Source: Eubacterium sp. (GTDB taxonomy: Bacteria > Bacillota > Clostridia > Lachnospirales > Lachnospiraceae). From it: DNA of 64,000 nt. The stretch spans positions 1-64,000 of the forward strand of contig JAILRB010000005.1 of assembly GCA_024698585.1 (NCBI GenBank), given 5' to 3'. Positions 1-64,000 of this stretch are shown piece by piece; the stretch's first letter is position 1, and each line of letters begins with the position of its first letter. The position numbers and the translations under genes are program-made. A model generated the notes under the pieces. The model was not told the origin of the DNA. It made no database searches and saw only the letters and a list, made by a program, of their open reading frames with translations.

Positions 1-1
1 T

Positions 2-1693
2 GCCAATTGTTTGATTGACAGTCATGCATTAATGGTTCGAGGAGGATATATCAAAAACGTAGCCAATGGTATTTACTCTCAGTTCCCGCCGATGAAAAGA
101 ATTTCTCAGAAAATAGAAGCAATCATCCGTGATGAAATGGATAAGTTAGATGGACAGGAAGTATTGTTTCCTGTGGCACTGCCAGCCAGCCTTTGGGATG
201 AATCCGGCCGTTATGAAAGCGTTGGTTCTGAATTGTTAAGATTCAGTGATAGAACCGGTTCAAAGATGGTTCTCGGTATGACCCATGAGGAAGCATCTGT
301 TCAGTTGATTCGTGAATATGCGAACAGCTATGCGAAGTATCCATTCATGATTTACCAGATTCAGACCAAGTTCCGTGATGAGGCAAGACCTCGTGCCGGC
401 CTCATTCGTGTCCGTGAATTCACTATGAAGGATGCTTATTCTTTCCATACATCACAGGAAGATTTGGAACAGTATTATCAGAAATGTTATGATGCGTATA
501 ACCGTATCTTTGCCCGTTGTGGTATTCCGGAAGTGGTTGTGGTAGCTTCTGACTCCGGTATGATGGGTGGTAGCGTATCTCATGAATATATGTTGTTAAC
601 TGCAGCAGGAGAAGATTCCATTGCAATCTGTCCGGAATGTGGATACAGTGCGAACGTGGAAGCTGCTCCAAACATTATTGAAAATGAAAACACTCGTGGT
701 GTGGAAGAATTGACTGAAGTGGAAACTCCAAATGTTTCTACCATTGAGGATTTATGCGAATTCTTAAAGGTTGATCCAAAGAACACTGCGAAGGCTGTAG
801 TATATCAGAAGAATGAAGATGACAGTTACGTAGTAGCATTTATCCGTGGAGATTTAGATATTAATGAAACAAAGCTGACTAACGCCGTAGGTTGCGATAT
901 TCATCCGGGTGTGATTGAAGATGACAGCATCTTGACTGCCGGATTCATTGGACCGGTTGGAATCAATGAAAAGGTAACTGTATTATTTGATACATCATTG
1001 AAGGGAATTGATTTCCTTGTAACAGGAGCCAATAAAGTGGATACTCACTACACAGGTTTCAATGTGGAAAGAGATTGCCCAGGTGTAGAATATCTTGATT
1101 TAGCAAAGATCACAGAAGGTGGTATTTGTCCACACTGTGGAAAGCCTGCAATCACAATTTCCAGAGGTATTGAAGTAGGTAACATCTTCCAGCTTGGAAC
1201 AAAGTATTCCAAGACTATGGGCCTGACCTACTTAGACGAAAACGGTAAGGAACAGAATCCTATTATGGGATGCTACGGAATTGGTGTTGGTCGTATGGCT
1301 GCTTCCATCTGCGAAGTTCGTCATGATGACTTCGGACCAATCTGGCCAATCACTATTGCACCTTGGCAGGTACACCTTTGCTGCTTACGTTCTGATGATG
1401 CGGAATGCAAGGCAAAGGCAGATGAAATTTATGAAGAATTACAGAAGAAAGGTATCGAAGTAATTTACGACGACAGAAAGGCAAGACCGGGAGCAATGTT
1501 TGCGGATGCAGACTTATTAGGTGTTCCGGTAAGAGTCGTAGTAAGTCCAAGAAACCTTGCAGAAAATGCAGTTGAAATTTCAACCCGTGATAAACAGATT
1601 GATAAACAGAAGACTCCAGTGGATGAAACAATCGCTGAAGTAGAAAGAATTATTAAGAAGCTGACCGACGATATTTACAGCCAGGTAAAATAA
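2..1693 (+). CDS. proS: Prolyl-tRNA synthetase (bacterial type), 5' truncated by the window
   Basis: Class II aminoacyl-tRNA synthetase that charges tRNA-Pro in the cytoplasm. Motif 2 is visible as FRDEARPRAGLIRVREF (about nt 380-430) and motif 3 as GCYGIGVGRMAA (about nt 1270-1305). Between them lies the editing INS domain typical of the bacterial form, with cysteine pairs CPECG and CPHCG. The C-terminal anticodon-binding domain follows. Codons at 2-10 upstream of the TTG at 11 stay open and continue the family N-terminus (ANC before LIDSHALMVRGGY), so the true start lies before the window and the TTG is not a start. About 20 N-terminal residues are probably missing. A terminator follows the stop at 1710-1738. 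Confidence 0.97.
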   Translation, partial: ANCLIDSHALMVRGGYIKNVANGIYSQFPPMKRISQKIEAIIRDEMDKLDGQEVLFPVALPASLWDESGRYESVGSELLRFSDRTGSKMVLGMTHEEASVQLIREYANSYAKYPFMIYQIQTKFRDEARPRAGLIRVREFTMKDAYSFHTSQEDLEQYYQKCYDAYNRIFARCGIPEVVVVASDSGMMGGSVSHEYMLLTAAGEDSIAICPECGYSANVEAAPNIIENENTRGVEELTEVETPNVSTIEDLCEFLKVDPKNTAKAVVYQKNEDDSYVVAFIRGDLDINETKLTNAVGCDIHPGVIEDDSILTAGFIGPVGINEKVTVLFDTSLKGIDFLVTGANKVDTHYTGFNVERDCPGVEYLDLAKITEGGICPHCGKPAITISRGIEVGNIFQLGTKYSKTMGLTYLDENGKEQNPIMGCYGIGVGRMAASICEVRHDDFGPIWPITIAPWQVHLCCLRSDDAECKAKADEIYEELQKKGIEVIYDDRKARPGAMFADADLLGVPVRVVVSPRNLAENAVEISTRDKQIDKQKTPVDETIAEVERIIKKLTDDIYSQVK

Positions 1694-1709
1694 TTAGATA
1701 TTTCATTTG

Positions 1710-1738
1710 AGCCGTCACATTGTGGCGGCTTGATTTTT
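1710..1738 (+). terminator. Rho-independent terminator after proS
   Basis: A 9-bp stem (AGCCGTCAC at 1710-1718 against GTGGCGGCT at 1722-1730, one G-U pair) with an ATT loop is followed by a short T-rich run. It lies 16 nt after the proS stop codon. Confidence 0.8.
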
Positions 1739-1743
1739 GGAGC

Positions 1744-1909
1744 GTACCCTAGGATTAGGCTTTTTCGGATTTGCGGGGTACGAAAGTGGAAGAGAATTTT
1801 TTGGAGTGTACCCTAGGATTAGGATTTTTTTGAATTTCGGGGTACAGAAGAAAAAAACAAGAAAGATTTGTGTACCCTAAAAATGGCTTTTTCCAGATTT
1901 GCGGGGTAC
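1744..1909 (+). repeat. GTAC-ended repeat array, three 38-bp units at 64-bp period
   Basis: Units at 1744-1781, 1808-1845 and 1872-1909 are each exactly 38 bp. Each starts GTACCCTA, has a T-tract near its centre (about unit positions 17-24) and ends GGGGTAC. The unit starts are exactly 64 bp apart, leaving 26-bp A-rich spacers that are not alike. GTAC occurs at 1744, 1778, 1808, 1842, 1872 and 1906, an alternating 34/30 spacing. The array fills the gap between the proS terminator and the HAD gene. A second array of the same family lies at 36160-36389 in the opposite orientation. I know no named family with these properties. Confidence 0.9.
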
Positions 1910-1938
1910 GAAGCTTGAATAGGAAGGTGGATTAGGAT

Positions 1939-2586
1939 ATGAAAACAATAGTATTTGACATGGATGGAGTGATTTTCGATTCAGAAAGAGTGATTTTTGA
2001 GGAGTGGAAGGAACTATCGAAGAAGTATGGTTTTGAAAATATTGAAATTCCCTATTATAAGTGCATCGGAGTCAATGCAGCAACCACCCGAAAAATTATG
2101 TTGGATTTTTACGGAGAAGATTTTCCTTATGATGAATATTGCAGGGAACAGTCGCAGAAATATCATGAGGAATTTGATGGTGGACGGTTGCCGTTGAAAA
2201 AAGGCGTGGAAGAACTGTTGAAATATTTGAAAGAAGCAGGGTTCTTTGTGGCAATTGCATCTTCAACTCGTAGCGCATTGGTGGAGCAGCAGATTGTAGA
2301 TGCAGGACTTAGGCCATATTTTGACCGGATTGTTGGTGGAGATATGGTGGAGCGAAGTAAGCCGGAACCAGACATTTTTCTGAAAGCAATTGAGGGGCTT
2401 ACGGTGAAACCACAGGATGTTATGGTGATTGAAGACTCCTTTAATGGAATCCGGGCAGCTTTTCATGCGGGAATGATTCCGGTAATGGTGCCGGATATGA
2501 TTGAACCGGATGCAGAAATGAGAGAAAAGGCAGCCTTAATTCTGAATGATTTGTTAGAAGTGAAACGATATTTGGAGTGTAGATAA
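1939..2586 (+). CDS. HAD-superfamily hydrolase, beta-phosphoglucomutase/phosphatase-like
   Basis: A 215-residue cytoplasmic HAD subfamily IA protein. Motif I is FDMDGVIFDSE at the N-terminus (nucleophile Asp and general acid Asp in DMD). Motif II is near IASSTRSA, the motif III lysine is in RSKPEPDIF, and motif IV is VIEDSFNGIRAA. The alpha-helical cap between motifs I and II and the overall size fit sugar-phosphate phosphatases or phosphomutases. The substrate cannot be read from the sequence. An AGGAAGGTGG ribosome site precedes the ATG. The GTAC repeat array lies directly upstream, so its promoter may lie inside or beside that array. The stop codon is within a terminator hairpin. Confidence 0.88.
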   Translation: MKTIVFDMDGVIFDSERVIFEEWKELSKKYGFENIEIPYYKCIGVNAATTRKIMLDFYGEDFPYDEYCREQSQKYHEEFDGGRLPLKKGVEELLKYLKEAGFFVAIASSTRSALVEQQIVDAGLRPYFDRIVGGDMVERSKPEPDIFLKAIEGLTVKPQDVMVIEDSFNGIRAAFHAGMIPVMVPDMIEPDAEMREKAALILNDLLEVKRYLECR

Positions 2587-2603
2587 TTGACACTCCTTTT
2601 TTA
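2574..2603 (+). terminator. Terminator overlapping the stop of the HAD gene
   Basis: GGAGTGT (2574-2580) pairs with ACACTCC (2590-2596), followed by seven T. The stop codon is in the loop. The next promoter's -35 box overlaps the 3' arm. Confidence 0.85.
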
Positions 2604-2615
2604 TTATAGTAAAAT
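2587..2615 (+). promoter_or_regulatory. Sigma-A promoter for the Fur-family gene
   Basis: TTGACA (2587-2592), 17 bp, TAAAAT (2610-2615). The -35 box shares bases with the loop and 3' arm of the preceding terminator, so stop codon, terminator and promoter are packed into about 40 bp. Confidence 0.75.
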
Positions 2616-2670
2616 GAAAAAGATTTTCAAATTCTATCATTGTGTTGAAGAATAAATTTCGGAGGAGAAG

Positions 2671-3072
2671 ATGGCAGGAAAATATAAGACCAGACAGAAT
2701 GAAGTGATTAAGAAATGTCTGGAAGAAAATAAAGATGGATATGTTACAGTGCAGCAGGTGATGGATTATTTAAAGAGTCAGGAGATTTCCGTTGGGCTGA
2801 CAACGATTTACCGGCAGTTGGATCGATTGGTGGAAGAAGGGATTGTCACGAAGGTGAATGTGGAAGGAAAAGCAGGAGCTTGTTATCAATGGATGCCGGA
2901 GCAGGACGAACAGGATCTCATTTATATTCAGTGCGAGAAATGCGGTGAGGTTTCCACGATGGAATGTCATCATTTGGCAGAGTTGTATCACCATGTGGAA
3001 AGTGACCATCACTTCAAGGTGAATACTAAGAAGACGGTATTATATGGTCGATGCGATAAGTGCAATAAGTAA
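2671..3072 (+). CDS. Fur-family metal-responsive repressor (Zur-like by context)
   Basis: A 133-residue Fur/Zur/PerR-type regulator. It has an N-terminal winged helix with the recognition-helix segment GLTTIYRQLDRLVEEG. The C-terminal dimerisation half carries the structural zinc pairs CEKC and CDKC, and His-rich stretches (ECHH, YHHVESDHHF) supply sensory metal ligands. A GGAGGAG ribosome site precedes the ATG. The next gene, 11 nt downstream, is a zinc/manganese-type ABC ATPase, so a zinc-sensing (Zur) role is the most likely reading. PerR or Fur activity cannot be excluded from sequence alone. A clear promoter lies at 2587-2615. Confidence 0.88.
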   Translation: MAGKYKTRQNEVIKKCLEENKDGYVTVQQVMDYLKSQEISVGLTTIYRQLDRLVEEGIVTKVNVEGKAGACYQWMPEQDEQDLIYIQCEKCGEVSTMECHHLAELYHHVESDHHFKVNTKKTVLYGRCDKCNK

Positions 3073-3083
3073 GGTGAAGGACG

Positions 3084-3857
3084 ATGATTTTTAATTTTAA
3101 GAATGTAGGGTTAGGTTATGAAAATCTAGTGGTGGCAAAGGATTTGAACTTTTGCGTGAATCAGGGAGACTATGTGTGCATCGTGGGAGAAAACGGAGCA
3201 GGAAAGAGTACACTGATCAAAACTTTACTGGGATTGATTAAACCTTTGGATGGAACCATTGAAAAGAATATTAAAAAAGGAATCGGGTATCTTCCTCAGC
3301 AGACAGCGGTGCAAAGAGATTTTCCGGCCAGCGTCTGGGAGGTGGTTCTTTCGGGAACCTTAAGCGGAAGCAGGAAGATTCCTTTTCACACGAAAAAAGA
3401 TAAAGAACTGGCAATCAGCAACATGGAAAAAATGCATATCATGCCATTGAAGAAAAAATGCTATCGGGAGCTTTCCGGAGGACAGCAGCAAAGAGTTCTT
3501 TTGGCTAGGGCATTGTGTGCTACGGATGGGGTGTTGATTTTAGATGAGCCTACCACCGGGCTGGATCCGGCGGCAACCATGGAATTCTATGAGCAGATTA
3601 AGTCATTGAATGAAAAAGAAGGGGTAACCGTGATTATGGTTTCCCACGATATTGAAAATGTCATGGATTATGCAACCCATATTTTACACCTGAAACAGGA
3701 TGCCACCTTCTATGGTACGGTGGATGAATATAAAACGTCGAATGTTTCCAATATGTTTCTGGGAGATACGGTGCTTCACCGCATCCATCAGACGGATGAA
3801 AAGTCCAGCAAAGATGTGGCGGAAACCATTGATCGTTTTGTTGGAACAACGAAATAA
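3084..3857 (+). CDS. Metal-type ABC transporter ATP-binding protein (ZnuC/MntB-like), no permease beside it
   Basis: A 257-residue ABC ATPase with Walker A GENGAGKST, Q-loop region YLPQQT, signature LSGGQQQR, Walker B VLILDEPTTGLD and the H-loop histidine in MVSHD. It resembles the ATPase of zinc/manganese uptake systems, where it would energise a membrane permease fed by a lipoprotein. It is 11 nt after the Fur-family gene and almost certainly cotranscribed. Permease and binding-protein genes normally follow, but the next gene is ygiQ with its own promoter. The 79-bp gap shows no permease remnant that I can recognise. The partners may be elsewhere or may have been lost. Confidence 0.88.
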   Translation: MIFNFKNVGLGYENLVVAKDLNFCVNQGDYVCIVGENGAGKSTLIKTLLGLIKPLDGTIEKNIKKGIGYLPQQTAVQRDFPASVWEVVLSGTLSGSRKIPFHTKKDKELAISNMEKMHIMPLKKKCYRELSGGQQQRVLLARALCATDGVLILDEPTTGLDPAATMEFYEQIKSLNEKEGVTVIMVSHDIENVMDYATHILHLKQDATFYGTVDEYKTSNVSNMFLGDTVLHRIHQTDEKSSKDVAETIDRFVGTTK

Positions 3858-3887
3858 AAAAGTAAGGATTCCCTTGGGGGGATGCCG

Positions 3888-3916
3888 TTGACAAAGAAAT
3901 TAGATTAAGACATAAT
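3888..3916 (+). promoter_or_regulatory. Sigma-A promoter of ygiQ
   Basis: TTGACA (3888-3893), 17 bp, CATAAT (3911-3916). The predicted transcription start is near 3922-3924, just ahead of the ribosome site GAAGGAG (3924-3930). Confidence 0.8.
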
Positions 3917-3943
3917 GTACTGAGAAGGAGTGCATTATGTCTT
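3907..3943 (+). promoter_or_regulatory. 11-bp perfect dyad across the ygiQ -10 box and start codon (candidate operator)
   Basis: AAGACATAATG (3907-3917) and CATTATGTCTT (3933-3943) are exact reverse complements separated by 15 bp. The left arm contains the -10 box and the right arm contains the ATG of ygiQ. The left arm lies upstream of the expected transcription start, so it would not form an mRNA hairpin. A DNA operator is the simpler reading. Confidence 0.55.
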
Positions 3944-5910
3944 TTTTACCGATTTCAAAACAGGATATGAAGGAACAGGGAATCGAGCAACTTGATTTCG
4001 TGTATGTTATAGGGGATGCCTACGTGGATCATCCCTCTTTTGGTCATGCTATCATTGCCAGAGTGCTGCAGTCTCATGGTTATACGGTTGGTATTATTTC
4101 TCAGCCGGATTGGAAGGATGAGGAGAGTATCAATGCATTGGGAGAGCCACGACTGGCATTTCTTGTCATGGGAGGAAATATGGATTCCATGGTGAATCAC
4201 TACTATGTTTCCAAGAAACACCGTGGTACAGATGCGTATACCCCGGGAGGAGTTATTGGAAAGCGACCAGATCATGCTACGGTAGTGTATAGTAACCTGA
4301 TTCGAAGAACTTATCGAACGAAGCCGATTCTAATTGGAGGAATCGAGGCCAGTCTTCGAAGAATGGCACATTATGATTATTGGAGCAATAGCTTTAAGCG
4401 TTCTATTTTATTGGATAGTCAGGCGAATATGATTACTTATGGAATGGGTGAGAAATCCATTGTGCAGGTGGCAGATGCCCTGGCAAGTGGAATGGATATC
4501 AGCGATATTACATATATTCCGGGAACTGTGTTTAAAACAAAGAATCTGGATCTGGCATATGACCCAATTATTCTTCCATCCTATGACGAAATGAAGGAAG
4601 ATAAATTGCGTTATGCGGACAGCTTCCGGGTGCAGTCGGAAAATACGGATCCGTTTAATGGAAAGACTTTGGTGGAACCATACCCGAATGGTGTTTATGT
4701 GGTGCAGAATCCGCCACAGGAGCCAATGACCCGACAGGAAATGGATGATGTCTATGATCTTCCATATGAAAGAACATATCATCCGAGTTATGAAAAGGCA
4801 GGAGGCGTTCCGGCTATTCAGGAAATTCAGTTTTCCCTGATTAGCTGTCGTGGATGTTTTGGTGCCTGCAGTTTCTGTGCATTGACCTTCCATCAGGGAA
4901 GAATCATTCAGACCAGAAGCCATGAGTCCATTATTAAAGAAGCAAAGAAAATTATTGAGATGCCGAACTTCAAGGGATACATCCATGATGTGGGAGGGCC
5001 GACAGCGAACTTCTATCATCCGGCATGTAAGAAACAGTTGAAGTACGGTGTTTGTAAACATAAACAATGTCTGTGGCCGAAGCCATGTGAAAACCTGGAT
5101 ACGGATCACAGCGAATATTTGAAGCTATTAAGAAAACTGAGAGAATTGCCGAAAGTGAAAAAGGTATTTGTCCGTTCCGGAATCCGTTTCGATTATATTA
5201 TGGCGGACAAGGATAAGAACAGTACCTTCTTTAAGGAATTGGTAGACCATCACATTAGCGGGCAGTTAAAGGTTGCTCCGGAACATATTTCTGATGTGGT
5301 TTTGTCTTATATGGGAAAACCACAGAACTGTGTTTATGAAAAGTTCATTGAGAAATATTATAAGCTGAATGAGAAGGCGGGAAAGAAACAGTTCGTGGTT
5401 CCGTATCTCATGAGTTCTCATCCGGGTTCGACCATGAAAGAGGCTGTGAAGCTGGCCGAGTATTTGAGGGACATTGGATACAATCCGCAGCAGGTTCAGG
5501 ATTTTTATCCGACCCCGTCTACGATGTCCACCGTGATGTATTACACCGGCGTGGATCCTCGAACCATGAAGGAAGTTTATACTCCGAAGAATCCGCATGA
5601 GAAGGCAATGCAGCGTGCGTTGATGCAGTACCGGAATCCTGCCAATTATGAATTGGTGAAGGAAGCCCTTCACATTGCCGGTAGGGAGGATCTGATTGGA
5701 TTTGATAAGCAATGTCTCATTAAGCCGAGACAGATAAAAAATGAAAGAGGAAATTACCGAAAAAAATCAGCTAACAGTAGTAATACAATGAAGAAAAATT
5801 CCGGAAAAGGAAAATGTACCACCTTTAATACGGCTAAAAATAATGGAAAACACAGGAATGAAAAAAGAAATTCCTCAGGAAAAAAATCCGCAAGAGGAAA
5901 GAAAAGATAA
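3937..5910 (+). CDS. ygiQ: YgiQ-family radical SAM protein
   Basis: A 657-residue radical SAM protein. Its iron-sulfur cluster motif CFGACSFC provides Cys307, Cys311 and Cys314. The N-terminal half carries the conserved YgiQ block ([25 protein letters not shown]). The centre contains the family segment VRSGIRFDY and the C-terminal part [19 protein letters not shown]. The natural reaction of this widespread family is unknown to me. The last 50 residues are a Lys/Asn/Ser-rich tail outside the conserved domain, possibly nucleic-acid binding or simply low-complexity. Translation uses the ATG inside the dyad at 3907-3943. Confidence 0.93.
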
Positions 5911-5929
5911 AAGTGAAAGGGAAATGAAT

Positions 5930-8608
5930 ATGGGAGTAGGAAAGAAAAGCATCGCTTATGTGCTTTCGTTATGCCTAGTGATTAGTTGCATTGTTGCAAG
6001 TAAGCCACAGGTGAATAATGCGGTAGAGAGTACAACGGTTTATTTTTTGAATTCGAATCATTGGAATGAAATTTATGGCTATGCATATGTCAATGATGCA
6101 GGGGTTTCTGATAGTTGGCCGGGAACAAAGTCTACCAAAGCAACTCAGATGGGAGAGGGTTGGTATCAGGTCGTCATTCCTCGAAGTGCTTCAGCGGGAT
6201 TTAGTATCATTTTTCATGATGGAGGTTCAAATAGAGCAGAGGTTTATATTAACAATGATATAGCTACCTATGTGACAGCGGAGGCGAAGATTTATAGTTC
6301 AAAGAATGCAGCAGAATATGCAGTAGGTTTTTCAAATGAGGTTGAACCGGTAAAAAAAGATTATTATGTAGATACAACAGGCATTGGTGCAGAGTTGTCA
6401 TATACAACATATGAAGCAGAAAATGCCGAGACGAATGCCACGGCTTTAAAAGACAGTCGCAATTATCTCATTGATGTTCAGTCTGAAGCAAGTGGCAGAG
6501 AAGCTGTAAAATTGCAGAACACCGGAGATTATGTTGAGTTTGAATTAAAAAAACCGGCAAATGCAATGGTTTTAAGATATAGTATGCCGGACAGTGCTGA
6601 TGGAAAGGGAATTGATGCATCATTATCGCTATATGTGAATGGAAATAAATCAAAGGATATGACTTTGACCTCAAAGTATGCGTGGGTGTATGGTGCATAT
6701 CCTTATGACAATCAAGTTAGTGGCGGAAATGGTCATCGCTTTTTTGATGAATCACGCGGATTCTTTAAAGAAGGGACCTTAGCAGCAGGAACAAAAATAC
6801 GTTTACAAAAAGATGCATCCTGTAGTGCATCTTATTATATTATTGATTTTATCGAATGTGAAAATGTTTCCGCAAAGGAACGCCCGGAGAATAGTTTATC
6901 AATCACTGATTACGGGGCTGTAGCAGATGATGGAAAGGACGATTATGATGCCTTTTTGTCTTGTGTTCGGGCTGCGAAAAATCAGCGAAAGGAAGTTTGG
7001 ATTCCGGTAGGAACATTTCATTTGAAAGAAAAAAGAAATATGGTTGTTTCTAATGTTACCATCCGTGGTGCTGGAATGTGGTTTTCGAATTTGATTGGAT
7101 TAGGAGCGGCCTTTGATTATTCCGGAACATGCGGGTTTTATGATTTTTCAATGACAGGTCTGGCAGACCATCGATTAGACGCAGAGGATTTACCAGCGTT
7201 TGGGGGAACTTCAGCCAGCACAAATTGCGTCATTGAAAATATTTGGATGGAGCATGTTAAAGTCGGGGTATGGACATATGCAGCTGAGAACTTAACCATT
7301 CGTGGATGTCGAATCAGAAATACCTATGCGGATGGAATTAATCTTTGCAGTGGAAGTAGTGGAGCAAGAATTTATAATAATTCCGTGCGAAATACCGGCG
7401 ACGACGGAATCGCTATTTGGCCATGGCAGGGAAATTGTTACAATAATAAGATTTATAACAATACTGTGCAAATACCGACATTGGCAAATTGTATTGCAAT
7501 TTATGGTGGATATGGAAATGTTGTTTCTAATAATTATGTTACGGATACTGTAAACAATGGTGGTGGAATTTGTGTATCTAGTCAGTTTGATACGTCCGAT
7601 GGATTTTCCGGAACAATCCAGGTAGAGGGGAATGTTCTTGTCAGATGTGGAACACTGCATAGCGATTATAAATATAATATCGGTGCCATTTGGTTTTGGG
7701 TAACGAACCAAGAAATGAAAGCAGACTATCAGGTTACCAATAATACGATTATTGATTCGACCTATGAGGGAATTCTTTTTGATTGTTTTAACCAATTATC
7801 ACAGGTAACTGTTTCCCAAACGAAGATTTATGGACCACAAACAAATGGAATCGATGTTCGTGGGTATGGAACCACAGCGTTAGTATTCGATGACGTTGGG
7901 GTGGTAGATTATCAGGGTGCCCGGTTCAATAATGAAAACAGTAATTGTTCTGTTTCTTACTTGCATCAGGGGATATATGATGCAATCGCTCCGGAACCAC
8001 CGACTGAAATCGTCACCGAGACAACAACGGAAGAAATAACAGAGGCTGTCACGGAAAAGGAAGAACCGCAGATTTCTGAGCAAATAAGGATTGAAGGATA
8101 TCAGATTAGTACCACTGTGGAAGGAAGTCGTGTCATTGCCTCGGTTGAACCTGAAATAAATGGAAAAAAGGTAGCAGAATATGGTTTAATTTATGGTCTG
8201 GCGGTGTATAATGGAACAGTAACAGATTGGAAAGCACAGGACATGACCGTGGATTCCGATAATTACTTTGTAAAGGGATTTGACAGCAAAGGACTTGGTG
8301 TTCTGAAGGAACAATTTGGTGATTCTACCACGGCGACTTATTATAGTATGACCATGAAATTTGGTGCTCATTCCAAAGAAGCATATGAGGCGGATTATAG
8401 AGTACGAGGATATGCAAAGTTATCGGACGGAACCTATGTATATGGGAAAATTCAGTCCTATTCCGTTTTTCGGATTGCAAACTATCTTTATCAGCATCAA
8501 ATGATGCCTCGTGAGTCTGCATATAATTATTTGTATGATCATATATTATCAGTTGTGGATCCATCTTATGAAAAGATAGATTATGGATGGAGTTCGTTAG
8601 TTCAGTAA
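5930..8608 (+). CDS. Secreted multidomain beta-helix glycosidase, GH87 (alpha-1,3-glucanase)-like
   Basis: Start chosen at 5930 because a GAAAGGG site lies about 8 nt upstream; an in-frame ATG at 5843 would overlap ygiQ. The 892-residue product has a signal peptide (about 1-31). A CBM26-like starch/alpha-glucan-binding module follows (about 35-128, starting TTVYFLNSNHW), then a CBM35-like module opening YEAENAE (about 160-315). Next comes a right-handed parallel beta-helix (about 320-665) opening SITDYGAVADDGKDD. Its TYADGIN and NTGDDGIAIW turns hold Asp residues arranged like a GH87 active site. A Thr/Glu linker and an unassigned 190-residue C-terminal domain complete it. Likely role: extracellular hydrolysis of alpha-1,3/1,4-glucan. 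The GH87 call is from memory of the family and is moderate; a secreted beta-helix carbohydrate enzyme is near certain. Confidence 0.72.
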   Translation: MGVGKKSIAYVLSLCLVISCIVASKPQVNNAVESTTVYFLNSNHWNEIYGYAYVNDAGVSDSWPGTKSTKATQMGEGWYQVVIPRSASAGFSIIFHDGGSNRAEVYINNDIATYVTAEAKIYSSKNAAEYAVGFSNEVEPVKKDYYVDTTGIGAELSYTTYEAENAETNATALKDSRNYLIDVQSEASGREAVKLQNTGDYVEFELKKPANAMVLRYSMPDSADGKGIDASLSLYVNGNKSKDMTLTSKYAWVYGAYPYDNQVSGGNGHRFFDESRGFFKEGTLAAGTKIRLQKDASCSASYYIIDFIECENVSAKERPENSLSITDYGAVADDGKDDYDAFLSCVRAAKNQRKEVWIPVGTFHLKEKRNMVVSNVTIRGAGMWFSNLIGLGAAFDYSGTCGFYDFSMTGLADHRLDAEDLPAFGGTSASTNCVIENIWMEHVKVGVWTYAAENLTIRGCRIRNTYADGINLCSGSSGARIYNNSVRNTGDDGIAIWPWQGNCYNNKIYNNTVQIPTLANCIAIYGGYGNVVSNNYVTDTVNNGGGICVSSQFDTSDGFSGTIQVEGNVLVRCGTLHSDYKYNIGAIWFWVTNQEMKADYQVTNNTIIDSTYEGILFDCFNQLSQVTVSQTKIYGPQTNGIDVRGYGTTALVFDDVGVVDYQGARFNNENSNCSVSYLHQGIYDAIAPEPPTEIVTETTTEEITEAVTEKEEPQISEQIRIEGYQISTTVEGSRVIASVEPEINGKKVAEYGLIYGLAVYNGTVTDWKAQDMTVDSDNYFVKGFDSKGLGVLKEQFGDSTTATYYSMTMKFGAHSKEAYEADYRVRGYAKLSDGTYVYGKIQSYSVFRIANYLYQHQMMPRESAYNYLYDHILSVVDPSYEKIDYGWSSLVQ

Positions 8609-8678
8609 AGAAGTTAATGTGGATTATTTTAGGGGAAACTCTAAGGATAATATAATTAGAAATTAGGAGGAATTAAAA

Positions 8679-9116
8679 ATGGATTTAAAGACATTACAGA
8701 AAGATATGATTGCAGCAATGAAGGCAAAGGATAAGCCTAGAAAGGAATCCATTTCTGCATTAGTACAGGCAGTAAAGAAGGCAGGCATTGATGCTGGATG
8801 TCGTGAAGACATTCCGGAAGAATTAGTGAATAAAGTAATCTTAAAAGAATTAAAATCCGTGAAGGAACAGATTGACGGATGTCCGGATTCCAGAGAAGAC
8901 TTAAAGGCAGAATATCAGGCACGTTATGATGTGTTTAATGAATACGCACCAAAGTTAATGAGTGCAGAAGAAGTGGAAGCAGAACTGAAGGAAAAATTTG
9001 CGGATGTGATTGCTACAGGAAATAAGGGACAGATTATGAAGACTGTGATGCCGGCGTTTAAAGGCAGAGCAGATGGAAAGGTCATCAATGAAATCGTAGC
9101 AAAATTATGTTCTTAA
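8679..9116 (+). CDS. yqeY: YqeY/GatB-tail-domain protein
   Basis: A 145-residue cytoplasmic protein of the YqeY family, related to the tRNA-binding tail domain of GatB. The two-part helical architecture is clear: an N-terminal helical bundle (LKTLQKDMIAAMKAKDKPRKE), then YAPKLMSAEEVEAELKEKF and the C-terminal glycine-rich segment GQIMKTVMPAFKGRADG. Its exact function is not established; a role in tRNA-dependent amidation or in tRNA handling is inferred from the shared domain. A strong AGGAGG site lies 8 nt before the ATG. True gatCAB is at 55.1-58.4 kb. Confidence 0.92.
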   Translation: MDLKTLQKDMIAAMKAKDKPRKESISALVQAVKKAGIDAGCREDIPEELVNKVILKELKSVKEQIDGCPDSREDLKAEYQARYDVFNEYAPKLMSAEEVEAELKEKFADVIATGNKGQIMKTVMPAFKGRADGKVINEIVAKLCS

Positions 9117-9147
9117 TAAAAAGCCAGGACAGAAAGGTGGGAGATTT

Positions 9148-10884
9148 ATGAGAAGTAAGAAGTTATTGTCCATGCTTATGGTTGCAGCGTTAACCGTTTC
9201 AACTTATTCAGCAGTAGTCATTACAGAAGGCGGAGAAGTTACACAGAACGTGACGTATCAGTTTGCAAATACAAGAGCAGGCTCTGCGGCGGGAACAATT
9301 TCCGTTACAACAGAAAACGCCGGTACTTACGAATTATACTGGGGAGATGGCGAAGGTCAGAAATTAAAGAGCGGTGATGTGGAATTTACAGAACTGGGAA
9401 CTGTGACTACCACGGAAGATGACTTGACAGCAGATTATAAATTTATTTCACCATATACCGTGATTCCAGAAGGTGCAAAGGAAGTCCTGGTAGAAGATAG
9501 TACGGATACTGTTGTGGACAGTTATACCATTCCGGAAAATAAATTGTTTGCCGAAGGCGAACAGAAATATACTTTCGCCTTGATGAGCGATGTGCATTTT
9601 AACAGATATAGCGATTTTAGCGCAGATGATGCAGTAAAATCATTTGATGATGCACTGGCGTTCATTCATAAACAGGGCGTAAAGCAGTTATTCCTCACTG
9701 GGGATTTAAGCAACCAGGGAGAAATTGATTCCTATAATAAATTCAATAAGGCTATTGGAAAATATAAAGACCTTACCGTTTATACCTGTATGGGAAATCA
9801 TGATGTATCCTGGACAAAGAATGCAGAAAAAGAAGTGAAATTATTTGCGGCGAACATCAATAAAACAAGAACGACAGACAAGAATGTAGTCGATGTTTGT
9901 GCCAATGGAGTGGACTTCGTTTATCGAAGCGGTGATGATTATCACATTTTCTTAAGCCAGACAAAGGCTAGCTATGGAAAAGGAAAGAGCCTTTTAGCAG
10001 ACGACCAGTTAAACTGGTTCCATAAGACATTGAATAAGTATGCCAATAAGAAAGTTTATGTATATTTCCACACCTACCTGGCAGCAGAAGGTGGTGACGT
10101 AACAAAGAGTGTCGGAAATCTGGAAACACCTCTGGGATATACATATGACTTAACTTATGTTTATGGAAATCAGGATGAACAGCGTTTAAGAAATCTATTA
10201 AGGAAATATGCGAATGTGACATTGTTTACAGGACATTCTCATTGGGCCTATGAAGAACAGGTATATAATCCTTATTTAAATATTGGTAATATTTCCAAGA
10301 AAAATGATGGAGCAAGCCTGGTTCATTTAGCAAGTGTCAGTCAGCCTAGAACAGCTGTATTAGATAAGGAACTGTTTGATAAGGGAACAAAACGTTATGA
10401 AAACAATGGCGTGAAATCGGAAGGTACTGTAGCAACCAGATATGCCAACAGCACTGTTTATTATAGTACAGATTTCGTAACCGGAAAATATATGGCATCA
10501 GCCTGCTATATTGATCCGGATGGAAAGAAGGGAACCCCGGAAAAAGAAATTTCAACCGGAGCGACAAAAATCAAAAAAGTTAGCAAGCCAAAGAAGATGA
10601 AAAAATCATCTAAGAAGAAACCAAAATATCAGGTAACCGTGAAGTTTGCAAAAGTGAATCCGGTATTCAAATATCAGGTTCAGTATTCTACGGATAAAAA
10701 CTTCAAGGCTTCTAAGACAAAGAGCAAGGTGACAGCCAAGACATCTTATACCATTACCGGGTTAAAGGCAGGAACGAAATATTACATTCGTGTCAGAGCT
10801 TATCGTTACCAGTTTGGTTATCAGATCTTTGGAACATGTAAGAATAAAAAACACGTGAAAACTCCGAAAAAGAAGAAAAAGTAA
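9148..10884 (+). CDS. Secreted calcineurin-like metallophosphoesterase with lysine-rich FN3 tail
   Basis: A 578-residue exported phosphoesterase. Signal peptide is about 1-25 and an N-terminal beta domain about 30-135. The metallophosphoesterase core (about 140-415) has the full metal set: MSDVHFN (Asp148, His150), GDLSNQG, MGNHDVSW, a histidine in YFHTYLA and GHSHWAYE. A very lysine-rich stretch leads to a C-terminal fibronectin type III module (about 490-570) and a KKKKK end. The basic tail probably holds the enzyme on the anionic cell wall; this is inferred. Substrates of this group include nucleotides and phosphodiesters and cannot be chosen here. The stop overlaps the next start (TAATG). 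Confidence 0.88.
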   Translation: MRSKKLLSMLMVAALTVSTYSAVVITEGGEVTQNVTYQFANTRAGSAAGTISVTTENAGTYELYWGDGEGQKLKSGDVEFTELGTVTTTEDDLTADYKFISPYTVIPEGAKEVLVEDSTDTVVDSYTIPENKLFAEGEQKYTFALMSDVHFNRYSDFSADDAVKSFDDALAFIHKQGVKQLFLTGDLSNQGEIDSYNKFNKAIGKYKDLTVYTCMGNHDVSWTKNAEKEVKLFAANINKTRTTDKNVVDVCANGVDFVYRSGDDYHIFLSQTKASYGKGKSLLADDQLNWFHKTLNKYANKKVYVYFHTYLAAEGGDVTKSVGNLETPLGYTYDLTYVYGNQDEQRLRNLLRKYANVTLFTGHSHWAYEEQVYNPYLNIGNISKKNDGASLVHLASVSQPRTAVLDKELFDKGTKRYENNGVKSEGTVATRYANSTVYYSTDFVTGKYMASACYIDPDGKKGTPEKEISTGATKIKKVSKPKKMKKSSKKKPKYQVTVKFAKVNPVFKYQVQYSTDKNFKASKTKSKVTAKTSYTITGLKAGTKYYIRVRAYRYQFGYQIFGTCKNKKHVKTPKKKKK

Positions 10885-11996
10885 TGTTTAGAAAAAAAAG
10901 TAAGATTGTAATCAGTTTCGTTTTATGTTTTGCAATTTTAATCACAGCGAATCATTTTGCTTACGGTGAGGACAGCAAGGAAAAGCAGAAGAAAATCATC
11001 GATATGCAGAGACAAAATGATGACCTGCAGTATAAAGCTGATTCCGCAGAAAAGGAATTGGATAAACTGAATAAAAAGCTGGATAAGATGGGGGAATCCC
11101 TTATCGAGACAGCAGAAAAACTGAAACTGAAAAAGAAAGAAATCAAAAAGAATAAAAGAAAGCTGAATCGTGCGCAGCAGCAGGAACAGCAGCAGTATGC
11201 AGACATGAAACTCCGAATTCAATATATGTACGAAAACGGAGACATGCAGATGATTGACCTGATTTTCAATTCCAGTAGCATCAATGACATGCTTAGTAAA
11301 GCCGAATATATCAGCGACATTTCCACGTATGATAGAAAAATGTTCCAGAAACTTTCTGATACGAGAAAGAAAATCGAAGTGATTGGTGCACGACTAAATG
11401 CTGATAAAAAGAAGCTGGTTGCCCTCAAAAACAAGCAGAAAAAATCCATTGCTAAGATGAAGACCCTTTCTGAAAAGAAAGAAGCAGAGATTAAGCTTTA
11501 TAAGGATCAGATCGCACAGAACCATGTAGATGAAGATGCATTGATGAAAGAACTTCGAGACCTGATTCGAAAGGAACAGGAAGAGCGCAAGGCTAACGGG
11601 GAAGAGGATGTTATGACGACACCACATGCATGGCCGTTGCCGGGACATACCTATCTTTCATCTAACTGGGGAGATCGTGCGGGACGAAAGAGTCCTCACA
11701 AGGGAATTGATATTCCGGCACCGATTGGAACTCCAATCGTGGCGTCCGGAGCAGGAACCGTTATCTGGGCGTACAATAGCTCTTCTGCAGGAATGTTTGT
11801 GGGAATCAGCCATGGAGGCGGAGTTGTCACAGAATATATGCATATGATGGCCTTTGTGGTGGCTCCGGGAGACAAAGTATCTGCAGGGCAGACGATTGGA
11901 TACGTGGGACTGACTGGGCAGACGACGGGACCGCACTTGCATTTTGGCGTAAAAATGAATGGTGTAAACGTGAATCCGCATATTTATGTGGGATAG
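10884..11996 (+). CDS. Murein hydrolase activator/M23 (LytM) endopeptidase with coiled coil
   Basis: A 370-residue exported protein with an N-terminal signal or anchor segment (about 5-26). A long charged coiled coil covers about 30-240. A C-terminal LytM/M23 domain has zinc ligands His272 and Asp276 (HKGID) and His353 (PHLHFG), plus His320 in TEYMHM. The ligand set is complete, so it may cleave peptidoglycan cross-bridges itself, unlike EnvC-type activators that have lost ligands. The architecture matches PcsB/EnvC-like division hydrolases. The start overlaps the preceding stop by one base, so translation is coupled to the phosphoesterase gene. Confidence 0.9.
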   Translation: MFRKKSKIVISFVLCFAILITANHFAYGEDSKEKQKKIIDMQRQNDDLQYKADSAEKELDKLNKKLDKMGESLIETAEKLKLKKKEIKKNKRKLNRAQQQEQQQYADMKLRIQYMYENGDMQMIDLIFNSSSINDMLSKAEYISDISTYDRKMFQKLSDTRKKIEVIGARLNADKKKLVALKNKQKKSIAKMKTLSEKKEAEIKLYKDQIAQNHVDEDALMKELRDLIRKEQEERKANGEEDVMTTPHAWPLPGHTYLSSNWGDRAGRKSPHKGIDIPAPIGTPIVASGAGTVIWAYNSSSAGMFVGISHGGGVVTEYMHMMAFVVAPGDKVSAGQTIGYVGLTGQTTGPHLHFGVKMNGVNVNPHIYVG

Positions 11997-12059
11997 AAAT
12001 TAAAGGACAAAAGATTGATGCCAGAGGCTTTTATAGAGCATCAAATTGGGGAGAAACCG

Positions 12060-13055
12060 ATGTCGATAAACAATTATTTAGAGATACAATTAAAACAAGT
12101 GAATGAACATATGGATCAGATGATGTATGGAAAGAGTAAGATGATTAATCAGATGATCCGTTGGGTTTTAGACGTGAAAGGAAAACAACTTCGACCACGC
12201 TTTATGTTGGCCTCAGCATATTCCTTAAATCCGGATAAGGATGTCACGGAATTTGCGGCAATGCTGGAACTGATTCATATGGCAACATTAATCCATGACG
12301 ATGTGATTGATAATTCTGAAAAACGAAGAAATCGATTATCTGTTCAGAAAAAGTTCGGAATCAAGTCGGCAGTTTATCTGGGTGACTATATGATGTTTTC
12401 CATGATTTATAATTTTAATAATCAGCAGGAGCTCATGCGAGAATATAGTAAAACCATACTAGAGCGATTCGAAGAATTATGTTATGGCGAATTGAACCAG
12501 AATGAAAAGCTATATGATTTATCCATCACGAAGGAAGAACATCTTGCCAATATTCAGGGAAAGACAGCGGCATTGTTTGAAGTCGCAACCATGGCAGGGG
12601 CAATCATGTGTGAGAGTGAAGATCAGGTCATCAATGAATACGCGAAAATCGGAAGAAACTTCGGAATGTTGTTCCAGATTCACGATGATTTACTAGATAT
12701 TTTATCAGATGAGAAAATCATCGGAAAGCCAACCTTCCAGGATTTTTACAATGGGGTTTACACCCTTCCAATCATTCTGGCAAAAGAAGAAAAGAAAGAT
12801 TTCAAGATGATTCAGAAACTTGCCAATGATGTAAAAAAAGATGGAATGACAAAGGAATACCGAACAGCTTTATTAGATAAATTGATTGCCACGGATAGCT
12901 TCAATAAAGCCTGTGAAATCGCAAAAGGTTATTACGACGAAGGAATGGAAGCCATCGCTGTAATGCCGGACGAAGAGGCTCGGGAATACTTCCGAAGAAA
13001 TTATAATCAATTGTTTGAGAAGATTTGTGAGATGTGTGAAAAAAAGAGTAACTAG
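12060..13055 (+). CDS. Polyprenyl diphosphate synthase (trans-isoprenyl)
   Basis: An all-helical class I prenyltransferase of about 331 residues. The first aspartate motif is IHDDVIDNSEKRRN (DDxxD) and the second is FQIHDDLLDI (DDxxD). It elongates allylic diphosphates with isopentenyl diphosphate. The chain length cannot be judged reliably; similarity is to the heptaprenyl/longer-chain group rather than a canonical farnesyl synthase. Start at 12060 is chosen for the GGGGAG site just upstream; an earlier in-frame ATG at 12015 has no site. No quinone genes are adjacent. It ends inside a strong bidirectional terminator. Confidence 0.88.
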   Translation: MSINNYLEIQLKQVNEHMDQMMYGKSKMINQMIRWVLDVKGKQLRPRFMLASAYSLNPDKDVTEFAAMLELIHMATLIHDDVIDNSEKRRNRLSVQKKFGIKSAVYLGDYMMFSMIYNFNNQQELMREYSKTILERFEELCYGELNQNEKLYDLSITKEEHLANIQGKTAALFEVATMAGAIMCESEDQVINEYAKIGRNFGMLFQIHDDLLDILSDEKIIGKPTFQDFYNGVYTLPIILAKEEKKDFKMIQKLANDVKKDGMTKEYRTALLDKLIATDSFNKACEIAKGYYDEGMEAIAVMPDEEAREYFRRNYNQLFEKICEMCEKKSN

Positions 13056-13083
13056 ACTTTAAGTCTGGTTACTCTTTTTTTCT
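13045..13083. terminator. Bidirectional terminator between convergent genes
   Basis: A 15-bp stem with one mismatch (13045-13059 against 13061-13075) has seven or more T on the plus side and an A-run on the left that serves the minus strand. It ends the prenyl synthase gene and the DUF3298 gene. Confidence 0.92.
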
Positions 13084-13132
13084 GGGATATACTCTATTAA
13101 ATCCGCTTTTTTGCATTAAAGAAATCCACTGC

Positions 13133-13807
13133 TTATTTCAACTTAAACGTTATTTCTACGAAGCCTACTGCATATGGTGCAACATCATATGGGGAAAAGA
13201 CGACATGCACTTTCTTTCCTTTGATGTAAAATTGGAAGGTGTCTTCTTTGTAATCTTTAAAAGTTGTTTCGTCATATATAGATGATTCAATGTTGTGCTT
13301 TTTGAAGTACTTGGTCAATTTTGTTTGTATTTTCTTTTTTGTGGTGTCTAAATCCAGATTCAGCACATCGGTAAGATACACCCTTTTTCCCGTCTTAATA
13401 TTGTAGTTATACCCAACAAAATTTGAAAATGGATGAGCTCCACCGGCGCTGTATTCCATATTGTATTCCTGGATTGAAAAGTATTTTCCTTTTCTGGAAG
13501 AAACTTTTTTATCGGAAGAACAAAATGATCCGGTTCCATATTCGCCGGTTCCGTAAGTCTTCTTCATTCCCTTATAATATTTACGCAGTGCCTTGTTTCT
13601 TTTTTTCATATCCCGGTTAACTGCTTTTGCAACTTTAGACTTTCCTTTAACAGTCAGGCTCGTATAGTCCAAAGATGCATAGGTACTGCTTTTCTTTACC
13701 GTACTTGTCTGGTATTTTACGGTTCTCGCAGAAACTCCTGTAAATGATATCAGGCTAATCGCGAAACTCAGGACACAAATTGATGTTACAAATCGATTTT
13801 TTTTCAT
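13133..13807 (-). CDS. Secreted DUF3298 (RsiV-like) protein
   Basis: A 224-residue exported protein. The signal peptide is about 1-27 (ends near VSA). The mature part is lysine-rich. It carries the hallmarks of the DUF3298/RsiV extracellular domain: GGAHPFSNFVGYNYN in the middle and VFSPYDVAPYAVGFVEI at the end. In RsiV this domain binds lysozyme and is tied to an ECF sigma factor, but this protein has no transmembrane anti-sigma segment and no sigma gene beside it. A lysozyme-binding or wall-surface role is therefore only a possibility. An AAGGAGG site precedes the ATG. Confidence 0.85.
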   Translation of the reverse strand: MKKNRFVTSICVLSFAISLISFTGVSARTVKYQTSTVKKSSTYASLDYTSLTVKGKSKVAKAVNRDMKKRNKALRKYYKGMKKTYGTGEYGTGSFCSSDKKVSSRKGKYFSIQEYNMEYSAGGAHPFSNFVGYNYNIKTGKRVYLTDVLNLDLDTTKKKIQTKLTKYFKKHNIESSIYDETTFKDYKEDTFQFYIKGKKVHVVFSPYDVAPYAVGFVEITFKLK

Positions 13808-13874
13808 AGATTGTACCTCCTTAAACTTCTAGACTTATTGTATCACAAAATAAAAAGAGACTCACGATTTTTGC

Positions 13875-14672
13875 TTAACTTTTACCGGAATTCTGCACCT
13901 GGCTTCCATCTACTTCAATATGATAATTGTCCTGATAAATCAATTCCGAAATCGGCACAATCTCATAGCCTTTTTCCTGTAATCCAGTGATAACTTTCGG
14001 TAATGCCTTTGCGGTATACTTTCCACCGTTGTGCATCAGGATGATGGCACCGTTCTTTAACGCTTTATGATTCAGAATGGTATCAACGATGCTGTCTACC
14101 CCATAGTTTTTCCAGTCCAGACTATCCACGGACCATTGGATTGGGTAGTAGTTACATTCCCTAAGTTGGTAGATCAATTGGTTGTCATAGTCGCCGTAAG
14201 GGGGACGGAACAACCGCATGGTTTCTCCCGTAAGCTTTTGGACTTTCTCCGTTACATCATTGATTTCTGATTGAACGTCGTTATAGGTCAGCTCACTCAT
14301 ATGTTTGTGGTGCTCGCTATGATTGCCAAGGTCGTGCCCGGCGGCGTGGATTGCTTTTACGTCCTCGGGATATTTTTCTACCCACCCACCGGTCATGAAG
14401 AAAGTGGTTTTGATGTTATATTGACTTAAAATTTTTAAAAGTGTTCCGGTATCTTCATTTCCCCAGGCAGCATCAAAACTAATTGCCACCTGTGGCTTAT
14501 CGGTTTTCACACAGTAAATTGGTAGCTCCTTTTTCTGCGTCGATGTGACAATGGAATCCCAACCATCTGAAATAAGTGTTTTGTCGTAATGGTATGTAAG
14601 CCCCACTACGGTGATTAAGATACAAAGCCAAAAGATGCTTCGGCGAAGCAGGGAAGTTTTGGAAGTAGACAT
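13875..14672 (-). CDS. Membrane-anchored polysaccharide deacetylase (CE4, PdaB-like)
   Basis: Start at 14672 is chosen for the AGGAG site 5 nt upstream; an open frame to 14873 would run into the divergent gene. The 265-residue product has one N-terminal membrane helix (about 10-28) and an extracellular NodB domain. Motif 1 is ISFDAAWGNEDT, motif 2 is GNHSEHH (metal histidines), motif 3 is RPPYGDY, motif 4 is WSVDSLDW and motif 5 is ILMHNG. Motif 1 has a single Asp with Ala in the second place, as in PdaB-like spore deacetylases. Likely role: removal of acetyl groups from wall glycans, possibly linked to sporulation. Confidence 0.88.
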   Translation of the reverse strand: MSTSKTSLLRRSIFWLCILITVVGLTYHYDKTLISDGWDSIVTSTQKKELPIYCVKTDKPQVAISFDAAWGNEDTGTLLKILSQYNIKTTFFMTGGWVEKYPEDVKAIHAAGHDLGNHSEHHKHMSELTYNDVQSEINDVTEKVQKLTGETMRLFRPPYGDYDNQLIYQLRECNYYPIQWSVDSLDWKNYGVDSIVDTILNHKALKNGAIILMHNGGKYTAKALPKVITGLQEKGYEIVPISELIYQDNYHIEVDGSQVQNSGKS

Positions 14673-14751
14673 AGGAACTCCTAAAAGAGTTTTGTAATAG
14701 TGTATGCGGAAGGGAGGAGGAGTATGTGAATATTGCCATAAAACCAGACGG

Positions 14752-14780
14752 TTGACTGATATGTAAAAGGACGTTACAAT
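14752..14780 (+). promoter_or_regulatory. Sigma-A promoter for the lectin-domain gene
   Basis: TTGACT (14752-14757), 17 bp, TACAAT (14775-14780), about 35 nt before the ATG at 14815. Confidence 0.75.
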
Positions 14781-14814
14781 GGATTCTGGAAAAACTTGAA
14801 AGGAAGAATGAAAA

Positions 14815-15708
14815 ATGAAAAAATTATTAGGAACTGTATTAATTTGCTCAATGGTTATGGGAACAGTAGCCACAACGTCAGTAAAGACAGAAGCTGCTCT
14901 TGCTGGAAGTAAGGAGTCAAAGACTTATGAAGGTCATACATATGCACTGTTCGAGAACGAAATGGGTTGGAAAGATGCCCAGGAATATTGCACGAAACTC
15001 GGCGGACATCTTGTAACAATCACTTCAAAGGAAGAAAATGATTTTCTCGTAGAGACATTTTTGAAAAGTAGAAAAAAAGGCGTTTTGATTGGCTTTTCTG
15101 ACGAGAAAACAGAGGGAAACTGGGAATGGATTACAGGAGAAAAAGCGGAGTATACAAATTGGGATAAACGCGAGCCAAATAATGCACTTAACGAAGATTT
15201 TGCTCTGATGAGACCTTCAGGAGCATGGAATGATGGACATCTGGAACGTGAAAAGTGGGCGTTTATTTGCGAATGGGATTGTATTGTAGATTCGATTCAG
15301 AGCCCTTCGATTTATGTAATGAATAACCAGTTTAGCGTGAAGGCAGATGAAAATGCAACTTATAAATCATTAAATCCTAAAGTTGTTACAGTAGATGGAA
15401 AAGGAACTGTAAAGGCATTAAAGAGCGGTAAAGCGACAATTGTTGTTGTTTCAAATGGCAAGGTAAGAATCTATGAAGTTCTAATCAAAAAGCCACAATT
15501 GAACAAGAAGAAAGTTAAATTAAAAGTTGGAAAATCCTTCAAATTAAAAATTACCGGAAAGATTGGAAAAGCTAAATTTGCATCATCAAAGAAGAAGGTT
15601 GCAAAGGTAAATAAAAAGGGAAAAATTGTCGCTAAGAAAAAAGGCAAGGCTGTTATTAAAGTAAAAGTAAACGGTGTTGTATTAAAATGTAAAGTGACAG
15701 TAAAATAA
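14815..15708 (+). CDS. Secreted C-type-lectin-domain protein with Ig-like lysine-rich tail
   Basis: A 297-residue exported protein. The signal peptide is about 1-27. A C-type lectin-like domain (about 35-160) has the fold markers YCTKLGGHLVTI, WEWITGE, NWDKREPNN and WNDGH, ending FICEW. The EPN tripeptide is the one linked to mannose-type calcium-dependent binding in animal lectins; whether that holds here is unproven. Next come a Big_2-like Ig repeat and a very basic C-terminal Ig-like repeat (KGKIVAKKKGKAVIKV), probably wall-associating. It may bind host or bacterial glycans. It has its own promoter and terminator, so it is monocistronic. Confidence 0.85.
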   Translation: MKKLLGTVLICSMVMGTVATTSVKTEAALAGSKESKTYEGHTYALFENEMGWKDAQEYCTKLGGHLVTITSKEENDFLVETFLKSRKKGVLIGFSDEKTEGNWEWITGEKAEYTNWDKREPNNALNEDFALMRPSGAWNDGHLEREKWAFICEWDCIVDSIQSPSIYVMNNQFSVKADENATYKSLNPKVVTVDGKGTVKALKSGKATIVVVSNGKVRIYEVLIKKPQLNKKKVKLKVGKSFKLKITGKIGKAKFASSKKKVAKVNKKGKIVAKKKGKAVIKVKVNGVVLKCKVTVK

Positions 15709-15717
15709 AGAAATGAT

Positions 15718-15756
15718 AAAGGACTGTTAATCCTGAGGGATTGTCGGTCCTTTTTT
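15718..15756 (+). terminator. Terminator after the lectin-domain gene
   Basis: An imperfect hairpin with outer AAAGGAC/GTCCTTT and inner AATCC/GGATT, followed by a T-run ending near 15756. Confidence 0.82.
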
Positions 15757-15802
15757 GATGAAGCAATCGATGATTCATTCACAGGAATGAAAAGTGATTT
15801 AC

Positions 15803-15831
15803 TTGAAACGCTAATTGGTGTAGAATATACT
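15803..15831 (+). promoter_or_regulatory. Sigma-A promoter of pyrF
   Basis: TTGAAA (15803-15808), 17 bp, TATACT (15826-15831). The leader to the ATG is only about 30 nt, so there is no room for a PyrR-type attenuator. Confidence 0.75.
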
Positions 15832-15866
15832 CTGACTGAAAAAAGATAGATGAATGGAGGAAGAAA

Positions 15867-16565
15867 ATGGGAAAAGATGTAATTATTGCTTGCGATTTTA
15901 ATAGCAAGGACGAAGTAATGAACTTTTTGGATAAGTTCCAGGAAGAAAAACCGTTTGTAAAAATTGGGATGGAACTTTTTTATTCAGCAGGCCCTGATAT
16001 TGTAAGAGAGATTAAGGCTAGAGGACACAAAATATTCCTAGATTTAAAACTTCATGATATACCGAATACAGTAAAGAAGTCTATGGCAGTGCTTTCAAAC
16101 CTGGATGTTGACATGACAAATCTTCATGCAGCAGGAACTAAGGCAATGATGACTGCAGGACTGGAAGGACTTACAAGAGAAGATGGCAGCAGACCAATTC
16201 TTATCGCAGTAACTCAGCTTACATCCACAAGCGAAGAAGCAATGCATCAGGACATCTGGATTGATAAGCCGATGGATGAAACAGTAATGCATTATGCAAA
16301 GAATGCTATGGAAGCCGGCTTGGACGGTGTAGTTTGTTCCCCGCTGGAAGCAGGAAAGGTACATGAGCACTGTGGAGCGAAGTTCCTGACAATTACTCCG
16401 GGAGTACGTTTCGCTGACGGAGATGTGGGAGATCAGAAACGAGTTATGACTCCTGCTCAGGCAAAAGAAATTGGATCGGACTATATCGTAGTCGGACGTC
16501 CAATCACCCAGGCAGAGGATCCTGTGGAAGCGTATAGAAGATGCGTAAGAGAATTCATTGGATAA
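15867..16565 (+). CDS. pyrF: Orotidine 5'-phosphate decarboxylase
   Basis: A 232-residue TIM barrel that decarboxylates OMP to UMP in pyrimidine synthesis. The catalytic signature [16 protein letters not shown] supplies the Asp-Lys-Asp network. The phosphate-binding end ITPGVRF and [12 protein letters not shown] is intact. Length and motif form fit the bacterial group 1 enzyme. It stands alone with its own promoter rather than in a pyr operon. The AGGAGG-like site AATGGAGGAAG precedes the ATG. Confidence 0.96.
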
Positions 16566-16602
16566 TTATTGAAACTGGAAAGCTTAAGGGAGAATGATAA
16601 AA

Positions 16603-17448
16603 ATGAACTTGACGATTATTGCATCATCTAGACTAAATAAAATTTTGCTGATTTTCTCATCAATTATAGCGGGTGCATGTTTGATTGCATCAGCAATACT
16701 TGCTTTGTTAGGGAAAGAGGCATGGGCCATTGCGATGCTAGTTGCCACTGGTGTTTGGATGGCTTTGGCGTTAATTTACGCTGTGGCATGTTTCATTTAC
16801 AAGAGGAAGGAAATAAAACAAAGCGAGCAGCTGACAGAAATGCAATTGGAGAAGGCTCGGGAAAAAATAGCGCAGGAGTCCTATTTTGAAATGAAGGAAT
16901 ATTATGTTCCTCGTGAGCAACTGGTGGGTAAGATTTGCAAAGATATCAAGTGGAGCTTGATCATAGATCCATTGATTGTGTTTGGGCTCTTTGGTCTGTG
17001 GTTTGCAGCTATTGTTTTTAAGTCAAAGGTTGGGGAAATTTCACCAGCAGCAATTGGGATGTTTTTATTGTATGGAATTGGTTTATTTTCAGTTACTTTG
17101 GTGCCGTTGTTTTTGAAATTAAATAAATTAGAAAATCACACTCCAGAAGTTGTAAAAATATATGCGGATAAATTAGTCTTTGATGATGCGGTATATAACG
17201 CATTTGAGGTTGATAGAGTCATTATGACATCTGATATTATAATCAATGTGCAAAGCCAGACAAGATTTAAAACAATCACATTTAAAATGGGAGATAGAAC
17301 AGAATATTATTGTTTGGATAATATCGTAAAGATAAATTTTAAACAACCATATAAATATCAGTTTTTCATGGAATATAAGAATCTTATGGAAGATGTGGTG
17401 GTATGGTGTGAAAAAAATGGTGTAAAGTTCACGGAAAATGCGGAATGA
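16603..17448 (+). CDS. Unrecognised four-helix membrane protein
   Basis: I do not recognise a family. The product has about 281 residues from ATG 16603, chosen because GGGAGA sits 9 nt upstream; the ATG at 16594 would abut that site. Two helices near the N-terminus (about 16-40 and 47-70) are followed by a charged segment about 75-125. Two more helices (about 128-150 and 160-180) come next. A soluble C-terminal half of about 95 residues resembles a beta-rich PH-like or YcxB-like module (YADKLVFDDAVYNAFEVDR). It follows pyrF by 37 nt and may be read from the same promoter. A hairpin terminator follows it. Confidence 0.75.
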   Translation: MNLTIIASSRLNKILLIFSSIIAGACLIASAILALLGKEAWAIAMLVATGVWMALALIYAVACFIYKRKEIKQSEQLTEMQLEKAREKIAQESYFEMKEYYVPREQLVGKICKDIKWSLIIDPLIVFGLFGLWFAAIVFKSKVGEISPAAIGMFLLYGIGLFSVTLVPLFLKLNKLENHTPEVVKIYADKLVFDDAVYNAFEVDRVIMTSDIIINVQSQTRFKTITFKMGDRTEYYCLDNIVKINFKQPYKYQFFMEYKNLMEDVVVWCEKNGVKFTENAE

Positions 17449-17473
17449 TTTCTGCAACCGTGAACTTTTTTTT
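17424..17473 (+). terminator. Terminator after the membrane protein gene
   Basis: AAAGTTCACGG (17424-17434) pairs exactly with CCGTGAACTTT (17458-17468), with a second inner TGCGGAA/TTCTGCA stem, then eight T. The left arm lies within the coding end. Confidence 0.88.
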
Positions 17474-18068
17474 ATTGCAGTTCCTTGCCGATGTGAGGCT
17501 TGATGAAATTCTCTTCAGCAAACTCCCACAATGTTTCTGAGCCTTTAGCAGTTGATTGATTTCGACCGTAAACCTGCTGATGGTGAATTCCGTGTTCCAC
17601 CCAGGATCTGCCACCAGTGGAATGATTCAGCATCAATGGCTGGATTTTATCCATAGTATTGGCGAAGCGGGCTTCCGGAGTTTCGCCACATTCGAATTCT
17701 TCCCATAGCTCTCGCATCATGATTCCCTGATCCTTCGGAAGCATTGCAAAGAGACGGTCAGCAGCGGCGACTTCGCGTTCATACTTATCGGCATTTCCCT
17801 TCTGATCGTAGGCATAGGTATCGCCTGCGTAGATTTCAATCAGGTCGTGAATCAGGCAGAGCTTCATGGTCTTCAGTACGTCTATTTCTTCATTGGCATA
17901 TTCAGAAAGAAGCATGACCATCACAGCCATGTGCCATGCATGTTCTGCATCGGTTTCCTGACGGCTGGCATCACTTAAATAAGTTTGTCGAATGATCTCT
18001 TTCTCCTTATCTATTTCTAAAATAAAATCAAATTGTTGTTTTAATCGGTTCAGTTTTTCTAAATCCAT
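17472..18068 (-). CDS. HD-domain phosphohydrolase (YfbR/HDDC2-like 5'-nucleotidase)
   Basis: A 198-residue cytoplasmic HD-superfamily protein. The metal centre is seen in AEHAWHMAVM, LIHDLIEIYAGDT (the HD pair) and the later Asp in FANTMDKIQP. This arrangement is that of the YfbR/HDDC2 group, which dephosphorylates deoxyribonucleoside monophosphates. That activity is likely but substrate range is not shown by sequence. AGGAGG lies just before the ATG. Confidence 0.88.
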   Translation of the reverse strand: MDLEKLNRLKQQFDFILEIDKEKEIIRQTYLSDASRQETDAEHAWHMAVMVMLLSEYANEEIDVLKTMKLCLIHDLIEIYAGDTYAYDQKGNADKYEREVAAADRLFAMLPKDQGIMMRELWEEFECGETPEARFANTMDKIQPLMLNHSTGGRSWVEHGIHHQQVYGRNQSTAKGSETLWEFAEENFIKPHIGKELQ

Positions 18069-18127
18069 AATGAAATCCTCCTAAGAAAATTAAAGCACGA
18101 AATGGACAAATATTCAATTTCGCAGAT

Positions 18128-18162
18128 GAAAAAAGTATCCCACAAGTTGTGAGATACTTTTA
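18128..18162 (-). terminator. Terminator for the FN3-tailed secreted protein gene
   Basis: GTATC (18135-18139) pairs with GATAC (18153-18157) and CACA with TGTG, with one mismatch between. On the minus strand the stem ends in a run of six T. Confidence 0.82.
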
Positions 18163-18170
18163 TGATGTGT

Positions 18171-19292
18171 TTATTTAATTTTAACTGTTTTAGTCTTAGA
18201 CCATTTTCCGGTTGTGGTCTTATTGAATGCGCGAACCTGAACCTGATATTTCTTCTTGGATTTTAATTTCTTAAAGGTCTTAGTAATTGACTTTGAAGTA
18301 TAATATTTCTTTGTAGTCCATTTCTTTGCACCGGATTTTTTAAAGCGAATTGTAATTCCCGTCTGGTTAGATACCTTGGAAACCTTAACCTTCATGGCTT
18401 TCTTCATAGCTTTTACTTTAAAGCCTGGTGTCTTTAAAGTAGGCTTGCTGGTCTTATCAATAATTGTAATGGTAAGGTACTCAGATCCATCCAGAAATTG
18501 TTTCAGTGTGCTGGATATTTTTGGATTACGTTCTACTTTATATTTGGAAAATGTCTTATTCCCAAGGGACAGACTGCTGTAATTTTGCTGGAATGTAGCA
18601 GCTTCTTTTGCACCATAGTAGACTTCAATTACAGAAAGAATAGACTTATAGGTGCTGATTGTAAGCTTTGGCTCTTCGGAAAAAATGAAAACAGTGTTTC
18701 CATTTTCTGTATCTTTCATAAAGAAGAGATTTCCTTTGGAATAACTTGCGAATTTCTGTCCTGTGCTTGAAATCAAGTCGCTAGGTCTGATATATATTTG
18801 TGACTGATCCAATAATGGAATCTTTTTACTAATATCAATCTGAATTTTTCCACCACCGTCTGAAGTCTTTTCCATATATAAGCCTTCGTTTTCTAAAGTG
18901 TATTTTGAAATCACTTCAGATTCATTTAATGTAGGGAACATATCTCCGTATGCGTATCCATGTAAATGACCAATACTGTCAATTAAAATCGTAGCAGATA
19001 CGACTGAGAACAAGGAATTATCTTTAGTAAATGTAAGTGATAAAATTGTTCCGTTTAAAGTGTAAGTTGCTGAATCTTTAGAGCCGTTTGCCGTAGCCTT
19101 AATTGTAAGAGTATTTCCGTCTGCGGTAGCAGTCCAGTAACTCTTAGCCTTCGCAAATTCCTTTACTGTATCACTGGAATTAAACGAATTTGCAATTTGC
19201 TGCAACGTAGGGGTAGCCGCAGAAACCTTTGTCTGAAAAGCAAAGATTACGAAAAGTGCAGCGATGAATAGTGTCTTTGTAATTTTTTTCAT
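18171..19292 (-). CDS. Secreted protein of unknown function with basic FN3-like C-terminus
   Basis: A 373-residue exported protein. The signal peptide is about 1-25 (ends VSA-ATP). A roughly 260-residue N-terminal region is rich in Thr/Ser and beta-strand-like and matches no family I know. The C-terminal 85 residues form a fibronectin type III-like module with very high Lys content (GAKKWTTKKYYTSKS, KKKYQVQVRAFN) of the same style as the tail of the phosphoesterase at 9148-10884. It is a single-gene unit with its own promoter (19342-19371) and terminator. A surface or matrix protein is a reasonable guess. Confidence 0.8.
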   Translation of the reverse strand: MKKITKTLFIAALFVIFAFQTKVSAATPTLQQIANSFNSSDTVKEFAKAKSYWTATADGNTLTIKATANGSKDSATYTLNGTILSLTFTKDNSLFSVVSATILIDSIGHLHGYAYGDMFPTLNESEVISKYTLENEGLYMEKTSDGGGKIQIDISKKIPLLDQSQIYIRPSDLISSTGQKFASYSKGNLFFMKDTENGNTVFIFSEEPKLTISTYKSILSVIEVYYGAKEAATFQQNYSSLSLGNKTFSKYKVERNPKISSTLKQFLDGSEYLTITIIDKTSKPTLKTPGFKVKAMKKAMKVKVSKVSNQTGITIRFKKSGAKKWTTKKYYTSKSITKTFKKLKSKKKYQVQVRAFNKTTTGKWSKTKTVKIK

Positions 19293-19341
19293 TTTAAGTC
19301 CTCCATTTCTTTAGTTATCTTTTTCGATAACGCACAAAGAA

Positions 19342-19371
19342 ACTATAAACGATAGGATGGGTTTTCGTCAA
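19342..19371 (-). promoter_or_regulatory. Sigma-A promoter for the FN3-tailed gene
   Basis: Minus strand: TTGACG (19371-19366), 18 bp, TATAGT (19347-19342). Confidence 0.7.
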
Positions 19372-19477
19372 GAAAAAGAGGGACTATTCTGTGGGGAGAT
19401 GATAGTTTTCAAAAGAAAATTATGGTATTATTAGGAAAGAAATTTTGGGGATGTTAGATACGGGAAAGGATAGTGTG

Positions 19478-19921
19478 ATGGGACAATTTGAAATCATGCG
19501 TGCTGAGGAAGAATGGCAGAGAGCCGGAGCATACTCCGTTCGAATCCAAGGAATGAACCGCCAGCACCATATTTCCTTGCGGGATGAATTCGATGAACAC
19601 GATAAGGAAGGGACGCGATATATTGTGCTCTTAGACGATGAATATCCGATTGCAACCTGTAGATTTTACGAACAGGATTCAGAATGTGTAGTTCTGGGAA
19701 GAGTGGTTGTTTTGCCGGAGTATCGAGGGAAACATCTGGGTCATGATGTTGTGCGGGGGGCAGAACAGTGGATTGTGGAACTTGGATACCGTGAGATTAT
19801 TATTGATAGCAGAGTTGAAGTGATTTCATTTTACGAGAAACTGGGATATGTTTGTGTAGATGATTCCGTGATTCATAGTGGAAGTTTTGATTGCATAAGA
19901 ATGCGCAAATTTATTGGATAA
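19478..19921 (+). CDS. GNAT-family N-acetyltransferase
   Basis: A 147-residue GNAT protein. The acetyl-CoA-binding motif A is VVVLPEYRGKHLGHDVVRG (Q/R-x-x-G-x-G/A type). The following strand-helix IIIDSRVEVISFYEKLGY is the usual motif B region. The start at 19478 is taken because AAAGGA lies 7 nt upstream; a TTG at 19445 would extend it without a site. The substrate is not predictable. It resembles the ElaA/YjcF-like small GNATs. Confidence 0.86.
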   Translation: MGQFEIMRAEEEWQRAGAYSVRIQGMNRQHHISLRDEFDEHDKEGTRYIVLLDDEYPIATCRFYEQDSECVVLGRVVVLPEYRGKHLGHDVVRGAEQWIVELGYREIIIDSRVEVISFYEKLGYVCVDDSVIHSGSFDCIRMRKFIG

Positions 19922-19990
19922 GGAGAGAAGGGGCTGGAAAAAACAGGAAGATGCTAAGCCGGCGAAGAGAAAGAAAACGTTTTAAGTCAG

Positions 19991-20019
19991 TTGCCAGGTA
20001 GTATGATAAATGTTACTAT
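19991..20019 (+). promoter_or_regulatory. Sigma-A promoter for the lipoprotein gene
   Basis: TTGCCA (19991-19996), 17 bp, TACTAT (20014-20019). It places transcription near 20026, which rules out the upstream ATG at 20010 as the start. Confidence 0.7.
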
Positions 20020-20048
20020 ATTATTATCAGGAAATGGAGGAGAGTTAT

Positions 20049-20426
20049 ATGAAGAAACTATTGGTATTAGTAACAGTTTTAGCAACAAGTTGTGTCTTTC
20101 TGATGGGATGCGGTTCGAAAGGAGACACAAAAGAAGAGAAGCAGACTGAAAAGGAAACCACGGTGGAAAAGACCGGAGCGGATGCGTTGTTAGGAGATTG
20201 GACTTATGAAAGTGGCGGATTTACGTATCATTTTAAAGACGATGGAACAGGTGTGTATGATATAGGTGGAGAGGAAATGACTTTTACATATAGTGCGACA
20301 GATGATGTTTTAACAATTTCCTTCTATGAGGACACAGACCCGATGGAGTTAGATTATGAAATCAGTGGGGATACTTTGAATGTAAAAGATAGCTTAGGAA
20401 ATGATACGATTTATAAGAAAAAATAA
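20049..20426 (+). CDS. Small lipoprotein with lipocalin-like DUF domain
   Basis: A 125-residue exported lipoprotein. The signal peptide ends at the lipobox FLMGC, so the mature N-terminus is Cys. A Lys/Glu/Thr linker follows, then a compact beta domain (LLGDWTYESGGFTYHF ... GTGVYDIGG) of the kind often labelled DUF5640/lipocalin-like in Clostridia. No function is known to me. GGAGGAG precedes the ATG at 20049. A hairpin terminator follows. Confidence 0.85.
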   Translation: MKKLLVLVTVLATSCVFLMGCGSKGDTKEEKQTEKETTVEKTGADALLGDWTYESGGFTYHFKDDGTGVYDIGGEEMTFTYSATDDVLTISFYEDTDPMELDYEISGDTLNVKDSLGNDTIYKKK

Positions 20427-20442
20427 AGACTGAATTGAATAG

Positions 20443-20477
20443 AGAGTGCTCAAACAGTGTTTGGGTGCTCTTTGTTT
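20443..20477 (+). terminator. Terminator after the lipoprotein gene
   Basis: A 13-bp stem, 20443-20455 against 20459-20471, with several G-U pairs and an AGT loop, followed by a T-rich run. Confidence 0.75.
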
Positions 20478-20494
20478 ATAAATGGGGTGATTAA

Positions 20495-22342
20495 ATGACA
20501 TTAAACAAAGCACAGAAACAAATATTGGATGAGAGATTTGAAAAATATGATGATGAGCTTCGTTGGCTTTATATGGAATTATATGATAATAGTGATATGT
20601 ACGGAGAATTATGTAATACTATGGCAGAATATTATGAAGCCAGAAGTGACGCATTAAAGGAAATTGACATGAAACGTTTGGAGGAGCCGGACTGGTATCA
20701 GAAAAAATCCCTGTTTGGAATGATGATGTATGTGGATAATTTTGCAGAAAATCTGAAGGGCGCAGTGGAAAAGCTTCCTTATGTGGAAAAACTGGGAGTG
20801 AATTATTTACATCTGATGCCGATTCTGGATAGCCCGGAAAAGAATTCAGATGGAGGGTATGCAGTCCGGGATTATCGGAAAGTACGGGAAGACTTGGGAA
20901 CGGTGGAGGACCTAAAGGCTTTCACAAAGAAATGTCATAATAAAGACATCAAGGTGTGCTGCAATTTTGTAATGAATCATACTTCCGATGAACATGAGTG
21001 GGCAGTGAAAGCGAAGCAGGGAGAAGGAGAGTATATGAGCCGGTATTACTGCTTTGAAAACTATCAGGAACCCTTCCGCTATGATCAGACAGTGCCTCAG
21101 ATTTATCCGGCAACGGCACCGGGGAACTCCACGGAAATTCCGGAAATGGGGCATTATGTCATGACGACTTTTCATCGGTACCAATGGGATTTAAATTATC
21201 GAAATCCTAGAGTGTTCAACGAAATGGTTTACAATTTTCTTTTTTTGGCGAACTGTGGTGTAGATGTCATACGACTGGATGCCGTGCCATATATATGGAA
21301 AGAACTGGGAACCACTTGTAGGAATCTTCCGAAGGTTCATACGATTCTCAGAATGTTTCGCATAATCAGCGAGATTGTTTGTCCGGGAATACTTCTGCTG
21401 GGAGAAGTTGTCATGGAAGCTGACCGTGTGGTTCCGTATTTTGGAACGAAGGAGAAGCCGGAATGTCATATGCTTTATAATGTGGCTGCCATGGCTACCA
21501 TATGGCATACAGTGGCCACCAGAGATGTGGGATTGCTGAGAAACCAGATTGATATTATGGGAAGTCTTCCGAAAAGAGATGTGTTCCTAAACTATTTGAG
21601 ATGTCATGATGACATTGGATGGGGTCTGGATTATGATATGCTTCTTAGGTATGGAATTGCGGAGATTACCCATAAAGAGTACCTGAATGAATATTTTTTA
21701 GGCAATGCGGGATTTAGTAACAGCCGTGGAGAATTAAACCGTTCAGAGGAAATACAGAATGCTAATTTCTGTGGAACAACGGCCTCGCTTTGTGGAGTTG
21801 AGAAGGCTGTGGATGAAGGAAACAAAAAGGCATTAGAAAGAGCGATTTCGCTGGATTTAATGCTTCATGCCTATATGTTTATGCAGGCAGGAATTCCGAT
21901 TATTTATAGTGGCGATGAAATCGGTCAGCTGAATGATTATTCTTATAAAGAAAATCCGGAAAAAGCAGAAGATTCCAGATATCTTCATCGCGGAAAATTC
22001 CATTGGGAGGATGCGGAAAAAATCACAGAGGAAGATTCCGCTCCGGGAAAAATTTTTGGAAACCTTAAAAAATTAGGAGAACTTCGAAAGAAACATCCGG
22101 CCTTTTCCAATGAAGCAGATTTATGGACCGTGGAAACCTGGGAGGATAGTATTTTAGGAATCGGCAGATACTATAAAGGGGAGAAAATCATTGGAATCTT
22201 CAATTTCAGCGAGCATGAAAAAACTGCATGGATTGAAGAGGAAGAAGGAATGTTTGAAGACTTAATGACCGGAGAACAAAAGGTAGCGAAGGATATTAAA
22301 CTGGATGGATATGGCTTTCAATGGCTTTGTCGAAAACTGTAA
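20495..22342 (+). CDS. GH13 amylosucrase-like alpha-glucan enzyme
   Basis: A 615-residue cytoplasmic GH13 protein without a signal peptide. Its sequence follows the amylosucrase/sucrose-hydrolase branch (GH13_4): an N-terminal helical domain (about 1-85), then MMMYVDNFAENLKG, NYLHLMPILDSP, NSDGGYAVRDY and NFVMNHTSDEHEW. The catalytic set is present: nucleophile Asp in DVIRLDAVPYIW, acid/base Glu in LLGEVVMEA and the HD pair in RCHDDIGWG. Amylosucrases use sucrose to build alpha-1,4-glucan or hydrolyse it; which of these applies here is open. A C-terminal beta domain closes the protein. No sugar transporter is adjacent. Confidence 0.88.
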   Translation: MTLNKAQKQILDERFEKYDDELRWLYMELYDNSDMYGELCNTMAEYYEARSDALKEIDMKRLEEPDWYQKKSLFGMMMYVDNFAENLKGAVEKLPYVEKLGVNYLHLMPILDSPEKNSDGGYAVRDYRKVREDLGTVEDLKAFTKKCHNKDIKVCCNFVMNHTSDEHEWAVKAKQGEGEYMSRYYCFENYQEPFRYDQTVPQIYPATAPGNSTEIPEMGHYVMTTFHRYQWDLNYRNPRVFNEMVYNFLFLANCGVDVIRLDAVPYIWKELGTTCRNLPKVHTILRMFRIISEIVCPGILLLGEVVMEADRVVPYFGTKEKPECHMLYNVAAMATIWHTVATRDVGLLRNQIDIMGSLPKRDVFLNYLRCHDDIGWGLDYDMLLRYGIAEITHKEYLNEYFLGNAGFSNSRGELNRSEEIQNANFCGTTASLCGVEKAVDEGNKKALERAISLDLMLHAYMFMQAGIPIIYSGDEIGQLNDYSYKENPEKAEDSRYLHRGKFHWEDAEKITEEDSAPGKIFGNLKKLGELRKKHPAFSNEADLWTVETWEDSILGIGRYYKGEKIIGIFNFSEHEKTAWIEEEEGMFEDLMTGEQKVAKDIKLDGYGFQWLCRKL

Positions 22343-22389
22343 GATAAAATGAAAGAAAAGAACATGTAGTATTCAATACAATTTAATCT

Positions 22390-22417
22390 AGACAAAACCA
22401 GAAAATTGATTACAATA
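22390..22417 (+). promoter_or_regulatory. Sigma-A promoter of the degV gene
   Basis: TAGACA (22390-22395), 16 bp, TACAAT (22412-22417). Confidence 0.6.
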
Positions 22418-22466
22418 ATAGTAGGAACCTAACAAAGGATAAGTGGATTGGAAAGGAGATTCCTAA

Positions 22467-23303
22467 ATGGATTGGAAAATTGTTACAGATTCCAGCTGTG
22501 ATTTTTATGAATTGGAAAAAAAGGATGATAAGGTAGGTTTTGCTACAGTACCTTTTGTGATTTCCATTGATGGTGTTGATTATGTGGATGATGAATCATT
22601 ACAGGTGGATGATGTAATCGATGCGATAGATAATTGTAAAGAAACCAGTTTTACATCTTGCCCGTCTCCGGCGGAATGGATTAATGCGATTGGCGATGCA
22701 AAGAAATGCTTCCTGGTGACGATTTCGTCCAGTCTTTCCGGAAGCTTTAACAGTGCAGGGGTAGCGAAAAAGATGATTTTGGAAGAAGATCCGAGTCGTC
22801 AGATTGAAATATTGGATTCCTTGTCTACAGGACCGACCCTTTGCCTGATTGTCAGAAAACTGCAGCAGTTAATTGCAGACAATGATGACTTTGATGTGGT
22901 AAAAGATGAAATTCATAAATATATGAAGACAATGCATGTTGTATTCGCGCTTTGTTCTTATAATAATCTGGTGCGAAACGGAAGAATGTCAAAAATTGCG
23001 GGATTGGTTGCCAGTAAATTGCGACTGATCGGTGTGGGAATTGCGAGTCCGGAAGGAACCATTGAGGTAAAGAAAATTGCCCGTGGCAGTAAGAAGGTGA
23101 TTGAAGTAATTCTGGATGACATTAAGGAACGAGGAGAAAATTGTCGTTCCATTATCATTTCTCATTGTCAGAATGAGGAATTGGCATTAATGGTTAAGGA
23201 AGCCATTGATAAACTTTTCGAAAGTATTGACATTAAGATTATTCCAACAAGAGGTCTGGACAGTTATTATGCTGAAAAACATGGAATCATTGTAGGATAT
23301 TAG
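22467..23303 (+). CDS. DegV-family fatty-acid-binding protein
   Basis: A 278-residue two-domain protein of the DegV family. The N-terminal motif IVTDSSCDF and the TSCPSPAEW and VTISSSLSGSFNSA segments form the lipid carboxylate-binding site. The C-terminal domain begins around GVGIASPEGTI. FakB-type relatives present fatty acids to the kinase FakA, and that role is likely but fakA is not in this window. AAAGGAGA precedes the ATG. It is a single-gene unit between its own promoter and terminator. Confidence 0.9.
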   Translation: MDWKIVTDSSCDFYELEKKDDKVGFATVPFVISIDGVDYVDDESLQVDDVIDAIDNCKETSFTSCPSPAEWINAIGDAKKCFLVTISSSLSGSFNSAGVAKKMILEEDPSRQIEILDSLSTGPTLCLIVRKLQQLIADNDDFDVVKDEIHKYMKTMHVVFALCSYNNLVRNGRMSKIAGLVASKLRLIGVGIASPEGTIEVKKIARGSKKVIEVILDDIKERGENCRSIIISHCQNEELALMVKEAIDKLFESIDIKIIPTRGLDSYYAEKHGIIVGY

Positions 23304-23311
23304 AAAACAAA

Positions 23312-23339
23312 AACCTGGCGAAAAATCGTCAGGTTTTTT
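23312..23339 (+). terminator. Terminator after degV
   Basis: AACCTGGCGA (23312-23321) pairs with TCGTCAGGTT (23326-23335) with one wobble pair, then T-run. Confidence 0.88.
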
Positions 23340-23362
23340 GCATTATTTGGGGGAAAATATGG

Positions 23363-23368
23363 TACAAT
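23363..23368 (+). promoter_or_regulatory. Extended -10 element for the patatin-SulP operon
   Basis: TACAAT preceded by TGG (TGN extension). No good -35 box is seen at the normal distance, so this is a weaker call. Confidence 0.4.
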
Positions 23369-23414
23369 ATGAGGTAGATGGTAATGTGCGGATTGAAACA
23401 GAAAAGGAGGGCTT

Positions 23415-24266
23415 ATGAGAACAGGACTTGTAATGGAAGGTGGCGCGATGCGCGGAATGTTTACCGCAGGTGTCATTGATGTATGGATGGAAAATAATAT
23501 TGAATTTGATGGAGCCATTGGCGTCAGTGCCGGGGCAGTTTTTGGATGTAATTATAAATCAAAGCAGCCGGGAAGGACGATTCGATATAACACGAAATAT
23601 TGTAACAGCCCGAATTATATGAGCATTAAGTCGCTTATTAAAACGGGAAATATTTTTGATGTGGATTTTGCTTATCATGATATTCCGGAAAAACTGGATC
23701 CTTTTGATAGTGAGACCTTTGAAAAGAATCCAATGGAATTCTATGTGGTTTGTACAGATGTAATTACAGGACAGCCGATTTATAAGAAAATCAAAACTGG
23801 TACAGGGGAGGACTTGTTATATATGCAAGGTTCTGCATCCATGCCGATTGTTTCCAAAATCGTGGAAGTACAGGGACGAAAACTGCTGGATGGAGGCGTG
23901 GCAGATTCCATTCCGTTAAAGTATTTCGAAAGTATCGGATATGACAGAAATGTCGTGATTCTGACGCAGCCGAAAGGATATGTTAAGGGACCGAACAGTG
24001 CCATGAGTGTGGCGAAGGTTCAGTTAAGACAATATCCACATTTCCTTCGTGCCATGGAAGATCGACATCTGATGTATAACGAAGAAATTAAGTACATTCG
24101 TAAGAAAGAAATCCATGATGAGATTTTAGTAATTCGCCCGAAAGAGAAACTTCCGGTAAATCATATCGAGAAGAATCCGGATAAACTCTGGGAAACTTAT
24201 TATTTAGGTCGGGAACAGGGTGAGAAATATTTAGAAAAGGTTCGTGACTTCTTAGCAGGAAAATAA
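23415..24266 (+). CDS. Patatin-like phospholipase
   Basis: A 283-residue patatin-fold lipid acyl hydrolase. The oxyanion-hole segment is GGAMRGMFTAGV, the nucleophile elbow is GVSAG (GxSxG) and the catalytic Asp is in LLDGGVADSIP, giving the Ser-Asp dyad. It resembles RssA/YlbK-type bacterial proteins; lysophospholipase or acyl-hydrolase activity is inferred. AGGAGGG precedes the ATG. The SulP gene starts 19 nt after its stop with no terminator between, so the two are probably cotranscribed. Confidence 0.9.
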   Translation: MRTGLVMEGGAMRGMFTAGVIDVWMENNIEFDGAIGVSAGAVFGCNYKSKQPGRTIRYNTKYCNSPNYMSIKSLIKTGNIFDVDFAYHDIPEKLDPFDSETFEKNPMEFYVVCTDVITGQPIYKKIKTGTGEDLLYMQGSASMPIVSKIVEVQGRKLLDGGVADSIPLKYFESIGYDRNVVILTQPKGYVKGPNSAMSVAKVQLRQYPHFLRAMEDRHLMYNEEIKYIRKKEIHDEILVIRPKEKLPVNHIEKNPDKLWETYYLGREQGEKYLEKVRDFLAGK

Positions 24267-24285
24267 TTGGAAAGATTAGACAGAA

Positions 24286-26478
24286 ATGATGACAGAACAG
24301 AAAAGTGAAAAAAAACTGAATAAATCGGGACAATTCATTGCCGGAAAAGTGCATTGGAAAAATGATATCTTATCCGGCATTATTGTTGCGCTTGTTTCTA
24401 TTCCTATTTCCATGGGGTATGCGCAGATTGCGGGATTGCCGGTAATCTATGGGTTATATGGGTCCCTATTGCCAATCCTTATTTTTGCGTTTCTTACTAC
24501 GTCGCCACAGTTTGTGGTAGGGGTAGATGCCATGCCTGCTGCCATGGTGGGCGGTTTATTGGCGACTCTGGGAGTGAAGGCTGAATCGGAACAGGCAATG
24601 AAAGTGGCGCCAATGGTTGCGTTACTGGTTGCTATATGGTTTGTGATTTTCTATTTTCTGAAGGCAGGAAGAATTGTGAAGTTTATTTCCACACCGGTAA
24701 TGGGTGGATTTATTTCCGGAGTGGGAGCCTCGATTATACTGATGCAGGTTCCGAAACTTTGGGGAGGAACGGCAGGAACCGGGGAACTCTATTTACTGGT
24801 GAAGCATATGGTCATGGAGAGACATTCCTTTAACGGGGTGTCCCTGGGATTGGGTCTTGGTACGGTCTTGGTGATTCTGCTTTGTAAGAGGTGGATTCCG
24901 AAAGTGCCGATGCTGGTAATCATGATGGTCGTGGGGATGGCATTACAGATTGGATTACACTTGGATGATTATGGGGTGAAATTGTTACCACAGGTATCCG
25001 GAGGATTACCTCATTTCGTTTTACCGGATTTTTCCGTGATGAAATATGATCCGGTGGAAATGCTCATTCAGTCCTTGAGTATTGCAGCAGTTATAATGAC
25101 ACAGACACTGCTGGCTACCGGAAATTATGCTATGAAGTATCAGGATGATGTAGATAATAACCGGGAATTACTAGCTTATGCAGGAATGAATATGGGAGGA
25201 GCCCTGGTTGGCTGCTGTCCGATTAACGGTTCGGTTTCCAGAAGTGGTGTTGCGGACTCCTATGGGTGCAAGTCTCAGGTAATGTCCATTACGGCTTCCG
25301 TCACCATGTTGTTGATTTTATTGTTTGGGACACCGTTGTTAAAGTTTTTGCCGGTTCCGGTTTTGACGGGAATTGTTATGACGGCTTTAATCGGAATCAT
25401 TGAGTTTTCCCTGTCAGAGAGACTGCGTAAAACCAGTAAGAATGAATGGATCGTCTTTATGATTTCCTTTGGGGGCGTTTTGTTATTCGGTACGGTTTAC
25501 GGCGTAATGATTGGATGCATTTTGTCTTTTGCAGTTGTTGCGGTAAAGGCGGTTGCTCCATCCACAGCGTTCCTTGGAAGAATTCCGGGAGAGGGAAATT
25601 TCTATCCGTTAAATAGAAATATGTCTGCCAGACCGATTAAAAATACATTGATTTATCGCTTTAATGGTAATCTTTTCTTTGCCAATATTGATCGCTTTGA
25701 GAAGGACATTGAAAGCGGAATCAGAAAAGATACGAAGCAGGTAGTGGTGGACGCCAGAGGAATTGATGATATTGATGTTACGGCAGTGGATCGATTGATG
25801 TTATTCCGGGACAATCTGTTGAATCGTGGAATTCACTTCTATATTACGGAGCATGAAGGAATCTTAAATGACCGAATCCGAAGGTTAGGTGGAGGAAAAC
25901 TGATTGATGAAGGTGTGATGCGCCGAACCATAACTCTGGCATTGCGAGATGCAGGACTTCATAAGCCTTATGATTTAGAGGATATGGAAAATGACGGAAA
26001 AGGAAAGAATTTCATTGAGTCCGAAGAGCGATTGGCAGAATTCGAATGGGCTTTTGGGGATGAGGCAGAGGCTCGGTTCGAACAGATGGCAAAGGAAACG
26101 GCGGAACATCTTGTGGCTACGATTGCCGGGGATGTGGAGCATAAGGATGTGTTTGGTACGGATGCCTTGAAGACGACCTGGGGATTGATTGGTCGATACG
26201 ATGAAGATGAGTTTTTCGATTATCTGGAAATTGCATTGGAACAGCTGGCGAATCAGGGACGAATCACAAAGGAGGATGCTACAAAGCTGGAGCAATTAGT
26301 GGAGGAGCGTCGTGAGCGGGGAGAAATGCGATTACAGGAATTGCATCCGAAGGCTATGGAGATTCTTTTAAAGCATCGAAGAGAAATCCGAGATCAGTTA
26401 AAGGCACAGCTGCCGGAAGAATATGCCCGGGTACATAATCTGAGAAAACAGAGACGTTTAGAAAAAGAAAAGGAATGA
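24286..26478 (+). CDS. SulP-family anion transporter with STAS domain and long C-terminal extension
   Basis: A 730-residue membrane protein. The N-terminal 420 residues form the SulP transport domain, with GLYGSLLPILIFAF and GCCPINGSVSRSG-type segments. A cytoplasmic STAS domain follows (about 450-545, NTLIYRFNGNLFFANIDRF, VVVDARGIDDIDVTAVD). Beyond it are about 175 further residues, strongly charged and helical (about 560-730), which ordinary SulP proteins lack. The substrate is an inorganic or dicarboxylate anion (sulfate, bicarbonate or similar), not resolvable here. It is downstream of the patatin gene and converges on a second SulP gene. Confidence 0.9.
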   Translation: MMTEQKSEKKLNKSGQFIAGKVHWKNDILSGIIVALVSIPISMGYAQIAGLPVIYGLYGSLLPILIFAFLTTSPQFVVGVDAMPAAMVGGLLATLGVKAESEQAMKVAPMVALLVAIWFVIFYFLKAGRIVKFISTPVMGGFISGVGASIILMQVPKLWGGTAGTGELYLLVKHMVMERHSFNGVSLGLGLGTVLVILLCKRWIPKVPMLVIMMVVGMALQIGLHLDDYGVKLLPQVSGGLPHFVLPDFSVMKYDPVEMLIQSLSIAAVIMTQTLLATGNYAMKYQDDVDNNRELLAYAGMNMGGALVGCCPINGSVSRSGVADSYGCKSQVMSITASVTMLLILLFGTPLLKFLPVPVLTGIVMTALIGIIEFSLSERLRKTSKNEWIVFMISFGGVLLFGTVYGVMIGCILSFAVVAVKAVAPSTAFLGRIPGEGNFYPLNRNMSARPIKNTLIYRFNGNLFFANIDRFEKDIESGIRKDTKQVVVDARGIDDIDVTAVDRLMLFRDNLLNRGIHFYITEHEGILNDRIRRLGGGKLIDEGVMRRTITLALRDAGLHKPYDLEDMENDGKGKNFIESEERLAEFEWAFGDEAEARFEQMAKETAEHLVATIAGDVEHKDVFGTDALKTTWGLIGRYDEDEFFDYLEIALEQLANQGRITKEDATKLEQLVEERRERGEMRLQELHPKAMEILLKHRREIRDQLKAQLPEEYARVHNLRKQRRLEKEKE

Positions 26479-26503
26479 AGCAGATGACTTCATTCCTTTT
26501 TTT
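26470..26503. terminator. Bidirectional terminator between the two SulP genes
   Basis: AAGGAATGAAG (26470-26480) pairs exactly with CTTCATTCCTT (26488-26498). T-runs lie on both strands. Confidence 0.92.
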
Positions 26504-28156
26504 CTATTCTTCACATAATTTGGTTGCACGTGCAATGGCATCTTCGATATGTGGCTGGAAGTTTTCTCTTCCGACCTTTTCGATAAATCCGGCTTTCTTC
26601 ATGGTGTTCATTGGCTGCTCATTTACATGAGAGAATACCAAAGTGATTCCCTGTTTCTGACAACGCTCAAAGCAAAGACGTAAGGAACGCATTGCTGTGG
26701 CATCAATGGCTGGAACTCCACGCATACGGATGATAATGACTTTTGTAAAGTCCTTAAAATCGATGGCAGCTAACTGTTCTGCATCGCCGAAGAACATTGG
26801 TCCGGAAATCTCGAAGACACGAACCTGTTTTGGAATCGGCATTAAATCCATTCCGTCCGGATCTTCTTCCGGATCATAGTATTTCCAACCCTTAACCTGA
26901 GATTCATCACTCATTCTCTTAAGGAATAACAGAACGGCAAGAACCATTCCGATTTCGATGGCAACAACTAAATCGAACACGACGGTTAAACCGAAGGTAG
27001 CAACTAAAACTAAAATGTCACTCTTAGGAGCCGCCTTACAAAGAGTAACGAAGGTTCTCCACTGGCACATGTTGTAGGCAACCACGAAAAGAATTGCTGC
27101 AATGGTTGGCATTGGAATAAGTGCCGCATATGGCATGAGAATTACCAATACGAGAACCAGTACGATGGCATGAACGATACCGGCAATCGGAGTACGTCCG
27201 CCGTTCTTGATATTGGCAGCAGTTCTGGCAATGGCCCCGGTAGCAGGGATACCGCCGAATAGGGCAGAACCGATGTTACCACATCCCTGAGCAATTAATT
27301 CCATATTAGAACGATGATGAGAATTAATCATACTGTCTGCAACAACACAGGACAGCAGCGATTCAATGGACGCAAGAATCGCAATGGTAAATCCGTCTGA
27401 TAAAACAGAACGAATGGTTCCCATGGAAAAGTCCGGCGTATGGAATGTTGGAAGACTGTTGCTAATGGTGTACAAGTCTCCGATGGTATTCACATTCATA
27501 TTGGAAAATTTTACGATAAGGATTCCCGCAATGACCGCAATAAGGGAACCTGGAATCTTTTCACTGATCTTCGGCCACACAATCAGAATCAAAAGACTGA
27601 TTCCACCGACTAACAATGCGTATGGATTCACGGTCTTGAGATTGCGTGCAAAAGCTTCAACCTTTTCTGTTGTTTCAATGGTGACAGTTCCTTTCGGATA
27701 AACTAATCCAAAGAAATCTTTTAGCTGCCCGATTAAAATCGTAACAGCAATTCCGGCAGTAAATCCGGTAGTGATGGTAAATGGGATAAATTTAATCAAA
27801 GTACCTAAACGACAAAGTCCCATGATAATTAAAATGATACCGGCAATGATGGTGGCCATCATTAAGCCTTCCATTCCGTTTTTTGCCACAATTCCTGCCA
27901 CGATGGTGGCGAAGGCTGCGGTCGGACCGGCAATCTGAACACGGCTTCCACCTAAAAAGGAAATGATGAAACCGGCGATAATGGCAGTATAAAGTCCTTC
28001 TTCCGGACCGACACCGGATGCCAAAGCTAAGGCGATAGACAACGGTAAGGCAATGACTGCCACGATAATTCCTGAAATAATATCTGTTGTAAGTTGCTTT
28101 CCTGAGTAATTCTTAAGTGTGCTGAATAGCATTGGTTTTATTTTGTCTCTATGCAT
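26504..28156 (-). CDS. SulP-family inorganic anion transporter with STAS domain
   Basis: About 550 residues of standard SulP architecture: 10-14 membrane segments with GLYTAIIAGFIISFLGGSR and the conserved IAGPTAAFATIV. A C-terminal STAS domain follows (about 440-545, VFEISGPMFFGDAEQL, AIDATAMRSLRLC). It clearly differs from the neighbouring SulP and has no C-terminal extension. The start is uncertain: ATG codons at 28168, 28159 and 28156 share one GGAG site, which sits best (6 nt) for 28156. The promoter is at 28231-28258. Transported anion unknown. Confidence 0.92.
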   Translation of the reverse strand: MHRDKIKPMLFSTLKNYSGKQLTTDIISGIIVAVIALPLSIALALASGVGPEEGLYTAIIAGFIISFLGGSRVQIAGPTAAFATIVAGIVAKNGMEGLMMATIIAGIILIIMGLCRLGTLIKFIPFTITTGFTAGIAVTILIGQLKDFFGLVYPKGTVTIETTEKVEAFARNLKTVNPYALLVGGISLLILIVWPKISEKIPGSLIAVIAGILIVKFSNMNVNTIGDLYTISNSLPTFHTPDFSMGTIRSVLSDGFTIAILASIESLLSCVVADSMINSHHRSNMELIAQGCGNIGSALFGGIPATGAIARTAANIKNGGRTPIAGIVHAIVLVLVLVILMPYAALIPMPTIAAILFVVAYNMCQWRTFVTLCKAAPKSDILVLVATFGLTVVFDLVVAIEIGMVLAVLLFLKRMSDESQVKGWKYYDPEEDPDGMDLMPIPKQVRVFEISGPMFFGDAEQLAAIDFKDFTKVIIIRMRGVPAIDATAMRSLRLCFERCQKQGITLVFSHVNEQPMNTMKKAGFIEKVGRENFQPHIEDAIARATKLCEE

Positions 28157-28230
28157 CATAAACTCCATTCTTTTGCCTGAATCGGCTAGATTAAAAAAAT
28201 AAGAAAGTCCCGAGGGACAAGAACTTTTCG

Positions 28231-28258
28231 ATTATAGCACAGAGGTAGAAAAAATCAA
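28231..28258 (-). promoter_or_regulatory. Sigma-A promoter for the minus-strand SulP gene
   Basis: Minus strand: TTGATT (28258-28253), 16 bp, TATAAT (28236-28231). The leader holds a small GTCC/GGAC hairpin near 28207-28218 followed by a U-rich stretch. Confidence 0.72.
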
Positions 28259-28277
28259 GAGACAAAAGGTGAGTAGC

Positions 28278-29789
28278 TTATTTGATTTTTAACCATTTAG
28301 AATATGACACATAGCGATAGCGCGTATCGTTTGGAAAATTATAGTAAATATTGAATTTGGTCTGCCAACGATTTTTCGTTGGGTTAGAATTAACGCAGTA
28401 GATATCAGAATAAGGAAGGTATGGTACAACAATGGTTTGTTTGTTATTTCTCAATTCTGAGTTAATATATTCAATTTTTTCTTTTTGAGCATTATGTAAT
28501 ATGACACAATGATTGATATCATTTGTTAAAAAGAGTACGAAAAATATTGTAACCACAATATAGGATAAATTTTTTGAAACATTATAAAAAGGATAATCGG
28601 ATAATGATAATTCTTTTAAAGTCAAATTTAAGAGTTCTAAAATAAATAACATAAAAAGTATATAGCCGGGCATAAAGCAACGTGCATTAATTGGAGATGA
28701 AAAAAGTAATGGTCCGGTTAATGGCAGCTGTGCTAACAAAGGAAGAAGTAAAAGAAGTTTTTGCTTTGAGTCCTTGATAGCAAAACAAATGCATAATACT
28801 AAATTTATGTAGAAAAGCAGACAAACGACAGTACAGAGTTCATTGTCCATTGGAACTTTTGCTTTTAAAAGAAGGAAAAGGACTTTTCTTCCGAAAAAAT
28901 AAAGGAAGGAAAGTAAATAAAAGCTAAGAAAGAAATTTCTTCCCTTAAAAGAAAAGAAGAAACAAAAAAGGAGGATGGTTCCAGTCAGTGAGAATAGAAG
29001 AAATGTGTTCTCAGTTAGCCACTGAGGGATGATTGACTGAGAAAATTTCCACCATAATTGTTTCAGCTTCAAGACATTATCGACAGAAAACTGAAGGGAT
29101 TTATAAGTTTTATCATTTCCTTCAACAGCGTTAAAATAAGCAGTATTTGTAAACATCAGAAGAAATCCAATGATGTTTCCAAGTAAAATGATTCCATAGA
29201 TTTTATGAAATTTCTTTTTTATCACACAGTAATAAATTGTGGTGATGACACTACAAAAAAGAAGACATAAAGTAGATGTCTCCAAATATAATTGCATACA
29301 GATACTTAAAATGAAAATAAGAAACAATCGGAATTTGGACATTTCAGAAATGTCATAATATTGATTAACCCATACCATGAACAGGAACAGGAAAAAAACC
29401 GATGTCACATAATTTGAAAAGCCGGCAGACCAGCAAAATGTTTGTGTAAGCATTGGACGCGGCATAAGGAGAATTCCCAACAAAACAAAAAGTAACAGTG
29501 AACGATATTTCAACATTCCGGAACAAAGACAGATGATGCCAAAAACAACGACCACTTTTAATAAGGATGCAACCATTACCGGGATTCGAGTAAGGAACAT
29601 TATGGTAAGGTTACCGAGATGCCGGCCATTGTACCCCAGGAAGCCTCTCATTAAACGGTGTAAGCCAACACGAGAACCCCATGCCCAATCATCATAGTTT
29701 TCGGGAATAAGGAGAAGTATCACAAAATATAGTGATAGAAATAATAAGATGGGAATAAGTGTTTTCTTATGTGGGATAAATGATTTCAT
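28278..29789 (-). CDS. Polytopic membrane protein, DUF6056/GT-C-like
   Basis: A 503-residue protein with about 11-13 predicted membrane helices. Markers near the N-terminus (YDDWAWG, YNGRHLGN) and CWSAGFSNYVTSVFFLF plus a later LETSTLC match the DUF6056 group, which has the look of a GT-C lipid-linked glycosyltransferase with an early acidic pair in a loop. The donor and target are unknown. GGAG lies 6 nt before the ATG. It is transcribed toward the SulP gene, but that gene has its own promoter. Confidence 0.75.
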   Translation of the reverse strand: MKSFIPHKKTLIPILLFLSLYFVILLLIPENYDDWAWGSRVGLHRLMRGFLGYNGRHLGNLTIMFLTRIPVMVASLLKVVVVFGIICLCSGMLKYRSLLLFVLLGILLMPRPMLTQTFCWSAGFSNYVTSVFFLFLFMVWVNQYYDISEMSKFRLFLIFILSICMQLYLETSTLCLLFCSVITTIYYCVIKKKFHKIYGIILLGNIIGFLLMFTNTAYFNAVEGNDKTYKSLQFSVDNVLKLKQLWWKFSQSIIPQWLTENTFLLFSLTGTILLFCFFFSFKGRNFFLSFYLLSFLYFFGRKVLFLLLKAKVPMDNELCTVVCLLFYINLVLCICFAIKDSKQKLLLLLPLLAQLPLTGPLLFSSPINARCFMPGYILFMLFILELLNLTLKELSLSDYPFYNVSKNLSYIVVTIFFVLFLTNDINHCVILHNAQKEKIEYINSELRNNKQTIVVPYLPYSDIYCVNSNPTKNRWQTKFNIYYNFPNDTRYRYVSYSKWLKIK

Positions 29790-29875
29790 ATGCTACTCCT
29801 TACCATGTTTTAACAGTTGTTAGTGTATCATAGAATCATATGAAAAAAAAGCGTAGCAAGGAAGAGGATTTTTAT

Positions 29876-29904
29876 TTGACATTCATAATTTCTTATAATA
29901 TAAT
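29876..29904 (+). promoter_or_regulatory. Sigma-A promoter of the aspS T-box leader
   Basis: TTGACA (29876-29881), 17 bp, TATAAT (29899-29904): consensus in both boxes. Confidence 0.92.
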
Positions 29905-30192
29905 CAGAAACGATAGCGATGACGAAGAGAAGTAGCCGTACTTATCGCTGACAGAGAGCAGGCGTTGGTGGAAGTCCTGTAGAATGAATTACGGTGAATA
30001 ACACTTCAGAGCTGTGAACTGAAAGAGAGTTTTCTTTAGTAGGGAATCCGTCATCTGCACGAGACGCAGAAGGTCTTTCATGAAGCGAAGACCGTGAGGG
30101 GCTGCATTTGCAGTAAATCAGGTGGTACCGCGGATTAGTATATTAGTACTGTTCGTCCTGAGATGATACATCTCGAGACGGGCAGTTTTTTT
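29905..30192 (+). ncRNA. T-box riboswitch with tRNA-Asn (AAC) specifier, upstream of aspS
   Basis: The T-box core AGGTGGTACCGCG is at 30120-30132. Stem I shows a K-turn region (AGCGATGA/AGAGCT), the lower pair GAAG (29924-29927) with CTTC (30004-30007), AGTA (29931-29934), and the upper pair GCCGTA (29935-29940) with TACGGT (29990-29995). The distal CAGAGAGC and GTTGGTGGAA segments are typical. The 3' side of the specifier loop reads GAATAACA, so the codon placed one base before the lower stem is AAC (30000-30002) followed by A. That is Asn; no GAC or GAT fits the slot. The terminator is 30148-30192 (10-bp stem, seven T). Confidence 0.9.
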
Positions 30193-30213
30193 CGTTTTGG
30201 CAATGAGCCGTGC

Positions 30214-30275
30214 ATTGCTGAATAGAAGAACTTTGCTTTGCACTTGTGGAAAGCAAAGTTCTTCTATTCAGCAAT
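30214..30275 (+). repeat. 26-bp perfect inverted repeat in the aspS leader
   Basis: Arms 30214-30239 and 30250-30275 are exact reverse complements with a 10-nt loop (30240-30249). It lies after the T-box terminator and before the aspS ribosome site, so it forms only in read-through mRNA. No T-run follows, so it is not an ordinary terminator. It may be a small mobile or BIME-like element. Confidence 0.92.
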
Positions 30276-30278
30276 ATA

Positions 30279-30424
30279 GGGCGAAGCCCGCGACGAAACA
30301 GACCGAAGGTCTGTGAGTTGCACGGCGAAGTGCAGGGACAGAAGACCGAAGGTCTGTGAGTTGCACGGCGAAGTACAAAAACAGAAGACCGAAGGTCTGA
30401 GAGTTGCACGGCGAAGTGCAAAGA
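30279..30424 (+). repeat. 43-bp tandem repeats made of GAA-loop hairpins in the aspS leader
   Basis: GACCGAAGGTC occurs at 30301, 30344 and 30387, and GCACGGCGAAGTGC (one base changed in copy 2) at 30320, 30363 and 30406: three units at exactly 43 bp. Each unit thus has two hairpins with GAA in the loop. A related GGGCGAAGCCC hairpin is at 30279-30289. With the 26-bp inverted repeat, this fills the space between T-box and aspS. Confidence 0.9.
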
Positions 30425-30467
30425 CTCATTCGAGATTAAATAGGTATAGAAATGAAAGGAGAAAACA

Positions 30468-32225
30468 ATGGACGTAAACACAAACAACATTTATCGTGAC
30501 GTAACAATGGATCAGCTTTCTGAAGCAAACGTTGGTCAGACTGTAAAAATTTCCGGTTGGATTGAAAATATTCGTGACCATGGTGGTGTTTCATTTATTG
30601 ACTTAAGAGACATGTATGGTGTGATGCAGGTAGTTATGCGTGACACAACTTTATTGGAAGGACTTAGTAAGGAAGATTGTATTTCTGTGGAAGGACCAAT
30701 TGAACACAGAGATGAAGAAACTTACAACCCTAAGATTCCTACCGGAACTATTGAATTAGAAGCAAAATCTGTAAAGGTTTTAGGTAAGGTTTACAGACAG
30801 CTTCCATTTGAAATCATGACTTCCAAGGAAACAAGAGAAGACGTTAGATTAAAATATCGTTACTTAGACCTTAGAAATGCAAAGGTACGTGATAACATGA
30901 TTTTCCGTTCCAATGTCATTTCATATCTTCGTCAGAAAATGACAGATTTAGGATTCCTGGAAATCCAGACACCGATTCTTTGTGCTTCTTCTCCGGAAGG
31001 TGCCAGAGACTACATTGTACCTAGTAGAAAATTCAAAGGAAAATTCTATGCATTGCCACAGGCACCACAGCAGTACAAGCAGTTACTGATGGTTTCCGGC
31101 TTTGACAAGTATTTCCAGATTGCTCCATGTTTCAGAGATGAAGATGCCAGAGCAGACCGTTCCCCAGGGGAATTCTATCAGTTAGACTTTGAAATGAGCT
31201 TTGCTACACAGGAAGACGTTTTCCGTGTAGGGGAAGAAGTATTAGCAGATACATTTAATAAATTTGCGCCGGAGGGATATGAAGTGACTCAGGCACCATT
31301 CCCTGTTATCAGCTTTAAGGAAGCAATGTTAAAGTATGGTACCGATAAGCCGGATCTTAGAAACCCATTGGAAATCATTGACGTAACTGATTTCTTCCAG
31401 AGATGTACTTTCAAGCCTTTCCATGGAAAGACTGTTCGTGCTATCGTTGTAAATCAGAAATTATCCAAGGGGCAGCATGAAAAATTGTTGAAGTTTGCCC
31501 AGAGCATCGGTATGGGTGGACTGGGATACTTAGAAGTATTAGAAGATGGTTCTTACAAGGGACCAATTGATAAATTTATTCCGGATGACATGAAGGATGA
31601 AATCAGAGAACAGGCAAACTTAAAGCCAATCGATACCATCTTCTTCATTGCCGACAATGAAAAGAATGCATCTCTTTATGCCGGACAGATTCGTACAGCT
31701 TTAGGAGAAAGACTTGATTTAATTCAGAAGAACCAGTATAAGTTCTGCTATATCAATGATTTCCCAATGTATGAATACGACAATGAAACAAAGCAGATGA
31801 TTTTCACACACAATCCGTTCTCTATGCCACAGGGTGGTTTAGAAGCATTGGAAACAAAGAATCCGGAAGAGATTCTTGCATACCAGTATGATATCGTATG
31901 TAATGGTGTGGAATTGTCTTCAGGTGCGGTAAGAAACCACGATATGGAAATCATGGTAAAGGCATTTGAAATTGCAGGATACACCGAAGACGATCTGAAA
32001 GAAAAATTCGGAGCGCTTTACAATGCATTCCAGTTTGGTGCACCACCTCATGCAGGTATGGCACCGGGTGTTGACCGTATGATTATGCTTCTTCGTGATG
32101 AAGAAAACATTCGTGAAGTAATTCCGTTCCCGATGAATGGTAACGCGCAGGATTTGATGTGTGGAGCACCGGGAGAAGTTACAGAACAGCAGCTTCGTGA
32201 AGTACACATTAAAGTGCGCGCATAA
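30468..32225 (+). CDS. aspS: Aspartyl-tRNA synthetase, probably non-discriminating
   Basis: A 585-residue bacterial-type AspRS. An N-terminal OB-fold anticodon domain (about 1-110) is followed by the class II catalytic core with motif 2 FRDEDARADRSPGEFYQLD. A GAD insertion sits at about 300-410, and motif 3 is GMAPGVDRMIML. AAAGGAG precedes the ATG. Control is by the T-box at 29905-30192, whose specifier reads as Asn. With gatCAB at 55.1-58.4 kb this suggests that the enzyme also charges tRNA-Asn with Asp for later amidation. The discriminating/non-discriminating call is inferred from control and context, not from enzyme residues. Confidence 0.96.
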   Translation: MDVNTNNIYRDVTMDQLSEANVGQTVKISGWIENIRDHGGVSFIDLRDMYGVMQVVMRDTTLLEGLSKEDCISVEGPIEHRDEETYNPKIPTGTIELEAKSVKVLGKVYRQLPFEIMTSKETREDVRLKYRYLDLRNAKVRDNMIFRSNVISYLRQKMTDLGFLEIQTPILCASSPEGARDYIVPSRKFKGKFYALPQAPQQYKQLLMVSGFDKYFQIAPCFRDEDARADRSPGEFYQLDFEMSFATQEDVFRVGEEVLADTFNKFAPEGYEVTQAPFPVISFKEAMLKYGTDKPDLRNPLEIIDVTDFFQRCTFKPFHGKTVRAIVVNQKLSKGQHEKLLKFAQSIGMGGLGYLEVLEDGSYKGPIDKFIPDDMKDEIREQANLKPIDTIFFIADNEKNASLYAGQIRTALGERLDLIQKNQYKFCYINDFPMYEYDNETKQMIFTHNPFSMPQGGLEALETKNPEEILAYQYDIVCNGVELSSGAVRNHDMEIMVKAFEIAGYTEDDLKEKFGALYNAFQFGAPPHAGMAPGVDRMIMLLRDEENIREVIPFPMNGNAQDLMCGAPGEVTEQQLREVHIKVRA

Positions 32226-32241
32226 TAAGAAGGAGGACTTT

Positions 32242-32346
32242 ATGGCTATTATAAATGTTGCAATGTTGGTAGCAGTATTTGGTGTGTTTGTTCTTCTTGG
32301 GATAATTGTCGTCATTGCGCTGACAATCGGAAATAAAGATAAATAA
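32242..32346 (+). CDS. 34-residue single-helix membrane protein
   Basis: A short gene starting with ATG 32242, with AAGGAGG (32230-32236) 5 nt upstream. The product MAIINVAMLVAVFGV... is one hydrophobic helix (about residues 3-28) ending in a polar GNKDK tail. It begins 16 nt after the aspS stop, and a strong terminator follows at 32357. The good ribosome site and its place between aspS and the terminator argue that it is real. No family recognised; the T-box would control it along with aspS. Confidence 0.72.
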   Translation: MAIINVAMLVAVFGVFVLLGIIVVIALTIGNKDK

Positions 32347-32356
32347 ATGAAAAGAT

Positions 32357-32390
32357 AAGGCTTTGCATTGTGTAAGGCCTTTCTTTTTTT
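32357..32390 (+). terminator. Terminator after aspS and the small membrane protein
   Basis: AAGGCTTTGCA (32357-32367) pairs with TGTAAGGCCTT (32371-32381) using two wobble pairs, then T-run. Confidence 0.85.
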
Positions 32391-32408
32391 GAACAATCAA
32401 AAAGTTTT

Positions 32409-32516
32409 TGATGTGGCTGAAACGCCCATTCTATCAGGGTTGCAACTGCCGGTTGACAAATTGATAAGTCAACTTGGTGGTGCGCAACCGGAGAAAATGC
32501 TATGTTTTCTACATCA
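32409..32516 (+). ncRNA. Unassigned structured RNA candidate
   Basis: Outer stem TGATGT (32409-32414) with ACATCA (32511-32516) encloses a long hairpin and a short one. The long one has GGTTGC (32438-32443) with GCAACC (32484-32489), CTGCC with GGTGG through two G-U pairs, and GTTGAC (32452-32457) with GTCAAC (32468-32473). The short one is AGAAAA (32492-32497) with TTTTCT (32505-32510). The G-U pairs work only for a plus-strand RNA. It matches no riboswitch that I know, and no promoter is evident directly upstream. The next gene is an XRE regulator. Confidence 0.5.
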
Positions 32517-32565
32517 GCTGATCCATTTGGAAATTCTTGATTGAAAAAGTTTCCGGATGAGAACC

Positions 32566-32594
32566 TTGCAGGTGTGAAACCTGTTTCGTATAAT
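32566..32594 (+). promoter_or_regulatory. Sigma-A promoter of the XRE gene with a dyad in the spacer
   Basis: TTGCAG (32566-32571), 17 bp, TATAAT (32589-32594). CAGGT (32569-32573) and ACCTG (32579-32583) form a 5-5-5 dyad between the boxes, a plausible autoregulatory operator. Confidence 0.78.
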
Positions 32595-32616
32595 ATTAGA
32601 AGATGGAGGGAAGACT

Positions 32617-33606
32617 ATGAATTTAGCAGATAAGATTATTTCATTAAGAAAACAAAAAGGTTGGTCTCAGGAAGAACTGGCAGCCCAGATGGATGTGTCC
32701 AGACAGTCTGTATCAAAATGGGAAAGTGGAGCCAGTGTGCCGGATATTGATAAAATTTTATTATTAAGTAAAATTTTCGGGATTACCACCGATTACTTAT
32801 TAAAAGATGACGGAGAAGTGGAGCAGGAAATCAGAACAGAGATTTCAGGAGAGAAAGAAACGCCGAAGCGTTTTGTGTCAAAAGAGGAAGCAAAAGCGTT
32901 TCTTGAATTACAAAAACAGTCCGCGAAAAAAATTGCCTTTGGTGTTTGGCTTTGCATCATGTCTCCGGTAACGCTTCTCGTTTTGTTGGGATTCAGTCAG
33001 AAACCATATCAGTATCTGGGTGAAAAGATGGCAGTACTGGGGGGACTGAGCGCATTGTTTGTAATTGTGACGATTGCGGTAGCGCTCTTTGTCATTACAG
33101 GATTGTCCATGAGTAAGTATGAGTATCTTCAAAAAGAAGAAATCCTGTTAGATCGGGAAATGGAAAGAGAAGTCGTGGAAGAAAGTGAAGCGTTTCTTCC
33201 AGCCTTTGCAAGAAATATTGCCATCGGCGTAGGATTATGCATTGTTTCCGTGATCCCGGTGGTGGTGTTAGGTGTTTTGGAAAAAGAAGCCATGACTGTT
33301 ATGGCAGTAGGACTCCTATTATTCTTGGTAGCTTGTGCCGTATTTTTATTTGTTCGTAGTGGAATGAGAAAAAGTGCCTACGATCAGTTGTTGCAACGAG
33401 AGGGTTTCACCGTAGAACGGAAACAGACAAACAATGAGATGGAAAGTTGGGCCGGGGTTTACTGGATGGTTGTTACAGCAGCGTATCTTGTAATCAGTTT
33501 TGTTTGGAACAGTTGGAGAATCAGCTGGTTAATCTGGCCGATTGCAGGAATGCTCTACGGTGCAATTACATTGATTGTGGAACAACGATTAAGAAAAAAG
33601 TTATAA
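32617..33606 (+). CDS. XRE-family regulator with multi-helix membrane domain
   Basis: A 329-residue protein. The N-terminal HTH_3 domain (about 1-66) has WSQEELAAQMDVSRQSVSKWESG and ends FGITTDYLL. A linker (about 68-105) follows, then about six membrane helices in two similar pairs (KKIAFGVWLCIMSPVTLL and RNIAIGVGLCIVSVIPVV start equivalent segments) and a final pair. Such membrane-tethered XRE proteins are common in Clostridia and are thought to sense envelope or small-molecule signals; the target is unknown. A dyad between its own -35 and -10 suggests autoregulation. Confidence 0.88.
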   Translation: MNLADKIISLRKQKGWSQEELAAQMDVSRQSVSKWESGASVPDIDKILLLSKIFGITTDYLLKDDGEVEQEIRTEISGEKETPKRFVSKEEAKAFLELQKQSAKKIAFGVWLCIMSPVTLLVLLGFSQKPYQYLGEKMAVLGGLSALFVIVTIAVALFVITGLSMSKYEYLQKEEILLDREMEREVVEESEAFLPAFARNIAIGVGLCIVSVIPVVVLGVLEKEAMTVMAVGLLLFLVACAVFLFVRSGMRKSAYDQLLQREGFTVERKQTNNEMESWAGVYWMVVTAAYLVISFVWNSWRISWLIWPIAGMLYGAITLIVEQRLRKKL

Positions 33607-33619
33607 AAGGTTTTTGAAA

Positions 33620-33648
33620 AAGGTCGAAAGAAACTTTCGACCTTTTTT
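33620..33648 (+). terminator. Terminator after the membrane XRE gene
   Basis: AAGGTCGAAAG (33620-33630) pairs exactly with CTTTCGACCTT (33634-33644), loop AAA, then T-run. Confidence 0.92.
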
Positions 33649-33671
33649 GGATGTTCCGGGGATTTGTGTGG

Positions 33672-33677
33672 TATAAT
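33672..33677 (+). promoter_or_regulatory. Extended -10 promoter for uvrX-yolD-gph
   Basis: TATAAT preceded by TGG (TGN extension), 29 nt before the ATG at 33706. There is no clear -35 box, and I see no LexA box of the GAAC-N4-GTTC kind. Confidence 0.55.
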
Positions 33678-33705
33678 AACAGCATTCGCCAGAAAGGAGG
33701 GTGAA

Positions 33706-35076
33706 ATGAAAGAAAAAACATATATTGCCATTGACTTAAAATCATTTTATGCCTCCGTGGAGTGCGTGGAACGAGGTTTGAATCCACTGACCACAAATCT
33801 AGTGGTGGCAGATGCTTCCAGAACATCAAAGACAATCTGCCTGGCAGTAACGCCGGCATTGAAAAAGTACGGGTTATCCGGAAGAAGCAGATTGTTTGAA
33901 GTCGAGCAGAAAGTAAAAGAAATCAAACAAAGTACGGGACGGGAAATTGAATATATTACGGCAGTTCCCCGGATGGCGTTGTACATCAAATATTCGGCCT
34001 TTATTTATAGCATTTATTTAAAGTATGTCAGCCCGGAGGATATTCATGTGTATAGTATCGATGAAGTGTTTATGGATGTGACCCATTATCTTTCGCTATA
34101 CCAGATGAGTGCAAAAGAACTGGCCAAAAAGATTGTTTTGGATGTGTACCGAAGTACGGGAATTACCGCTACGGTTGGACTGGGAACGAATCTCTATCTG
34201 TGTAAGATTGCAATGGACATTGGGGCAAAGCATATCCTGCCGGATGAAGATGGAGTTCGCATTGCGGAATTAGACGAAATGACTTTCCGTGAAAAAATGT
34301 GGGACCATCAGCCACTGACAGATTTTTGGAGAACCGGTGCGGGAATCACGAAGAAGTTGGCTCAGCACGGCATGTACACGATGGGAGATGTGGCACGGGT
34401 GTCTCTCCAAAACGAGGACTGGTTATACAAGATTTTCGGGATTGATGCAGAAATTCTCATTGATCATGCCTGGGGATATGAGCCTTGCACCATTGCGGAT
34501 ATTAAGGCGTATCGCCCGAAGAGTAACAGCCTAGGCTCCGGACAGGTCTTGCAGGAACCGTATCAAAATGAAAAAGCGCGAATTGTGGTTCGGGAAATGA
34601 CGGAACTGTTAGTGCTTAATCTGGTGGACAAGGATTTGGTCACTGAGTCCCTGACGCTTCATATTGGTTATGACCGGATTAACGTGGATGAGGGAAATTA
34701 CAGTCGGGAAATCAAAACAGACTATTACGGAAGAACAGTGCCAAAGCCGGCACATGGCACGGCAAATCTAGGGGCTCCGTCCTCATCCACATCGGAAATT
34801 GTAGAGGCAGTTCTTCAGTTGTTTGATCAGATTACCGACCCTTCCTTGTATATCCGACGGATTAATCTTTCAGCCAACAATGTGATGCCACGAGGATTTG
34901 AACAACTAAATATTTTTTCGAATCCGGAACAATTGGAAAAAGAGCGTAAGATGCAGAAGGCAATGCTGGCGATTCACAGACGATTCGGAAAGAACGCAAT
35001 TTTAAAGGGAACCAATTTAGAAGAAGGGGCAACCACCGTAGAACGAAATCAGCAGATTGGAGGGCATAAGGCATGA
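33706..35076 (+). CDS. Y-family DNA polymerase, UvrX/YqjW (UmuC-like)
   Basis: A 456-residue translesion polymerase. The palm motifs are YIAIDLKSFYASVECVE (metal-binding Asp) and VYSIDEVFMDV (catalytic Asp-Glu). Finger, thumb and little-finger regions follow at normal length. The form matches B. subtilis YqjW/UvrX rather than DinB. Start at 33706 follows AGGAGGGTGAA; the upstream ATG at 33664 has no site and would precede the promoter. The stop overlaps the yolD start (ATGA), the standard UvrX-YolD pairing, which supports the assignment. Confidence 0.92.
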   Translation: MKEKTYIAIDLKSFYASVECVERGLNPLTTNLVVADASRTSKTICLAVTPALKKYGLSGRSRLFEVEQKVKEIKQSTGREIEYITAVPRMALYIKYSAFIYSIYLKYVSPEDIHVYSIDEVFMDVTHYLSLYQMSAKELAKKIVLDVYRSTGITATVGLGTNLYLCKIAMDIGAKHILPDEDGVRIAELDEMTFREKMWDHQPLTDFWRTGAGITKKLAQHGMYTMGDVARVSLQNEDWLYKIFGIDAEILIDHAWGYEPCTIADIKAYRPKSNSLGSGQVLQEPYQNEKARIVVREMTELLVLNLVDKDLVTESLTLHIGYDRINVDEGNYSREIKTDYYGRTVPKPAHGTANLGAPSSSTSEIVEAVLQLFDQITDPSLYIRRINLSANNVMPRGFEQLNIFSNPEQLEKERKMQKAMLAIHRRFGKNAILKGTNLEEGATTVERNQQIGGHKA

Positions 35077-35486
35077 GCAAAGAGTATCAGGATATCCTCC
35101 ATAAAGAATGGAGAGGCACTGTGGGACACAGACCAATGCCTATGGAAGAACGGGCAAAAATTTTTCTGCCATTCGCAGCGCTGAAAGGTTATGAGGAAGC
35201 AATTGCAGAAAAAAAGCGAATCACGGTAGAGAAAATAAATTTGTCGGAGGAAATGAAGGAGGTGCTGGATCAGCAGTTTCAGAAAGTGCTTCGGCAGTTG
35301 GAACAAAAACAACATCCCATGGTCACGGTCATCTATTTTGAAAAGGATAAGAATCGACCGGGGGAAGGGTTTTATCTGAAACTTACGGGAATGGTTAGCC
35401 GATTGGATGTCCAGTCCCGATTCATTCAGGTGGTAAATACAAAAATCAGTTTTGAAAATATAAGAAGTTTTTCTTTGGAAAAGTAG
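35073..35486 (+). CDS. YolD-like protein
   Basis: A 137-residue YolD-family protein. It starts in the 4-bp overlap with the polymerase gene. The central YTE-like positions are recognisable in the RPMPMEERAKIFLPFAALKGYEEAI segment, and the C-terminal beta part (GMVSRLDVQSRFIQVVNTKISFENI) matches the YolD domain that regulates or assists UmuC-like polymerases. The exact activity is unknown; partnership with the upstream polymerase is inferred from family context. Confidence 0.88.
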   Translation: MSKEYQDILHKEWRGTVGHRPMPMEERAKIFLPFAALKGYEEAIAEKKRITVEKINLSEEMKEVLDQQFQKVLRQLEQKQHPMVTVIYFEKDKNRPGEGFYLKLTGMVSRLDVQSRFIQVVNTKISFENIRSFSLEK

Positions 35487-35499
35487 AAGGAGCAGAGAA

Positions 35500-36153
35500 A
35501 TGTATCAGGCAGTAATTTTTGACTTAGACGGAACGTTATTAAATACCATTGACGACTTGGCAAACGCCGTGCGATTTGTTCAACGGAAGTTTGGTTGGGC
35601 GGAAGATTCCACAGAAGTCGTGCAGCAGCATGTTGGAAACGGAATTCGGAATCTTATAATCCGTTCAACTCCGGAGGGCGAGGAGAATCCATTATTCGAG
35701 GACGCTTTTCTTTCTTTTAAAGAATACTATCAGCAGCACTGTGAAGAACAGACAGACTTATATCCGGGAATTCGGGAATTGTTGGAAACTTTGAAAAGAA
35801 AGAATATTAAGATGGCAATTGTCTCTAATAAGGCACACCCTGCCGTTCTGAAACTTCACGATACATATTTCAAAGACTATCTGGATGTGGTCTATGGAGA
35901 AAATGAAGATGCCGGGATTCAGAAAAAGCCGGCTCCGGACATGGTAAAACTGGCAATGGAACGTTTAGGCGTCACAGCGTCAGAAACCGTTTATGTAGGC
36001 GATTCTGATGTGGATAAGGCTACTGCAGATAATTCCGGATTGGATTGCATCTTATGCGAATGGGGATTCCGGGAATTATCGTTATTAAAGAGCCTAAAGC
36101 CCAAAGCAATCATCGCAGAGCCGTTGGAATTGATAAAATTAGTGCAAGTTTAG
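35500..36153 (+). CDS. gph: HAD-family phosphoglycolate phosphatase-like protein
   Basis: A 217-residue HAD IA hydrolase. Motif I is VIFDLDGTLLNTIDDLANAV, motif II is AIVSNKAH, the motif III lysine is in KKPAPDMV, and motif IV is VYVGDSDVDKATADNSG. The cap and length fit Gph, which hydrolyses 2-phosphoglycolate, a product of DNA end repair; that fits the DNA-repair neighbours. GAAGGAG precedes the ATG, and the gap from yolD is 13 nt, so it is likely in the same operon. A GTAC repeat array begins 7 nt after the stop. Confidence 0.88.
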   Translation: MYQAVIFDLDGTLLNTIDDLANAVRFVQRKFGWAEDSTEVVQQHVGNGIRNLIIRSTPEGEENPLFEDAFLSFKEYYQQHCEEQTDLYPGIRELLETLKRKNIKMAIVSNKAHPAVLKLHDTYFKDYLDVVYGENEDAGIQKKPAPDMVKLAMERLGVTASETVYVGDSDVDKATADNSGLDCILCEWGFRELSLLKSLKPKAIIAEPLELIKLVQV

Positions 36154-36159
36154 GGCGTC

Positions 36160-36389
36160 GTACCTTGAGATGAGTAAAAAGTTTGGAAGTAAGGTACAGT
36201 TTCGAAGGCAAAAAAATTATGGTGTACCTTGAGATGAGTAAAAAGTTTGGAAATAAGGTACAGTTTCGAAGGCGAAAAAATTATGGTGTACCTTGAAAAG
36301 TGGAAAAAAGAAGTAATTAAGGTACAAAGGGACATATTTAGAATTTTTGCTGTACCTTACAAATTTAAAAAAGTCAAAAGTTATGGTTC
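36160..36389 (-). repeat. GTAC-ended repeat array, three intact and one degenerate 38-bp unit at 64-bp period
   Basis: Units at 36160-36197, 36224-36261 and 36288-36325 are 38 bp, start GTACCTT and end AAGGTAC. A fourth at 36352-36389 keeps the left end but ends GGTTC. Starts are exactly 64 bp apart; GTAC recurs at 34/30-bp alternation. Read on the minus strand each unit is GTACCTTA, a T-tract at unit positions 17-22, then GGTAC, matching the array at 1744-1909. Spacers 1 and 2 differ by one base; spacer 3 is unrelated. This fills most of a 359-bp gene-free stretch; the remainder (36390-36468) shows only three GCAC-containing words. Confidence 0.9.
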
Positions 36390-36468
36390 GCACAAATAAA
36401 AAGAGAAGTTTGCACGGTAAAATCGTAGAAAAATAGAGAGGTTATCGCACGGCGCAGAGTTTAAATAT

Positions 36469-36512
36469 AAAACAGGAGACATCAAAAAAAGTAATGTCTC
36501 CTGTTTTTCTTT
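36469..36512. terminator. Bidirectional terminator before the ABC exporter gene end
   Basis: A 14-bp exact stem, 36469-36482 against 36494-36507, with an 11-nt loop, flanked by A and T runs. Confidence 0.92.
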
Positions 36513-38330
36513 TTATTCTGACTGCAACTGTCTCATGTGATAAAACTCGCCTTTTAATTCCATTAATTCATCATAGGTACCGAATTCTGTGCAGCCACCG
36601 TTTCCAATTACGGCAATCTTATCGGCATTTCGAATGGTAGAAAGTCGGTGAGCCACAATGAAAGTAGTTCTGGTGCTTGCCATGTTTTCGATGGCAAGCT
36701 GAATCTCGTGCTCAGATGTACTATCAAGAGCAGAAGTTGCCTCGTCGAAAATAATAATCTTAGGATCTCGAACCAGGGCTCTGGCGATGGCGAGACGCTG
36801 TCGCTGACCACCGGAAAGTTTTCCACCGTTTTCACCAATCATGGTATCTAAACCGTTTGGTAACTCGGTAATGAATTTTTTCAGGTTTGCTGATTCGATG
36901 GCAGCCCAAAGCTGTTCGTCAGTAACATCCGGCATACCGTAGGTGATGTTATCACGAATTGTTCCGGAAAACAAAATGGTGTTCTGTGGAACAACAGAGA
37001 TGAAATCACGGTAGGTTCTAAGATTTAAGTCGTCCAGATTCTTACCGTCCAGATAAATCGCACCGGAGGTAGGACGGATGAAACCGATTAACAGATTCAA
37101 AATCGTGGTCTTTCCGGCACCGGACTCTCCAACCAAAGCAATGGTTTCTCCTGCATTTACCTGAAGATTAAACTTGTAGAGAATATCTTTATCCACGGCG
37201 TCGGCATAGTGGAACGTTACATCCTTAAAATTGAAATCTCCGTGAATGGAAGAAATCTTTTCTTTTCCTGTGTAATCTTCCACGTCGTCAGAAAGAAGAA
37301 TTTCACCGATACTGGTAATGGATTCGGTTCCTTTGGAGATGTTTGGTAACATCATAATCAAGCCGGCAACCTGGTTTACAATAGTGGTGAAATAACTCTG
37401 GTACATGGCGATTTCACCCACAGAGATATTTTTCTTGTAGGCCATATATCCGGTAAAGGCCAGACAAACTACCTGGAAGGTCTGGAACATACACCAGCTA
37501 ATGGCACCGAAATTGGCATGAATGATATCTAATTTATAACCACGATAGGCAACACCGTTCAGGAAATCGCCCATCTTTTTGATTTCTTCGTTTTCCAATG
37601 CGTGAGCACGGGTAACAGGAATTAAATCAACCATTTCCACCACACGGGTAGAAGTTTCTTCCATTTGTTTTCGGAAGGCACGGTTGCTTCGTCGAATTCC
37701 TTTTCGGAACATCCCGATGGTTGCTCCGGCGATTGGCACCGTAATCAGGAAGAATACAAAGACAATTAGACTTCTGGTAACGGTAACAGTTAACGCAACA
37801 AAAATATTTAAGAAAATGGTCAACATCTGAGTGAAAATCTGAGAAGAAAGAGCCTGAATGGCTTCAACGTCTCGGATGATTTTCGACTGTAAACGACCGG
37901 ATTCGGTTTCCTTATGGAAGGAAATTGATAACTGCTGTATCTTTCGAACCAGAGAACTACGTAAATGTGCTTCCACAGCACGGGTCGCAGTACTTTGGCA
38001 AACATTGAATAAGTAGTTTAATGGGAAATTGAACGCAATTAATGTGATAATCACAGCAATATTTAAGACTATTTCCGTTGAGGAATGTTTTGTCGGATTG
38101 GTTGCAATGTTAATAATGTTCGAAGTGACAATCGGTAAAACCCAGACCGGACTATTCTTTAAGATGAAAAGAAATCCGGCTAACAGGAAGCGCCAGTAAG
38201 TTCCTTTGTATAAGTTAAAAAAGGTTCGTACCGGATGCCCTTTTCCTCTTCCGAAAATTTTTACATACTCGTCAGCATGCTCGACAGGATTGTCTTCCAC
38301 CCATTCCGTTTCCTTGTAAAAAAGACTCAT
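36513..38330 (-). CDS. ABC exporter, fused membrane and ATPase domains
   Basis: A 605-residue type IV ABC half-exporter. Six membrane helices (about 35-330) are followed by the nucleotide-binding domain (about 365-600) with Walker A GESGAGKTT, signature LSGGQRQR, Walker B IIIFDEATSALD and the H-loop in FIVAHRLST. It would act as a homodimer, or as a heterodimer if a partner exists elsewhere, exporting lipids, peptides or drugs. It starts 11 nt after rnhA and is the last gene of a minus-strand operon with rnhA and the L,D-transpeptidase gene. Confidence 0.93.
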   Translation of the reverse strand: MSLFYKETEWVEDNPVEHADEYVKIFGRGKGHPVRTFFNLYKGTYWRFLLAGFLFILKNSPVWVLPIVTSNIINIATNPTKHSSTEIVLNIAVIITLIAFNFPLNYLFNVCQSTATRAVEAHLRSSLVRKIQQLSISFHKETESGRLQSKIIRDVEAIQALSSQIFTQMLTIFLNIFVALTVTVTRSLIVFVFFLITVPIAGATIGMFRKGIRRSNRAFRKQMEETSTRVVEMVDLIPVTRAHALENEEIKKMGDFLNGVAYRGYKLDIIHANFGAISWCMFQTFQVVCLAFTGYMAYKKNISVGEIAMYQSYFTTIVNQVAGLIMMLPNISKGTESITSIGEILLSDDVEDYTGKEKISSIHGDFNFKDVTFHYADAVDKDILYKFNLQVNAGETIALVGESGAGKTTILNLLIGFIRPTSGAIYLDGKNLDDLNLRTYRDFISVVPQNTILFSGTIRDNITYGMPDVTDEQLWAAIESANLKKFITELPNGLDTMIGENGGKLSGGQRQRLAIARALVRDPKIIIFDEATSALDSTSEHEIQLAIENMASTRTTFIVAHRLSTIRNADKIAVIGNGGCTEFGTYDELMELKGEFYHMRQLQSE

Positions 38331-38341
38331 AATTTTCTCCT

Positions 38342-39034
38342 TTATTCTATTCCGCAGGCTTCCTTGGCAAGGTGATCCGCCAAATCATTGTATTTGTCTC
38401 CGGAATGTCCCTTAACCTTTTCAAAAGATATTTGAACTTTTTTCTTTGCCTGATCGTAATACTTCTTATATAAAATTGTACCTTTTTTATTGGTTTTCCA
38501 TTCGCCCAGGCACCATTTGGAAATGCCCATGTAATCGTAGTAAATTGTGAGTGTTTTAATTTTATGTTGAATCGCATATTCCATGGCGGCCATAGAGCCG
38601 TAGATTTCTCCGGCAACATTTCTCATGGAAGCCATTTCTTCATCATTATAGGAATCCTTTAAATGAATTTCCTGTCCGCTATGGAACATGACAACACCAT
38701 AACCGAACACGCCGGTGGAGGCATTGAAGCTTCCGTCCACATAGGCTACGGCAGTCAGAGAATTGGAAAAAGGTTTCTCAGTATCCGGTGCCTCCTCATT
38801 CTGTTCCGGTGTGTAATCAATTTTTTCGTTCATTAAATCGTTCATGGAATCGGCAACATCGAACAGATTCAACTGTTGACCGTCCCAGCCCATATATGCG
38901 TGTGCTTCCGCAAGGGTCTTAAAACTTTTGTAAAGTGCACCCGGATATCCGTCCACGCTGGCCTTACATTCTTCCCAGGTTTCAAAAATCCCGGTAGTTA
39001 ACCCGACCTTTACTGCATAATATTTTTTCGCCAT
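38342..39034 (-). CDS. rnhA: Ribonuclease H1 with N-terminal viroplasmin (hybrid-binding) domain
   Basis: A 230-residue type 1 RNase H. The N-terminal caulimovirus viroplasmin-like domain (about 1-45, KYYAVKVGLTTGIFETWEEC) binds RNA-DNA hybrid. The catalytic domain (about 85-228) has AYVDGSF (Asp), a Glu in EIYGSMAAM, Asp in IYYDYMGI and GHSGDKYNDLADHLAKEA (His and Asp), so the DEDD set is present. It removes RNA from hybrids. AAGGAG precedes the ATG. It lies 17 nt after the L,D-transpeptidase gene and 11 nt before the ABC exporter gene. Confidence 0.95.
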   Translation of the reverse strand: MAKKYYAVKVGLTTGIFETWEECKASVDGYPGALYKSFKTLAEAHAYMGWDGQQLNLFDVADSMNDLMNEKIDYTPEQNEEAPDTEKPFSNSLTAVAYVDGSFNASTGVFGYGVVMFHSGQEIHLKDSYNDEEMASMRNVAGEIYGSMAAMEYAIQHKIKTLTIYYDYMGISKWCLGEWKTNKKGTILYKKYYDQAKKKVQISFEKVKGHSGDKYNDLADHLAKEACGIE

Positions 39035-39051
39035 GAATTACTCCTTTATTG

Positions 39052-39807
39052 CTAATGCTTCCAAGGATTCAATTTATCCGGATCAGTAGGATCCCAGCCC
39101 TTTCTTTCGTCATCGCCTGCAATCTGCTCGAATGCAGGCAATGGTAATGGCGGTTCCTCCTTCTTTTTGCTGTAAATCTTTACAGGAGTTCCTTCCGGAC
39201 AATTTGCAAAAATCCATTTTACATCGTTAACCTGCATACGGATGCAACCGTGAGATGCAGCAGTTCCTAATTTATTGTATTCTTCATAAAGTAATGTATC
39301 GTTGGACATTTCTTCGTAAGGAATGGAATGCAACATGATCTGACCGTATACACGAATGGCATACTGCGTATAGGTGGCATCCACCATAAAATTCCAACGC
39401 TTCTTTTCACTGATTTCAAACGTTCCCAAAGGAGTATCTTCCGGTTCCTTTGCTGTGGAACAAATAAATACCTTATATGGAATGGTGTAATGACCTTCGT
39501 AGTCTATACCGTAAATTGTTACAAAGTTTCTGGCACGGTTTACCTTTACCATAAAAGGAAGATCAGCATCGAAATCAATGACCTGTTCATAATCCGGGGT
39601 ATTGATTTCTTCCGTTTCCGGTTCTGTTGTGATTTCTTCTTCCGTCTCCGGTTCTTCGGTAGTCGATGGAACCAGTGTCGTTTCTATTTCTTTTGTGGGA
39701 GTCGTCGTTTTATTACAAGCCATCAGAAAAAGAGAGATACATCCGCCCCCAATAATAATCCATAATAAAACCCAAACCCAGGATTTCAATTTTCGTTTTC
39801 TCTTCAT
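39052..39807 (-). CDS. Membrane-anchored L,D-transpeptidase (YkuD)
   Basis: About 251 residues: a basic start, one membrane helix (about 10-30), a Thr/Glu linker (about 33-70) and an extracellular YkuD domain (about 85-225). The catalytic motif is HSIPYEE followed by AASHGCIRM, supplying His and the nucleophile Cys. It forms 3-3 cross-links or attaches groups to peptidoglycan. Start at 39807 is chosen because GGAG, which overlaps the ATG at 39819, sits 5 nt before it. The promoter is at 39838-39866. Confidence 0.93.
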   Translation of the reverse strand: MKRKRKLKSWVWVLLWIIIGGGCISLFLMACNKTTTPTKEIETTLVPSTTEEPETEEEITTEPETEEINTPDYEQVIDFDADLPFMVKVNRARNFVTIYGIDYEGHYTIPYKVFICSTAKEPEDTPLGTFEISEKKRWNFMVDATYTQYAIRVYGQIMLHSIPYEEMSNDTLLYEEYNKLGTAASHGCIRMQVNDVKWIFANCPEGTPVKIYSKKKEEPPLPLPAFEQIAGDDERKGWDPTDPDKLNPWKH

Positions 39808-39837
39808 TTGTTTCTCCATATTTTTAATCGCTCTCTT

Positions 39838-39866
39838 ATTCTATATTTTTATGAGCATATTTGCAA
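39838..39866 (-). promoter_or_regulatory. Sigma-A promoter of the L,D-transpeptidase-rnhA-ABC operon
   Basis: Minus strand: TTGCAA (39866-39861), 17 bp, TAGAAT (39843-39838). Confidence 0.7.
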
Positions 39867-39971
39867 TAGAGAGATGATATTTATATATAAGTAGTTTTAG
39901 AGATGAAAATCGGCAAAAAATTGCAAAAAACGACCTTTGACTTAATTTTATTAAGTTGAAGCAAGCTGTAA

Positions 39972-40000
39972 TTGACGTATCGGGCGTTCTTTGTTATTAT
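39972..40000 (+). promoter_or_regulatory. Sigma-A promoter of glnA
   Basis: TTGACG (39972-39977), 17 bp, TATTAT (39995-40000). A dyad ACTTAAT-TTT-ATTAAGT (39940-39956) sits just upstream of the -35 box and is a candidate regulator site. It does not match the GlnR consensus TGTNA-N7-TNACA. Confidence 0.75.
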
Positions 40001-40039
40001 TTGTAATGGAAAATGTGTACATATCGAAAGGAGATTAAT

Positions 40040-41371
40040 ATGGGATACACAAAACAGGAAATTTTGAACATTGCAGAACAGGAAGATGTAGAGTTTATTC
40101 GTCTTCAGTTTACAGACCTTTTTGGAACATTGAAGAATGTTGCCATTACAAAAAGTCAGTTAGGCAAAGCTCTTGATAATAAGATTATGTTTGATGGTTC
40201 ATCTATTGATGGTTTCGCAAGAATCGAAGAATCAGACATGTACTTATATCCGGATTATGATACATTTGAAATTTTACCATTCAGACCACATCAGGGAAAA
40301 GTTGCAAGAATGATTTGTGACGTATATAAGCCTGATGGAACACAGCTGGAAAATGATCCACGTTGTATTTTAAAGAAAGTATTAAAGGAAGCAGAAGATA
40401 TGGGATACAAATTTAATGTTGGTCCTGAATGTGAATTCTTCTTATTCCACACAGATGACAATGGTTGTCCTACAACCACAACTCATGAAAAAGGAAGCTA
40501 CTTTGATTTAGGACCAATTGATTTAGGAGAAAATGCTCGTAGAGATATTGTCTTAAACTTAGAAAAGATGGGATTCATTGTAGAAGCATCTCACCATGAA
40601 GTAGCACCGGCACAGCACGAAATTGATTTTAAATACTGTGAAGCGTTAGAAGCAGCAGATAAAATTATGACATATAAGTTAACTGTAAAGACCATTGCAA
40701 AGCGTCACGGATTATATGCATCCTTTATGCCAAAGCCAAAATTCGGTGTTTGCGGTTCCGGTATGCATATTAATATTTCCATGGCAGACATGGAAGGAAA
40801 CAACTTATTCGCACAGGCAGATGATGAAAAGGGTCTTTCCGCTCCGGCATACAGCTTTGTTGCTGGTTTGATGGAACATATGCGTTCCATTACAGCGATT
40901 ACAAATCCAATTGTAAACTCTTATAAGAGATTGGTTCCGGGATTTGAAGCACCAACTTATATTGCCTGGTCTGCTACAAACAGAAGCCCGTTAATTCGTA
41001 TTCCGGCAGCAAGAGGCGCTGGTACCAGGGTAGAGCTTCGTTGCCCGGACTGTGCATGTAACCCATACCTTGCAATTGCTGTGACAATTGCCGCAGGTCT
41101 TGATGGAATCAAGAGAGGTCTTACACCGGTTGACAGTGTACAGAAGGACATTTTCGAAATGACAGAGGAAGAAAGAGAAGAAGCTAAGATTGAAAATCTT
41201 CCAAAGAATCTTTACGAAGCAATTGAAGAAATGAAAAAATCTCAGTTTGTAAAAGATGTTCTTGGAAAAGATGTATTCAAGAAATATATTCGTGCAAAAT
41301 CTGAAGAGTGGATGGAATACACTTCTCAGGTTACAGATTGGGAAATTGACAGATATTTAGATAATATTTAA
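40040..41371 (+). CDS. glnA: Glutamine synthetase, type I
   Basis: A 443-residue GSI that makes glutamine from glutamate, ammonia and ATP. Family markers are FTDLFGTLKNV, MFDGSSIDGFARIEESDMYL, GPECEFFLF, HHEVAPAQHEIDFKY and NRSPLIRIPAARG. The length fits the GSI-alpha form of Gram-positives, which lacks the adenylylation insert of GSI-beta. Start at 40040 follows AAAGGAG; an upstream ATG at 40013 has no site. The ANTAR regulator gene follows by 29 nt with no terminator between, so the two form an operon. Confidence 0.96.
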   Translation: MGYTKQEILNIAEQEDVEFIRLQFTDLFGTLKNVAITKSQLGKALDNKIMFDGSSIDGFARIEESDMYLYPDYDTFEILPFRPHQGKVARMICDVYKPDGTQLENDPRCILKKVLKEAEDMGYKFNVGPECEFFLFHTDDNGCPTTTTHEKGSYFDLGPIDLGENARRDIVLNLEKMGFIVEASHHEVAPAQHEIDFKYCEALEAADKIMTYKLTVKTIAKRHGLYASFMPKPKFGVCGSGMHINISMADMEGNNLFAQADDEKGLSAPAYSFVAGLMEHMRSITAITNPIVNSYKRLVPGFEAPTYIAWSATNRSPLIRIPAARGAGTRVELRCPDCACNPYLAIAVTIAAGLDGIKRGLTPVDSVQKDIFEMTEEEREEAKIENLPKNLYEAIEEMKKSQFVKDVLGKDVFKKYIRAKSEEWMEYTSQVTDWEIDRYLDNI

Positions 41372-41400
41372 TTCAGTATCATTGATTCGGAGGAACAGGG

Positions 41401-41952
41401 TTGTCAGGTATTATTGTAGTGTTCCCGAAATTGGAAGATGCTCAGGCGATTAAACATTTGCTCATACGAAATGGATACAGCAATGTTACTTGTTGTACCA
41501 GCGGAGCAAAAGCAATCAATATGGCAGACAATTTAGGGGAAGGAATTATTGTAAGTGGATATAAACTTCCGGATATGCCGTATCGTGAGATTTATGAGAA
41601 TGTGGGAAACCACTTTGAAATGCTGCTAATTACATCCATGAGTAAAGAAAGTCTGGATGAAGAGCCGGGAATTGCGATGCTCGAGATGCCATTAAAGGTG
41701 CGAGATTTCTTGAATTCCGTGGAAATGATGGATACAAACATCTACGAAAGACTTCATAAGAAGAAGAGAAAATCGGGGCAGCGTTCGCCGGAGGAACAGC
41801 AAATCATTGATGAGGCAAAAAAAATACTGATGGAAATGAACCAGATGTCAGAACAGGATGCACATCGGTATATTCAAAAGTCCGCGATGGACAGTGGAAG
41901 AAATATGGTAGAAACAGCCAGTATGATTCTTACCATTATGTATCAGGATTAA
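41401..41952 (+). CDS. ANTAR-domain RNA-binding antiterminator
   Basis: A 183-residue protein starting with TTG, placed 7 nt after GGAGG. The N-terminal part (about 1-115) looks like a degenerate receiver domain (IIVVFPKLEDAQAIKHLL) without a standard phospho-acceptor Asp pocket that I can identify. The C-terminal ANTAR domain (about 130-183) has IIDEAKKILMEMNQMSEQDAHRYI and ETASMIL. ANTAR proteins bind paired hexaloop hairpins in leaders and prevent termination, commonly for nitrogen genes in Clostridia. Cotranscription with glnA fits nitrogen control. The glnA leader itself is too short to contain the paired hairpins. Confidence 0.9.
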   Translation: MSGIIVVFPKLEDAQAIKHLLIRNGYSNVTCCTSGAKAINMADNLGEGIIVSGYKLPDMPYREIYENVGNHFEMLLITSMSKESLDEEPGIAMLEMPLKVRDFLNSVEMMDTNIYERLHKKKRKSGQRSPEEQQIIDEAKKILMEMNQMSEQDAHRYIQKSAMDSGRNMVETASMILTIMYQD

Positions 41953-41954
41953 TT

Positions 41955-42003
41955 ATCATGTCGGAAAATTTGAAAAAGAGTTTTCCGACATGATTCTTTT
42001 TTT
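41955..42003 (+). terminator. Terminator after glnA-ANTAR
   Basis: A 14-bp exact stem, 41955-41968 against 41981-41994, followed by seven T. Confidence 0.93.
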
Positions 42004-42095
42004 ATAAAAGAGGTGGAAATTCTTAGGCAAGGAATATATAATAAGAAGGTGTGAAAAAATGTTAGTTTAGTTTTAGGTACAAGGAGGACTGAAAA

Positions 42096-43310
42096 ATGTA
42101 CAAAATTAATGAAAACTATTTGAAGCTTCAGGGAAGTTACTTATTTTCTAATATTGCAAAAAAAGTAGCAGCATATAAAGAGGCAAATCCGGACAGAGAA
42201 GTGATTAGTCTTGGAATCGGTGATGTAACACAGCCTCTTTGCCCGGCAGTGATTGAAGCAATGCATAAGGCAGTAGACGAAATGGCAGTCGCAGAAACCT
42301 TTAAAGGTTATGCACCGGACTTGGGATATGAATTCCTTCGTTCAGCGATTCGTAAGAATGATTACCTTGCAAGAGGTGTGGATATTGCATTAGATGAAAT
42401 CTTCATCAGTGACGGTGCAAAATCTGACTCCGGAAACATTGGAGACATCTTTGGAGAAAATAACCGAATTGCAGTTTGTGATCCAGTTTATCCGGTTTAC
42501 GTGGATACCAATGTCATGGCTGGAAGAACAGGAGAATTTATTAAGGAAACAGAAAGCTGGAGCAATGTAATTTACATGCCATGTACCAAGGAAACAAATT
42601 TCGCTCCGGAATTACCAAAGGAAACACCGGACATCATTTATCTTTGTTTCCCAAATAACCCTACCGGTTCTACCATTACAAAGGCTCAGTTACAAGAATG
42701 GGTGGATTATGCGAACAAAGTTGGCGCAGTAATCATCTATGATGCCGCATATGAAGCATATATTTCCGAAGACGATGTACCACATTCCATTTATGAATGT
42801 GACGGTGCAAAGACATGTGCCATCGAACTTCGTAGTTTTTCTAAGAATGCAGGATTTACAGGAACCCGTCTTGGATTCACTGTAATTCCAAAAGAATTGG
42901 AATCTAACGGAACAAAGTTAAATGCGTTATGGGCTAGAAGACATGGAACAAAATTCAATGGTGCTCCATACATCATCCAGAGAGCCGGAGAAGCTGTTTA
43001 CTCTGATGCAGGAAAGGCACAGACAAAGGAACAGGTTGCTTACTACATGAATAATGCCAAGACAATCATTGAAGGATTAAAGGGTGCAGGATATTCTGTA
43101 AGCGGTGGTGTGAATGCTCCATATGTATGGTTACAGACACCGGATGGAATGTCATCCTGGGATTTCTTTGATCATCTATTACAGAATGCAAATATCGTTG
43201 GAACTCCAGGTTCCGGATTCGGACCAAGTGGTGAAGGATATTTCCGACTGACAGCATTTGGTACATACGAAAATACATTGAAGGCAATTGAACGAATTAA
43301 GAATTTATAA
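42096..43310 (+). CDS. dapL: LL-diaminopimelate aminotransferase
   Basis: A 404-residue fold-type I PLP enzyme that converts tetrahydrodipicolinate to LL-diaminopimelate in one step of lysine and peptidoglycan synthesis. The N-terminus (NENYLKLQGSYLFSNIAKKV) and GIGDVTQPL are typical of DapL. The PLP lysine is in RSFSKNAGFTGTRLG, and NNPTGS and the Asp-Tyr pair of IYDAAYEA are conserved. ACAAGGAGGACTG precedes the ATG. It is a single-gene unit that ends in a terminator. Confidence 0.96.
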   Translation: MYKINENYLKLQGSYLFSNIAKKVAAYKEANPDREVISLGIGDVTQPLCPAVIEAMHKAVDEMAVAETFKGYAPDLGYEFLRSAIRKNDYLARGVDIALDEIFISDGAKSDSGNIGDIFGENNRIAVCDPVYPVYVDTNVMAGRTGEFIKETESWSNVIYMPCTKETNFAPELPKETPDIIYLCFPNNPTGSTITKAQLQEWVDYANKVGAVIIYDAAYEAYISEDDVPHSIYECDGAKTCAIELRSFSKNAGFTGTRLGFTVIPKELESNGTKLNALWARRHGTKFNGAPYIIQRAGEAVYSDAGKAQTKEQVAYYMNNAKTIIEGLKGAGYSVSGGVNAPYVWLQTPDGMSSWDFFDHLLQNANIVGTPGSGFGPSGEGYFRLTAFGTYENTLKAIERIKNL

Positions 43311-43317
43311 GAGTGGA

Positions 43318-43341
43318 GGGGCTGGTTTTCAGCCCCTTTTT
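43318..43341 (+). terminator. Terminator after dapL
   Basis: GGGGCTG (43318-43324) pairs exactly with CAGCCCC (43330-43336), loop GTTTT, then five T. Confidence 0.92.
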
Positions 43342-43370
43342 AAGATGAAAGTTGGGAGGAGATGAAAGAA

Positions 43371-44378
43371 ATGCGCTGGAAAAGAGGATTTATAGCACTG
43401 GGAATTGTTTTTGTCAGCCTGGCGGTAATTATTGCGGGGAATTACAAAAGAGCGGTTTCTGAGGCTATTACAGAGCAAACAACGGCAGTTTCGGAAGGAA
43501 CCACAGCAACCCTGCCTGCAAAAAACACAGAACAACCAAAACTGATGTTTCGAAAGAAGTATCAGACGATTACAGCCGGAAAGGTGAAGAAATTTAAGGT
43601 GAATGCCAAGGGCGTACTATGGAGTTCTTCCAATCAAAAAATTGCCACGGTGTCCTCTAAGGGAAAAGTTCGGGCAAAACGATATGGGAAGGTGTGGATT
43701 TCTGCAAAGGTTGGAACTGAGGTTGTTAAGACGAAAGTAAAAGTGTTGCCGAAGAAAATCATTGGAATTGATGCAGGGCACCAAAGAGTCGGGAACAACG
43801 GATTAGAACCCATAGGTCCCGGGGCAAAGACCAGTAAGCCCAAGGTATCCAGCGGAACCGCCGGTGTTTTCACGAAAAAAGCAGAGTATGTCCTGACACT
43901 TGAAATCGCAAAAAAATTACGGACGAAGCTCATTGACCGCGGTTACAAGGTTGTTATGACCAGAATATCCCATGATGTCAATATCACAAACATTCAAAGA
44001 GCACAAAAGCTAAATAAGAAGTGTGATATTGCCATTCGTCTTCATGCAGATGGAGGTCCGGCTTCTGCAAAGGGAGCTAGTGCATTATACGCGCCGGAAT
44101 CAAATCCATATGTTGGAAAATTAGCTGGAAAGAGCAAGAAATTGTCACAGTGTGTGTTGAATTCTTATTGTGGAACAACCGGCATTGGCAGTCGTGGACT
44201 TTCCGCCAGAAATGATTTATCCGGAACCAATTGGAGTACCATTCCGGTGACGTTATTGGAAATGGGATTCATGACCAATGCTTCGGATGACAGATATATG
44301 TCTTCGAAAGCAGGACAGAAGAAAATGGTGGATGGAATTGTAAAAGGAATCGATGAATACTTTGGATTCAGGAAGTAA
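43371..44378 (+). CDS. N-acetylmuramoyl-L-alanine amidase (Amidase_3) with Big_2-like domain
   Basis: About 335 residues. An N-terminal signal or anchor helix (about 6-25) is followed by a Thr-rich linker (about 33-55). A basic Ig-like module (about 60-130) follows, with ITAGKVKKFKVNAKG and IATVSSKGKVRAKRYG. The zinc amidase domain (about 135-335) has IGIDAGH, Glu in AEYVLTLEIAKK, IRLHADGG and LLEMGFMTN. It cuts the amide bond between MurNAc and the stem peptide. Start at 43371 puts GGGAGGAG 9 nt upstream; the ATG at 43362 abuts that site. Confidence 0.92.
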   Translation: MRWKRGFIALGIVFVSLAVIIAGNYKRAVSEAITEQTTAVSEGTTATLPAKNTEQPKLMFRKKYQTITAGKVKKFKVNAKGVLWSSSNQKIATVSSKGKVRAKRYGKVWISAKVGTEVVKTKVKVLPKKIIGIDAGHQRVGNNGLEPIGPGAKTSKPKVSSGTAGVFTKKAEYVLTLEIAKKLRTKLIDRGYKVVMTRISHDVNITNIQRAQKLNKKCDIAIRLHADGGPASAKGASALYAPESNPYVGKLAGKSKKLSQCVLNSYCGTTGIGSRGLSARNDLSGTNWSTIPVTLLEMGFMTNASDDRYMSSKAGQKKMVDGIVKGIDEYFGFRK

Positions 44379-44390
44379 AATAAAGAAAAA

Positions 44391-44423
44391 AGTCTGTTGA
44401 CCTATGTGGCAACAGACTATTTT
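44391..44423. terminator. Terminator between the amidase and PRTase genes
   Basis: AGTCTGTTG (44391-44399) pairs exactly with CAACAGACT (44410-44418). A-run to the left and T-rich right flank make it usable on both strands. Confidence 0.85.
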
Positions 44424-44437
44424 ACAATGATTTATTT

Positions 44438-45088
44438 TTATAATTCGCTATATCCGTATCCGTTTACTAATGCTTCAATCTTTTCACCAGCTTTACACAG
44501 CGGGCAATCATGATGATCGTAAGCTTCGTAGTGTGGAATGTCTTCTGCACGGAACAGAGCGTCCACACGATGTCCGTCAACGGAATCAACAGCACTGAAA
44601 ATTGCTGAAATTCCCTGGAGAATTCCACCGTAGTATTCGACACACTCAATGCTGTTTCGAATGGTCTTACCGGTAGTAGCAGAAGCTAAGAGTAATAAGA
44701 CGTTTCTGTTCTTAACTTCATGTTTCAGATTATCTCTAAAGAACATCTGGCCATTGGAATCGTATTCCGGTGTTACTACATAGATGGTCTTGTGTGCGTT
44801 CATGGATAATACGCCGGCGCGACTTAATTCACTGGCAAGAAATGCGCCAATGACTTCACAACCTTCCAGACAAACGATGGTATCAATCGGTTTTCCCATG
44901 ACATTGTAATAATCCTTCATAGCAATGGCAATGCGTTCAGCCTCGTTCTGACGGGTTTTCATGGTTGTCATATCAAGATACTGATTCAGATGTGAGTTTC
45001 GCGTAACAAAATGTCCGGGTATCGTCTTAATCGCAATATTCGGGTCCTTTCGGGAATAATATTTGATGATTCTGTTTTCGGCTAGCAT
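44438..45088 (-). CDS. Phosphoribosyltransferase-domain protein (orotate PRTase-like)
   Basis: A 216-residue type I PRTase-fold protein. The PRPP-binding loop lies in VLLLLASATTGKTIRNS, where the usual paired acidic residues (DD or ED before TTG) are replaced by Ala-Ser. The flexible-loop region and CLEGCEVIGAFLASELSRAG are otherwise PRTase-like. The C-terminal region has HHDCPLC, a possible metal site. The acidic loss could mean a regulator or altered substrate rather than a true orotate PRTase. AGGAGGG precedes the ATG. The mRNA leader has two short hairpins. Confidence 0.8.
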   Translation of the reverse strand: MLAENRIIKYYSRKDPNIAIKTIPGHFVTRNSHLNQYLDMTTMKTRQNEAERIAIAMKDYYNVMGKPIDTIVCLEGCEVIGAFLASELSRAGVLSMNAHKTIYVVTPEYDSNGQMFFRDNLKHEVKNRNVLLLLASATTGKTIRNSIECVEYYGGILQGISAIFSAVDSVDGHRVDALFRAEDIPHYEAYDHHDCPLCKAGEKIEALVNGYGYSEL

Positions 45089-45125
45089 AAAAATCCCTCC
45101 TTTTAGTAATATAATATTCTGCTGA

Positions 45126-45152
45126 CCTACTATGTAGGCGTGTTTGAAACAC
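45126..45152 (-). promoter_or_regulatory. Two adjacent short dyads in the PRTase leader
   Basis: CCTAC-TAT-GTAGG (45126-45138) and GTGTTT-G-AAACAC (45140-45152). Both lie downstream of a minus-strand TATAAT at 45183-45178, so they would be in the 5' leader. They may be protein sites or RNA hairpins. Confidence 0.4.
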
Positions 45153-45235
45153 TTTTTCCGTTCACTCTGATAGAAATATTATACACCAAAAGAAGGGGTT
45201 TTAAAATAAAAATATTTATAAAAATTTATGGGTAA

Positions 45236-46141
45236 CTATCTTTTTTTGAAAAAATAATCAAACTTATCATCCTCTACAGAATCTTCCTGATAATTGAAAT
45301 ACTTGTCGTAAGCATCCTGTAAATCTTCTAAATCAGTTCCGTAGTCGTTAGGATTGTAGTTTTCCAACGGATCCACTGGTTTTTCCTGCTCTCTGTCAGG
45401 ATTGTTGTAGATTCTGTCATAAGTTCCCAAAACGGTTTCCGGAGGTTCGTAAGAGAACGCTTCGGTTTCTTCAGCGTCTTTTACAGAAGAAATCTCTTTT
45501 TCCTCAGAAAGGAGTGTCGGAGCGTCTGGAACCTTTTCTGGTTGCAGCGTTGTTTCACTTGATGCCTTAACCGGTTCCGGTTGGGTCTTAGGCTCTTCCC
45601 GATAGTATAAAAAGTCATCTACCTGACCGGTGTTGTAATTTGCAGGGTCATTGTAATCATAATACTCATCCGGATTATTGTAGTCGTAGTAATAGTCCTC
45701 TTCTGAAGATTTCTCATCTTCCGGATCCGCTTCTTCCAGTAAATAGGTAAAGACAAATGGAGCTCCCAAAAGAAGTAGGGAAATCAGGGCCATTACTCCT
45801 GGAAACACAAACATGTTATTCGGAATGAAGCAAATCGTTGGATTCGTGGGAGAGACCCGGACTGTAACAATAGAACCATCTTCTGCATCCTCCGGTGCAG
45901 AAGAAACAGGTACATTCTCGTAGTTTACGCCAGCGTAAGTAAAGCTTACTGTCGGACGAAACTGAGGTGCATTTGGATTATTCGCTGTAATATAGGAATC
46001 CGTTGACTCATAATGAAGTACACCAGTGATTTCCTCTGTGAGTGATAGTTTCAGAATATCTGTTCCAAAAAAATAGAGTGCTACAATCATCACGGCAATG
46101 GATGGAATAAAGTACATCTTGGAAATTTTCTTCTTTTTCAT
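45236..46141 (-). CDS. DUF3592-like membrane protein with acidic Tyr-rich tail
   Basis: A 301-residue protein. One helix near the N-terminus (about 8-28) is followed by an extracytoplasmic DUF3592-like beta domain (about 35-105, FTYAGVNYENVPV, VRVSPTNP). A second helix (about 110-132) precedes a long cytoplasmic tail rich in Asp, Glu and Tyr (DYYYDYNNPDEYYDYND). The function is unknown. It is 15 nt after a shorter paralogue of the same topology, so the two likely work together. AAAGGA precedes the ATG. Confidence 0.82.
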   Translation of the reverse strand: MKKKKISKMYFIPSIAVMIVALYFFGTDILKLSLTEEITGVLHYESTDSYITANNPNAPQFRPTVSFTYAGVNYENVPVSSAPEDAEDGSIVTVRVSPTNPTICFIPNNMFVFPGVMALISLLLLGAPFVFTYLLEEADPEDEKSSEEDYYYDYNNPDEYYDYNDPANYNTGQVDDFLYYREEPKTQPEPVKASSETTLQPEKVPDAPTLLSEEKEISSVKDAEETEAFSYEPPETVLGTYDRIYNNPDREQEKPVDPLENYNPNDYGTDLEDLQDAYDKYFNYQEDSVEDDKFDYFFKKR

Positions 46142-46156
46142 GACAATAATCCTTTC

Positions 46157-46732
46157 TTAAAAGTGCTCGTAGTGGTCATAGTAGTTATCAGATTCAAAGT
46201 CTTCATAGACACCGTATCTACGACGACGGCGGTTTTTATAGAGATATGCATCATCAGGAAGAAGTTCCCTGCCAAAATCGGAAAACGCAATCACCACATG
46301 GTAGGCGATGAAAATCACGATTCCGCTAATAAAGATAAACAGTGGCGTGATAAATAATTCGTTTTTAGTATAACATTCGGAGGGATGATCAGGTTCCACC
46401 AAAATTTCAAATTTTTCGCCCGGCTGTTTTGCAACAGGACTTTGTATCGGATCGTAAGTCTCACCCTTGTAATCGTAAGAAATGTAATAGTGTGTTATTT
46501 CTTTTGTTTTCCAGGTGTGTTTCTTGCTGTCATAATATTCCTGAGTTTCTACCTGAATATCGGAAAGGGTTGCAGTAACCTTATCACAACGCTGGTAAAT
46601 CATAAAATTATAAATTCCAAGGAATACACCGATTACAGTGCAAGCGATTACAATAAAGTTTACAATCAACTTTGACTCCCGACGCTGCAGGATAAAACGC
46701 ATCCTCTCTGTTCTTTTAATTCTTTGTGCCAT
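46157..46732 (-). CDS. DUF3592-like membrane protein
   Basis: A 191-residue protein with a basic N-terminus, helix 1 (about 22-45), a DUF3592-like outer domain (about 50-120, TATLSDIQVETQEYY, ISYDYKGETYDPIQ) and helix 2 (about 125-150). A short basic/acidic cytoplasmic tail (NRRRRRYG, DNYYDHYEHF) ends it. It is a paralogue of the gene that follows it. Both lie downstream of a flippase-like gene (36 nt gap). Function not known. AAGGAG lies 9 nt before the ATG. Confidence 0.82.
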   Translation of the reverse strand: MAQRIKRTERMRFILQRRESKLIVNFIVIACTVIGVFLGIYNFMIYQRCDKVTATLSDIQVETQEYYDSKKHTWKTKEITHYYISYDYKGETYDPIQSPVAKQPGEKFEILVEPDHPSECYTKNELFITPLFIFISGIVIFIAYHVVIAFSDFGRELLPDDAYLYKNRRRRRYGVYEDFESDNYYDHYEHF

Positions 46733-46767
46733 TTTTTCATACTCCTTTGTAATTAAATATATTTATT

Positions 46768-47775
46768 CTAATCGTTTTTTCCCAGTTTCTTCTCCCGCAG
46801 ATTGGTAATCTGTGTGAAGAGAAAGGCGATGAAGATCAGGATTAATTCAGCAATGGTAGCCCAGAGTCTGGAAATTACTGAAATGATAACAATGGTTGGT
46901 TCGCTTGGAATGATTAACGCGAGACCCACACCAATGATTCCTTCTCGGACGCCTAGTCCTGAAACTGTAAAAACGGCTAAAATACCAATGATTGCAGAAA
47001 TGCCATAAATTCCTGCGCAGTACAGTGATTCGCTTAAAGGAACCGGATAAATGGACCTTACAAGCAGGTAGAAACCAGCACCAACAATAATCCAGTTGGC
47101 AATGAACAGTAAAACTACCTTAATCATCTGTGGGTAAGTAATTGGAATCTCCATGTCCTGCTTTTTAATCAATTTTCCAAAGGTTCTCAAGAAGAAGTTG
47201 ATGATCTTTGGATTAATGCAGATGAAGAATGCCACAATCAATAAAATAAGTAATCCAATGAAAATGTATAATGCAGTCTCATTGGAAGCATTCGGAACAA
47301 CCTTGTGCGCTAAGTCCATTAAAGCTTTTCTTGGGAAAAAGAATAAGGAAATCAGGAACAGAAAAGCTGCACCAAGAAGAGTACAGATGTTTTCCAAAAA
47401 GAAACAAATAGTAACCTTGCTGAGTTTCACACCTTCTTTTTCATAAGCCGGAAATCTGGCAGCTAACATAAATACTTTTCCCGGAATGTATTTTCCAAGG
47501 ATGGAATAAAGGTAACAAACCACGGCATTCTTATAAGTAATGGACGAATCGTTCAGATACGTAATGTAATGCCAAAGGGATGCCAGTGTGAATTTATAAG
47601 CAAAGTAAAGCAACATGGAACCGGCGAAGATTCCCCAGTTTGGCTTGAAATCCAATTCCTTGATTTCGTTAATGTTTTTCTTAAAATAACGGACTAAAAA
47701 GAATACAACAAGTACAAGAAAAGCAATTTTTAAAAATTTCATAATGTTTGCCTTGTTGAGTTTTAAATTCTTCAT
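46768..47775 (-). CDS. LPG-synthase-TM/UPF0104 flippase-like membrane protein
   Basis: A 335-residue protein with about eight membrane helices. It belongs to the lysylphosphatidylglycerol-synthase transmembrane/AglD group: the segments YLYSILGKYIPGKVFMLAAR and GLGVREGIIGVGLALI are characteristic. It lacks the C-terminal aminoacyltransferase domain of MprF. Relatives move lipids or lipid-linked sugars across membranes; a link to the polysaccharide genes upstream is inferred from position. AGGAGG precedes the ATG. A terminator (47820-47854) separates it from the polysaccharide operon. Confidence 0.85.
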   Translation of the reverse strand: MKNLKLNKANIMKFLKIAFLVLVVFFLVRYFKKNINEIKELDFKPNWGIFAGSMLLYFAYKFTLASLWHYITYLNDSSITYKNAVVCYLYSILGKYIPGKVFMLAARFPAYEKEGVKLSKVTICFFLENICTLLGAAFLFLISLFFFPRKALMDLAHKVVPNASNETALYIFIGLLILLIVAFFICINPKIINFFLRTFGKLIKKQDMEIPITYPQMIKVVLLFIANWIIVGAGFYLLVRSIYPVPLSESLYCAGIYGISAIIGILAVFTVSGLGVREGIIGVGLALIIPSEPTIVIISVISRLWATIAELILIFIAFLFTQITNLREKKLGKND

Positions 47776-47819
47776 TGATAATTCCTCCTAAGATGGTATC
47801 ACAGAAAGTTGCCTTTCTG

Positions 47820-47854
47820 CATAAAACACTTGGACACCAATGATGCCCAAGTGT
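47820..47854 (-). terminator. Terminator after the surface-polysaccharide operon
   Basis: ACACTTGG (47826-47833) pairs exactly with CCAAGTGT (47847-47854). On the minus strand it is followed by TTTTAT. Confidence 0.78.
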
Positions 47855-47875
47855 AATGTCAAAGTCATATTTCTG

Positions 47876-50185
47876 TTAGAAACTAAGCAATACTCTGATA
47901 AAGCACATATAGTAGTAGATGAACCAGGTCGGTTTCTTTGCCAGTTTCTCATACTTTTCTTCAGAATATTTTTTGTTGCGTTCCGCTAAACGGAAAGCCA
48001 GTTTGTGATTCCACTTACATTTGGAAGTGGTGTCTAAAGCAGCATTTCCTTTGGCTGCTGCAGCATTGAATTTAAATACCAATGCACGCTTCTGGCTGCG
48101 AACCATATCGCGGTCGCTTAAGTGGGTTGCGTGAATGTCGCCTTCAGCAATGGCACGATTCATGAAATCATAAGCCTTCTGGGAACGAATGACGCAACTG
48201 GTGTGCTTTATGGTTTCGCTCTTCATTTCCTTCAACCATACATCACCGAAACTAATGTCGCTGGCACGACCATATTGATCCTGGCAGAACATACAGCTTC
48301 CGTTTTCAAAATAGTAAGCGTTCTTATACGCACAAATGGTCTTGGAGTAAGAGAAGTTCTTCTCTGATTTGTCTTTGTAAATGACGCTGGAAGTTCCGCG
48401 CCAGTGTCCGCGACGATAGTAGAGTCTTTCCGCATTTTCGCTTGGAACCTTTGATTTTTCCATGGAAAGGGTGGTTGCCTTCACGGAATGGGTTCCGCTA
48501 CAGTAAAGCCCCAGCTTTAAGACTACCTTTTCCCGCAGTTCTTCATCTTTTGCTAAGATGGCATCCAATCCGCGAAGCATACAAGGAACCATAACCACAG
48601 CCACCTTGCCATCGAAGTTCTTAATAACGTCGATGTGTTTTAAGATTGGGATGTTCATATAGATACTGGAAGAAGCATTGCGAATTTCTTCTTCCGTTGT
48701 TGCTACATAAGTTTTGTAAGTTAATTCACCGTTTTCAAAGGCTGTCTTGGAAACCCATGCACCATCAATGTCTCCATGACGTAACATATTACAGAGTAGA
48801 GCAGTAACCATACCGCCGGAAGCTGCGTTCTGACGAATGGTTTCATCTAAGGCATAACCTTTCTTACAACCGATGTGTTCCCCAATGTATTTATCAGGGT
48901 TTTTAAAATCTAACAGCCTGGGACGCTTGTAAGGCTGTTCCATGATGTCGTCGATAATTTCGCTGATGTAGCGGATGTTATCACGAGAACTTTCTAATAC
49001 CTTACCTAAATTACGATCTAGTTTTTCACGGATATCTGCTTCATTGGAAACAAAATCCTCAAAGCTCTTTTTCAGTTCTTCCAGTTCCAGTTTTGAGAAG
49101 TCAATGGCATACTGACCAAGTTCAAACATGTCGAGAACTTCCTGATATTTGTGGCTCCAGCCAATGAGCAGTACAGGAACTTTCTGTTCCAGGGAACCAA
49201 TCATTGCATGGAATCGGGAAGCAATCAGATATTTACACTTTCCGATGAAAGCACGAATCTGTTCTGCATCCATTTCTTCATGATACCAACGAACCTTGTC
49301 CTTATTTTTAACAGCTTCGTAGATGGCATCGCCAACCATTAAGTCATTATTTCTGGATTTTTCACTGTTAATACGGGCAGCGTTTGCGATGAGCATTACG
49401 TTGTAACCCTGTTCATTTAAGTAATCAACAAAAGAAACCATAGTGTCCTTATAGTTGATTTTCATTTTATTACATTTCTTCTGTACTACAGAACTGATGG
49501 ATAAACCAATGACATTGTCACCAAAGAAGGAGTCGCTGGAACAAAGTTCGTCCACTTTCTGATTCCAGTACGGACTGTCTTCCATAGAAAAGGCACCGTC
49601 GGCGCAAAGCTTGACGTTGTCTTTGATTCCAATCCCCATCAGGTTATCATAGGTTCCCTGACCTCTGGCACAAATCAGTTTCAGTTTCGGAAGAATCCAT
49701 TTTGCAAGGAATTTGTTGTATGGATTCTTAAAGGTTCCCAGTGCCTGGGAATATTTTACAACCGGTGTACCCACTAAAAGTGGAACAGCAGCACAGATAA
49801 AGGCATAGGTGTTCATTACGAAACCACGGCTGTCCACGAAGGAAATTCCGGCTTCATCCACAACCAAATCGGTTTTTAAATAAGTCTTAATAATTTTATT
49901 TTTTGCAAGAAGCTTTTTCAACGGCGGACACCATTTGAAAAGCTTATAAAGAATTGCTAAAGGAAACGCAACAAACATTAATTGCTGTGGTGTCGTGCTT
50001 GTAATGTTGATAAAGTCGAAAGGAAGCTGTTCCTTATCTTCTCCCGGGTAAACAGACATTAAATTAATATTCAGTCTGTCTCCGTATTTCTGCTGCAACT
50101 GTGTGATGGAACTCTGCAACATTGCAGCTGCACCCTTGTTTCCGCTGTAACTGGCAGCGGTAATACCGATATTTATATCACGCAT
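47876..50185 (-). CDS. Polysaccharide pyruvyltransferase fused to an FrhB-like (F420 hydrogenase beta) domain
   Basis: A 769-residue two-domain protein. The N-terminal part (about 1-400) is a polysaccharide pyruvyltransferase domain (INIGITAASYSGNKGAAAML at the start, ASRFHAMIGSLEQKVPVLLIGWSHKY near its end). The C-terminal part (about 425-769) is a coenzyme-F420 hydrogenase/dehydrogenase beta-subunit-like domain with NAASGGMVTALLC, VPCMLRGLDAI, SCMFCQDQYGRASDISFGD and several Cys. The N-terminal ferredoxin of such proteins is missing. The two domains are usually separate neighbours in capsule clusters. The role is probably pyruvyl or redox modification of a surface glycan. It lies 6 nt after the GT2 gene. 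Confidence 0.9.
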   Translation of the reverse strand: MRDINIGITAASYSGNKGAAAMLQSSITQLQQKYGDRLNINLMSVYPGEDKEQLPFDFINITSTTPQQLMFVAFPLAILYKLFKWCPPLKKLLAKNKIIKTYLKTDLVVDEAGISFVDSRGFVMNTYAFICAAVPLLVGTPVVKYSQALGTFKNPYNKFLAKWILPKLKLICARGQGTYDNLMGIGIKDNVKLCADGAFSMEDSPYWNQKVDELCSSDSFFGDNVIGLSISSVVQKKCNKMKINYKDTMVSFVDYLNEQGYNVMLIANAARINSEKSRNNDLMVGDAIYEAVKNKDKVRWYHEEMDAEQIRAFIGKCKYLIASRFHAMIGSLEQKVPVLLIGWSHKYQEVLDMFELGQYAIDFSKLELEELKKSFEDFVSNEADIREKLDRNLGKVLESSRDNIRYISEIIDDIMEQPYKRPRLLDFKNPDKYIGEHIGCKKGYALDETIRQNAASGGMVTALLCNMLRHGDIDGAWVSKTAFENGELTYKTYVATTEEEIRNASSSIYMNIPILKHIDVIKNFDGKVAVVMVPCMLRGLDAILAKDEELREKVVLKLGLYCSGTHSVKATTLSMEKSKVPSENAERLYYRRGHWRGTSSVIYKDKSEKNFSYSKTICAYKNAYYFENGSCMFCQDQYGRASDISFGDVWLKEMKSETIKHTSCVIRSQKAYDFMNRAIAEGDIHATHLSDRDMVRSQKRALVFKFNAAAAKGNAALDTTSKCKWNHKLAFRLAERNKKYSEEKYEKLAKKPTWFIYYYMCFIRVLLSF

Positions 50186-50191
50186 TCTGAA

Positions 50192-51154
50192 TTATTCTCC
50201 TTTGTTATCCTCTGTTTTATCATAATCAATTTTGCGAACATGATACTGAACATCTTCTAAAATCTTTCTGCTGGAAGCGATTACGTCTGCCAGTAAAGCG
50301 ATGATGTAAGTCTGAACGCCCATTAAGATAAATGTGCTGGATAAAATCAGTGACTGTACGTGTCCGGAACCGTGTCCCATTCCTAAGTATACAAGGAATC
50401 TTACACCGATACCAATACCAATCAGGAACAAAAGGATTCCGATGGTACCGAAGAAACGTAATGGCTTGTACATAATGAAAGAACGAACAATCGTTACCAT
50501 GGAACGTTTTACATAACCAAACATACTGCTGAACAGTCTGGATTTACGAAGTTCCGGATTCGTTCTGATTGGAACAGACTCCATAGCAATCTTCTGACGA
50601 CCGGCCTGAATGATTGTTTCCAAGGTATAAGTATATTCGTTGGTAACATTTAAACGCATAGCTGCATCTCTGCTGTATGCTCTAAAGCCACTTGGAGCAT
50701 CCGGAATATCGGATTTTGAAGCTACACGAACGGTCCAGCTTCCCAAATGCTGTAATTTTTTCTTTAATGGTGAGAAATGTTCTGTCTGGTCAATCGGTCT
50801 TTCACCGATTACAATATCTGCTTTTTCTTCTAAAATCGGGCGAACCAGTTTTTCAATATCATCACCGTTGTATTGGTTATCAGCATCGGTGTTTACAATG
50901 ATGTCCGCACCATTTCTAAGACAAGCATCCAGTCCTGCCATAAACCCTTTGGCCAGACCTTTATTTTTCTTGAAGTTTACGACATACTGAACTCCCCATT
51001 TCTTCGCGACTTCCACAGTAGCATCTTTACTACCGTCATTAATAATCAAATATTCAATCGTATCAATTCCATCAATATGCTTTGGTAAATCGTTTAATGC
51101 AATTTCCAAAGTTTCTGCCTCGTTATAACAAGGAACTTGAATAATCAGTTTCAT
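50192..51154 (-). CDS. Family 2 glycosyltransferase with two C-terminal membrane helices
   Basis: A 320-residue DPM1/GtrB-like GT-A enzyme. The N-terminal catalytic domain has QVPCYNEAETLE, IINDGSKDATVEVAKKWG and the metal-binding NTDADNQYNGDD. Two helices near 235-290 anchor it in the membrane. Such enzymes transfer a sugar from a nucleotide donor to polyprenyl phosphate. The product could feed the polytopic protein upstream (12 nt) and the pyruvyltransferase fusion downstream (6 nt). AGGAGG precedes the ATG. Confidence 0.92.
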   Translation of the reverse strand: MKLIIQVPCYNEAETLEIALNDLPKHIDGIDTIEYLIINDGSKDATVEVAKKWGVQYVVNFKKNKGLAKGFMAGLDACLRNGADIIVNTDADNQYNGDDIEKLVRPILEEKADIVIGERPIDQTEHFSPLKKKLQHLGSWTVRVASKSDIPDAPSGFRAYSRDAAMRLNVTNEYTYTLETIIQAGRQKIAMESVPIRTNPELRKSRLFSSMFGYVKRSMVTIVRSFIMYKPLRFFGTIGILLFLIGIGIGVRFLVYLGMGHGSGHVQSLILSSTFILMGVQTYIIALLADVIASSRKILEDVQYHVRKIDYDKTEDNKGE

Positions 51155-51165
51155 CTCTCTGCCTC

Positions 51166-53172
51166 CTAAAGATCCATTTTTTTATATTCAAAAGGTGTAA
51201 TACCAAAACCGGCATCCTCCACCTGTTTAGCTAAATCATCACCCATGATGAAGACTACATCACGGGATGCGTTTTCGTAATCGAAATCGTCTATTGTATA
51301 GAAATCTGCGTTGTCACCAAACTTTTCGGTAAGGTAATTCGCAGCACCATCCAGGGCTGTCTTCTTACAGATTACAAAGAACTGAGTGATTTCTTTATTA
51401 TCAAGAATGTACTGTAATCTACTGAAATCGAAACGTGGAAGATTACACTGATAATGCTTCACGTCTTTCGATGTATTCTTTGTAGGGTTTCCTTCTACAT
51501 CAAACTGATAAAATCGCACACTTCCTTCGGAAGCCACATAGATGCTGGAGTATTCCTTGGAAACATGTGTTTTATGGTCAATCTCAGAAATCTGTTCGAT
51601 AACTTCATGAACGCTCTTGTATAAGTAGCGGTCGTGAGCAATACGAACATTGACAAATACTACACAGTAATTCACTACTGAAATTGTGAATGCCATTGCT
51701 GCAATGGATAATAACACCTTCTTGTTTTTAAAATAAGATAAAAACAGGATTACGACAAAAATACAAAGTGACACCAGTGCAGTCAGCACAAGATCATGAT
51801 TTAAATTGTTAAACGTTGCAGATGTCTTTCCGCCCTTAATTTTCATTAATGCTGTAAGGGAAAGGAAATAACGGGCATTGGTTCTTGGAACCCCGTTTAA
51901 AACAGGTCCCACATATTTCCAAAACAGACCAATCATTCCAATGAAAAATGCCAAACTGAAAATTTTGGATTTCATACGAATGATGGTATCTTTTTTCTCA
52001 ATCAAGAAGTAGAGTGCCAGGAAACACATTGGCCCCACAGCACTTACCGTATATCTTCCGAAAACCGCACGGTCTCCACGGGTAATTTTAATTCCGGTAA
52101 ATAAATTGAAAATACTAGGGAAGAAGAACAATGTTCCCATAAAGAATACTCCAAGCATTACAACCAAAGTGAACACAGACATGATGTTTACCTGCATGGA
52201 GAAATCTTTTTTCTTATTTGCAAATAAAAGCTTCACTGTGATGAACAGCGTTGCTAAAAATCCGATGATGACCAGTCCCATGGTTGAAGCGCAGAGATTA
52301 AAAATCCAACCAACCATCAGCTTTAAATAAATTAAAAAGCCTTCGCCGGTAAAGATATGTGCGAATGTGTCTGCATCAAAACTGTCAAATCCTCCATGAC
52401 GAGGTTCGTAAGGTCCGAACGTTGCAGCTTTGAAATAACGGGTTAAGAATTTATCGAGAATCAGTAACCCTGCAGATGCAGGAAGATAAACGAGATAATT
52501 TACCACATGCTTTTTTAATACAAGAGAAATAAAGAAGACAGTCATTACGGTGGCAATGACTAAAACAATTCCTCTGGAATGTGCCATGTAGGCATAAATG
52601 GAAACCAGTGCCAACACTGCGGAATAAATATTACGCTGCTTACGATTGTTTTCCTTATCTAATGTGGATAATTTTAAAAAGAGTAATGCTAAAACCCATG
52701 GAAGGAGAATTAACATAAATTCACCTCGGGTGTATTCGGCATATAACCAAATGGATGAAATTCCACCACCGCCAAGGGCGATTAATAAAGCGCTGAACTT
52801 TGATTCAATCTGAAAATACTTACGTGCAATATGATATGCAATGACCGGAATCAAGCTGATAAATACCATCTGCACAGAAACTAATACAGGATAAATTAAA
52901 AATGGATGATCCCGTAACAGCATATAAAAAGGATAGTAGAAAATAACCTGTCCATATTTATAGTAGAATCCTCCCATACTCTGAATACACTTAATCCAGT
53001 CATTGCCGGCGAGGAAAGAAGTATTGGAGAGTGTTCCAATTTCATCAATAACGCCCGGAACCAGTAACTGCATTGAAGAAACAACTGTTACGATTGCAAA
53101 AGCAATGTACACTAAGATTTTAATCGTTCGATCACTCATTTTTTCTAAATAATTCATGATGTTACTTACCAT
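51166..53172 (-). CDS. Large polytopic membrane protein, GT-C-like, first gene of the polysaccharide operon
   Basis: A 668-residue protein with about 12 membrane helices (residues 20-520) and a C-terminal extracytoplasmic domain of about 140 residues. An acidic first loop (PGVIDEIGTLSN) and its place beside a polyprenyl-phosphate sugar synthase suggest a GT-C-type glycosyltransferase, but I recognise no family firmly. Start is uncertain: the ATG at 53172 lies in a 9-bp inverted repeat with no ribosome site beside it, and ATG 53157 is also possible. The only strong AGGAGG is about 30 nt upstream. Promoter at 53255-53283. Confidence 0.82.
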   Translation of the reverse strand: MVSNIMNYLEKMSDRTIKILVYIAFAIVTVVSSMQLLVPGVIDEIGTLSNTSFLAGNDWIKCIQSMGGFYYKYGQVIFYYPFYMLLRDHPFLIYPVLVSVQMVFISLIPVIAYHIARKYFQIESKFSALLIALGGGGISSIWLYAEYTRGEFMLILLPWVLALLFLKLSTLDKENNRKQRNIYSAVLALVSIYAYMAHSRGIVLVIATVMTVFFISLVLKKHVVNYLVYLPASAGLLILDKFLTRYFKAATFGPYEPRHGGFDSFDADTFAHIFTGEGFLIYLKLMVGWIFNLCASTMGLVIIGFLATLFITVKLLFANKKKDFSMQVNIMSVFTLVVMLGVFFMGTLFFFPSIFNLFTGIKITRGDRAVFGRYTVSAVGPMCFLALYFLIEKKDTIIRMKSKIFSLAFFIGMIGLFWKYVGPVLNGVPRTNARYFLSLTALMKIKGGKTSATFNNLNHDLVLTALVSLCIFVVILFLSYFKNKKVLLSIAAMAFTISVVNYCVVFVNVRIAHDRYLYKSVHEVIEQISEIDHKTHVSKEYSSIYVASEGSVRFYQFDVEGNPTKNTSKDVKHYQCNLPRFDFSRLQYILDNKEITQFFVICKKTALDGAANYLTEKFGDNADFYTIDDFDYENASRDVVFIMGDDLAKQVEDAGFGITPFEYKKMDL

Positions 53173-53210
53173 TTTGCTCTATAATAAGGAACAAAATGGT
53201 AAAACCTCCT
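53168..53210 (-). promoter_or_regulatory. Start-codon hairpin and upstream mini-ORF in the polysaccharide operon leader
   Basis: ACCATTTTG (53168-53176) and CAAAATGGT (53192-53200) are exact reverse complements. On the mRNA the right-hand arm carries the ATG (53172-53170). AGGAGG at 53210-53205 lies ahead of an ATT/TTG start (TTG at 53194) that opens an 11-codon frame ending TAA at 53162, overlapping the real gene. This arrangement could couple or restrict translation. Confidence 0.45.
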
Positions 53211-53254
53211 GTTAGTTTTTATTTAAGCGCAGAAAAACGCACAATAACAAGAAT

Positions 53255-53283
53255 ATCTTATTCCGCAAACGCTAAAAAGTCAA
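53255..53283 (-). promoter_or_regulatory. Sigma-A promoter of the surface-polysaccharide operon
   Basis: Minus strand: TTGACT (53283-53278), 17 bp, TAAGAT (53260-53255). Confidence 0.72.
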
Positions 53284-53306
53284 TATTATCTTAGGAGGAG
53301 AAGTAC

Positions 53307-53350
53307 AAAAAATCTCTCCGACTTTTCTTTTGTTAGTCAGAGAGATTTTT
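53307..53350. terminator. Bidirectional terminator after the SH3 muramidase-like gene
   Basis: AAAATCTCTC-C-GACT (ending 53323) pairs with AGTC-A-GAGAGATTTT (from 53335), one internal mismatch; A and T runs flank both sides. Confidence 0.85.
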
Positions 53351-53363
53351 GATGTTCCTTTTT

Positions 53364-54884
53364 TTATAAATTTTTACAATATAAATATGTATAATTTCTT
53401 CGGCGGGAATACTTTCCTAAGACACCATTCTTTAACGCGGTCTTATGAAGATATTTTAATCCGTCCTCTGCCTCGCAGAATTTTTTGGCACTGCCGAAGT
53501 GCTTGATACATTCATTCGTGATTGCACGAGCGCTTTGTGGATTTTGCCAGAACATATCACAAAAATAAGCAGTGAGGCTATCGTTTGTCAACTTATAGGT
53601 CCCGATTGCAACACTGATTTTAGAACGGATGTCTGCCTGAATCTTGGAATTTTGTACCTGAACCCCTTGATTGCTTCCCAATAATTCCTTGATTGCAATC
53701 AGTTCCTGTGTGGTGAAGATTCGTCTGGAACCTTCCCAGTTATCACCACCCATAATATCCTTATAAAGTTGTGTTGCTTTTTCTTCCGCTTTCTTTCCCT
53801 TCATGGAGTCGTGGATAATGTCCTTCGCCTTATCGGTGTTTGCTGCACAAATGAGACGTAAGATGTTATGGGCATTTCCACCGTACCACTGCCATGCTCC
53901 AACAGTAATGGTTTTTTCTCCGGAAGTGATAGGGTTTCTGGCTGCTTTATAATTTCCGGATTCGTTATGTGCAATCAATTCCACAATTTTATCCTGTAAA
54001 GGATTTCCGGTGGAACTGATTTTCAGATTCAGATAACTATTCAGAGCGGCTTGTTCTTCCATGGCAAGCTCGTCCTGATAATCTTCAAATTCTTCCTTGG
54101 TCATCGCCTTTGGAGCAGTGATTTTAATGTTGATATCTGAAACAGGGACCCAACCGGAGATGGTTTCGGTTCTTTCAATCAGTGCATATTTATCATTGTT
54201 ACTTAAATCAAGGATTGGATATTCTCCATCCTTATAACTCATACCTACAACAGCACTGTTCTTTTTCGTTTCTCCACGAACCGGAACACTTTGTTTCGTG
54301 ATAACTGCCGAGATATTCTTATCTTCCATCATGGAAGTTTCCACTTTCTTATTTTTTATAACATACTGTGTGGAAACATAACCGGAAATATCACCGGATT
54401 TAATCTGATACCATTTCCCGGTTTTCTTTTCAATGGTCATAACTGCACCGTCTGCCAGATAACCGGTGACTTTCGATTTCTTATTCGCTTTTGTATGAAT
54501 CTTTAAAGCTTCTTCATCAGTCTTCGTTAAATCGGTAACGCCCATACGGGAAATCTGATTTTTATATTTTTCAATTTTCGTAAGCTTCTTTTTTTTCTCC
54601 TTTTTTCGTGCCTCGTTTTGTGCCGTAACAGCAGCAGTCTCGGATTTCATGATCTGCAAATGTTCGGAAATCGATGCCGGAGAAAACGGCTGGAGGTCCA
54701 GCTTGTCTAGTAAACTCTTTTTCTCTATGGACACATCTGATGGAATCATTGTAACACGATGCCTGGTTTCCACCTTTGGTGTTGTCTCATGAGGTAACGA
54801 AAACTGATAAGAGACAGTTGCAGAACCTAATAGTACAAAAACAGTACTGGCAGAAAAAAGAATTTTTTTCGTCTTTAACTTCAT
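53364..54884 (-). CDS. Exported SH3-domain protein with lysozyme-like C-terminal domain
   Basis: A 506-residue protein. An N-terminal signal/anchor (about 7-27) is followed by a Lys-rich helical segment (about 75-110). Two SH3b domains follow (about 120-180, IHTKANKKSKVTGYLADGAVM; and about 195-260). A linker leads to a C-terminal domain (about 300-500) beginning VELIAHNESGNYKAARN, with TVGAWQWYGGNAHN. The HNESGNY and GAWQW motifs look like a lysozyme-fold hydrolase with Glu as the acid. Role: probable peptidoglycan hydrolase. The nearest ribosome site (AAAGGA) is about 19 nt upstream, unusually far. Confidence 0.8.
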   Translation of the reverse strand: MKLKTKKILFSASTVFVLLGSATVSYQFSLPHETTPKVETRHRVTMIPSDVSIEKKSLLDKLDLQPFSPASISEHLQIMKSETAAVTAQNEARKKEKKKKLTKIEKYKNQISRMGVTDLTKTDEEALKIHTKANKKSKVTGYLADGAVMTIEKKTGKWYQIKSGDISGYVSTQYVIKNKKVETSMMEDKNISAVITKQSVPVRGETKKNSAVVGMSYKDGEYPILDLSNNDKYALIERTETISGWVPVSDINIKITAPKAMTKEEFEDYQDELAMEEQAALNSYLNLKISSTGNPLQDKIVELIAHNESGNYKAARNPITSGEKTITVGAWQWYGGNAHNILRLICAANTDKAKDIIHDSMKGKKAEEKATQLYKDIMGGDNWEGSRRIFTTQELIAIKELLGSNQGVQVQNSKIQADIRSKISVAIGTYKLTNDSLTAYFCDMFWQNPQSARAITNECIKHFGSAKKFCEAEDGLKYLHKTALKNGVLGKYSRRRNYTYLYCKNL

Positions 54885-54955
54885 ATCTAAATGGATTTTT
54901 TTGTCCTTTCCAATAATTGTTTTTTTTCACGCTCTTTCGATAAAATCTACACAAT

Positions 54956-54983
54956 ATTATAACATAAAAAAAGAAATAGACAA
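54956..54983 (-). promoter_or_regulatory. Sigma-A promoter for the SH3 muramidase-like gene
   Basis: Minus strand: TTGTCT (54983-54978), 16 bp, TATAAT (54961-54956). Confidence 0.7.
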
Positions 54984-55009
54984 TCAGAGAAAAGGAAAAA
55001 ATGAATCGG

Positions 55010-55038
55010 TTGACTTTTCTTCATATTATTTATAAGAT
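55010..55038 (+). promoter_or_regulatory. Sigma-A promoter of gatCAB
   Basis: TTGACT (55010-55015), 17 bp, TAAGAT (55033-55038). A TATAAT further down (near 55055) lacks a partner -35. No T-box is seen in this short leader. Confidence 0.65.
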
Positions 55039-55112
55039 ATTGATTAAGTGCGTTATATAATAATTACATTATATATGGAAATAATCCATCAGAGAAAATG
55101 GAGGAGGTTATC

Positions 55113-55406
55113 ATGGCGAACATTATTTCGGATGAAACAATTGAATACGTCGGAATTCTTGCAAAACTGGAGTTGTCTGACGCTGAAAAAGAAAAAGCAA
55201 AAAAAGATATGGGCGAAATGCTTGACTATATTGATAAGTTGAACGAATTGGATACCAGTGACGTGGAACCAATGAGTCACGTGTTCCCGGTTCATAATGT
55301 ATTTCGTGAGGATGTTGTTACCAATGGAGATGACAGGGAAAACATTCTGAAAAATGCTCCGGAACATAATGAGGAATCATTTATTGTTCCAAAGACATTT
55401 GATTAA
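55113..55406 (+). CDS. gatC: Asp/Glu-tRNA amidotransferase subunit C
   Basis: A 97-residue subunit that bridges GatA and GatB in the tRNA-dependent amidotransferase. [19 protein letters not shown] and the C-terminal segment LREDVV-like [16 protein letters not shown] are typical. Start at 55113 follows GGAGGAGG; the ATG at 55098 overlaps that site. The stop (TAA at 55404) overlaps an ATG, and gatA follows. First gene of a gatC-gatA-gatB operon. Confidence 0.94.
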
Positions 55407-55450
55407 TGAAACTGATTTACGAAACGCAGAGGAATGAAGGAGAAAAGAAG

Positions 55451-56920
55451 ATGAATTTGATGAGTTTAACCGCAGTGGAACTGGGAAAGAAAATCAAATC
55501 CGGCGAAGTAAAAGTCGTGGATGCAGTGAATGATGCTTTCGCACAGATTGAAGCGGTGGAAAAAGATATCAACAGTTATGTAACTGTTTACGAAAAAGAA
55601 AGAGTATTGAAGAATGCTGAGGAAATTCAGAAGAAAATAGATGACGGAGAATTGACAGGACCTTTGGCAGGTGTTCCGGTGGCAATTAAGGATAATATGT
55701 GTACCAAAGGAAATCTCACAACCTGTAGTTCCAAGATTTTAGGAAATTTCTACCCGACCTATTCGGCAGAAGCAGTTGTAAATCTGGAAAAAGCAGGTGC
55801 TGTGATTATCGGTAAAACAAACATGGACGAATTTGCCATGGGAAGTACCACAGAAACTTCTCACTTCGGCCCAACGAAGAATCCATGGAATGAAGAACAT
55901 GTTCCGGGAGGATCTTCCGGCGGAAGCTGTGCGGCAGTTGCAGCAGAGGAATGTTCTTATGCATTAGGTTCTGATACCGGTGGCTCCATCAGACAGCCAA
56001 GTTCATTCTGTGGCGTTACAGGAATTAAGCCAACATACGGAACAGTTTCCCGTTATGGATTGATTGCCTATGGTTCTTCTTTAGATCAGATTGGACCGGT
56101 AGCAAAGGATGTTACAGACTGTGCTACCATTCTGGAAGCCATTGCCAGCTATGATGAAAAAGACTCCACTTCCGTAAAGAGAGAGGATTATAATTTCACC
56201 GCTGCCTTAGTGGATGATGTAAAGGGCTTGAAAATCGGTATTCCAAAGGGATATTTCGGAGAAGGTTTAAATAAGGAAGTAAAGGATGCCATCTTAAACG
56301 CTGTAAAGGTATTGGAAGACAAGGGCGCTATCGTTGAGGAATTCGACTTAAGCTTAGTAGAATATGCAATTCCAGCTTACTATGTCATCGCTGATGCAGA
56401 AGCCAGCTCAAACCTGGCACGTTTTGATGGAGTAAAATACGGATATCGTACCGAAGACTACAGAGGTCTTCATAATATGTATAAAAAATCCCGTTCTGAA
56501 GGATTCGGGGAGGAAGTAAAGCGTCGTATCATGCTGGGTTCTTTTGTTCTTAGCTCCGGATACTATGATGCATACTACCTGAAAGCCTTAAGAACCAAGG
56601 CATTAATTAAGAAGGCTTTTGATGAAGCGTTTGCAAAATATGATGTCATCATCGGACCGGCTGCTCCGACTACAGCGCCAAAGCTTGGTTCCAGTCTGGC
56701 AGATCCGATTAAGATGTACTTAGGAGATATTTACACAATTTCCGTAAACTTAGCAGGTCTTCCGGGAATTTCTGTTCCATGTGGAATGGATTCTGAAGGG
56801 CTTCCAATCGGAATGCAGATTATCGGAGATTGCTTTAAGGAAAACAATATTATCAGAGCTGCTTATGCATACGAACAGACAAGAGAATATGCACATAGCA
56901 CAGCAGCAAAGAGAGATTAG
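55451..56920 (+). CDS. gatA: Asp/Glu-tRNA amidotransferase subunit A (amidase)
   Basis: A 489-residue amidase-signature enzyme that releases ammonia from glutamine for transamidation. The Ser-cisSer-Lys triad is visible: Lys in GVPVAIKDNM, cis-Ser in PGGSSGGSCAAVA and nucleophile Ser in GSDTGGSIRQPSSFCG. Start at 55451 is chosen for GAAGGAG 8 nt upstream; the in-frame ATG at 55406 overlaps the gatC stop and has no site. It lies 12 nt before gatB. Confidence 0.96.
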   Translation: MNLMSLTAVELGKKIKSGEVKVVDAVNDAFAQIEAVEKDINSYVTVYEKERVLKNAEEIQKKIDDGELTGPLAGVPVAIKDNMCTKGNLTTCSSKILGNFYPTYSAEAVVNLEKAGAVIIGKTNMDEFAMGSTTETSHFGPTKNPWNEEHVPGGSSGGSCAAVAAEECSYALGSDTGGSIRQPSSFCGVTGIKPTYGTVSRYGLIAYGSSLDQIGPVAKDVTDCATILEAIASYDEKDSTSVKREDYNFTAALVDDVKGLKIGIPKGYFGEGLNKEVKDAILNAVKVLEDKGAIVEEFDLSLVEYAIPAYYVIADAEASSNLARFDGVKYGYRTEDYRGLHNMYKKSRSEGFGEEVKRRIMLGSFVLSSGYYDAYYLKALRTKALIKKAFDEAFAKYDVIIGPAAPTTAPKLGSSLADPIKMYLGDIYTISVNLAGLPGISVPCGMDSEGLPIGMQIIGDCFKENNIIRAAYAYEQTREYAHSTAAKRD

Positions 56921-56932
56921 GAGGGAACAGCA

Positions 56933-58363
56933 ATGAAACAGTACGAAACAGTCATTGGACTTGAAGTTCACGTAGAGCTTGCAACAAAAACAAAGATTTT
57001 CTGTTCCTGTTCTACAGAGTTTGGTGGTGCACCAAACACCCATACCTGTCCGGTTTGTACCGGAATGCCGGGATCTCTTCCGGTACTGAATAAACAGGTA
57101 GTGGAATATGCCATGGCAGTAGGTATGGCAACCAATTGTAACATTACACAGAATTGTAAATTTGATCGAAAGAATTATTTCTATCCGGACAACCCGCAGA
57201 ACTACCAGATTTCACAGCTTTATAAGCCAATCTGTACCGATGGTTATGTGGAAATCAAGGATGCGGAGGGAAATCCGAAACAGGTTCGAATCCATGAAAT
57301 TCATATGGAAGAGGATGCAGGAAAGTTAGTTCATGATGATTGGAATGATTGTTCCCTGGTGGATTTAAACCGTTCCGGTGTTCCGTTGATTGAAATTGTA
57401 TCAGAACCGGATATGAGAAGTTCTGAAGAAGTAATCGCATATTTGGAAAAATTGCGTCTGATTATTCAGTATCTTGGCGCATCTGACTGTAAATTAAACG
57501 AAGGTTCCATGCGTGCAGACGTGAACTTGTCTGTTCGTGAGGTTGGCGCGGAAAAATTCGGAACCCGAACAGAAATGAAGAATCTGAACTCTTTCAAGGC
57601 CATTGCCCGTGCCATTGAAAATGAAAAGGAACGTCAGATTGATCTGATTGAAAGTGGAGAAGAGGTTGTTCAGGAAACAAGACGTTGGGATGATACCAAG
57701 GAATATTCCTACGCAATGCGTTCCAAGGAAGATGCACAGGATTACCGTTACTTCCCGGATCCTGACCTTGTTCCAATCATTATCAGTGATGAATGGATGG
57801 AAGAGGTGAAGGCGAAGGAGCCGGAATTCAGAGATGAAAAGATGGAGCGTTATATCAGTGAATTTGAACTTCCGGAATATGATGCAGATATCATTACCTT
57901 ATATAAGCCATTAGCAGATCTTTTTGAAGAAACTGTGGCGCTTGGAAACAAACCGAAGGAAGTCAGCAACTGGATTATGGGTGAAACCATGAGACTTTGC
58001 AAAGAAGAAGGCATTGAACCGGATCAGATTCGATTCTCCGCAGGAAATCTTTCCAAGCTGATTCACTTAATCGAAGACAGCGTCATCAACCGTGGTGCTG
58101 CAAAAGAAGTGTTTGAAGCAATGTTTAAGGATGACATTGATCCGGAACAGTATGTGGAAGAGCATGGAATGAAGCAGGACAATGATGAAGATGCGTTACG
58201 TGCCATTGTGGCGAAAGTAATTGAGGAAAATCCTAAGGCCGTGGAAGATGTCAGAAGCGGAAAGGGAAAAGCAATCGGAGCCTTGGTTGGACAGACTATG
58301 AAAGCAACACAGGGAAAAGCAAATCCTGGAGTTGTTAACAAGCTGTTGAAAGAAATGATTTAA
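56933..58363 (+). CDS. gatB: Asp/Glu-tRNA amidotransferase subunit B
   Basis: A 476-residue kinase-like subunit that activates Asp-tRNA-Asn or Glu-tRNA-Gln and receives ammonia from GatA. The N-terminus YETVIGLEVHVELATKTK, zinc Cys pairs (CSCS, CPVCTG) and the signature DDWNDCSLVDLNRSGVPLIEI region are intact. The C-terminal tail domain (VIEENPKAVEDVRSGKGKA) binds tRNA. AGGAGGG precedes the ATG. The operon ends at a strong terminator. Given the Asn-type T-box on aspS, Asp-tRNA-Asn is a likely substrate, with Glu-tRNA-Gln also possible. Confidence 0.97.
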   Translation: MKQYETVIGLEVHVELATKTKIFCSCSTEFGGAPNTHTCPVCTGMPGSLPVLNKQVVEYAMAVGMATNCNITQNCKFDRKNYFYPDNPQNYQISQLYKPICTDGYVEIKDAEGNPKQVRIHEIHMEEDAGKLVHDDWNDCSLVDLNRSGVPLIEIVSEPDMRSSEEVIAYLEKLRLIIQYLGASDCKLNEGSMRADVNLSVREVGAEKFGTRTEMKNLNSFKAIARAIENEKERQIDLIESGEEVVQETRRWDDTKEYSYAMRSKEDAQDYRYFPDPDLVPIIISDEWMEEVKAKEPEFRDEKMERYISEFELPEYDADIITLYKPLADLFEETVALGNKPKEVSNWIMGETMRLCKEEGIEPDQIRFSAGNLSKLIHLIEDSVINRGAAKEVFEAMFKDDIDPEQYVEEHGMKQDNDEDALRAIVAKVIEENPKAVEDVRSGKGKAIGALVGQTMKATQGKANPGVVNKLLKEMI

Positions 58364-58377
58364 GGCATTGCATAGAA

Positions 58378-58416
58378 AAAGAACCGTTTTATCGTGATGG
58401 ATAAAACGGTTCTTTT
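58378..58416. terminator. Bidirectional terminator after gatCAB
   Basis: A stem of about 16 bp (AAGAACCGTTTTATC against GATAAAACGGTTCTT) with a GTGATG loop; flanking A and T runs serve both strands. Confidence 0.92.
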
Positions 58417-58419
58417 CGT

Positions 58420-58719
58420 TTATTCAGATTGATTTGATTTTAATTTCTTGAAAGCATCGATCACGGTTTTGACAGCAGCAATTTCTTCCGGGCCGAGCCC
58501 TGAAACATCAACTACATGTTCGCGTTCAATACCCAATAAGTAATCTGTTGTTACGTGAAAGATTTTCGCATATTTCACTAACACATCAGGCGAAGGACAG
58601 CGTTCTTTCAATTCGTAAAAGGAAATGACGGATTTTGTCACGCCAATTCGATCTGCTACCTGTTGCTGTGTCATACCTGCTTGCTTTCTAAGCATTTTTA
58701 ATTTTGATCCGGAATCCAC
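58420..58719 (-). CDS. Small XRE-family transcriptional regulator
   Basis: A 99-residue repressor-type protein with one HTH_3 domain (about 5-62: LRKQAGMTQQQVADRIGVTK and FHVTTDYLLG) and a short helical tail (LGPEEIAAVKTVIDAFKKL) likely for dimerisation. It starts with GTG at 58719; GAGGTGAT lies 5 nt before it. The divergent intergenic region carries GTAC-containing sites (58746-58785) that could be its operators and could also govern the divergent zinc-ribbon gene. Confidence 0.9.
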   Translation of the reverse strand: MDSGSKLKMLRKQAGMTQQQVADRIGVTKSVISFYELKERCPSPDVLVKYAKIFHVTTDYLLGIEREHVVDVSGLGPEEIAAVKTVIDAFKKLKSNQSE

Positions 58720-58745
58720 TTGTCATCACCTCACTTCTTAAACAA

Positions 58746-58785
58746 GTGTACTAAAATAAGAAATGAATGAGGTGTACCGTGGTAC
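58746..58785. promoter_or_regulatory. Candidate operators in the XRE/zinc-ribbon intergenic region
   Basis: GTGTAC occurs at 58746-58751 and 58772-58777, and GTACC (58774) faces GGTAC (58781-58785) with a 2-bp centre. This is a compact dyad, unlike the 38-bp units of the GTAC arrays. Confidence 0.45.
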
Positions 58786-58808
58786 GATAGAAGTGGAAAA
58801 GAAAGAAC

Positions 58809-58837
58809 TTTGTGGGAGAGAAGAGTTGTGGTATAAT
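58809..58837 (+). promoter_or_regulatory. Promoter of the zinc-ribbon membrane protein gene
   Basis: TTTGTG (58809-58814), 17 bp, TATAAT (58832-58837) with a TGG extension before the -10 box. Confidence 0.68.
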
Positions 58838-58884
58838 AGACAGGTAAGACTAAAAAATACATAGGAAGAGAAATGGAGGGTTTT

Positions 58885-60492
58885 ATGGCAGACAATAAAA
58901 AATGTAGTGCCTGCGGTGCAGTTTTAGTGGAAGGAATTATGTTCTGTCCAAACTGCGGAACACCAGTAGAACAGCAGGAAGCGCAAACAGAAGCTTCAGC
59001 GGTGGAAGAAACAGTAGAGGCAAAAGTGGAAGAAACAGCGAATGCGATTGGAGAAGCAAAGGCTGAAGAAACAAAAGTAGAAGACTTTGCAAAGGAACAG
59101 ATTCAGGAAGCAAAAGCTGAAGAAGAAAAAGTAGAATCGATTGTTGGAGAAAAAATTGAGGAAGCTGCGGAAGAGGTAAAAGAAGCAACTCAGGCTACGG
59201 AAGCAGTTCAGCCGGAACAGCCGGTACAGCCGACTCAGACAGCGCAGCCGGTACAGCCGACTCAGACAGCGCAGCCGGTACAGCAGGCAGCAGGACAGGG
59301 TTCTGCAGCAACAGATGCATTGATGGGTAAAATCAAGGCATTCGGAACTGCAAAAATTGCAGCAATCTTAGGTGGTATTTTAGCAGTGATTATTGTTATT
59401 TCAATCATTGTTTCAAATCATAAGACCACAATCAACCTGGAAGATTACGTTAAGGTAAAGGTAGAAGGTTATGATGAAAGTGGTGAAGCAGAAATCGACT
59501 GGAATGATGATAAGCTTGATAAAGCTATTTTAGAAGCAATGGGATATGATGCAGATGACGAAGATGAAGTTGTGGATGCATATTCTGATTATCTCGAAGT
59601 TAAGGGAGCAATTAGTTTTAAGGCGAATAAAACCGAAGGCTTATCCAATGGAGATAAGATTAAGGTAACCTTTAAATTTGATAATGATGTTGCAGGAGAT
59701 CATGGAATCAAGTTTAAAGGAGAATCTTACGAATATACTGTAAAAGGATTAGAGGAATTAAGGGAAGTTGATCCGTTTGAAGGATTAACCGTTACGTTTG
59801 ACGGAAAGTCGCCTGGAGCCAGAGCACACTTTGAATATAGTGGAGAAGATTTCATTTATTCATATCAGTTCAGTGCTGACAAAGAAGATGATCTGAAAGT
59901 GGGAGATAAGATTAAAGTAACTTGTGATGTATCTGAATACACATTAGAAGATGAAGGTGTAAAACTCTCATCTACAGAAAAAGAATATACGGTTGAAGGC
60001 GTGGATGCGTACTTTGACACATTAGCTGATGTGGAAAGCGAAGCATTGACTGACATTAAGACCGATACAGAAGCAGTAATTACATCTTATTTTGCAGAAC
60101 ATAAGGATTTCATTGCACAGAGCGGATTAACTTATGAGGGTTGTTATATGTTAATCGACAAGGATGGAGATACCTGGTATGGATACAATACCCTTTATGT
60201 AATCTATTCCGCTACGGTAAGTTCCAAGGAAAAAGGTCACGATAAGAAGTTCAAACCGACGAAAGTATTCTTCCCGGTTAAATACACAGAAGTGATTAAG
60301 GATAAGGACGGAAAGATTACATGGAACAGAAGTGATTACAGCCCAATCGAAGGTTCCACAAAATTACAGTATAGTTGGTCTAATGTAGACGGTTATACTG
60401 ATGGAAAAGATATGTACGCTGAATTGATTGAACCAAATAAAGCAGATTGGAATTATGAAATCAGTGCAGCATTGCAGTCATTCGGAAACTAA
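58885..60492 (+). CDS. Zinc-ribbon membrane protein with acidic repeats and two beta-rich outer domains
   Basis: A 535-residue protein. The N-terminal zinc ribbon is CSACGAVLVEGIMFCPNCG. A Glu/Ala-rich helix (about 30-105) and a Gln/Pro/Thr repeat (PVQPTQTAQ twice) follow, then one membrane helix (about 152-175). Outside are two related beta domains: each has GLSNGDKIKVTFKFD or DLKVGDKIKVTCDVS, and both end EYTV-[KE]-G. A C-terminal domain (about 390-535) is unassigned. This is a zinc_ribbon_2-TM-outer-domain plan known in Clostridia; the function is unknown. Start at 58885 follows GGAGGG. Confidence 0.85.
   Translation: MADNKKCSACGAVLVEGIMFCPNCGTPVEQQEAQTEASAVEETVEAKVEETANAIGEAKAEETKVEDFAKEQIQEAKAEEEKVESIVGEKIEEAAEEVKEATQATEAVQPEQPVQPTQTAQPVQPTQTAQPVQQAAGQGSAATDALMGKIKAFGTAKIAAILGGILAVIIVISIIVSNHKTTINLEDYVKVKVEGYDESGEAEIDWNDDKLDKAILEAMGYDADDEDEVVDAYSDYLEVKGAISFKANKTEGLSNGDKIKVTFKFDNDVAGDHGIKFKGESYEYTVKGLEELREVDPFEGLTVTFDGKSPGARAHFEYSGEDFIYSYQFSADKEDDLKVGDKIKVTCDVSEYTLEDEGVKLSSTEKEYTVEGVDAYFDTLADVESEALTDIKTDTEAVITSYFAEHKDFIAQSGLTYEGCYMLIDKDGDTWYGYNTLYVIYSATVSSKEKGHDKKFKPTKVFFPVKYTEVIKDKDGKITWNRSDYSPIEGSTKLQYSWSNVDGYTDGKDMYAELIEPNKADWNYEISAALQSFGN
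59221..59283 (+). repeat. 27-bp tandem repeat within the zinc-ribbon gene
   Basis: Two exact 27-bp copies (59221-59247, 59248-59274) plus a 9-bp partial third encode PVQPTQTAQ. Identical copies suggest recent duplication and length variation between strains. Confidence 0.93.
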
Positions 60493-60513
60493 ATAAGGTT
60501 TCTTTATAAAGTA

Positions 60514-60550
60514 GAAAGAGAAAGTCACAAGTTGATTTTCTCTTTCTTTA
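60514..60550 (+). terminator. Terminator after the zinc-ribbon gene
   Basis: GAAAGAGAAA (60514-60523) pairs with TTTCTCTTTC (60537-60546), followed by TTTA; T-run is short. Confidence 0.65.
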
Positions 60551-60566
60551 GTTTTATAATAAAACA

Positions 60567-60579
60567 CGGACTATGTCCG
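60567..60579 (+). promoter_or_regulatory. Dyad upstream of purB (possible purine-type operator)
   Basis: CGGAC-TAT-GTCCG (60567-60579) runs into CCGAA, loosely like the Bacillus PurR box CCGAAC. No convincing -35/-10 pair is clear nearby (TAGAAT and TACAAT at about 60590 are options). Confidence 0.35.
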
Positions 60580-60638
60580 AAACTATCTGATAGAATTACA
60601 ATTCAGGGATAATATCAAAGGTAAAAAGGAGAAGGACT

Positions 60639-62069
60639 ATGAACGATAAGTACGTAAGCCCATTGTCAGAAAGATATGCCAGCAAAGAAATGCAGTACAT
60701 CTTTTCCCCTGACATGAAATTTAAAACATGGAGAAAACTTTGGATTGCTTTAGCAGAATCTGAAATGGAACTGGGACTCAACATTACTCAGGAACAGATT
60801 GATGAATTAAAGGCAAATGCAGATAATATTAACTATGAAGATGCGAAAAAAAGAGAAAAACTGGTACGCCATGATGTTATGTCACACGTATATGCATATG
60901 GATTACAGTGTCCGAAAGCAAAGGGAATCATCCATTTAGGAGCGACTTCCTGCTATGTAGGTGATAACACAGACATCATTGTTATGACAGAAGGATTAAA
61001 GCTGGTTCGTAAGAAATTGATTAATGTAATCAATGAATTGGCTAAATTTGCTGATAAGTATAAGGCACAGCCGACTCTTGCATTTACACATTTTCAGCCG
61101 GCACAGCCTACCACAGTTGGTAAGAGAGCTACCTTATGGTTAATGGAACTAAAACTGGATTTAGATGATTTAGATTACATTCTTGACAATATGATGCTTC
61201 TCGGCTCTAAGGGTACTACAGGAACACAGGCTAGTTTCCTGGAACTCTTTGAAGGAGATCATGCTAAGATTAAAGAATTGGAAAAGAAGATTGCAGAAAA
61301 GATGGGATATCAGAAATGCTTCCCTGTTTCCGGTCAGACTTATTCCAGAAAGATGGATACCAGAGTATTAAATATTCTTGCAGGAATTGCAGCCAGTGCA
61401 CATAAATTCTCAAATGACATCAGATTACTTCAGCATCTGAAAGAAATTGAAGAACCATTTGAAAAGAATCAGATTGGATCTTCTGCTATGGCATATAAGA
61501 GAAATCCAATGAGAAGTGAGCGTATCGCTTCTTTGGCAAACTATGTAATGGTTACAGCATTGAATCCGGCAATTACTTCATCAACACAGTGGTTTGAAAG
61601 AACACTGGATGATTCAGCAAACAAGAGATTAAGTGTTCCGGAATCATTCCTTGCAATCGACGGAATCCTTGACTTATATTTGAATGTTGTGGATGGATTG
61701 GTTGTTTACGATAAGGTTATTACAAAGAGATTGATGAGTGAACTCCCATTCATGGCAACAGAAAATATTATGATGGATGCTGTAAAGGCAGGCGGTGACA
61801 GACAGGAAATGCATGAAAAAATTCGTGAACTTTCCATGGAAGCCGGTGCGAATGTAAAACAGAAGGGGCTTGATAATAACCTTTTGGAATTAATTGCCAA
61901 TGATGATGCCTTTAATATGTCCTATGAAGATCTGCAGAAGACTATGGATCCTACCAAGTATGTAGGACGTTCACCGGAACAGGTTGATGAATTCTTAAAG
62001 GAAGAAATTCAGCCAATCTTAGATGCAAACAAGGACATTCTTGGGTTATCTGCTACAATCAATGTTTAA
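60639..62069 (+). CDS. purB: Adenylosuccinate lyase
   Basis: A 476-residue fumarase/aspartase-superfamily enzyme that cleaves SAICAR and adenylosuccinate in purine synthesis. The signature loop is GSSAMAYKRNPMRSERIASL (catalytic Ser). HLGATSCYVGDNTDI and THFQPAQPTTVGKR carry the catalytic His residues. It stands alone rather than in a pur operon. The site AAAAGGAGAAGG precedes the ATG. Confidence 0.96.
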   Translation: MNDKYVSPLSERYASKEMQYIFSPDMKFKTWRKLWIALAESEMELGLNITQEQIDELKANADNINYEDAKKREKLVRHDVMSHVYAYGLQCPKAKGIIHLGATSCYVGDNTDIIVMTEGLKLVRKKLINVINELAKFADKYKAQPTLAFTHFQPAQPTTVGKRATLWLMELKLDLDDLDYILDNMMLLGSKGTTGTQASFLELFEGDHAKIKELEKKIAEKMGYQKCFPVSGQTYSRKMDTRVLNILAGIAASAHKFSNDIRLLQHLKEIEEPFEKNQIGSSAMAYKRNPMRSERIASLANYVMVTALNPAITSSTQWFERTLDDSANKRLSVPESFLAIDGILDLYLNVVDGLVVYDKVITKRLMSELPFMATENIMMDAVKAGGDRQEMHEKIRELSMEAGANVKQKGLDNNLLELIANDDAFNMSYEDLQKTMDPTKYVGRSPEQVDEFLKEEIQPILDANKDILGLSATINV

Positions 62070-62115
62070 ACCTGTGATTTTTGTGTGAACAAGTTTGAAT
62101 TTTTAATGAAATGCT

Positions 62116-62144
62116 TTTCATATGACATTGATTGTGATAAAATC
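62116..62144 (+). promoter_or_regulatory. Promoter of the trigger-factor-like lipoprotein gene
   Basis: TTTTCA (62116-62121), 17 bp, TAAAAT (62139-62144). Confidence 0.55.
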
Positions 62145-62191
62145 GGTGCTATGACTGATTGAAAAATCAAAGATAGAGGAGAATAAGAAAA

Positions 62192-63409
62192 ATGTATAAG
62201 AAAATTTTAGCTGGAGCATTAACAGTGACTATGGCATTTGGCTTAGTTGCATGTGGCTCAAAAGATGACAAGAAAGCTCAGCAGGAAACTGTAACATTAG
62301 CAGAAGATGCTACAACAGGACCTTACACAGCAGCAAAGGAAGAAACAGAAGTTGATTTCGGTATTGTAAGACTTGCAAAGATTGAAGACGTAACAGTATA
62401 CGAAGATGACATAAAAGTTACAAAGTCAGCTTACAAGGATGCTGTTTCTAACATTGCTTCACAGTATGCGACAACAGATACTGTTGAAAAGGGTGAAGTA
62501 AAGAAAGATTCTACAGTTGTTGTAGATTATGAAGGAAAGATTGAAGTAGACGGAAAGAAAGTAGCATTTGACGGTGGTACAGCTCAGGATACTACAATTA
62601 ACATCGGAACAGACGAAGGAAACTACATTGATGGTTTCGTTTCCTGCCTCGTTGGTAAAAAAGTAGGAGATAAGTTCACAGAAAAATTAAAATTCCCGAA
62701 ATCATATGACCATACAACAAAAATCAATGATAAGGAAATTAAGTTAGCCGGACAGACTGTTTGGTTCACATACACAGTAAAATCACTTCAGGTTACAAAG
62801 ACTCCTGAATTCGATGATGCTTTCGCAAAAGAACATTTCGGTGCATATGGTGTTAAGGACGTTGCTTCTTTCAAGGATTATGCATATAAGCAGATGAGAA
62901 TTTCCAATGTTGTAAATTCAGGATGGCAGGATTATGTAAATTCTTGTGTGATTGTTTCTTATAATAGTGAAGCAAAGAAGGAACAGATTGAAAAGTACAC
63001 AAAACAGTACGAAGAACAGTTAAAGCAGAATTATCAGTGTTCTTTAAAGGACTACTTGGAAGCTTGCTCTATGTCTCAGAAGGATTGGGATAAGCAGGTA
63101 GAAGAAAGTGTTCTTTCCGATATGAAGAACAGAATGATTATTCAGGCTATGGCTAAGGTTTATAAGTTAGAATTAGATGATAAGACTTATAAGAAGGAAG
63201 CAGCTACTATGGCTGAAGGAATGACTGCAAAGGTTAAGGATTTAGAAGACCAGTATGGTAAAGAAGAAGTAGAATATGCAATCATTTACCAGAAGGTTCA
63301 GGAATACTTCGCAAATAATGTAACTGTGAAGGAAGGTTCAGCACCAACAACAGAAGCTCCTACTACAGAAGCAGCTGAAACAAAAGAAGCAAAGAAAGAT
63401 GCTGAATAA
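62192..63409 (+). CDS. Trigger-factor-like FKBP lipoprotein (extracytoplasmic foldase candidate)
   Basis: A 405-residue lipoprotein. The signal peptide ends at lipobox GLVAC, so it is anchored outside. An FKBP-type peptidyl-prolyl isomerase domain (about 105-205) shows VVVDYEGKIEVDGKKVAFDGG and IDGFVSCLVGKKVGDK. A C-terminal helical arm region (about 210-380) resembles the trigger factor C-terminal chaperone domain (PEFDDAFAKEHFGAYGVKD). The ribosome-binding N-terminal domain of true trigger factor is absent, replaced by the lipid anchor. A Thr/Pro/Glu tail ends it. Likely role: folding of secreted proteins at the cell surface. Confidence 0.85.
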   Translation: MYKKILAGALTVTMAFGLVACGSKDDKKAQQETVTLAEDATTGPYTAAKEETEVDFGIVRLAKIEDVTVYEDDIKVTKSAYKDAVSNIASQYATTDTVEKGEVKKDSTVVVDYEGKIEVDGKKVAFDGGTAQDTTINIGTDEGNYIDGFVSCLVGKKVGDKFTEKLKFPKSYDHTTKINDKEIKLAGQTVWFTYTVKSLQVTKTPEFDDAFAKEHFGAYGVKDVASFKDYAYKQMRISNVVNSGWQDYVNSCVIVSYNSEAKKEQIEKYTKQYEEQLKQNYQCSLKDYLEACSMSQKDWDKQVEESVLSDMKNRMIIQAMAKVYKLELDDKTYKKEAATMAEGMTAKVKDLEDQYGKEEVEYAIIYQKVQEYFANNVTVKEGSAPTTEAPTTEAAETKEAKKDAE

Positions 63410-63424
63410 GAATGAATAAGCAAG

Positions 63425-63450
63425 GCGGATTCGAAAGAATCCGCTTTTTT
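63425..63450 (+). terminator. Terminator after the trigger-factor-like gene
   Basis: GCGGATTC (63425-63432) pairs exactly with GAATCCGC (63437-63444), loop GAAA, then six T. Confidence 0.93.
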
Positions 63451-63669
63451 GCGTACACGACGAGGAAAATGCAGAAAGCTTGCTTTCATGCATTTGACGA
63501 CCGTGAAGCAGCCCCGAAACAAGCGCAGCGGTTTCGAGGGATTGCGTACACGACGAGGAAAATGCAGAAAGCTTGCTTTCATGCATTTGACGACCGTGAA
63601 GCAGCCCCGAAACAAGCGCAGCGGTTTCGAGGGATTACGTACACGACGAGGAAAATGCAGAAAGCTTGT
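63451..63669 (+). repeat. 93-bp tandem repeat, about 2.4 copies, hairpin-rich
   Basis: Copies start at 63451, 63544 and 63637 (the last is partial, to about 63669). Copies 1 and 2 are near identical. Each has a hairpin AAATGCA/TGCATTT with inner AAAGC/GCTTT, and a second hairpin GAAAC/GTTTC with flanking CCC/GGG. It starts directly after a terminator. Open frames through it are repeat artefacts. It resembles the aspS leader hairpins in style but not in sequence. Confidence 0.93.
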
Positions 63670-63862
63670 TAAAAAGTTCACAAATATTTTGCTTGCTCTT
63701 TTATAGGGAGTGTGGTAAATTTACTGCGGATGGTATTTGGATATAAACCATACCGTAAGATTTCTATAAAGGAGCAACTGATCGCCGTAGCTCATATCGC
63801 AGCAAACCAGAGTGTGGTGGTGCGAATGGGACTCATTGTCCTTCCGAAAAGGAGGGATGTCG
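63670..63862 (+). other. Gap and possible leader before the Rossmann gene
   Basis: No gene that I can support. It has one hairpin, GGTAT (63732-63736) with ATACC (63750-63754). An open frame from 63712 runs through into the next gene in the wrong frame and has no good ribosome site. AAGGAGGG (63849-63856) belongs to the gene at 63863. Confidence 0.5.
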
Positions 63863-64000
63863 ATGAAGTTTGGGTTTATAGGAGCAGGGAAAGTCGGTTT
63901 TTCCCTGGGAAAGTATTTGGCTGTAAAAGGTCAGGAAGTGACCGGCTATTACAGCGAGTTTTATGAAGACGCCATAGAGGCAGCACGGTTTACAGATTCA
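63863..64000 (+). CDS. Rossmann-fold NAD(P)-binding protein, 3' truncated by the window (DUF2520-like)
   Basis: The first 46 codons are visible. The start MKFGFIGAGKVGFSLGKYL has the GxGxxG dinucleotide-binding motif right at the N-terminus, and VTGYYSEFYEDAIEAARF follows. This opening is typical of the Rossmann-like/DUF2520 group, distantly related to ketopantoate and pyrroline-5-carboxylate reductases. The enzyme cannot be named from this piece. ATG 63863 is 6 nt after AAGGAGGG; an in-frame ATG at 63857 abuts that site. The frame is open to the window end. Confidence 0.82.
   Translation, partial: MKFGFIGAGKVGFSLGKYLAVKGQEVTGYYSEFYEDAIEAARFTDS

Follow-up and report, generated by a model that had tools for sequence, protein, structure and literature searches.

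Two tandem arrays in the window, the 64,000-nucleotide stretch of Eubacterium sp. DNA analysed here, belong to a dispersed family of extragenic arrays in one genus of Lachnospiraceae, with regular units and even spacing, a non-random gene context, and a half-site that differs between species. With a confidence that stops just short of even, we read these arrays as phased binding sites of a putative dimeric architectural protein whose specificity would have changed between species. In this mechanism, each unit would be an inverted pair of half-sites (approximately 5′-AGYGTACCYTR) around a T-tract, with units near a whole number of helical turns apart; a dimeric (or tetrameric) protein that recognises a specific DNA sequence would occupy the half-sites on one helix face and read the T-tract as narrow or stiff DNA. 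Adjacent dimers would then co-operate along the array to give a wrapped or bridged nucleoprotein patch, and such patches at gene ends would probably act as topological or transcriptional insulators. We infer the binding protein, its co-operative binding and the insulating role. A serious rival, in which the repeat is selfish and serves no host function, is weighed below.

Anatomy of the arrays and statistics of the unit

The features of the window arrays are listed by position.

1711..1738, + strand: hairpin and T-run, terminator-like by eye, 3′ of the proline--tRNA ligase gene (11-1693)
1744..1781, + strand: array 1, unit 1, 38 bp, GTACCCTA...CGGGGTAC, T-tract on the + strand
1782..1807, + strand: array 1, 26-bp spacer
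1808..1845, + strand: array 1, unit 2
1846..1871, + strand: array 1, 26-bp spacer
1872..1909, + strand: array 1, unit 3, ending 29 bp ahead of the start codon of a HAD-family gene (1939-2586)
36160..36197, − strand: array 2, unit, T-tract on the − strand, 6 bp past the stop codon of a HAD-family gene (35500-36153)
36198..36223, − strand: array 2, 26-bp spacer
36224..36261, − strand: array 2, unit
36262..36287, − strand: array 2, 26-bp spacer
36288..36325, − strand: array 2, unit
36326..36351, − strand: array 2, 26-bp spacer
36352..36389, − strand: array 2, degenerate fourth (end) unit with one half-site intact and the other reading GGTTC

Array 1 begins right behind the hairpin and T-run, and the T-rich strand is + in array 1 and − in array 2. 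Read on opposite strands, the units of the two arrays align without gaps, bearing out the proposal of an earlier note that they are one family in opposite orientation; the ends, length and T-tract, named there as the constrained parts, are conserved among units. The 26-bp spacers place GTAC at intervals of 34, 30, 34 and 30 bp, a tighter arrangement than that note stated; it had also overlooked the period of 64 bp, the elements at array ends and the change of half-site from one species to another. Its prediction of many genomic copies held, as many loci beyond these two were found: the window arrays are two of 15 collected in the window genome (G000), the 15 being those reached from the exact lattice, and the arrays of G008, drawn from the same collection, are a lower bound. 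Profile matches numbered 100 in G000, 79 in G002 and 70 in G008.

The 38-bp unit has the consensus GTACCYTR...YARGGTAC (one version brackets the Y, GTACC(Y)TR) and repeats each 64 or 65 bp, a period found for 134 of 135 distances in four species, with unit length fixed. The lattice GTACC-28-GGTAC-26-GTACC matched G000 40 times on the forward and 39 times on the reverse strand, compared to 0 for a reversed control. When the spacing was loosened to 20–36, the excess almost disappeared (67 versus 53), and exact spacing is thus the special property; the window arrays are not a chance occurrence. Four genomes supplied 58 non-redundant units, of which 43 had a central A/T run of at least four, whereas shuffled interiors gave a mean of 13.6 and a maximum of 26 in 2000 shuffles; units lacking the tract (15 of 58) are therefore not as frequent as units with it. 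Unit interiors are further constrained in being one-sided in pyrimidines (0.371 versus 0.169 expected), with T-rich positions at 11–13, 18–23 and 27–29 when units are oriented by fit.

An intrinsic bend, one of two explanations offered in the earlier note, was not supported. Helical phasing of AAA/TTT tracts was present in G022 (10.44 bp, a level reached in 0 of 300 shuffles) and absent from G000 (10.67 bp, reached in 93% of shuffles) and G019 (10.57 bp, 59%), and we rejected an intrinsic phased bend in G000. Its absence from these two genomes also counts against the architectural reading. A cruder test gave a 10.5-bp signal in G000 and G019 (z 3.5 each) that was lost under a control preserving the tandem period, whereas the G022 signal persisted with that control.

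The two half-sites of a unit vary independently of each other, which fits DNA contacts rather than base pairing. This bears on a further rival reading, in which the units would work at the RNA level as 3′ hairpins, stabilising the message or terminating transcription. The five palindromic end bases can pair, z-scores for the folding of ten units ranged from 0.0 to −3.8 and were at most −2.6 in four of the five window units, and the coding strand is the A-rich one at 8 of the 9 arrays between tandem genes in G000 and at all 4 clear ones in G022. These last counts apply to tandem arrays and so omit convergent ones (6 of 15 in G000), as well as two of six G022 tandem arrays of unclear orientation, one each way; a looser pooled count over five genomes gave 15 opposite and 2 same. 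However, pairs beyond the five end pairs, which are nearly invariant and hence uninformative on covariation, do not covary (84.3% paired versus 84.6% shuffled; score 0.096 versus 0.103), and there was no Rfam match at the window arrays. With no covariation above shuffles, the pair tests leave the hairpin unsupported, and we consider an RNA role highly improbable.

Variants, turnover and mobility in related genomes

G022, of the same genus, carries GTACCCCR units with a 94-bp period, and six other species carry 41-bp units with the half-site TTACAT...ATGTAA, mostly at 74–75 bp and some at 64. Periods of 64 and 74 bp occur within a single array in G011 and G017, a step of approximately one turn. 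TTACAT units number 92 to 210 in G018, G019 and G021; the G019 units inspected had no clear central tract (4 of 10), a point against the architectural reading. The periods fall near 6, 7 and 9 helical turns; the evidence provided by three such classes is modest (~0.03 by rough reckoning). When 23 genomes of the genus were searched for both words, arrays were found in 11 and neither word formed arrays in 12; each genome had arrays of one word only, and the word differs between neighbouring clades, suggesting a trans-acting reader.

Beyond the genus, a scan of 397 family genomes including G000 and G022 found no match in the other 395 under stricter filters, with the best 14 candidates per genome scored, such that diverged arrays could be missed. 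Scanning the whole collection with the exact GTACC lattice, which is blind to the G022 and TTACAT types and may omit the window's own genome, returned 13 stretches, 12 from two MAGs and one from Rhabdobacter that we take to be chance. Viral contigs contained no match to the exact 64-bp or 94-bp GTACC lattice patterns, and on this basis we rejected a phage origin of the GTACC types.

At orthologous loci, presence is patchy and arrays turn over. The proS locus of G002 has the hairpin but no array, and several orthologous arrays have diverged beyond their flanks (for example L080, 80.4% versus 91–93%; L079, 73.7% versus 83.1% for the flank on the side with a long match); hence no single array looks indispensable. 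By contrast, G000 and G008 share 97.5% identity over array L075/L066, compared to 89% and 92% over its 1.5-kb flanks, which favours the architectural reading.

Patchy presence and turnover are what a selfish or neutral repeat would produce, that is, a REP/BIME-like or MITE-like dispersed repeat whose arrays are recognition sites of a copying or moving enzyme, which spreads, turns over by tandem duplication and lies 3′ of genes as insertion elsewhere is selected against. Conserved array ends also favour it. GCAACATAYTGTATG stands at one end of some GTACC arrays. In G019, a conserved cap unit occurs in 11 of 17 stretches, some sharing a left flank with a terminator-like hairpin, and a few arrays have by eye TIR-like GGGACTGTAAAAAAGT ends. 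Inspection by eye of the flanks of at least 35 GTACC arrays revealed a stretch resembling GGGACTGTAAAAAAGT in one flank of L067, and neither terminal inverted repeats nor target duplications were noticed in GTACC species. Of the places where the element GCAACATANTGTATG occurs (at most one mismatch), those in or beside arrays make up 7 of 8 for G022, 2 of 3 for both G002 and G008, and at least 1 of 5 for G000; array-free genomes have 0 to 2 places, as do controls, and the link to arrays is suggestive. Near-identical arrays in G013 sit inside longer duplicated segments and are thus uninformative on the array's own mobility; we set them aside as mobility evidence.

Several observations nevertheless count against a selfish repeat. 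The proS array of G000, compared to the empty site of G002, showed no clean target-site duplication by eye at this single diverged site. The earlier note had raised a co-occurring transposase or DNA-binding protein; the 48 neighbour proteins scanned (28 in G000, 10 in G022 and 10 in G019) included no transposase. No protein that binds the arrays was identified either, which counts against the architectural reading, although the trans factor could be encoded anywhere in the genome. Several of the neighbours belong to ordinary regulator types (HTH_3, sigma, Fur, Spo0A_C, ArsR), with no type recurring, and the HAD genes that flank both window arrays were rejected as partners because neighbours of other arrays are unrelated. 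The RAYT family PF01797 does not track arrays: it scored above cut-off in G000, G013, G014, G019 and G020 (fragments in G014 and G019), weakly in array-bearing G007, and had no match in array-bearing G002, G008, G011, G017, G018, G021 and G022. Its absence from many array-bearing genomes led us to reject RAYT as the partner. Finally, mobility needs neither exact spacing nor a T-tract, and one array (L075/L066) is conserved above its flanks. A selfish repeat is, in our judgement, possible but less likely than not; it would then be an extragenic repeat family without a covarying hairpin or RAYT, widening that class.

Returning to architectural sites, a chromosome-wide system that keeps its layout of inverted half-sites, near whole-turn period and position at gene ends while the word is rewritten throughout a genome's arrays between close species (GTACC versus TTACAT, with GTACCCC in another branch) seems to us somewhat unlikely. 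In eukaryotes, centromeres and PRDM9 exemplify fast co-evolution of DNA-binding proteins with repeat sites, and the arrays would be a bacterial counterpart if the architectural reading is true. If one protein reads them, they would form a natural series of code change in chromosome-wide sites among close relatives, make joint change of a DNA-binding protein and many targets testable, and imply a nucleoid or insulator system not yet described.

Gene context and chromosomal placement

Arrays are placed 3′ of genes, either where two genes converge or after the leading member of a tandem pair, and 0 of 45 counted in G000, G022 and G019 (genes from a simple ORF caller) lie between divergent genes. 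Convergent context applied to 6 of 15 arrays versus 5 of 74 other gaps in G000 (p 0.0024), to 8 of 14 versus 5 of 38 in G022 (p 0.0026; Fisher tests computed without G002, G007 and G008), and to 8 of 16 arrays in G019. Gene context is non-random, as the earlier note had wondered. The G022 count comprises 14 arrays with at least three units, excluding isolated units elsewhere; at least 18 arrays were fetched for G019 and 16 counted, two of L274 being excluded, and for those at L279 and L281 one neighbour lies over 2.7 kb off, which makes their context uncertain. L144 was convergent by one ORF caller and tandem by another; L077, first called divergent, was set by hand to ++ as the + gene L077:5081-5512 had been masked; and L076 was added by hand with its orientation taken from profile matches.

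The same note asked about strand and position relative to replication. Strand bias is suggestive, with 8 of 9 clearly oriented arrays agreeing on one single-contig chromosome (5 of 14 unclear and excluded; p 0.039), whereas placement relative to the origin was not significant for 14 arrays in G022 (KS p 0.10, with the GC skew of sampled stretches used to estimate origin and terminus), and we dropped origin-proximal placement. G022 orientations were scored by a profile built from the other species.

Because the arrays lie downstream of genes and, among those counted, not between divergent ones, the patches formed by an architectural protein would probably be insulators, topological or transcriptional, at gene ends. 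A 3′-end distribution also accords with a selfish repeat; PMC3733652 places REP elements in extragenic positions downstream of genes, and gives the same distribution for extragenic repeats without known host function. Downstream and convergent location, together with regular tandem spacing, would likewise suit arrays to which gyrase or a topoisomerase binds and removes positive supercoils where genes end. E. coli BIME-2 is such a gyrase-binding array. Gyrase is conserved, whereas the half-site differs between close species, and we judge gyrase sites improbable.

Comparison with known systems

In the open literature, we found no paper describing these arrays. CRISPR arrays have a regular repeat-spacer layout, which the present arrays share, with a constant repeat and variable spacers, which they do not: here unit ends alone are conserved between arrays, and both interiors and spacers, though similar inside any one array, vary from array to array. 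Iteron and partition-site arrays (plasmid origins, parS clusters) are tandem, helically spaced protein sites, as these putatively are, but the 15 collected arrays are scattered over one genome, and the neighbours scanned included no gene for replication or partition. MITEs and non-autonomous insertion sequences are similarly dispersed, with conserved ends (as in part of the G019 arrays) and presence-absence at orthologous sites, whereas we noticed by eye neither TIRs nor target duplications in the GTACC species, and the body is a tandem, binding-site-like array. REP/BIME elements (GTAG and CGTC superfamilies) and REPINs resemble the arrays in being short, high-copy, extragenic, arranged in inverted pairs and located 3′ of genes (PMC3733652). 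The arrays differ in having no covarying hairpin, no RAYT correlation and no GTAG or CGTC tag, neither of which occurs in the unit consensus, and they are set apart by a period near whole helical turns and a half-site that changes between close species.

The array lattice and its distribution

Re-examination of the two window arrays, in which tandem units carry inverted half-sites (GTACC...GGTAC) around a T-tract, confirmed their coordinates, unit length and opposite T-rich strands as first described. These arrays and other elements in the window are as follows.

1744-1909, T-rich strand +: array 1, three 38-bp units
36160-36389, T-rich strand -: array 2, three intact units and one degenerate unit
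29910-30163, + strand: T-box leader matching Rfam RF00230 at 102 bits, 5' of an ORF at 30468-32225
30300-30422: tandem repeat of a 43-bp unit (2.9 copies, 92% matches), in the gap that separates the T-box from the following gene
63449-63668: tandem repeat of a 93-bp unit (2.4 copies, 99% matches), close to the window end; its consensus contains GTAC without GTACC

In both arrays, the 38-bp unit and 26-bp spacer are exact, with GTAC spacing alternating between 34 and 30 bp. The pattern GTACC-28-GGTAC-26-GTACC had 40 forward and 39 reverse matches in G000, the window's own genome, and none in a reversed control. When the spacing was loosened, the control nearly equaled the real count (53 compared to 67 matches); thus, the improbable feature is the regular lattice rather than the GTACC word itself.

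Arrays seeded from exact lattice matches numbered at least 35, with 15 in G000 and 10, 3, and at least 7 in the congeneric genomes G002, G007, and G008, respectively. Allowing up to two end mismatches, 155 of 203 units were 38 bp long, 39-bp units occurred in some G007 and G008 arrays, and start-to-start distances were 64 bp (100), 65 bp (34), or 63 bp (1). The consensus of 58 aligned, oriented, non-redundant units approximates AAGTGTACCYTR ... TTT ... TTTTYY ... TTY ... YARGGTACACY. A profile built from 50 of these units, with up to 150 candidates scored in each of 23 genomes of the genus, matched 100 times in G000, 79 in G002, 70 in G008, 47 in G022, 21 in G007, and once each in G011, G014, and G017, with no matches among the candidates scored in the other 15. 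The 15 arrays and 100 profile matches in G000 bear out the earlier note's prediction of many copies, and the profile found many loci across the genus beyond the two in the window. A family-wide profile search with strict filters had no matches in 395 other genomes from 333 other genera. Among 84,980 species genomes, the exact lattice occurred only in two MAGs that we take to be rumen genomes (Eubacterium sp. Tb.RUG.99 and Lachnospiraceae RUG11188) and in one Rhabdobacter stretch; viral contigs matched neither the 64-bp nor the 94-bp GTACC lattice.

Unit design and helical spacing

A central A/T run of at least 4 was present in 43 of the 58 non-redundant units, compared to an average of 13.6 and a maximum of 26 in 2000 interior shuffles, in keeping with the T-tract conservation claimed previously, and the interior was one-sided in pyrimidines (0.371 vs 0.169 expected). 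The run lies at the same place in G022 units (positions 18-19 in 8 of 10 non-redundant units); units of G019, which have different ends (see below), lack this placement, no single position having a run in more than 4 of 10 units. The intrinsic bend suggested by the earlier note fared less well: because helical phasing of AAA/TTT runs was confined to G022, a built-in bend is not a common principle of the arrays.

We found no sign of RNA pairing of the units. Standard pairs filled 84.3% of cells at the 8 end pairs, compared to 84.6% after shuffling, and covariation at these pairs did not exceed that of shuffles (0.096 vs 0.103), the five outer pairs being near-invariant and hence uninformative. 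Ten units folded singly gave z-scores of 0.0 to -3.8, as palindromic ends would produce, and Rfam had no match at the window arrays.

At 10.5 bp per turn, the periods observed in the genus correspond to 6.1 (64 bp), 7.05-7.14 (74/75 bp), and 8.95 (94 bp) turns, and G011 and G017 mix 64 and 74 bp inside single arrays. Near whole-turn periods favor side-by-side binding on one helix face, although three period classes make this evidence modest.

A second word and turnover at orthologous loci

G022, a single contig of 2,856,089 bp, carries GTACCCCR...YGGGGTAC arrays with a 94-bp period, seen in 33 of the 35 spacings between adjacent exact units; the other 2 are 93 bp. By eye, a second pseudo-palindrome resembling CAACATANTGTATG is present in many of its 56-bp spacers, and a similar word stands at one end of the arrays in stretches L059, L060, L065, L066, L073, L075, and L082; judged partly by eye, it lies within the period in G022 but is confined to array ends in species with the 64-bp period.

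G021 and G018 carry a tandem array 3' of proS with other ends, TTACATG...ATATGTAA, and a period of 74-75 bp. Counts of TTACAT-29-ATGTAA were 210 in G019, 121 in G018, 92 in G021, 28 in G011, 24 in G013 (partly from duplicated longer segments), and 22 in G017, compared to 0-2 in the other 17 genomes of the genus (background values of 0, 2, 0, 1, and 0 in G000, G002, G007, G008, and G022) and 0-3 in a reversed control. These six TTACAT genomes had no exact GTACC lattice, and the single profile matches in G011 and G017 were weak. Similar longer segments with array units mid-segment occur at several G013 sites (L283, L286, L287, L289, and L291) and are likely a duplicated locus family. In G019, 46 of 47 distances between neighboring exact 41-bp units were 74 bp, a few other distances occurred where units depart from consensus, and 11 of 17 stretches had a conserved cap unit. 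A similar terminator-type hairpin (AGAACCTGCATCCGC...GCGGATGCAGGTTCT) lies left of the G019 arrays in L267, L268, L273, L275, and L277-L280, as if transferred with them.

In a tree of three housekeeping proteins from 22 genomes, G018 and G021 grouped with the GTACC clade (split from the rest with support of 87), and G011, G013, G017, and G019 grouped with G022, G014, and G020 with weak support (50 and 39). By this topology, either the word switched two or more times or both words are ancient. TTACC-starting units within GTACC arrays (8 of 58) hint at a possible route between the words, and we infer from layout, rather than from sequence, that the two families are homologous.

The infB-rbfA gap holds an array in G000 and G008, a degenerate array in G002, and none in G007, and is short (18 to 142 bp) in the remaining matched genomes. 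This gap in L098 (G017) and L100 (G013) contains another long palindromic repeat, TTCAATCAAAAACTACGG.... The proS locus has 3, 5, and 7 units, whose interiors differ, in G000, G007, and G008 and none in G002, despite 97-99% identity over the C-terminal 263 residues of the protein encoded alongside. At most of the remaining orthologous loci, array divergence equals or exceeds that of the flanks; the L075/L066 array (G000/G008) is better kept than its flanks (97.5% vs 89% and 92%), and the L082 array slightly so (96% vs 90-94%). Arrays come, go, and are rebuilt, and end words and spacing persist. A selfish repeat acted on by a copying or moving enzyme, the main rival explanation and one we consider serious but less likely than not, accounts equally for this turnover and for the end caps.

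Gene context and comparison with known repeats

The G000 arrays lay in 6 convergent, 9 tandem, and 0 divergent gaps of 15, compared to 5 convergent and 12 divergent among 74 other gaps in the same stretches (p = 0.0024 and 0.21, respectively); in G022, 8 of 14 were convergent and 0 divergent, compared to 5 and 10 of 38 (p = 0.0026 and 0.046), with two hand-assigned rows included in these counts. Among the G019 arrays listed, 8 of 16 were convergent and 0 divergent. Gene context is thus non-random, with a convergent excess in both tested genomes. Between same-direction neighbors, 8 of 9 G000 arrays (window array 1 is the exception) and all 4 G022 arrays of clear orientation had the T-rich strand opposite the coding strand. 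Relative to replication in G022, the T-rich strand opposed the leading strand in 8 of the 9 arrays of clear orientation, three of which are clustered. Array neighbors scanned were unrelated housekeeping, regulatory, or unknown genes, and the co-occurring transposase envisaged earlier was not among them. In G000 (C13, L073:5551-6345, + strand), a 264-aa protein starts 23 bp behind an array; it had no Pfam, NCBIfam, or PHROG match, and its C-terminal part may resemble a PD-(D/E)XK nuclease.

The single array word per genome, independent half-sites, and near whole-turn spacing, together with close species that differ in word yet keep the layout, suggest a trans-acting reader. The reading we favor, with confidence just short of even, is a putative dimeric architectural protein that would bind arrays 3' of genes, coating or wrapping them.

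REP/BIME repeats share genomic placement and inverted design with these arrays (PMC3733652, PMC3116915). The covarying hairpin, tag, and RAYT link of REP/BIME elements were each tested and had no counterpart here, and we therefore regard the arrays as resembling REPs in their distribution rather than as true REPs.
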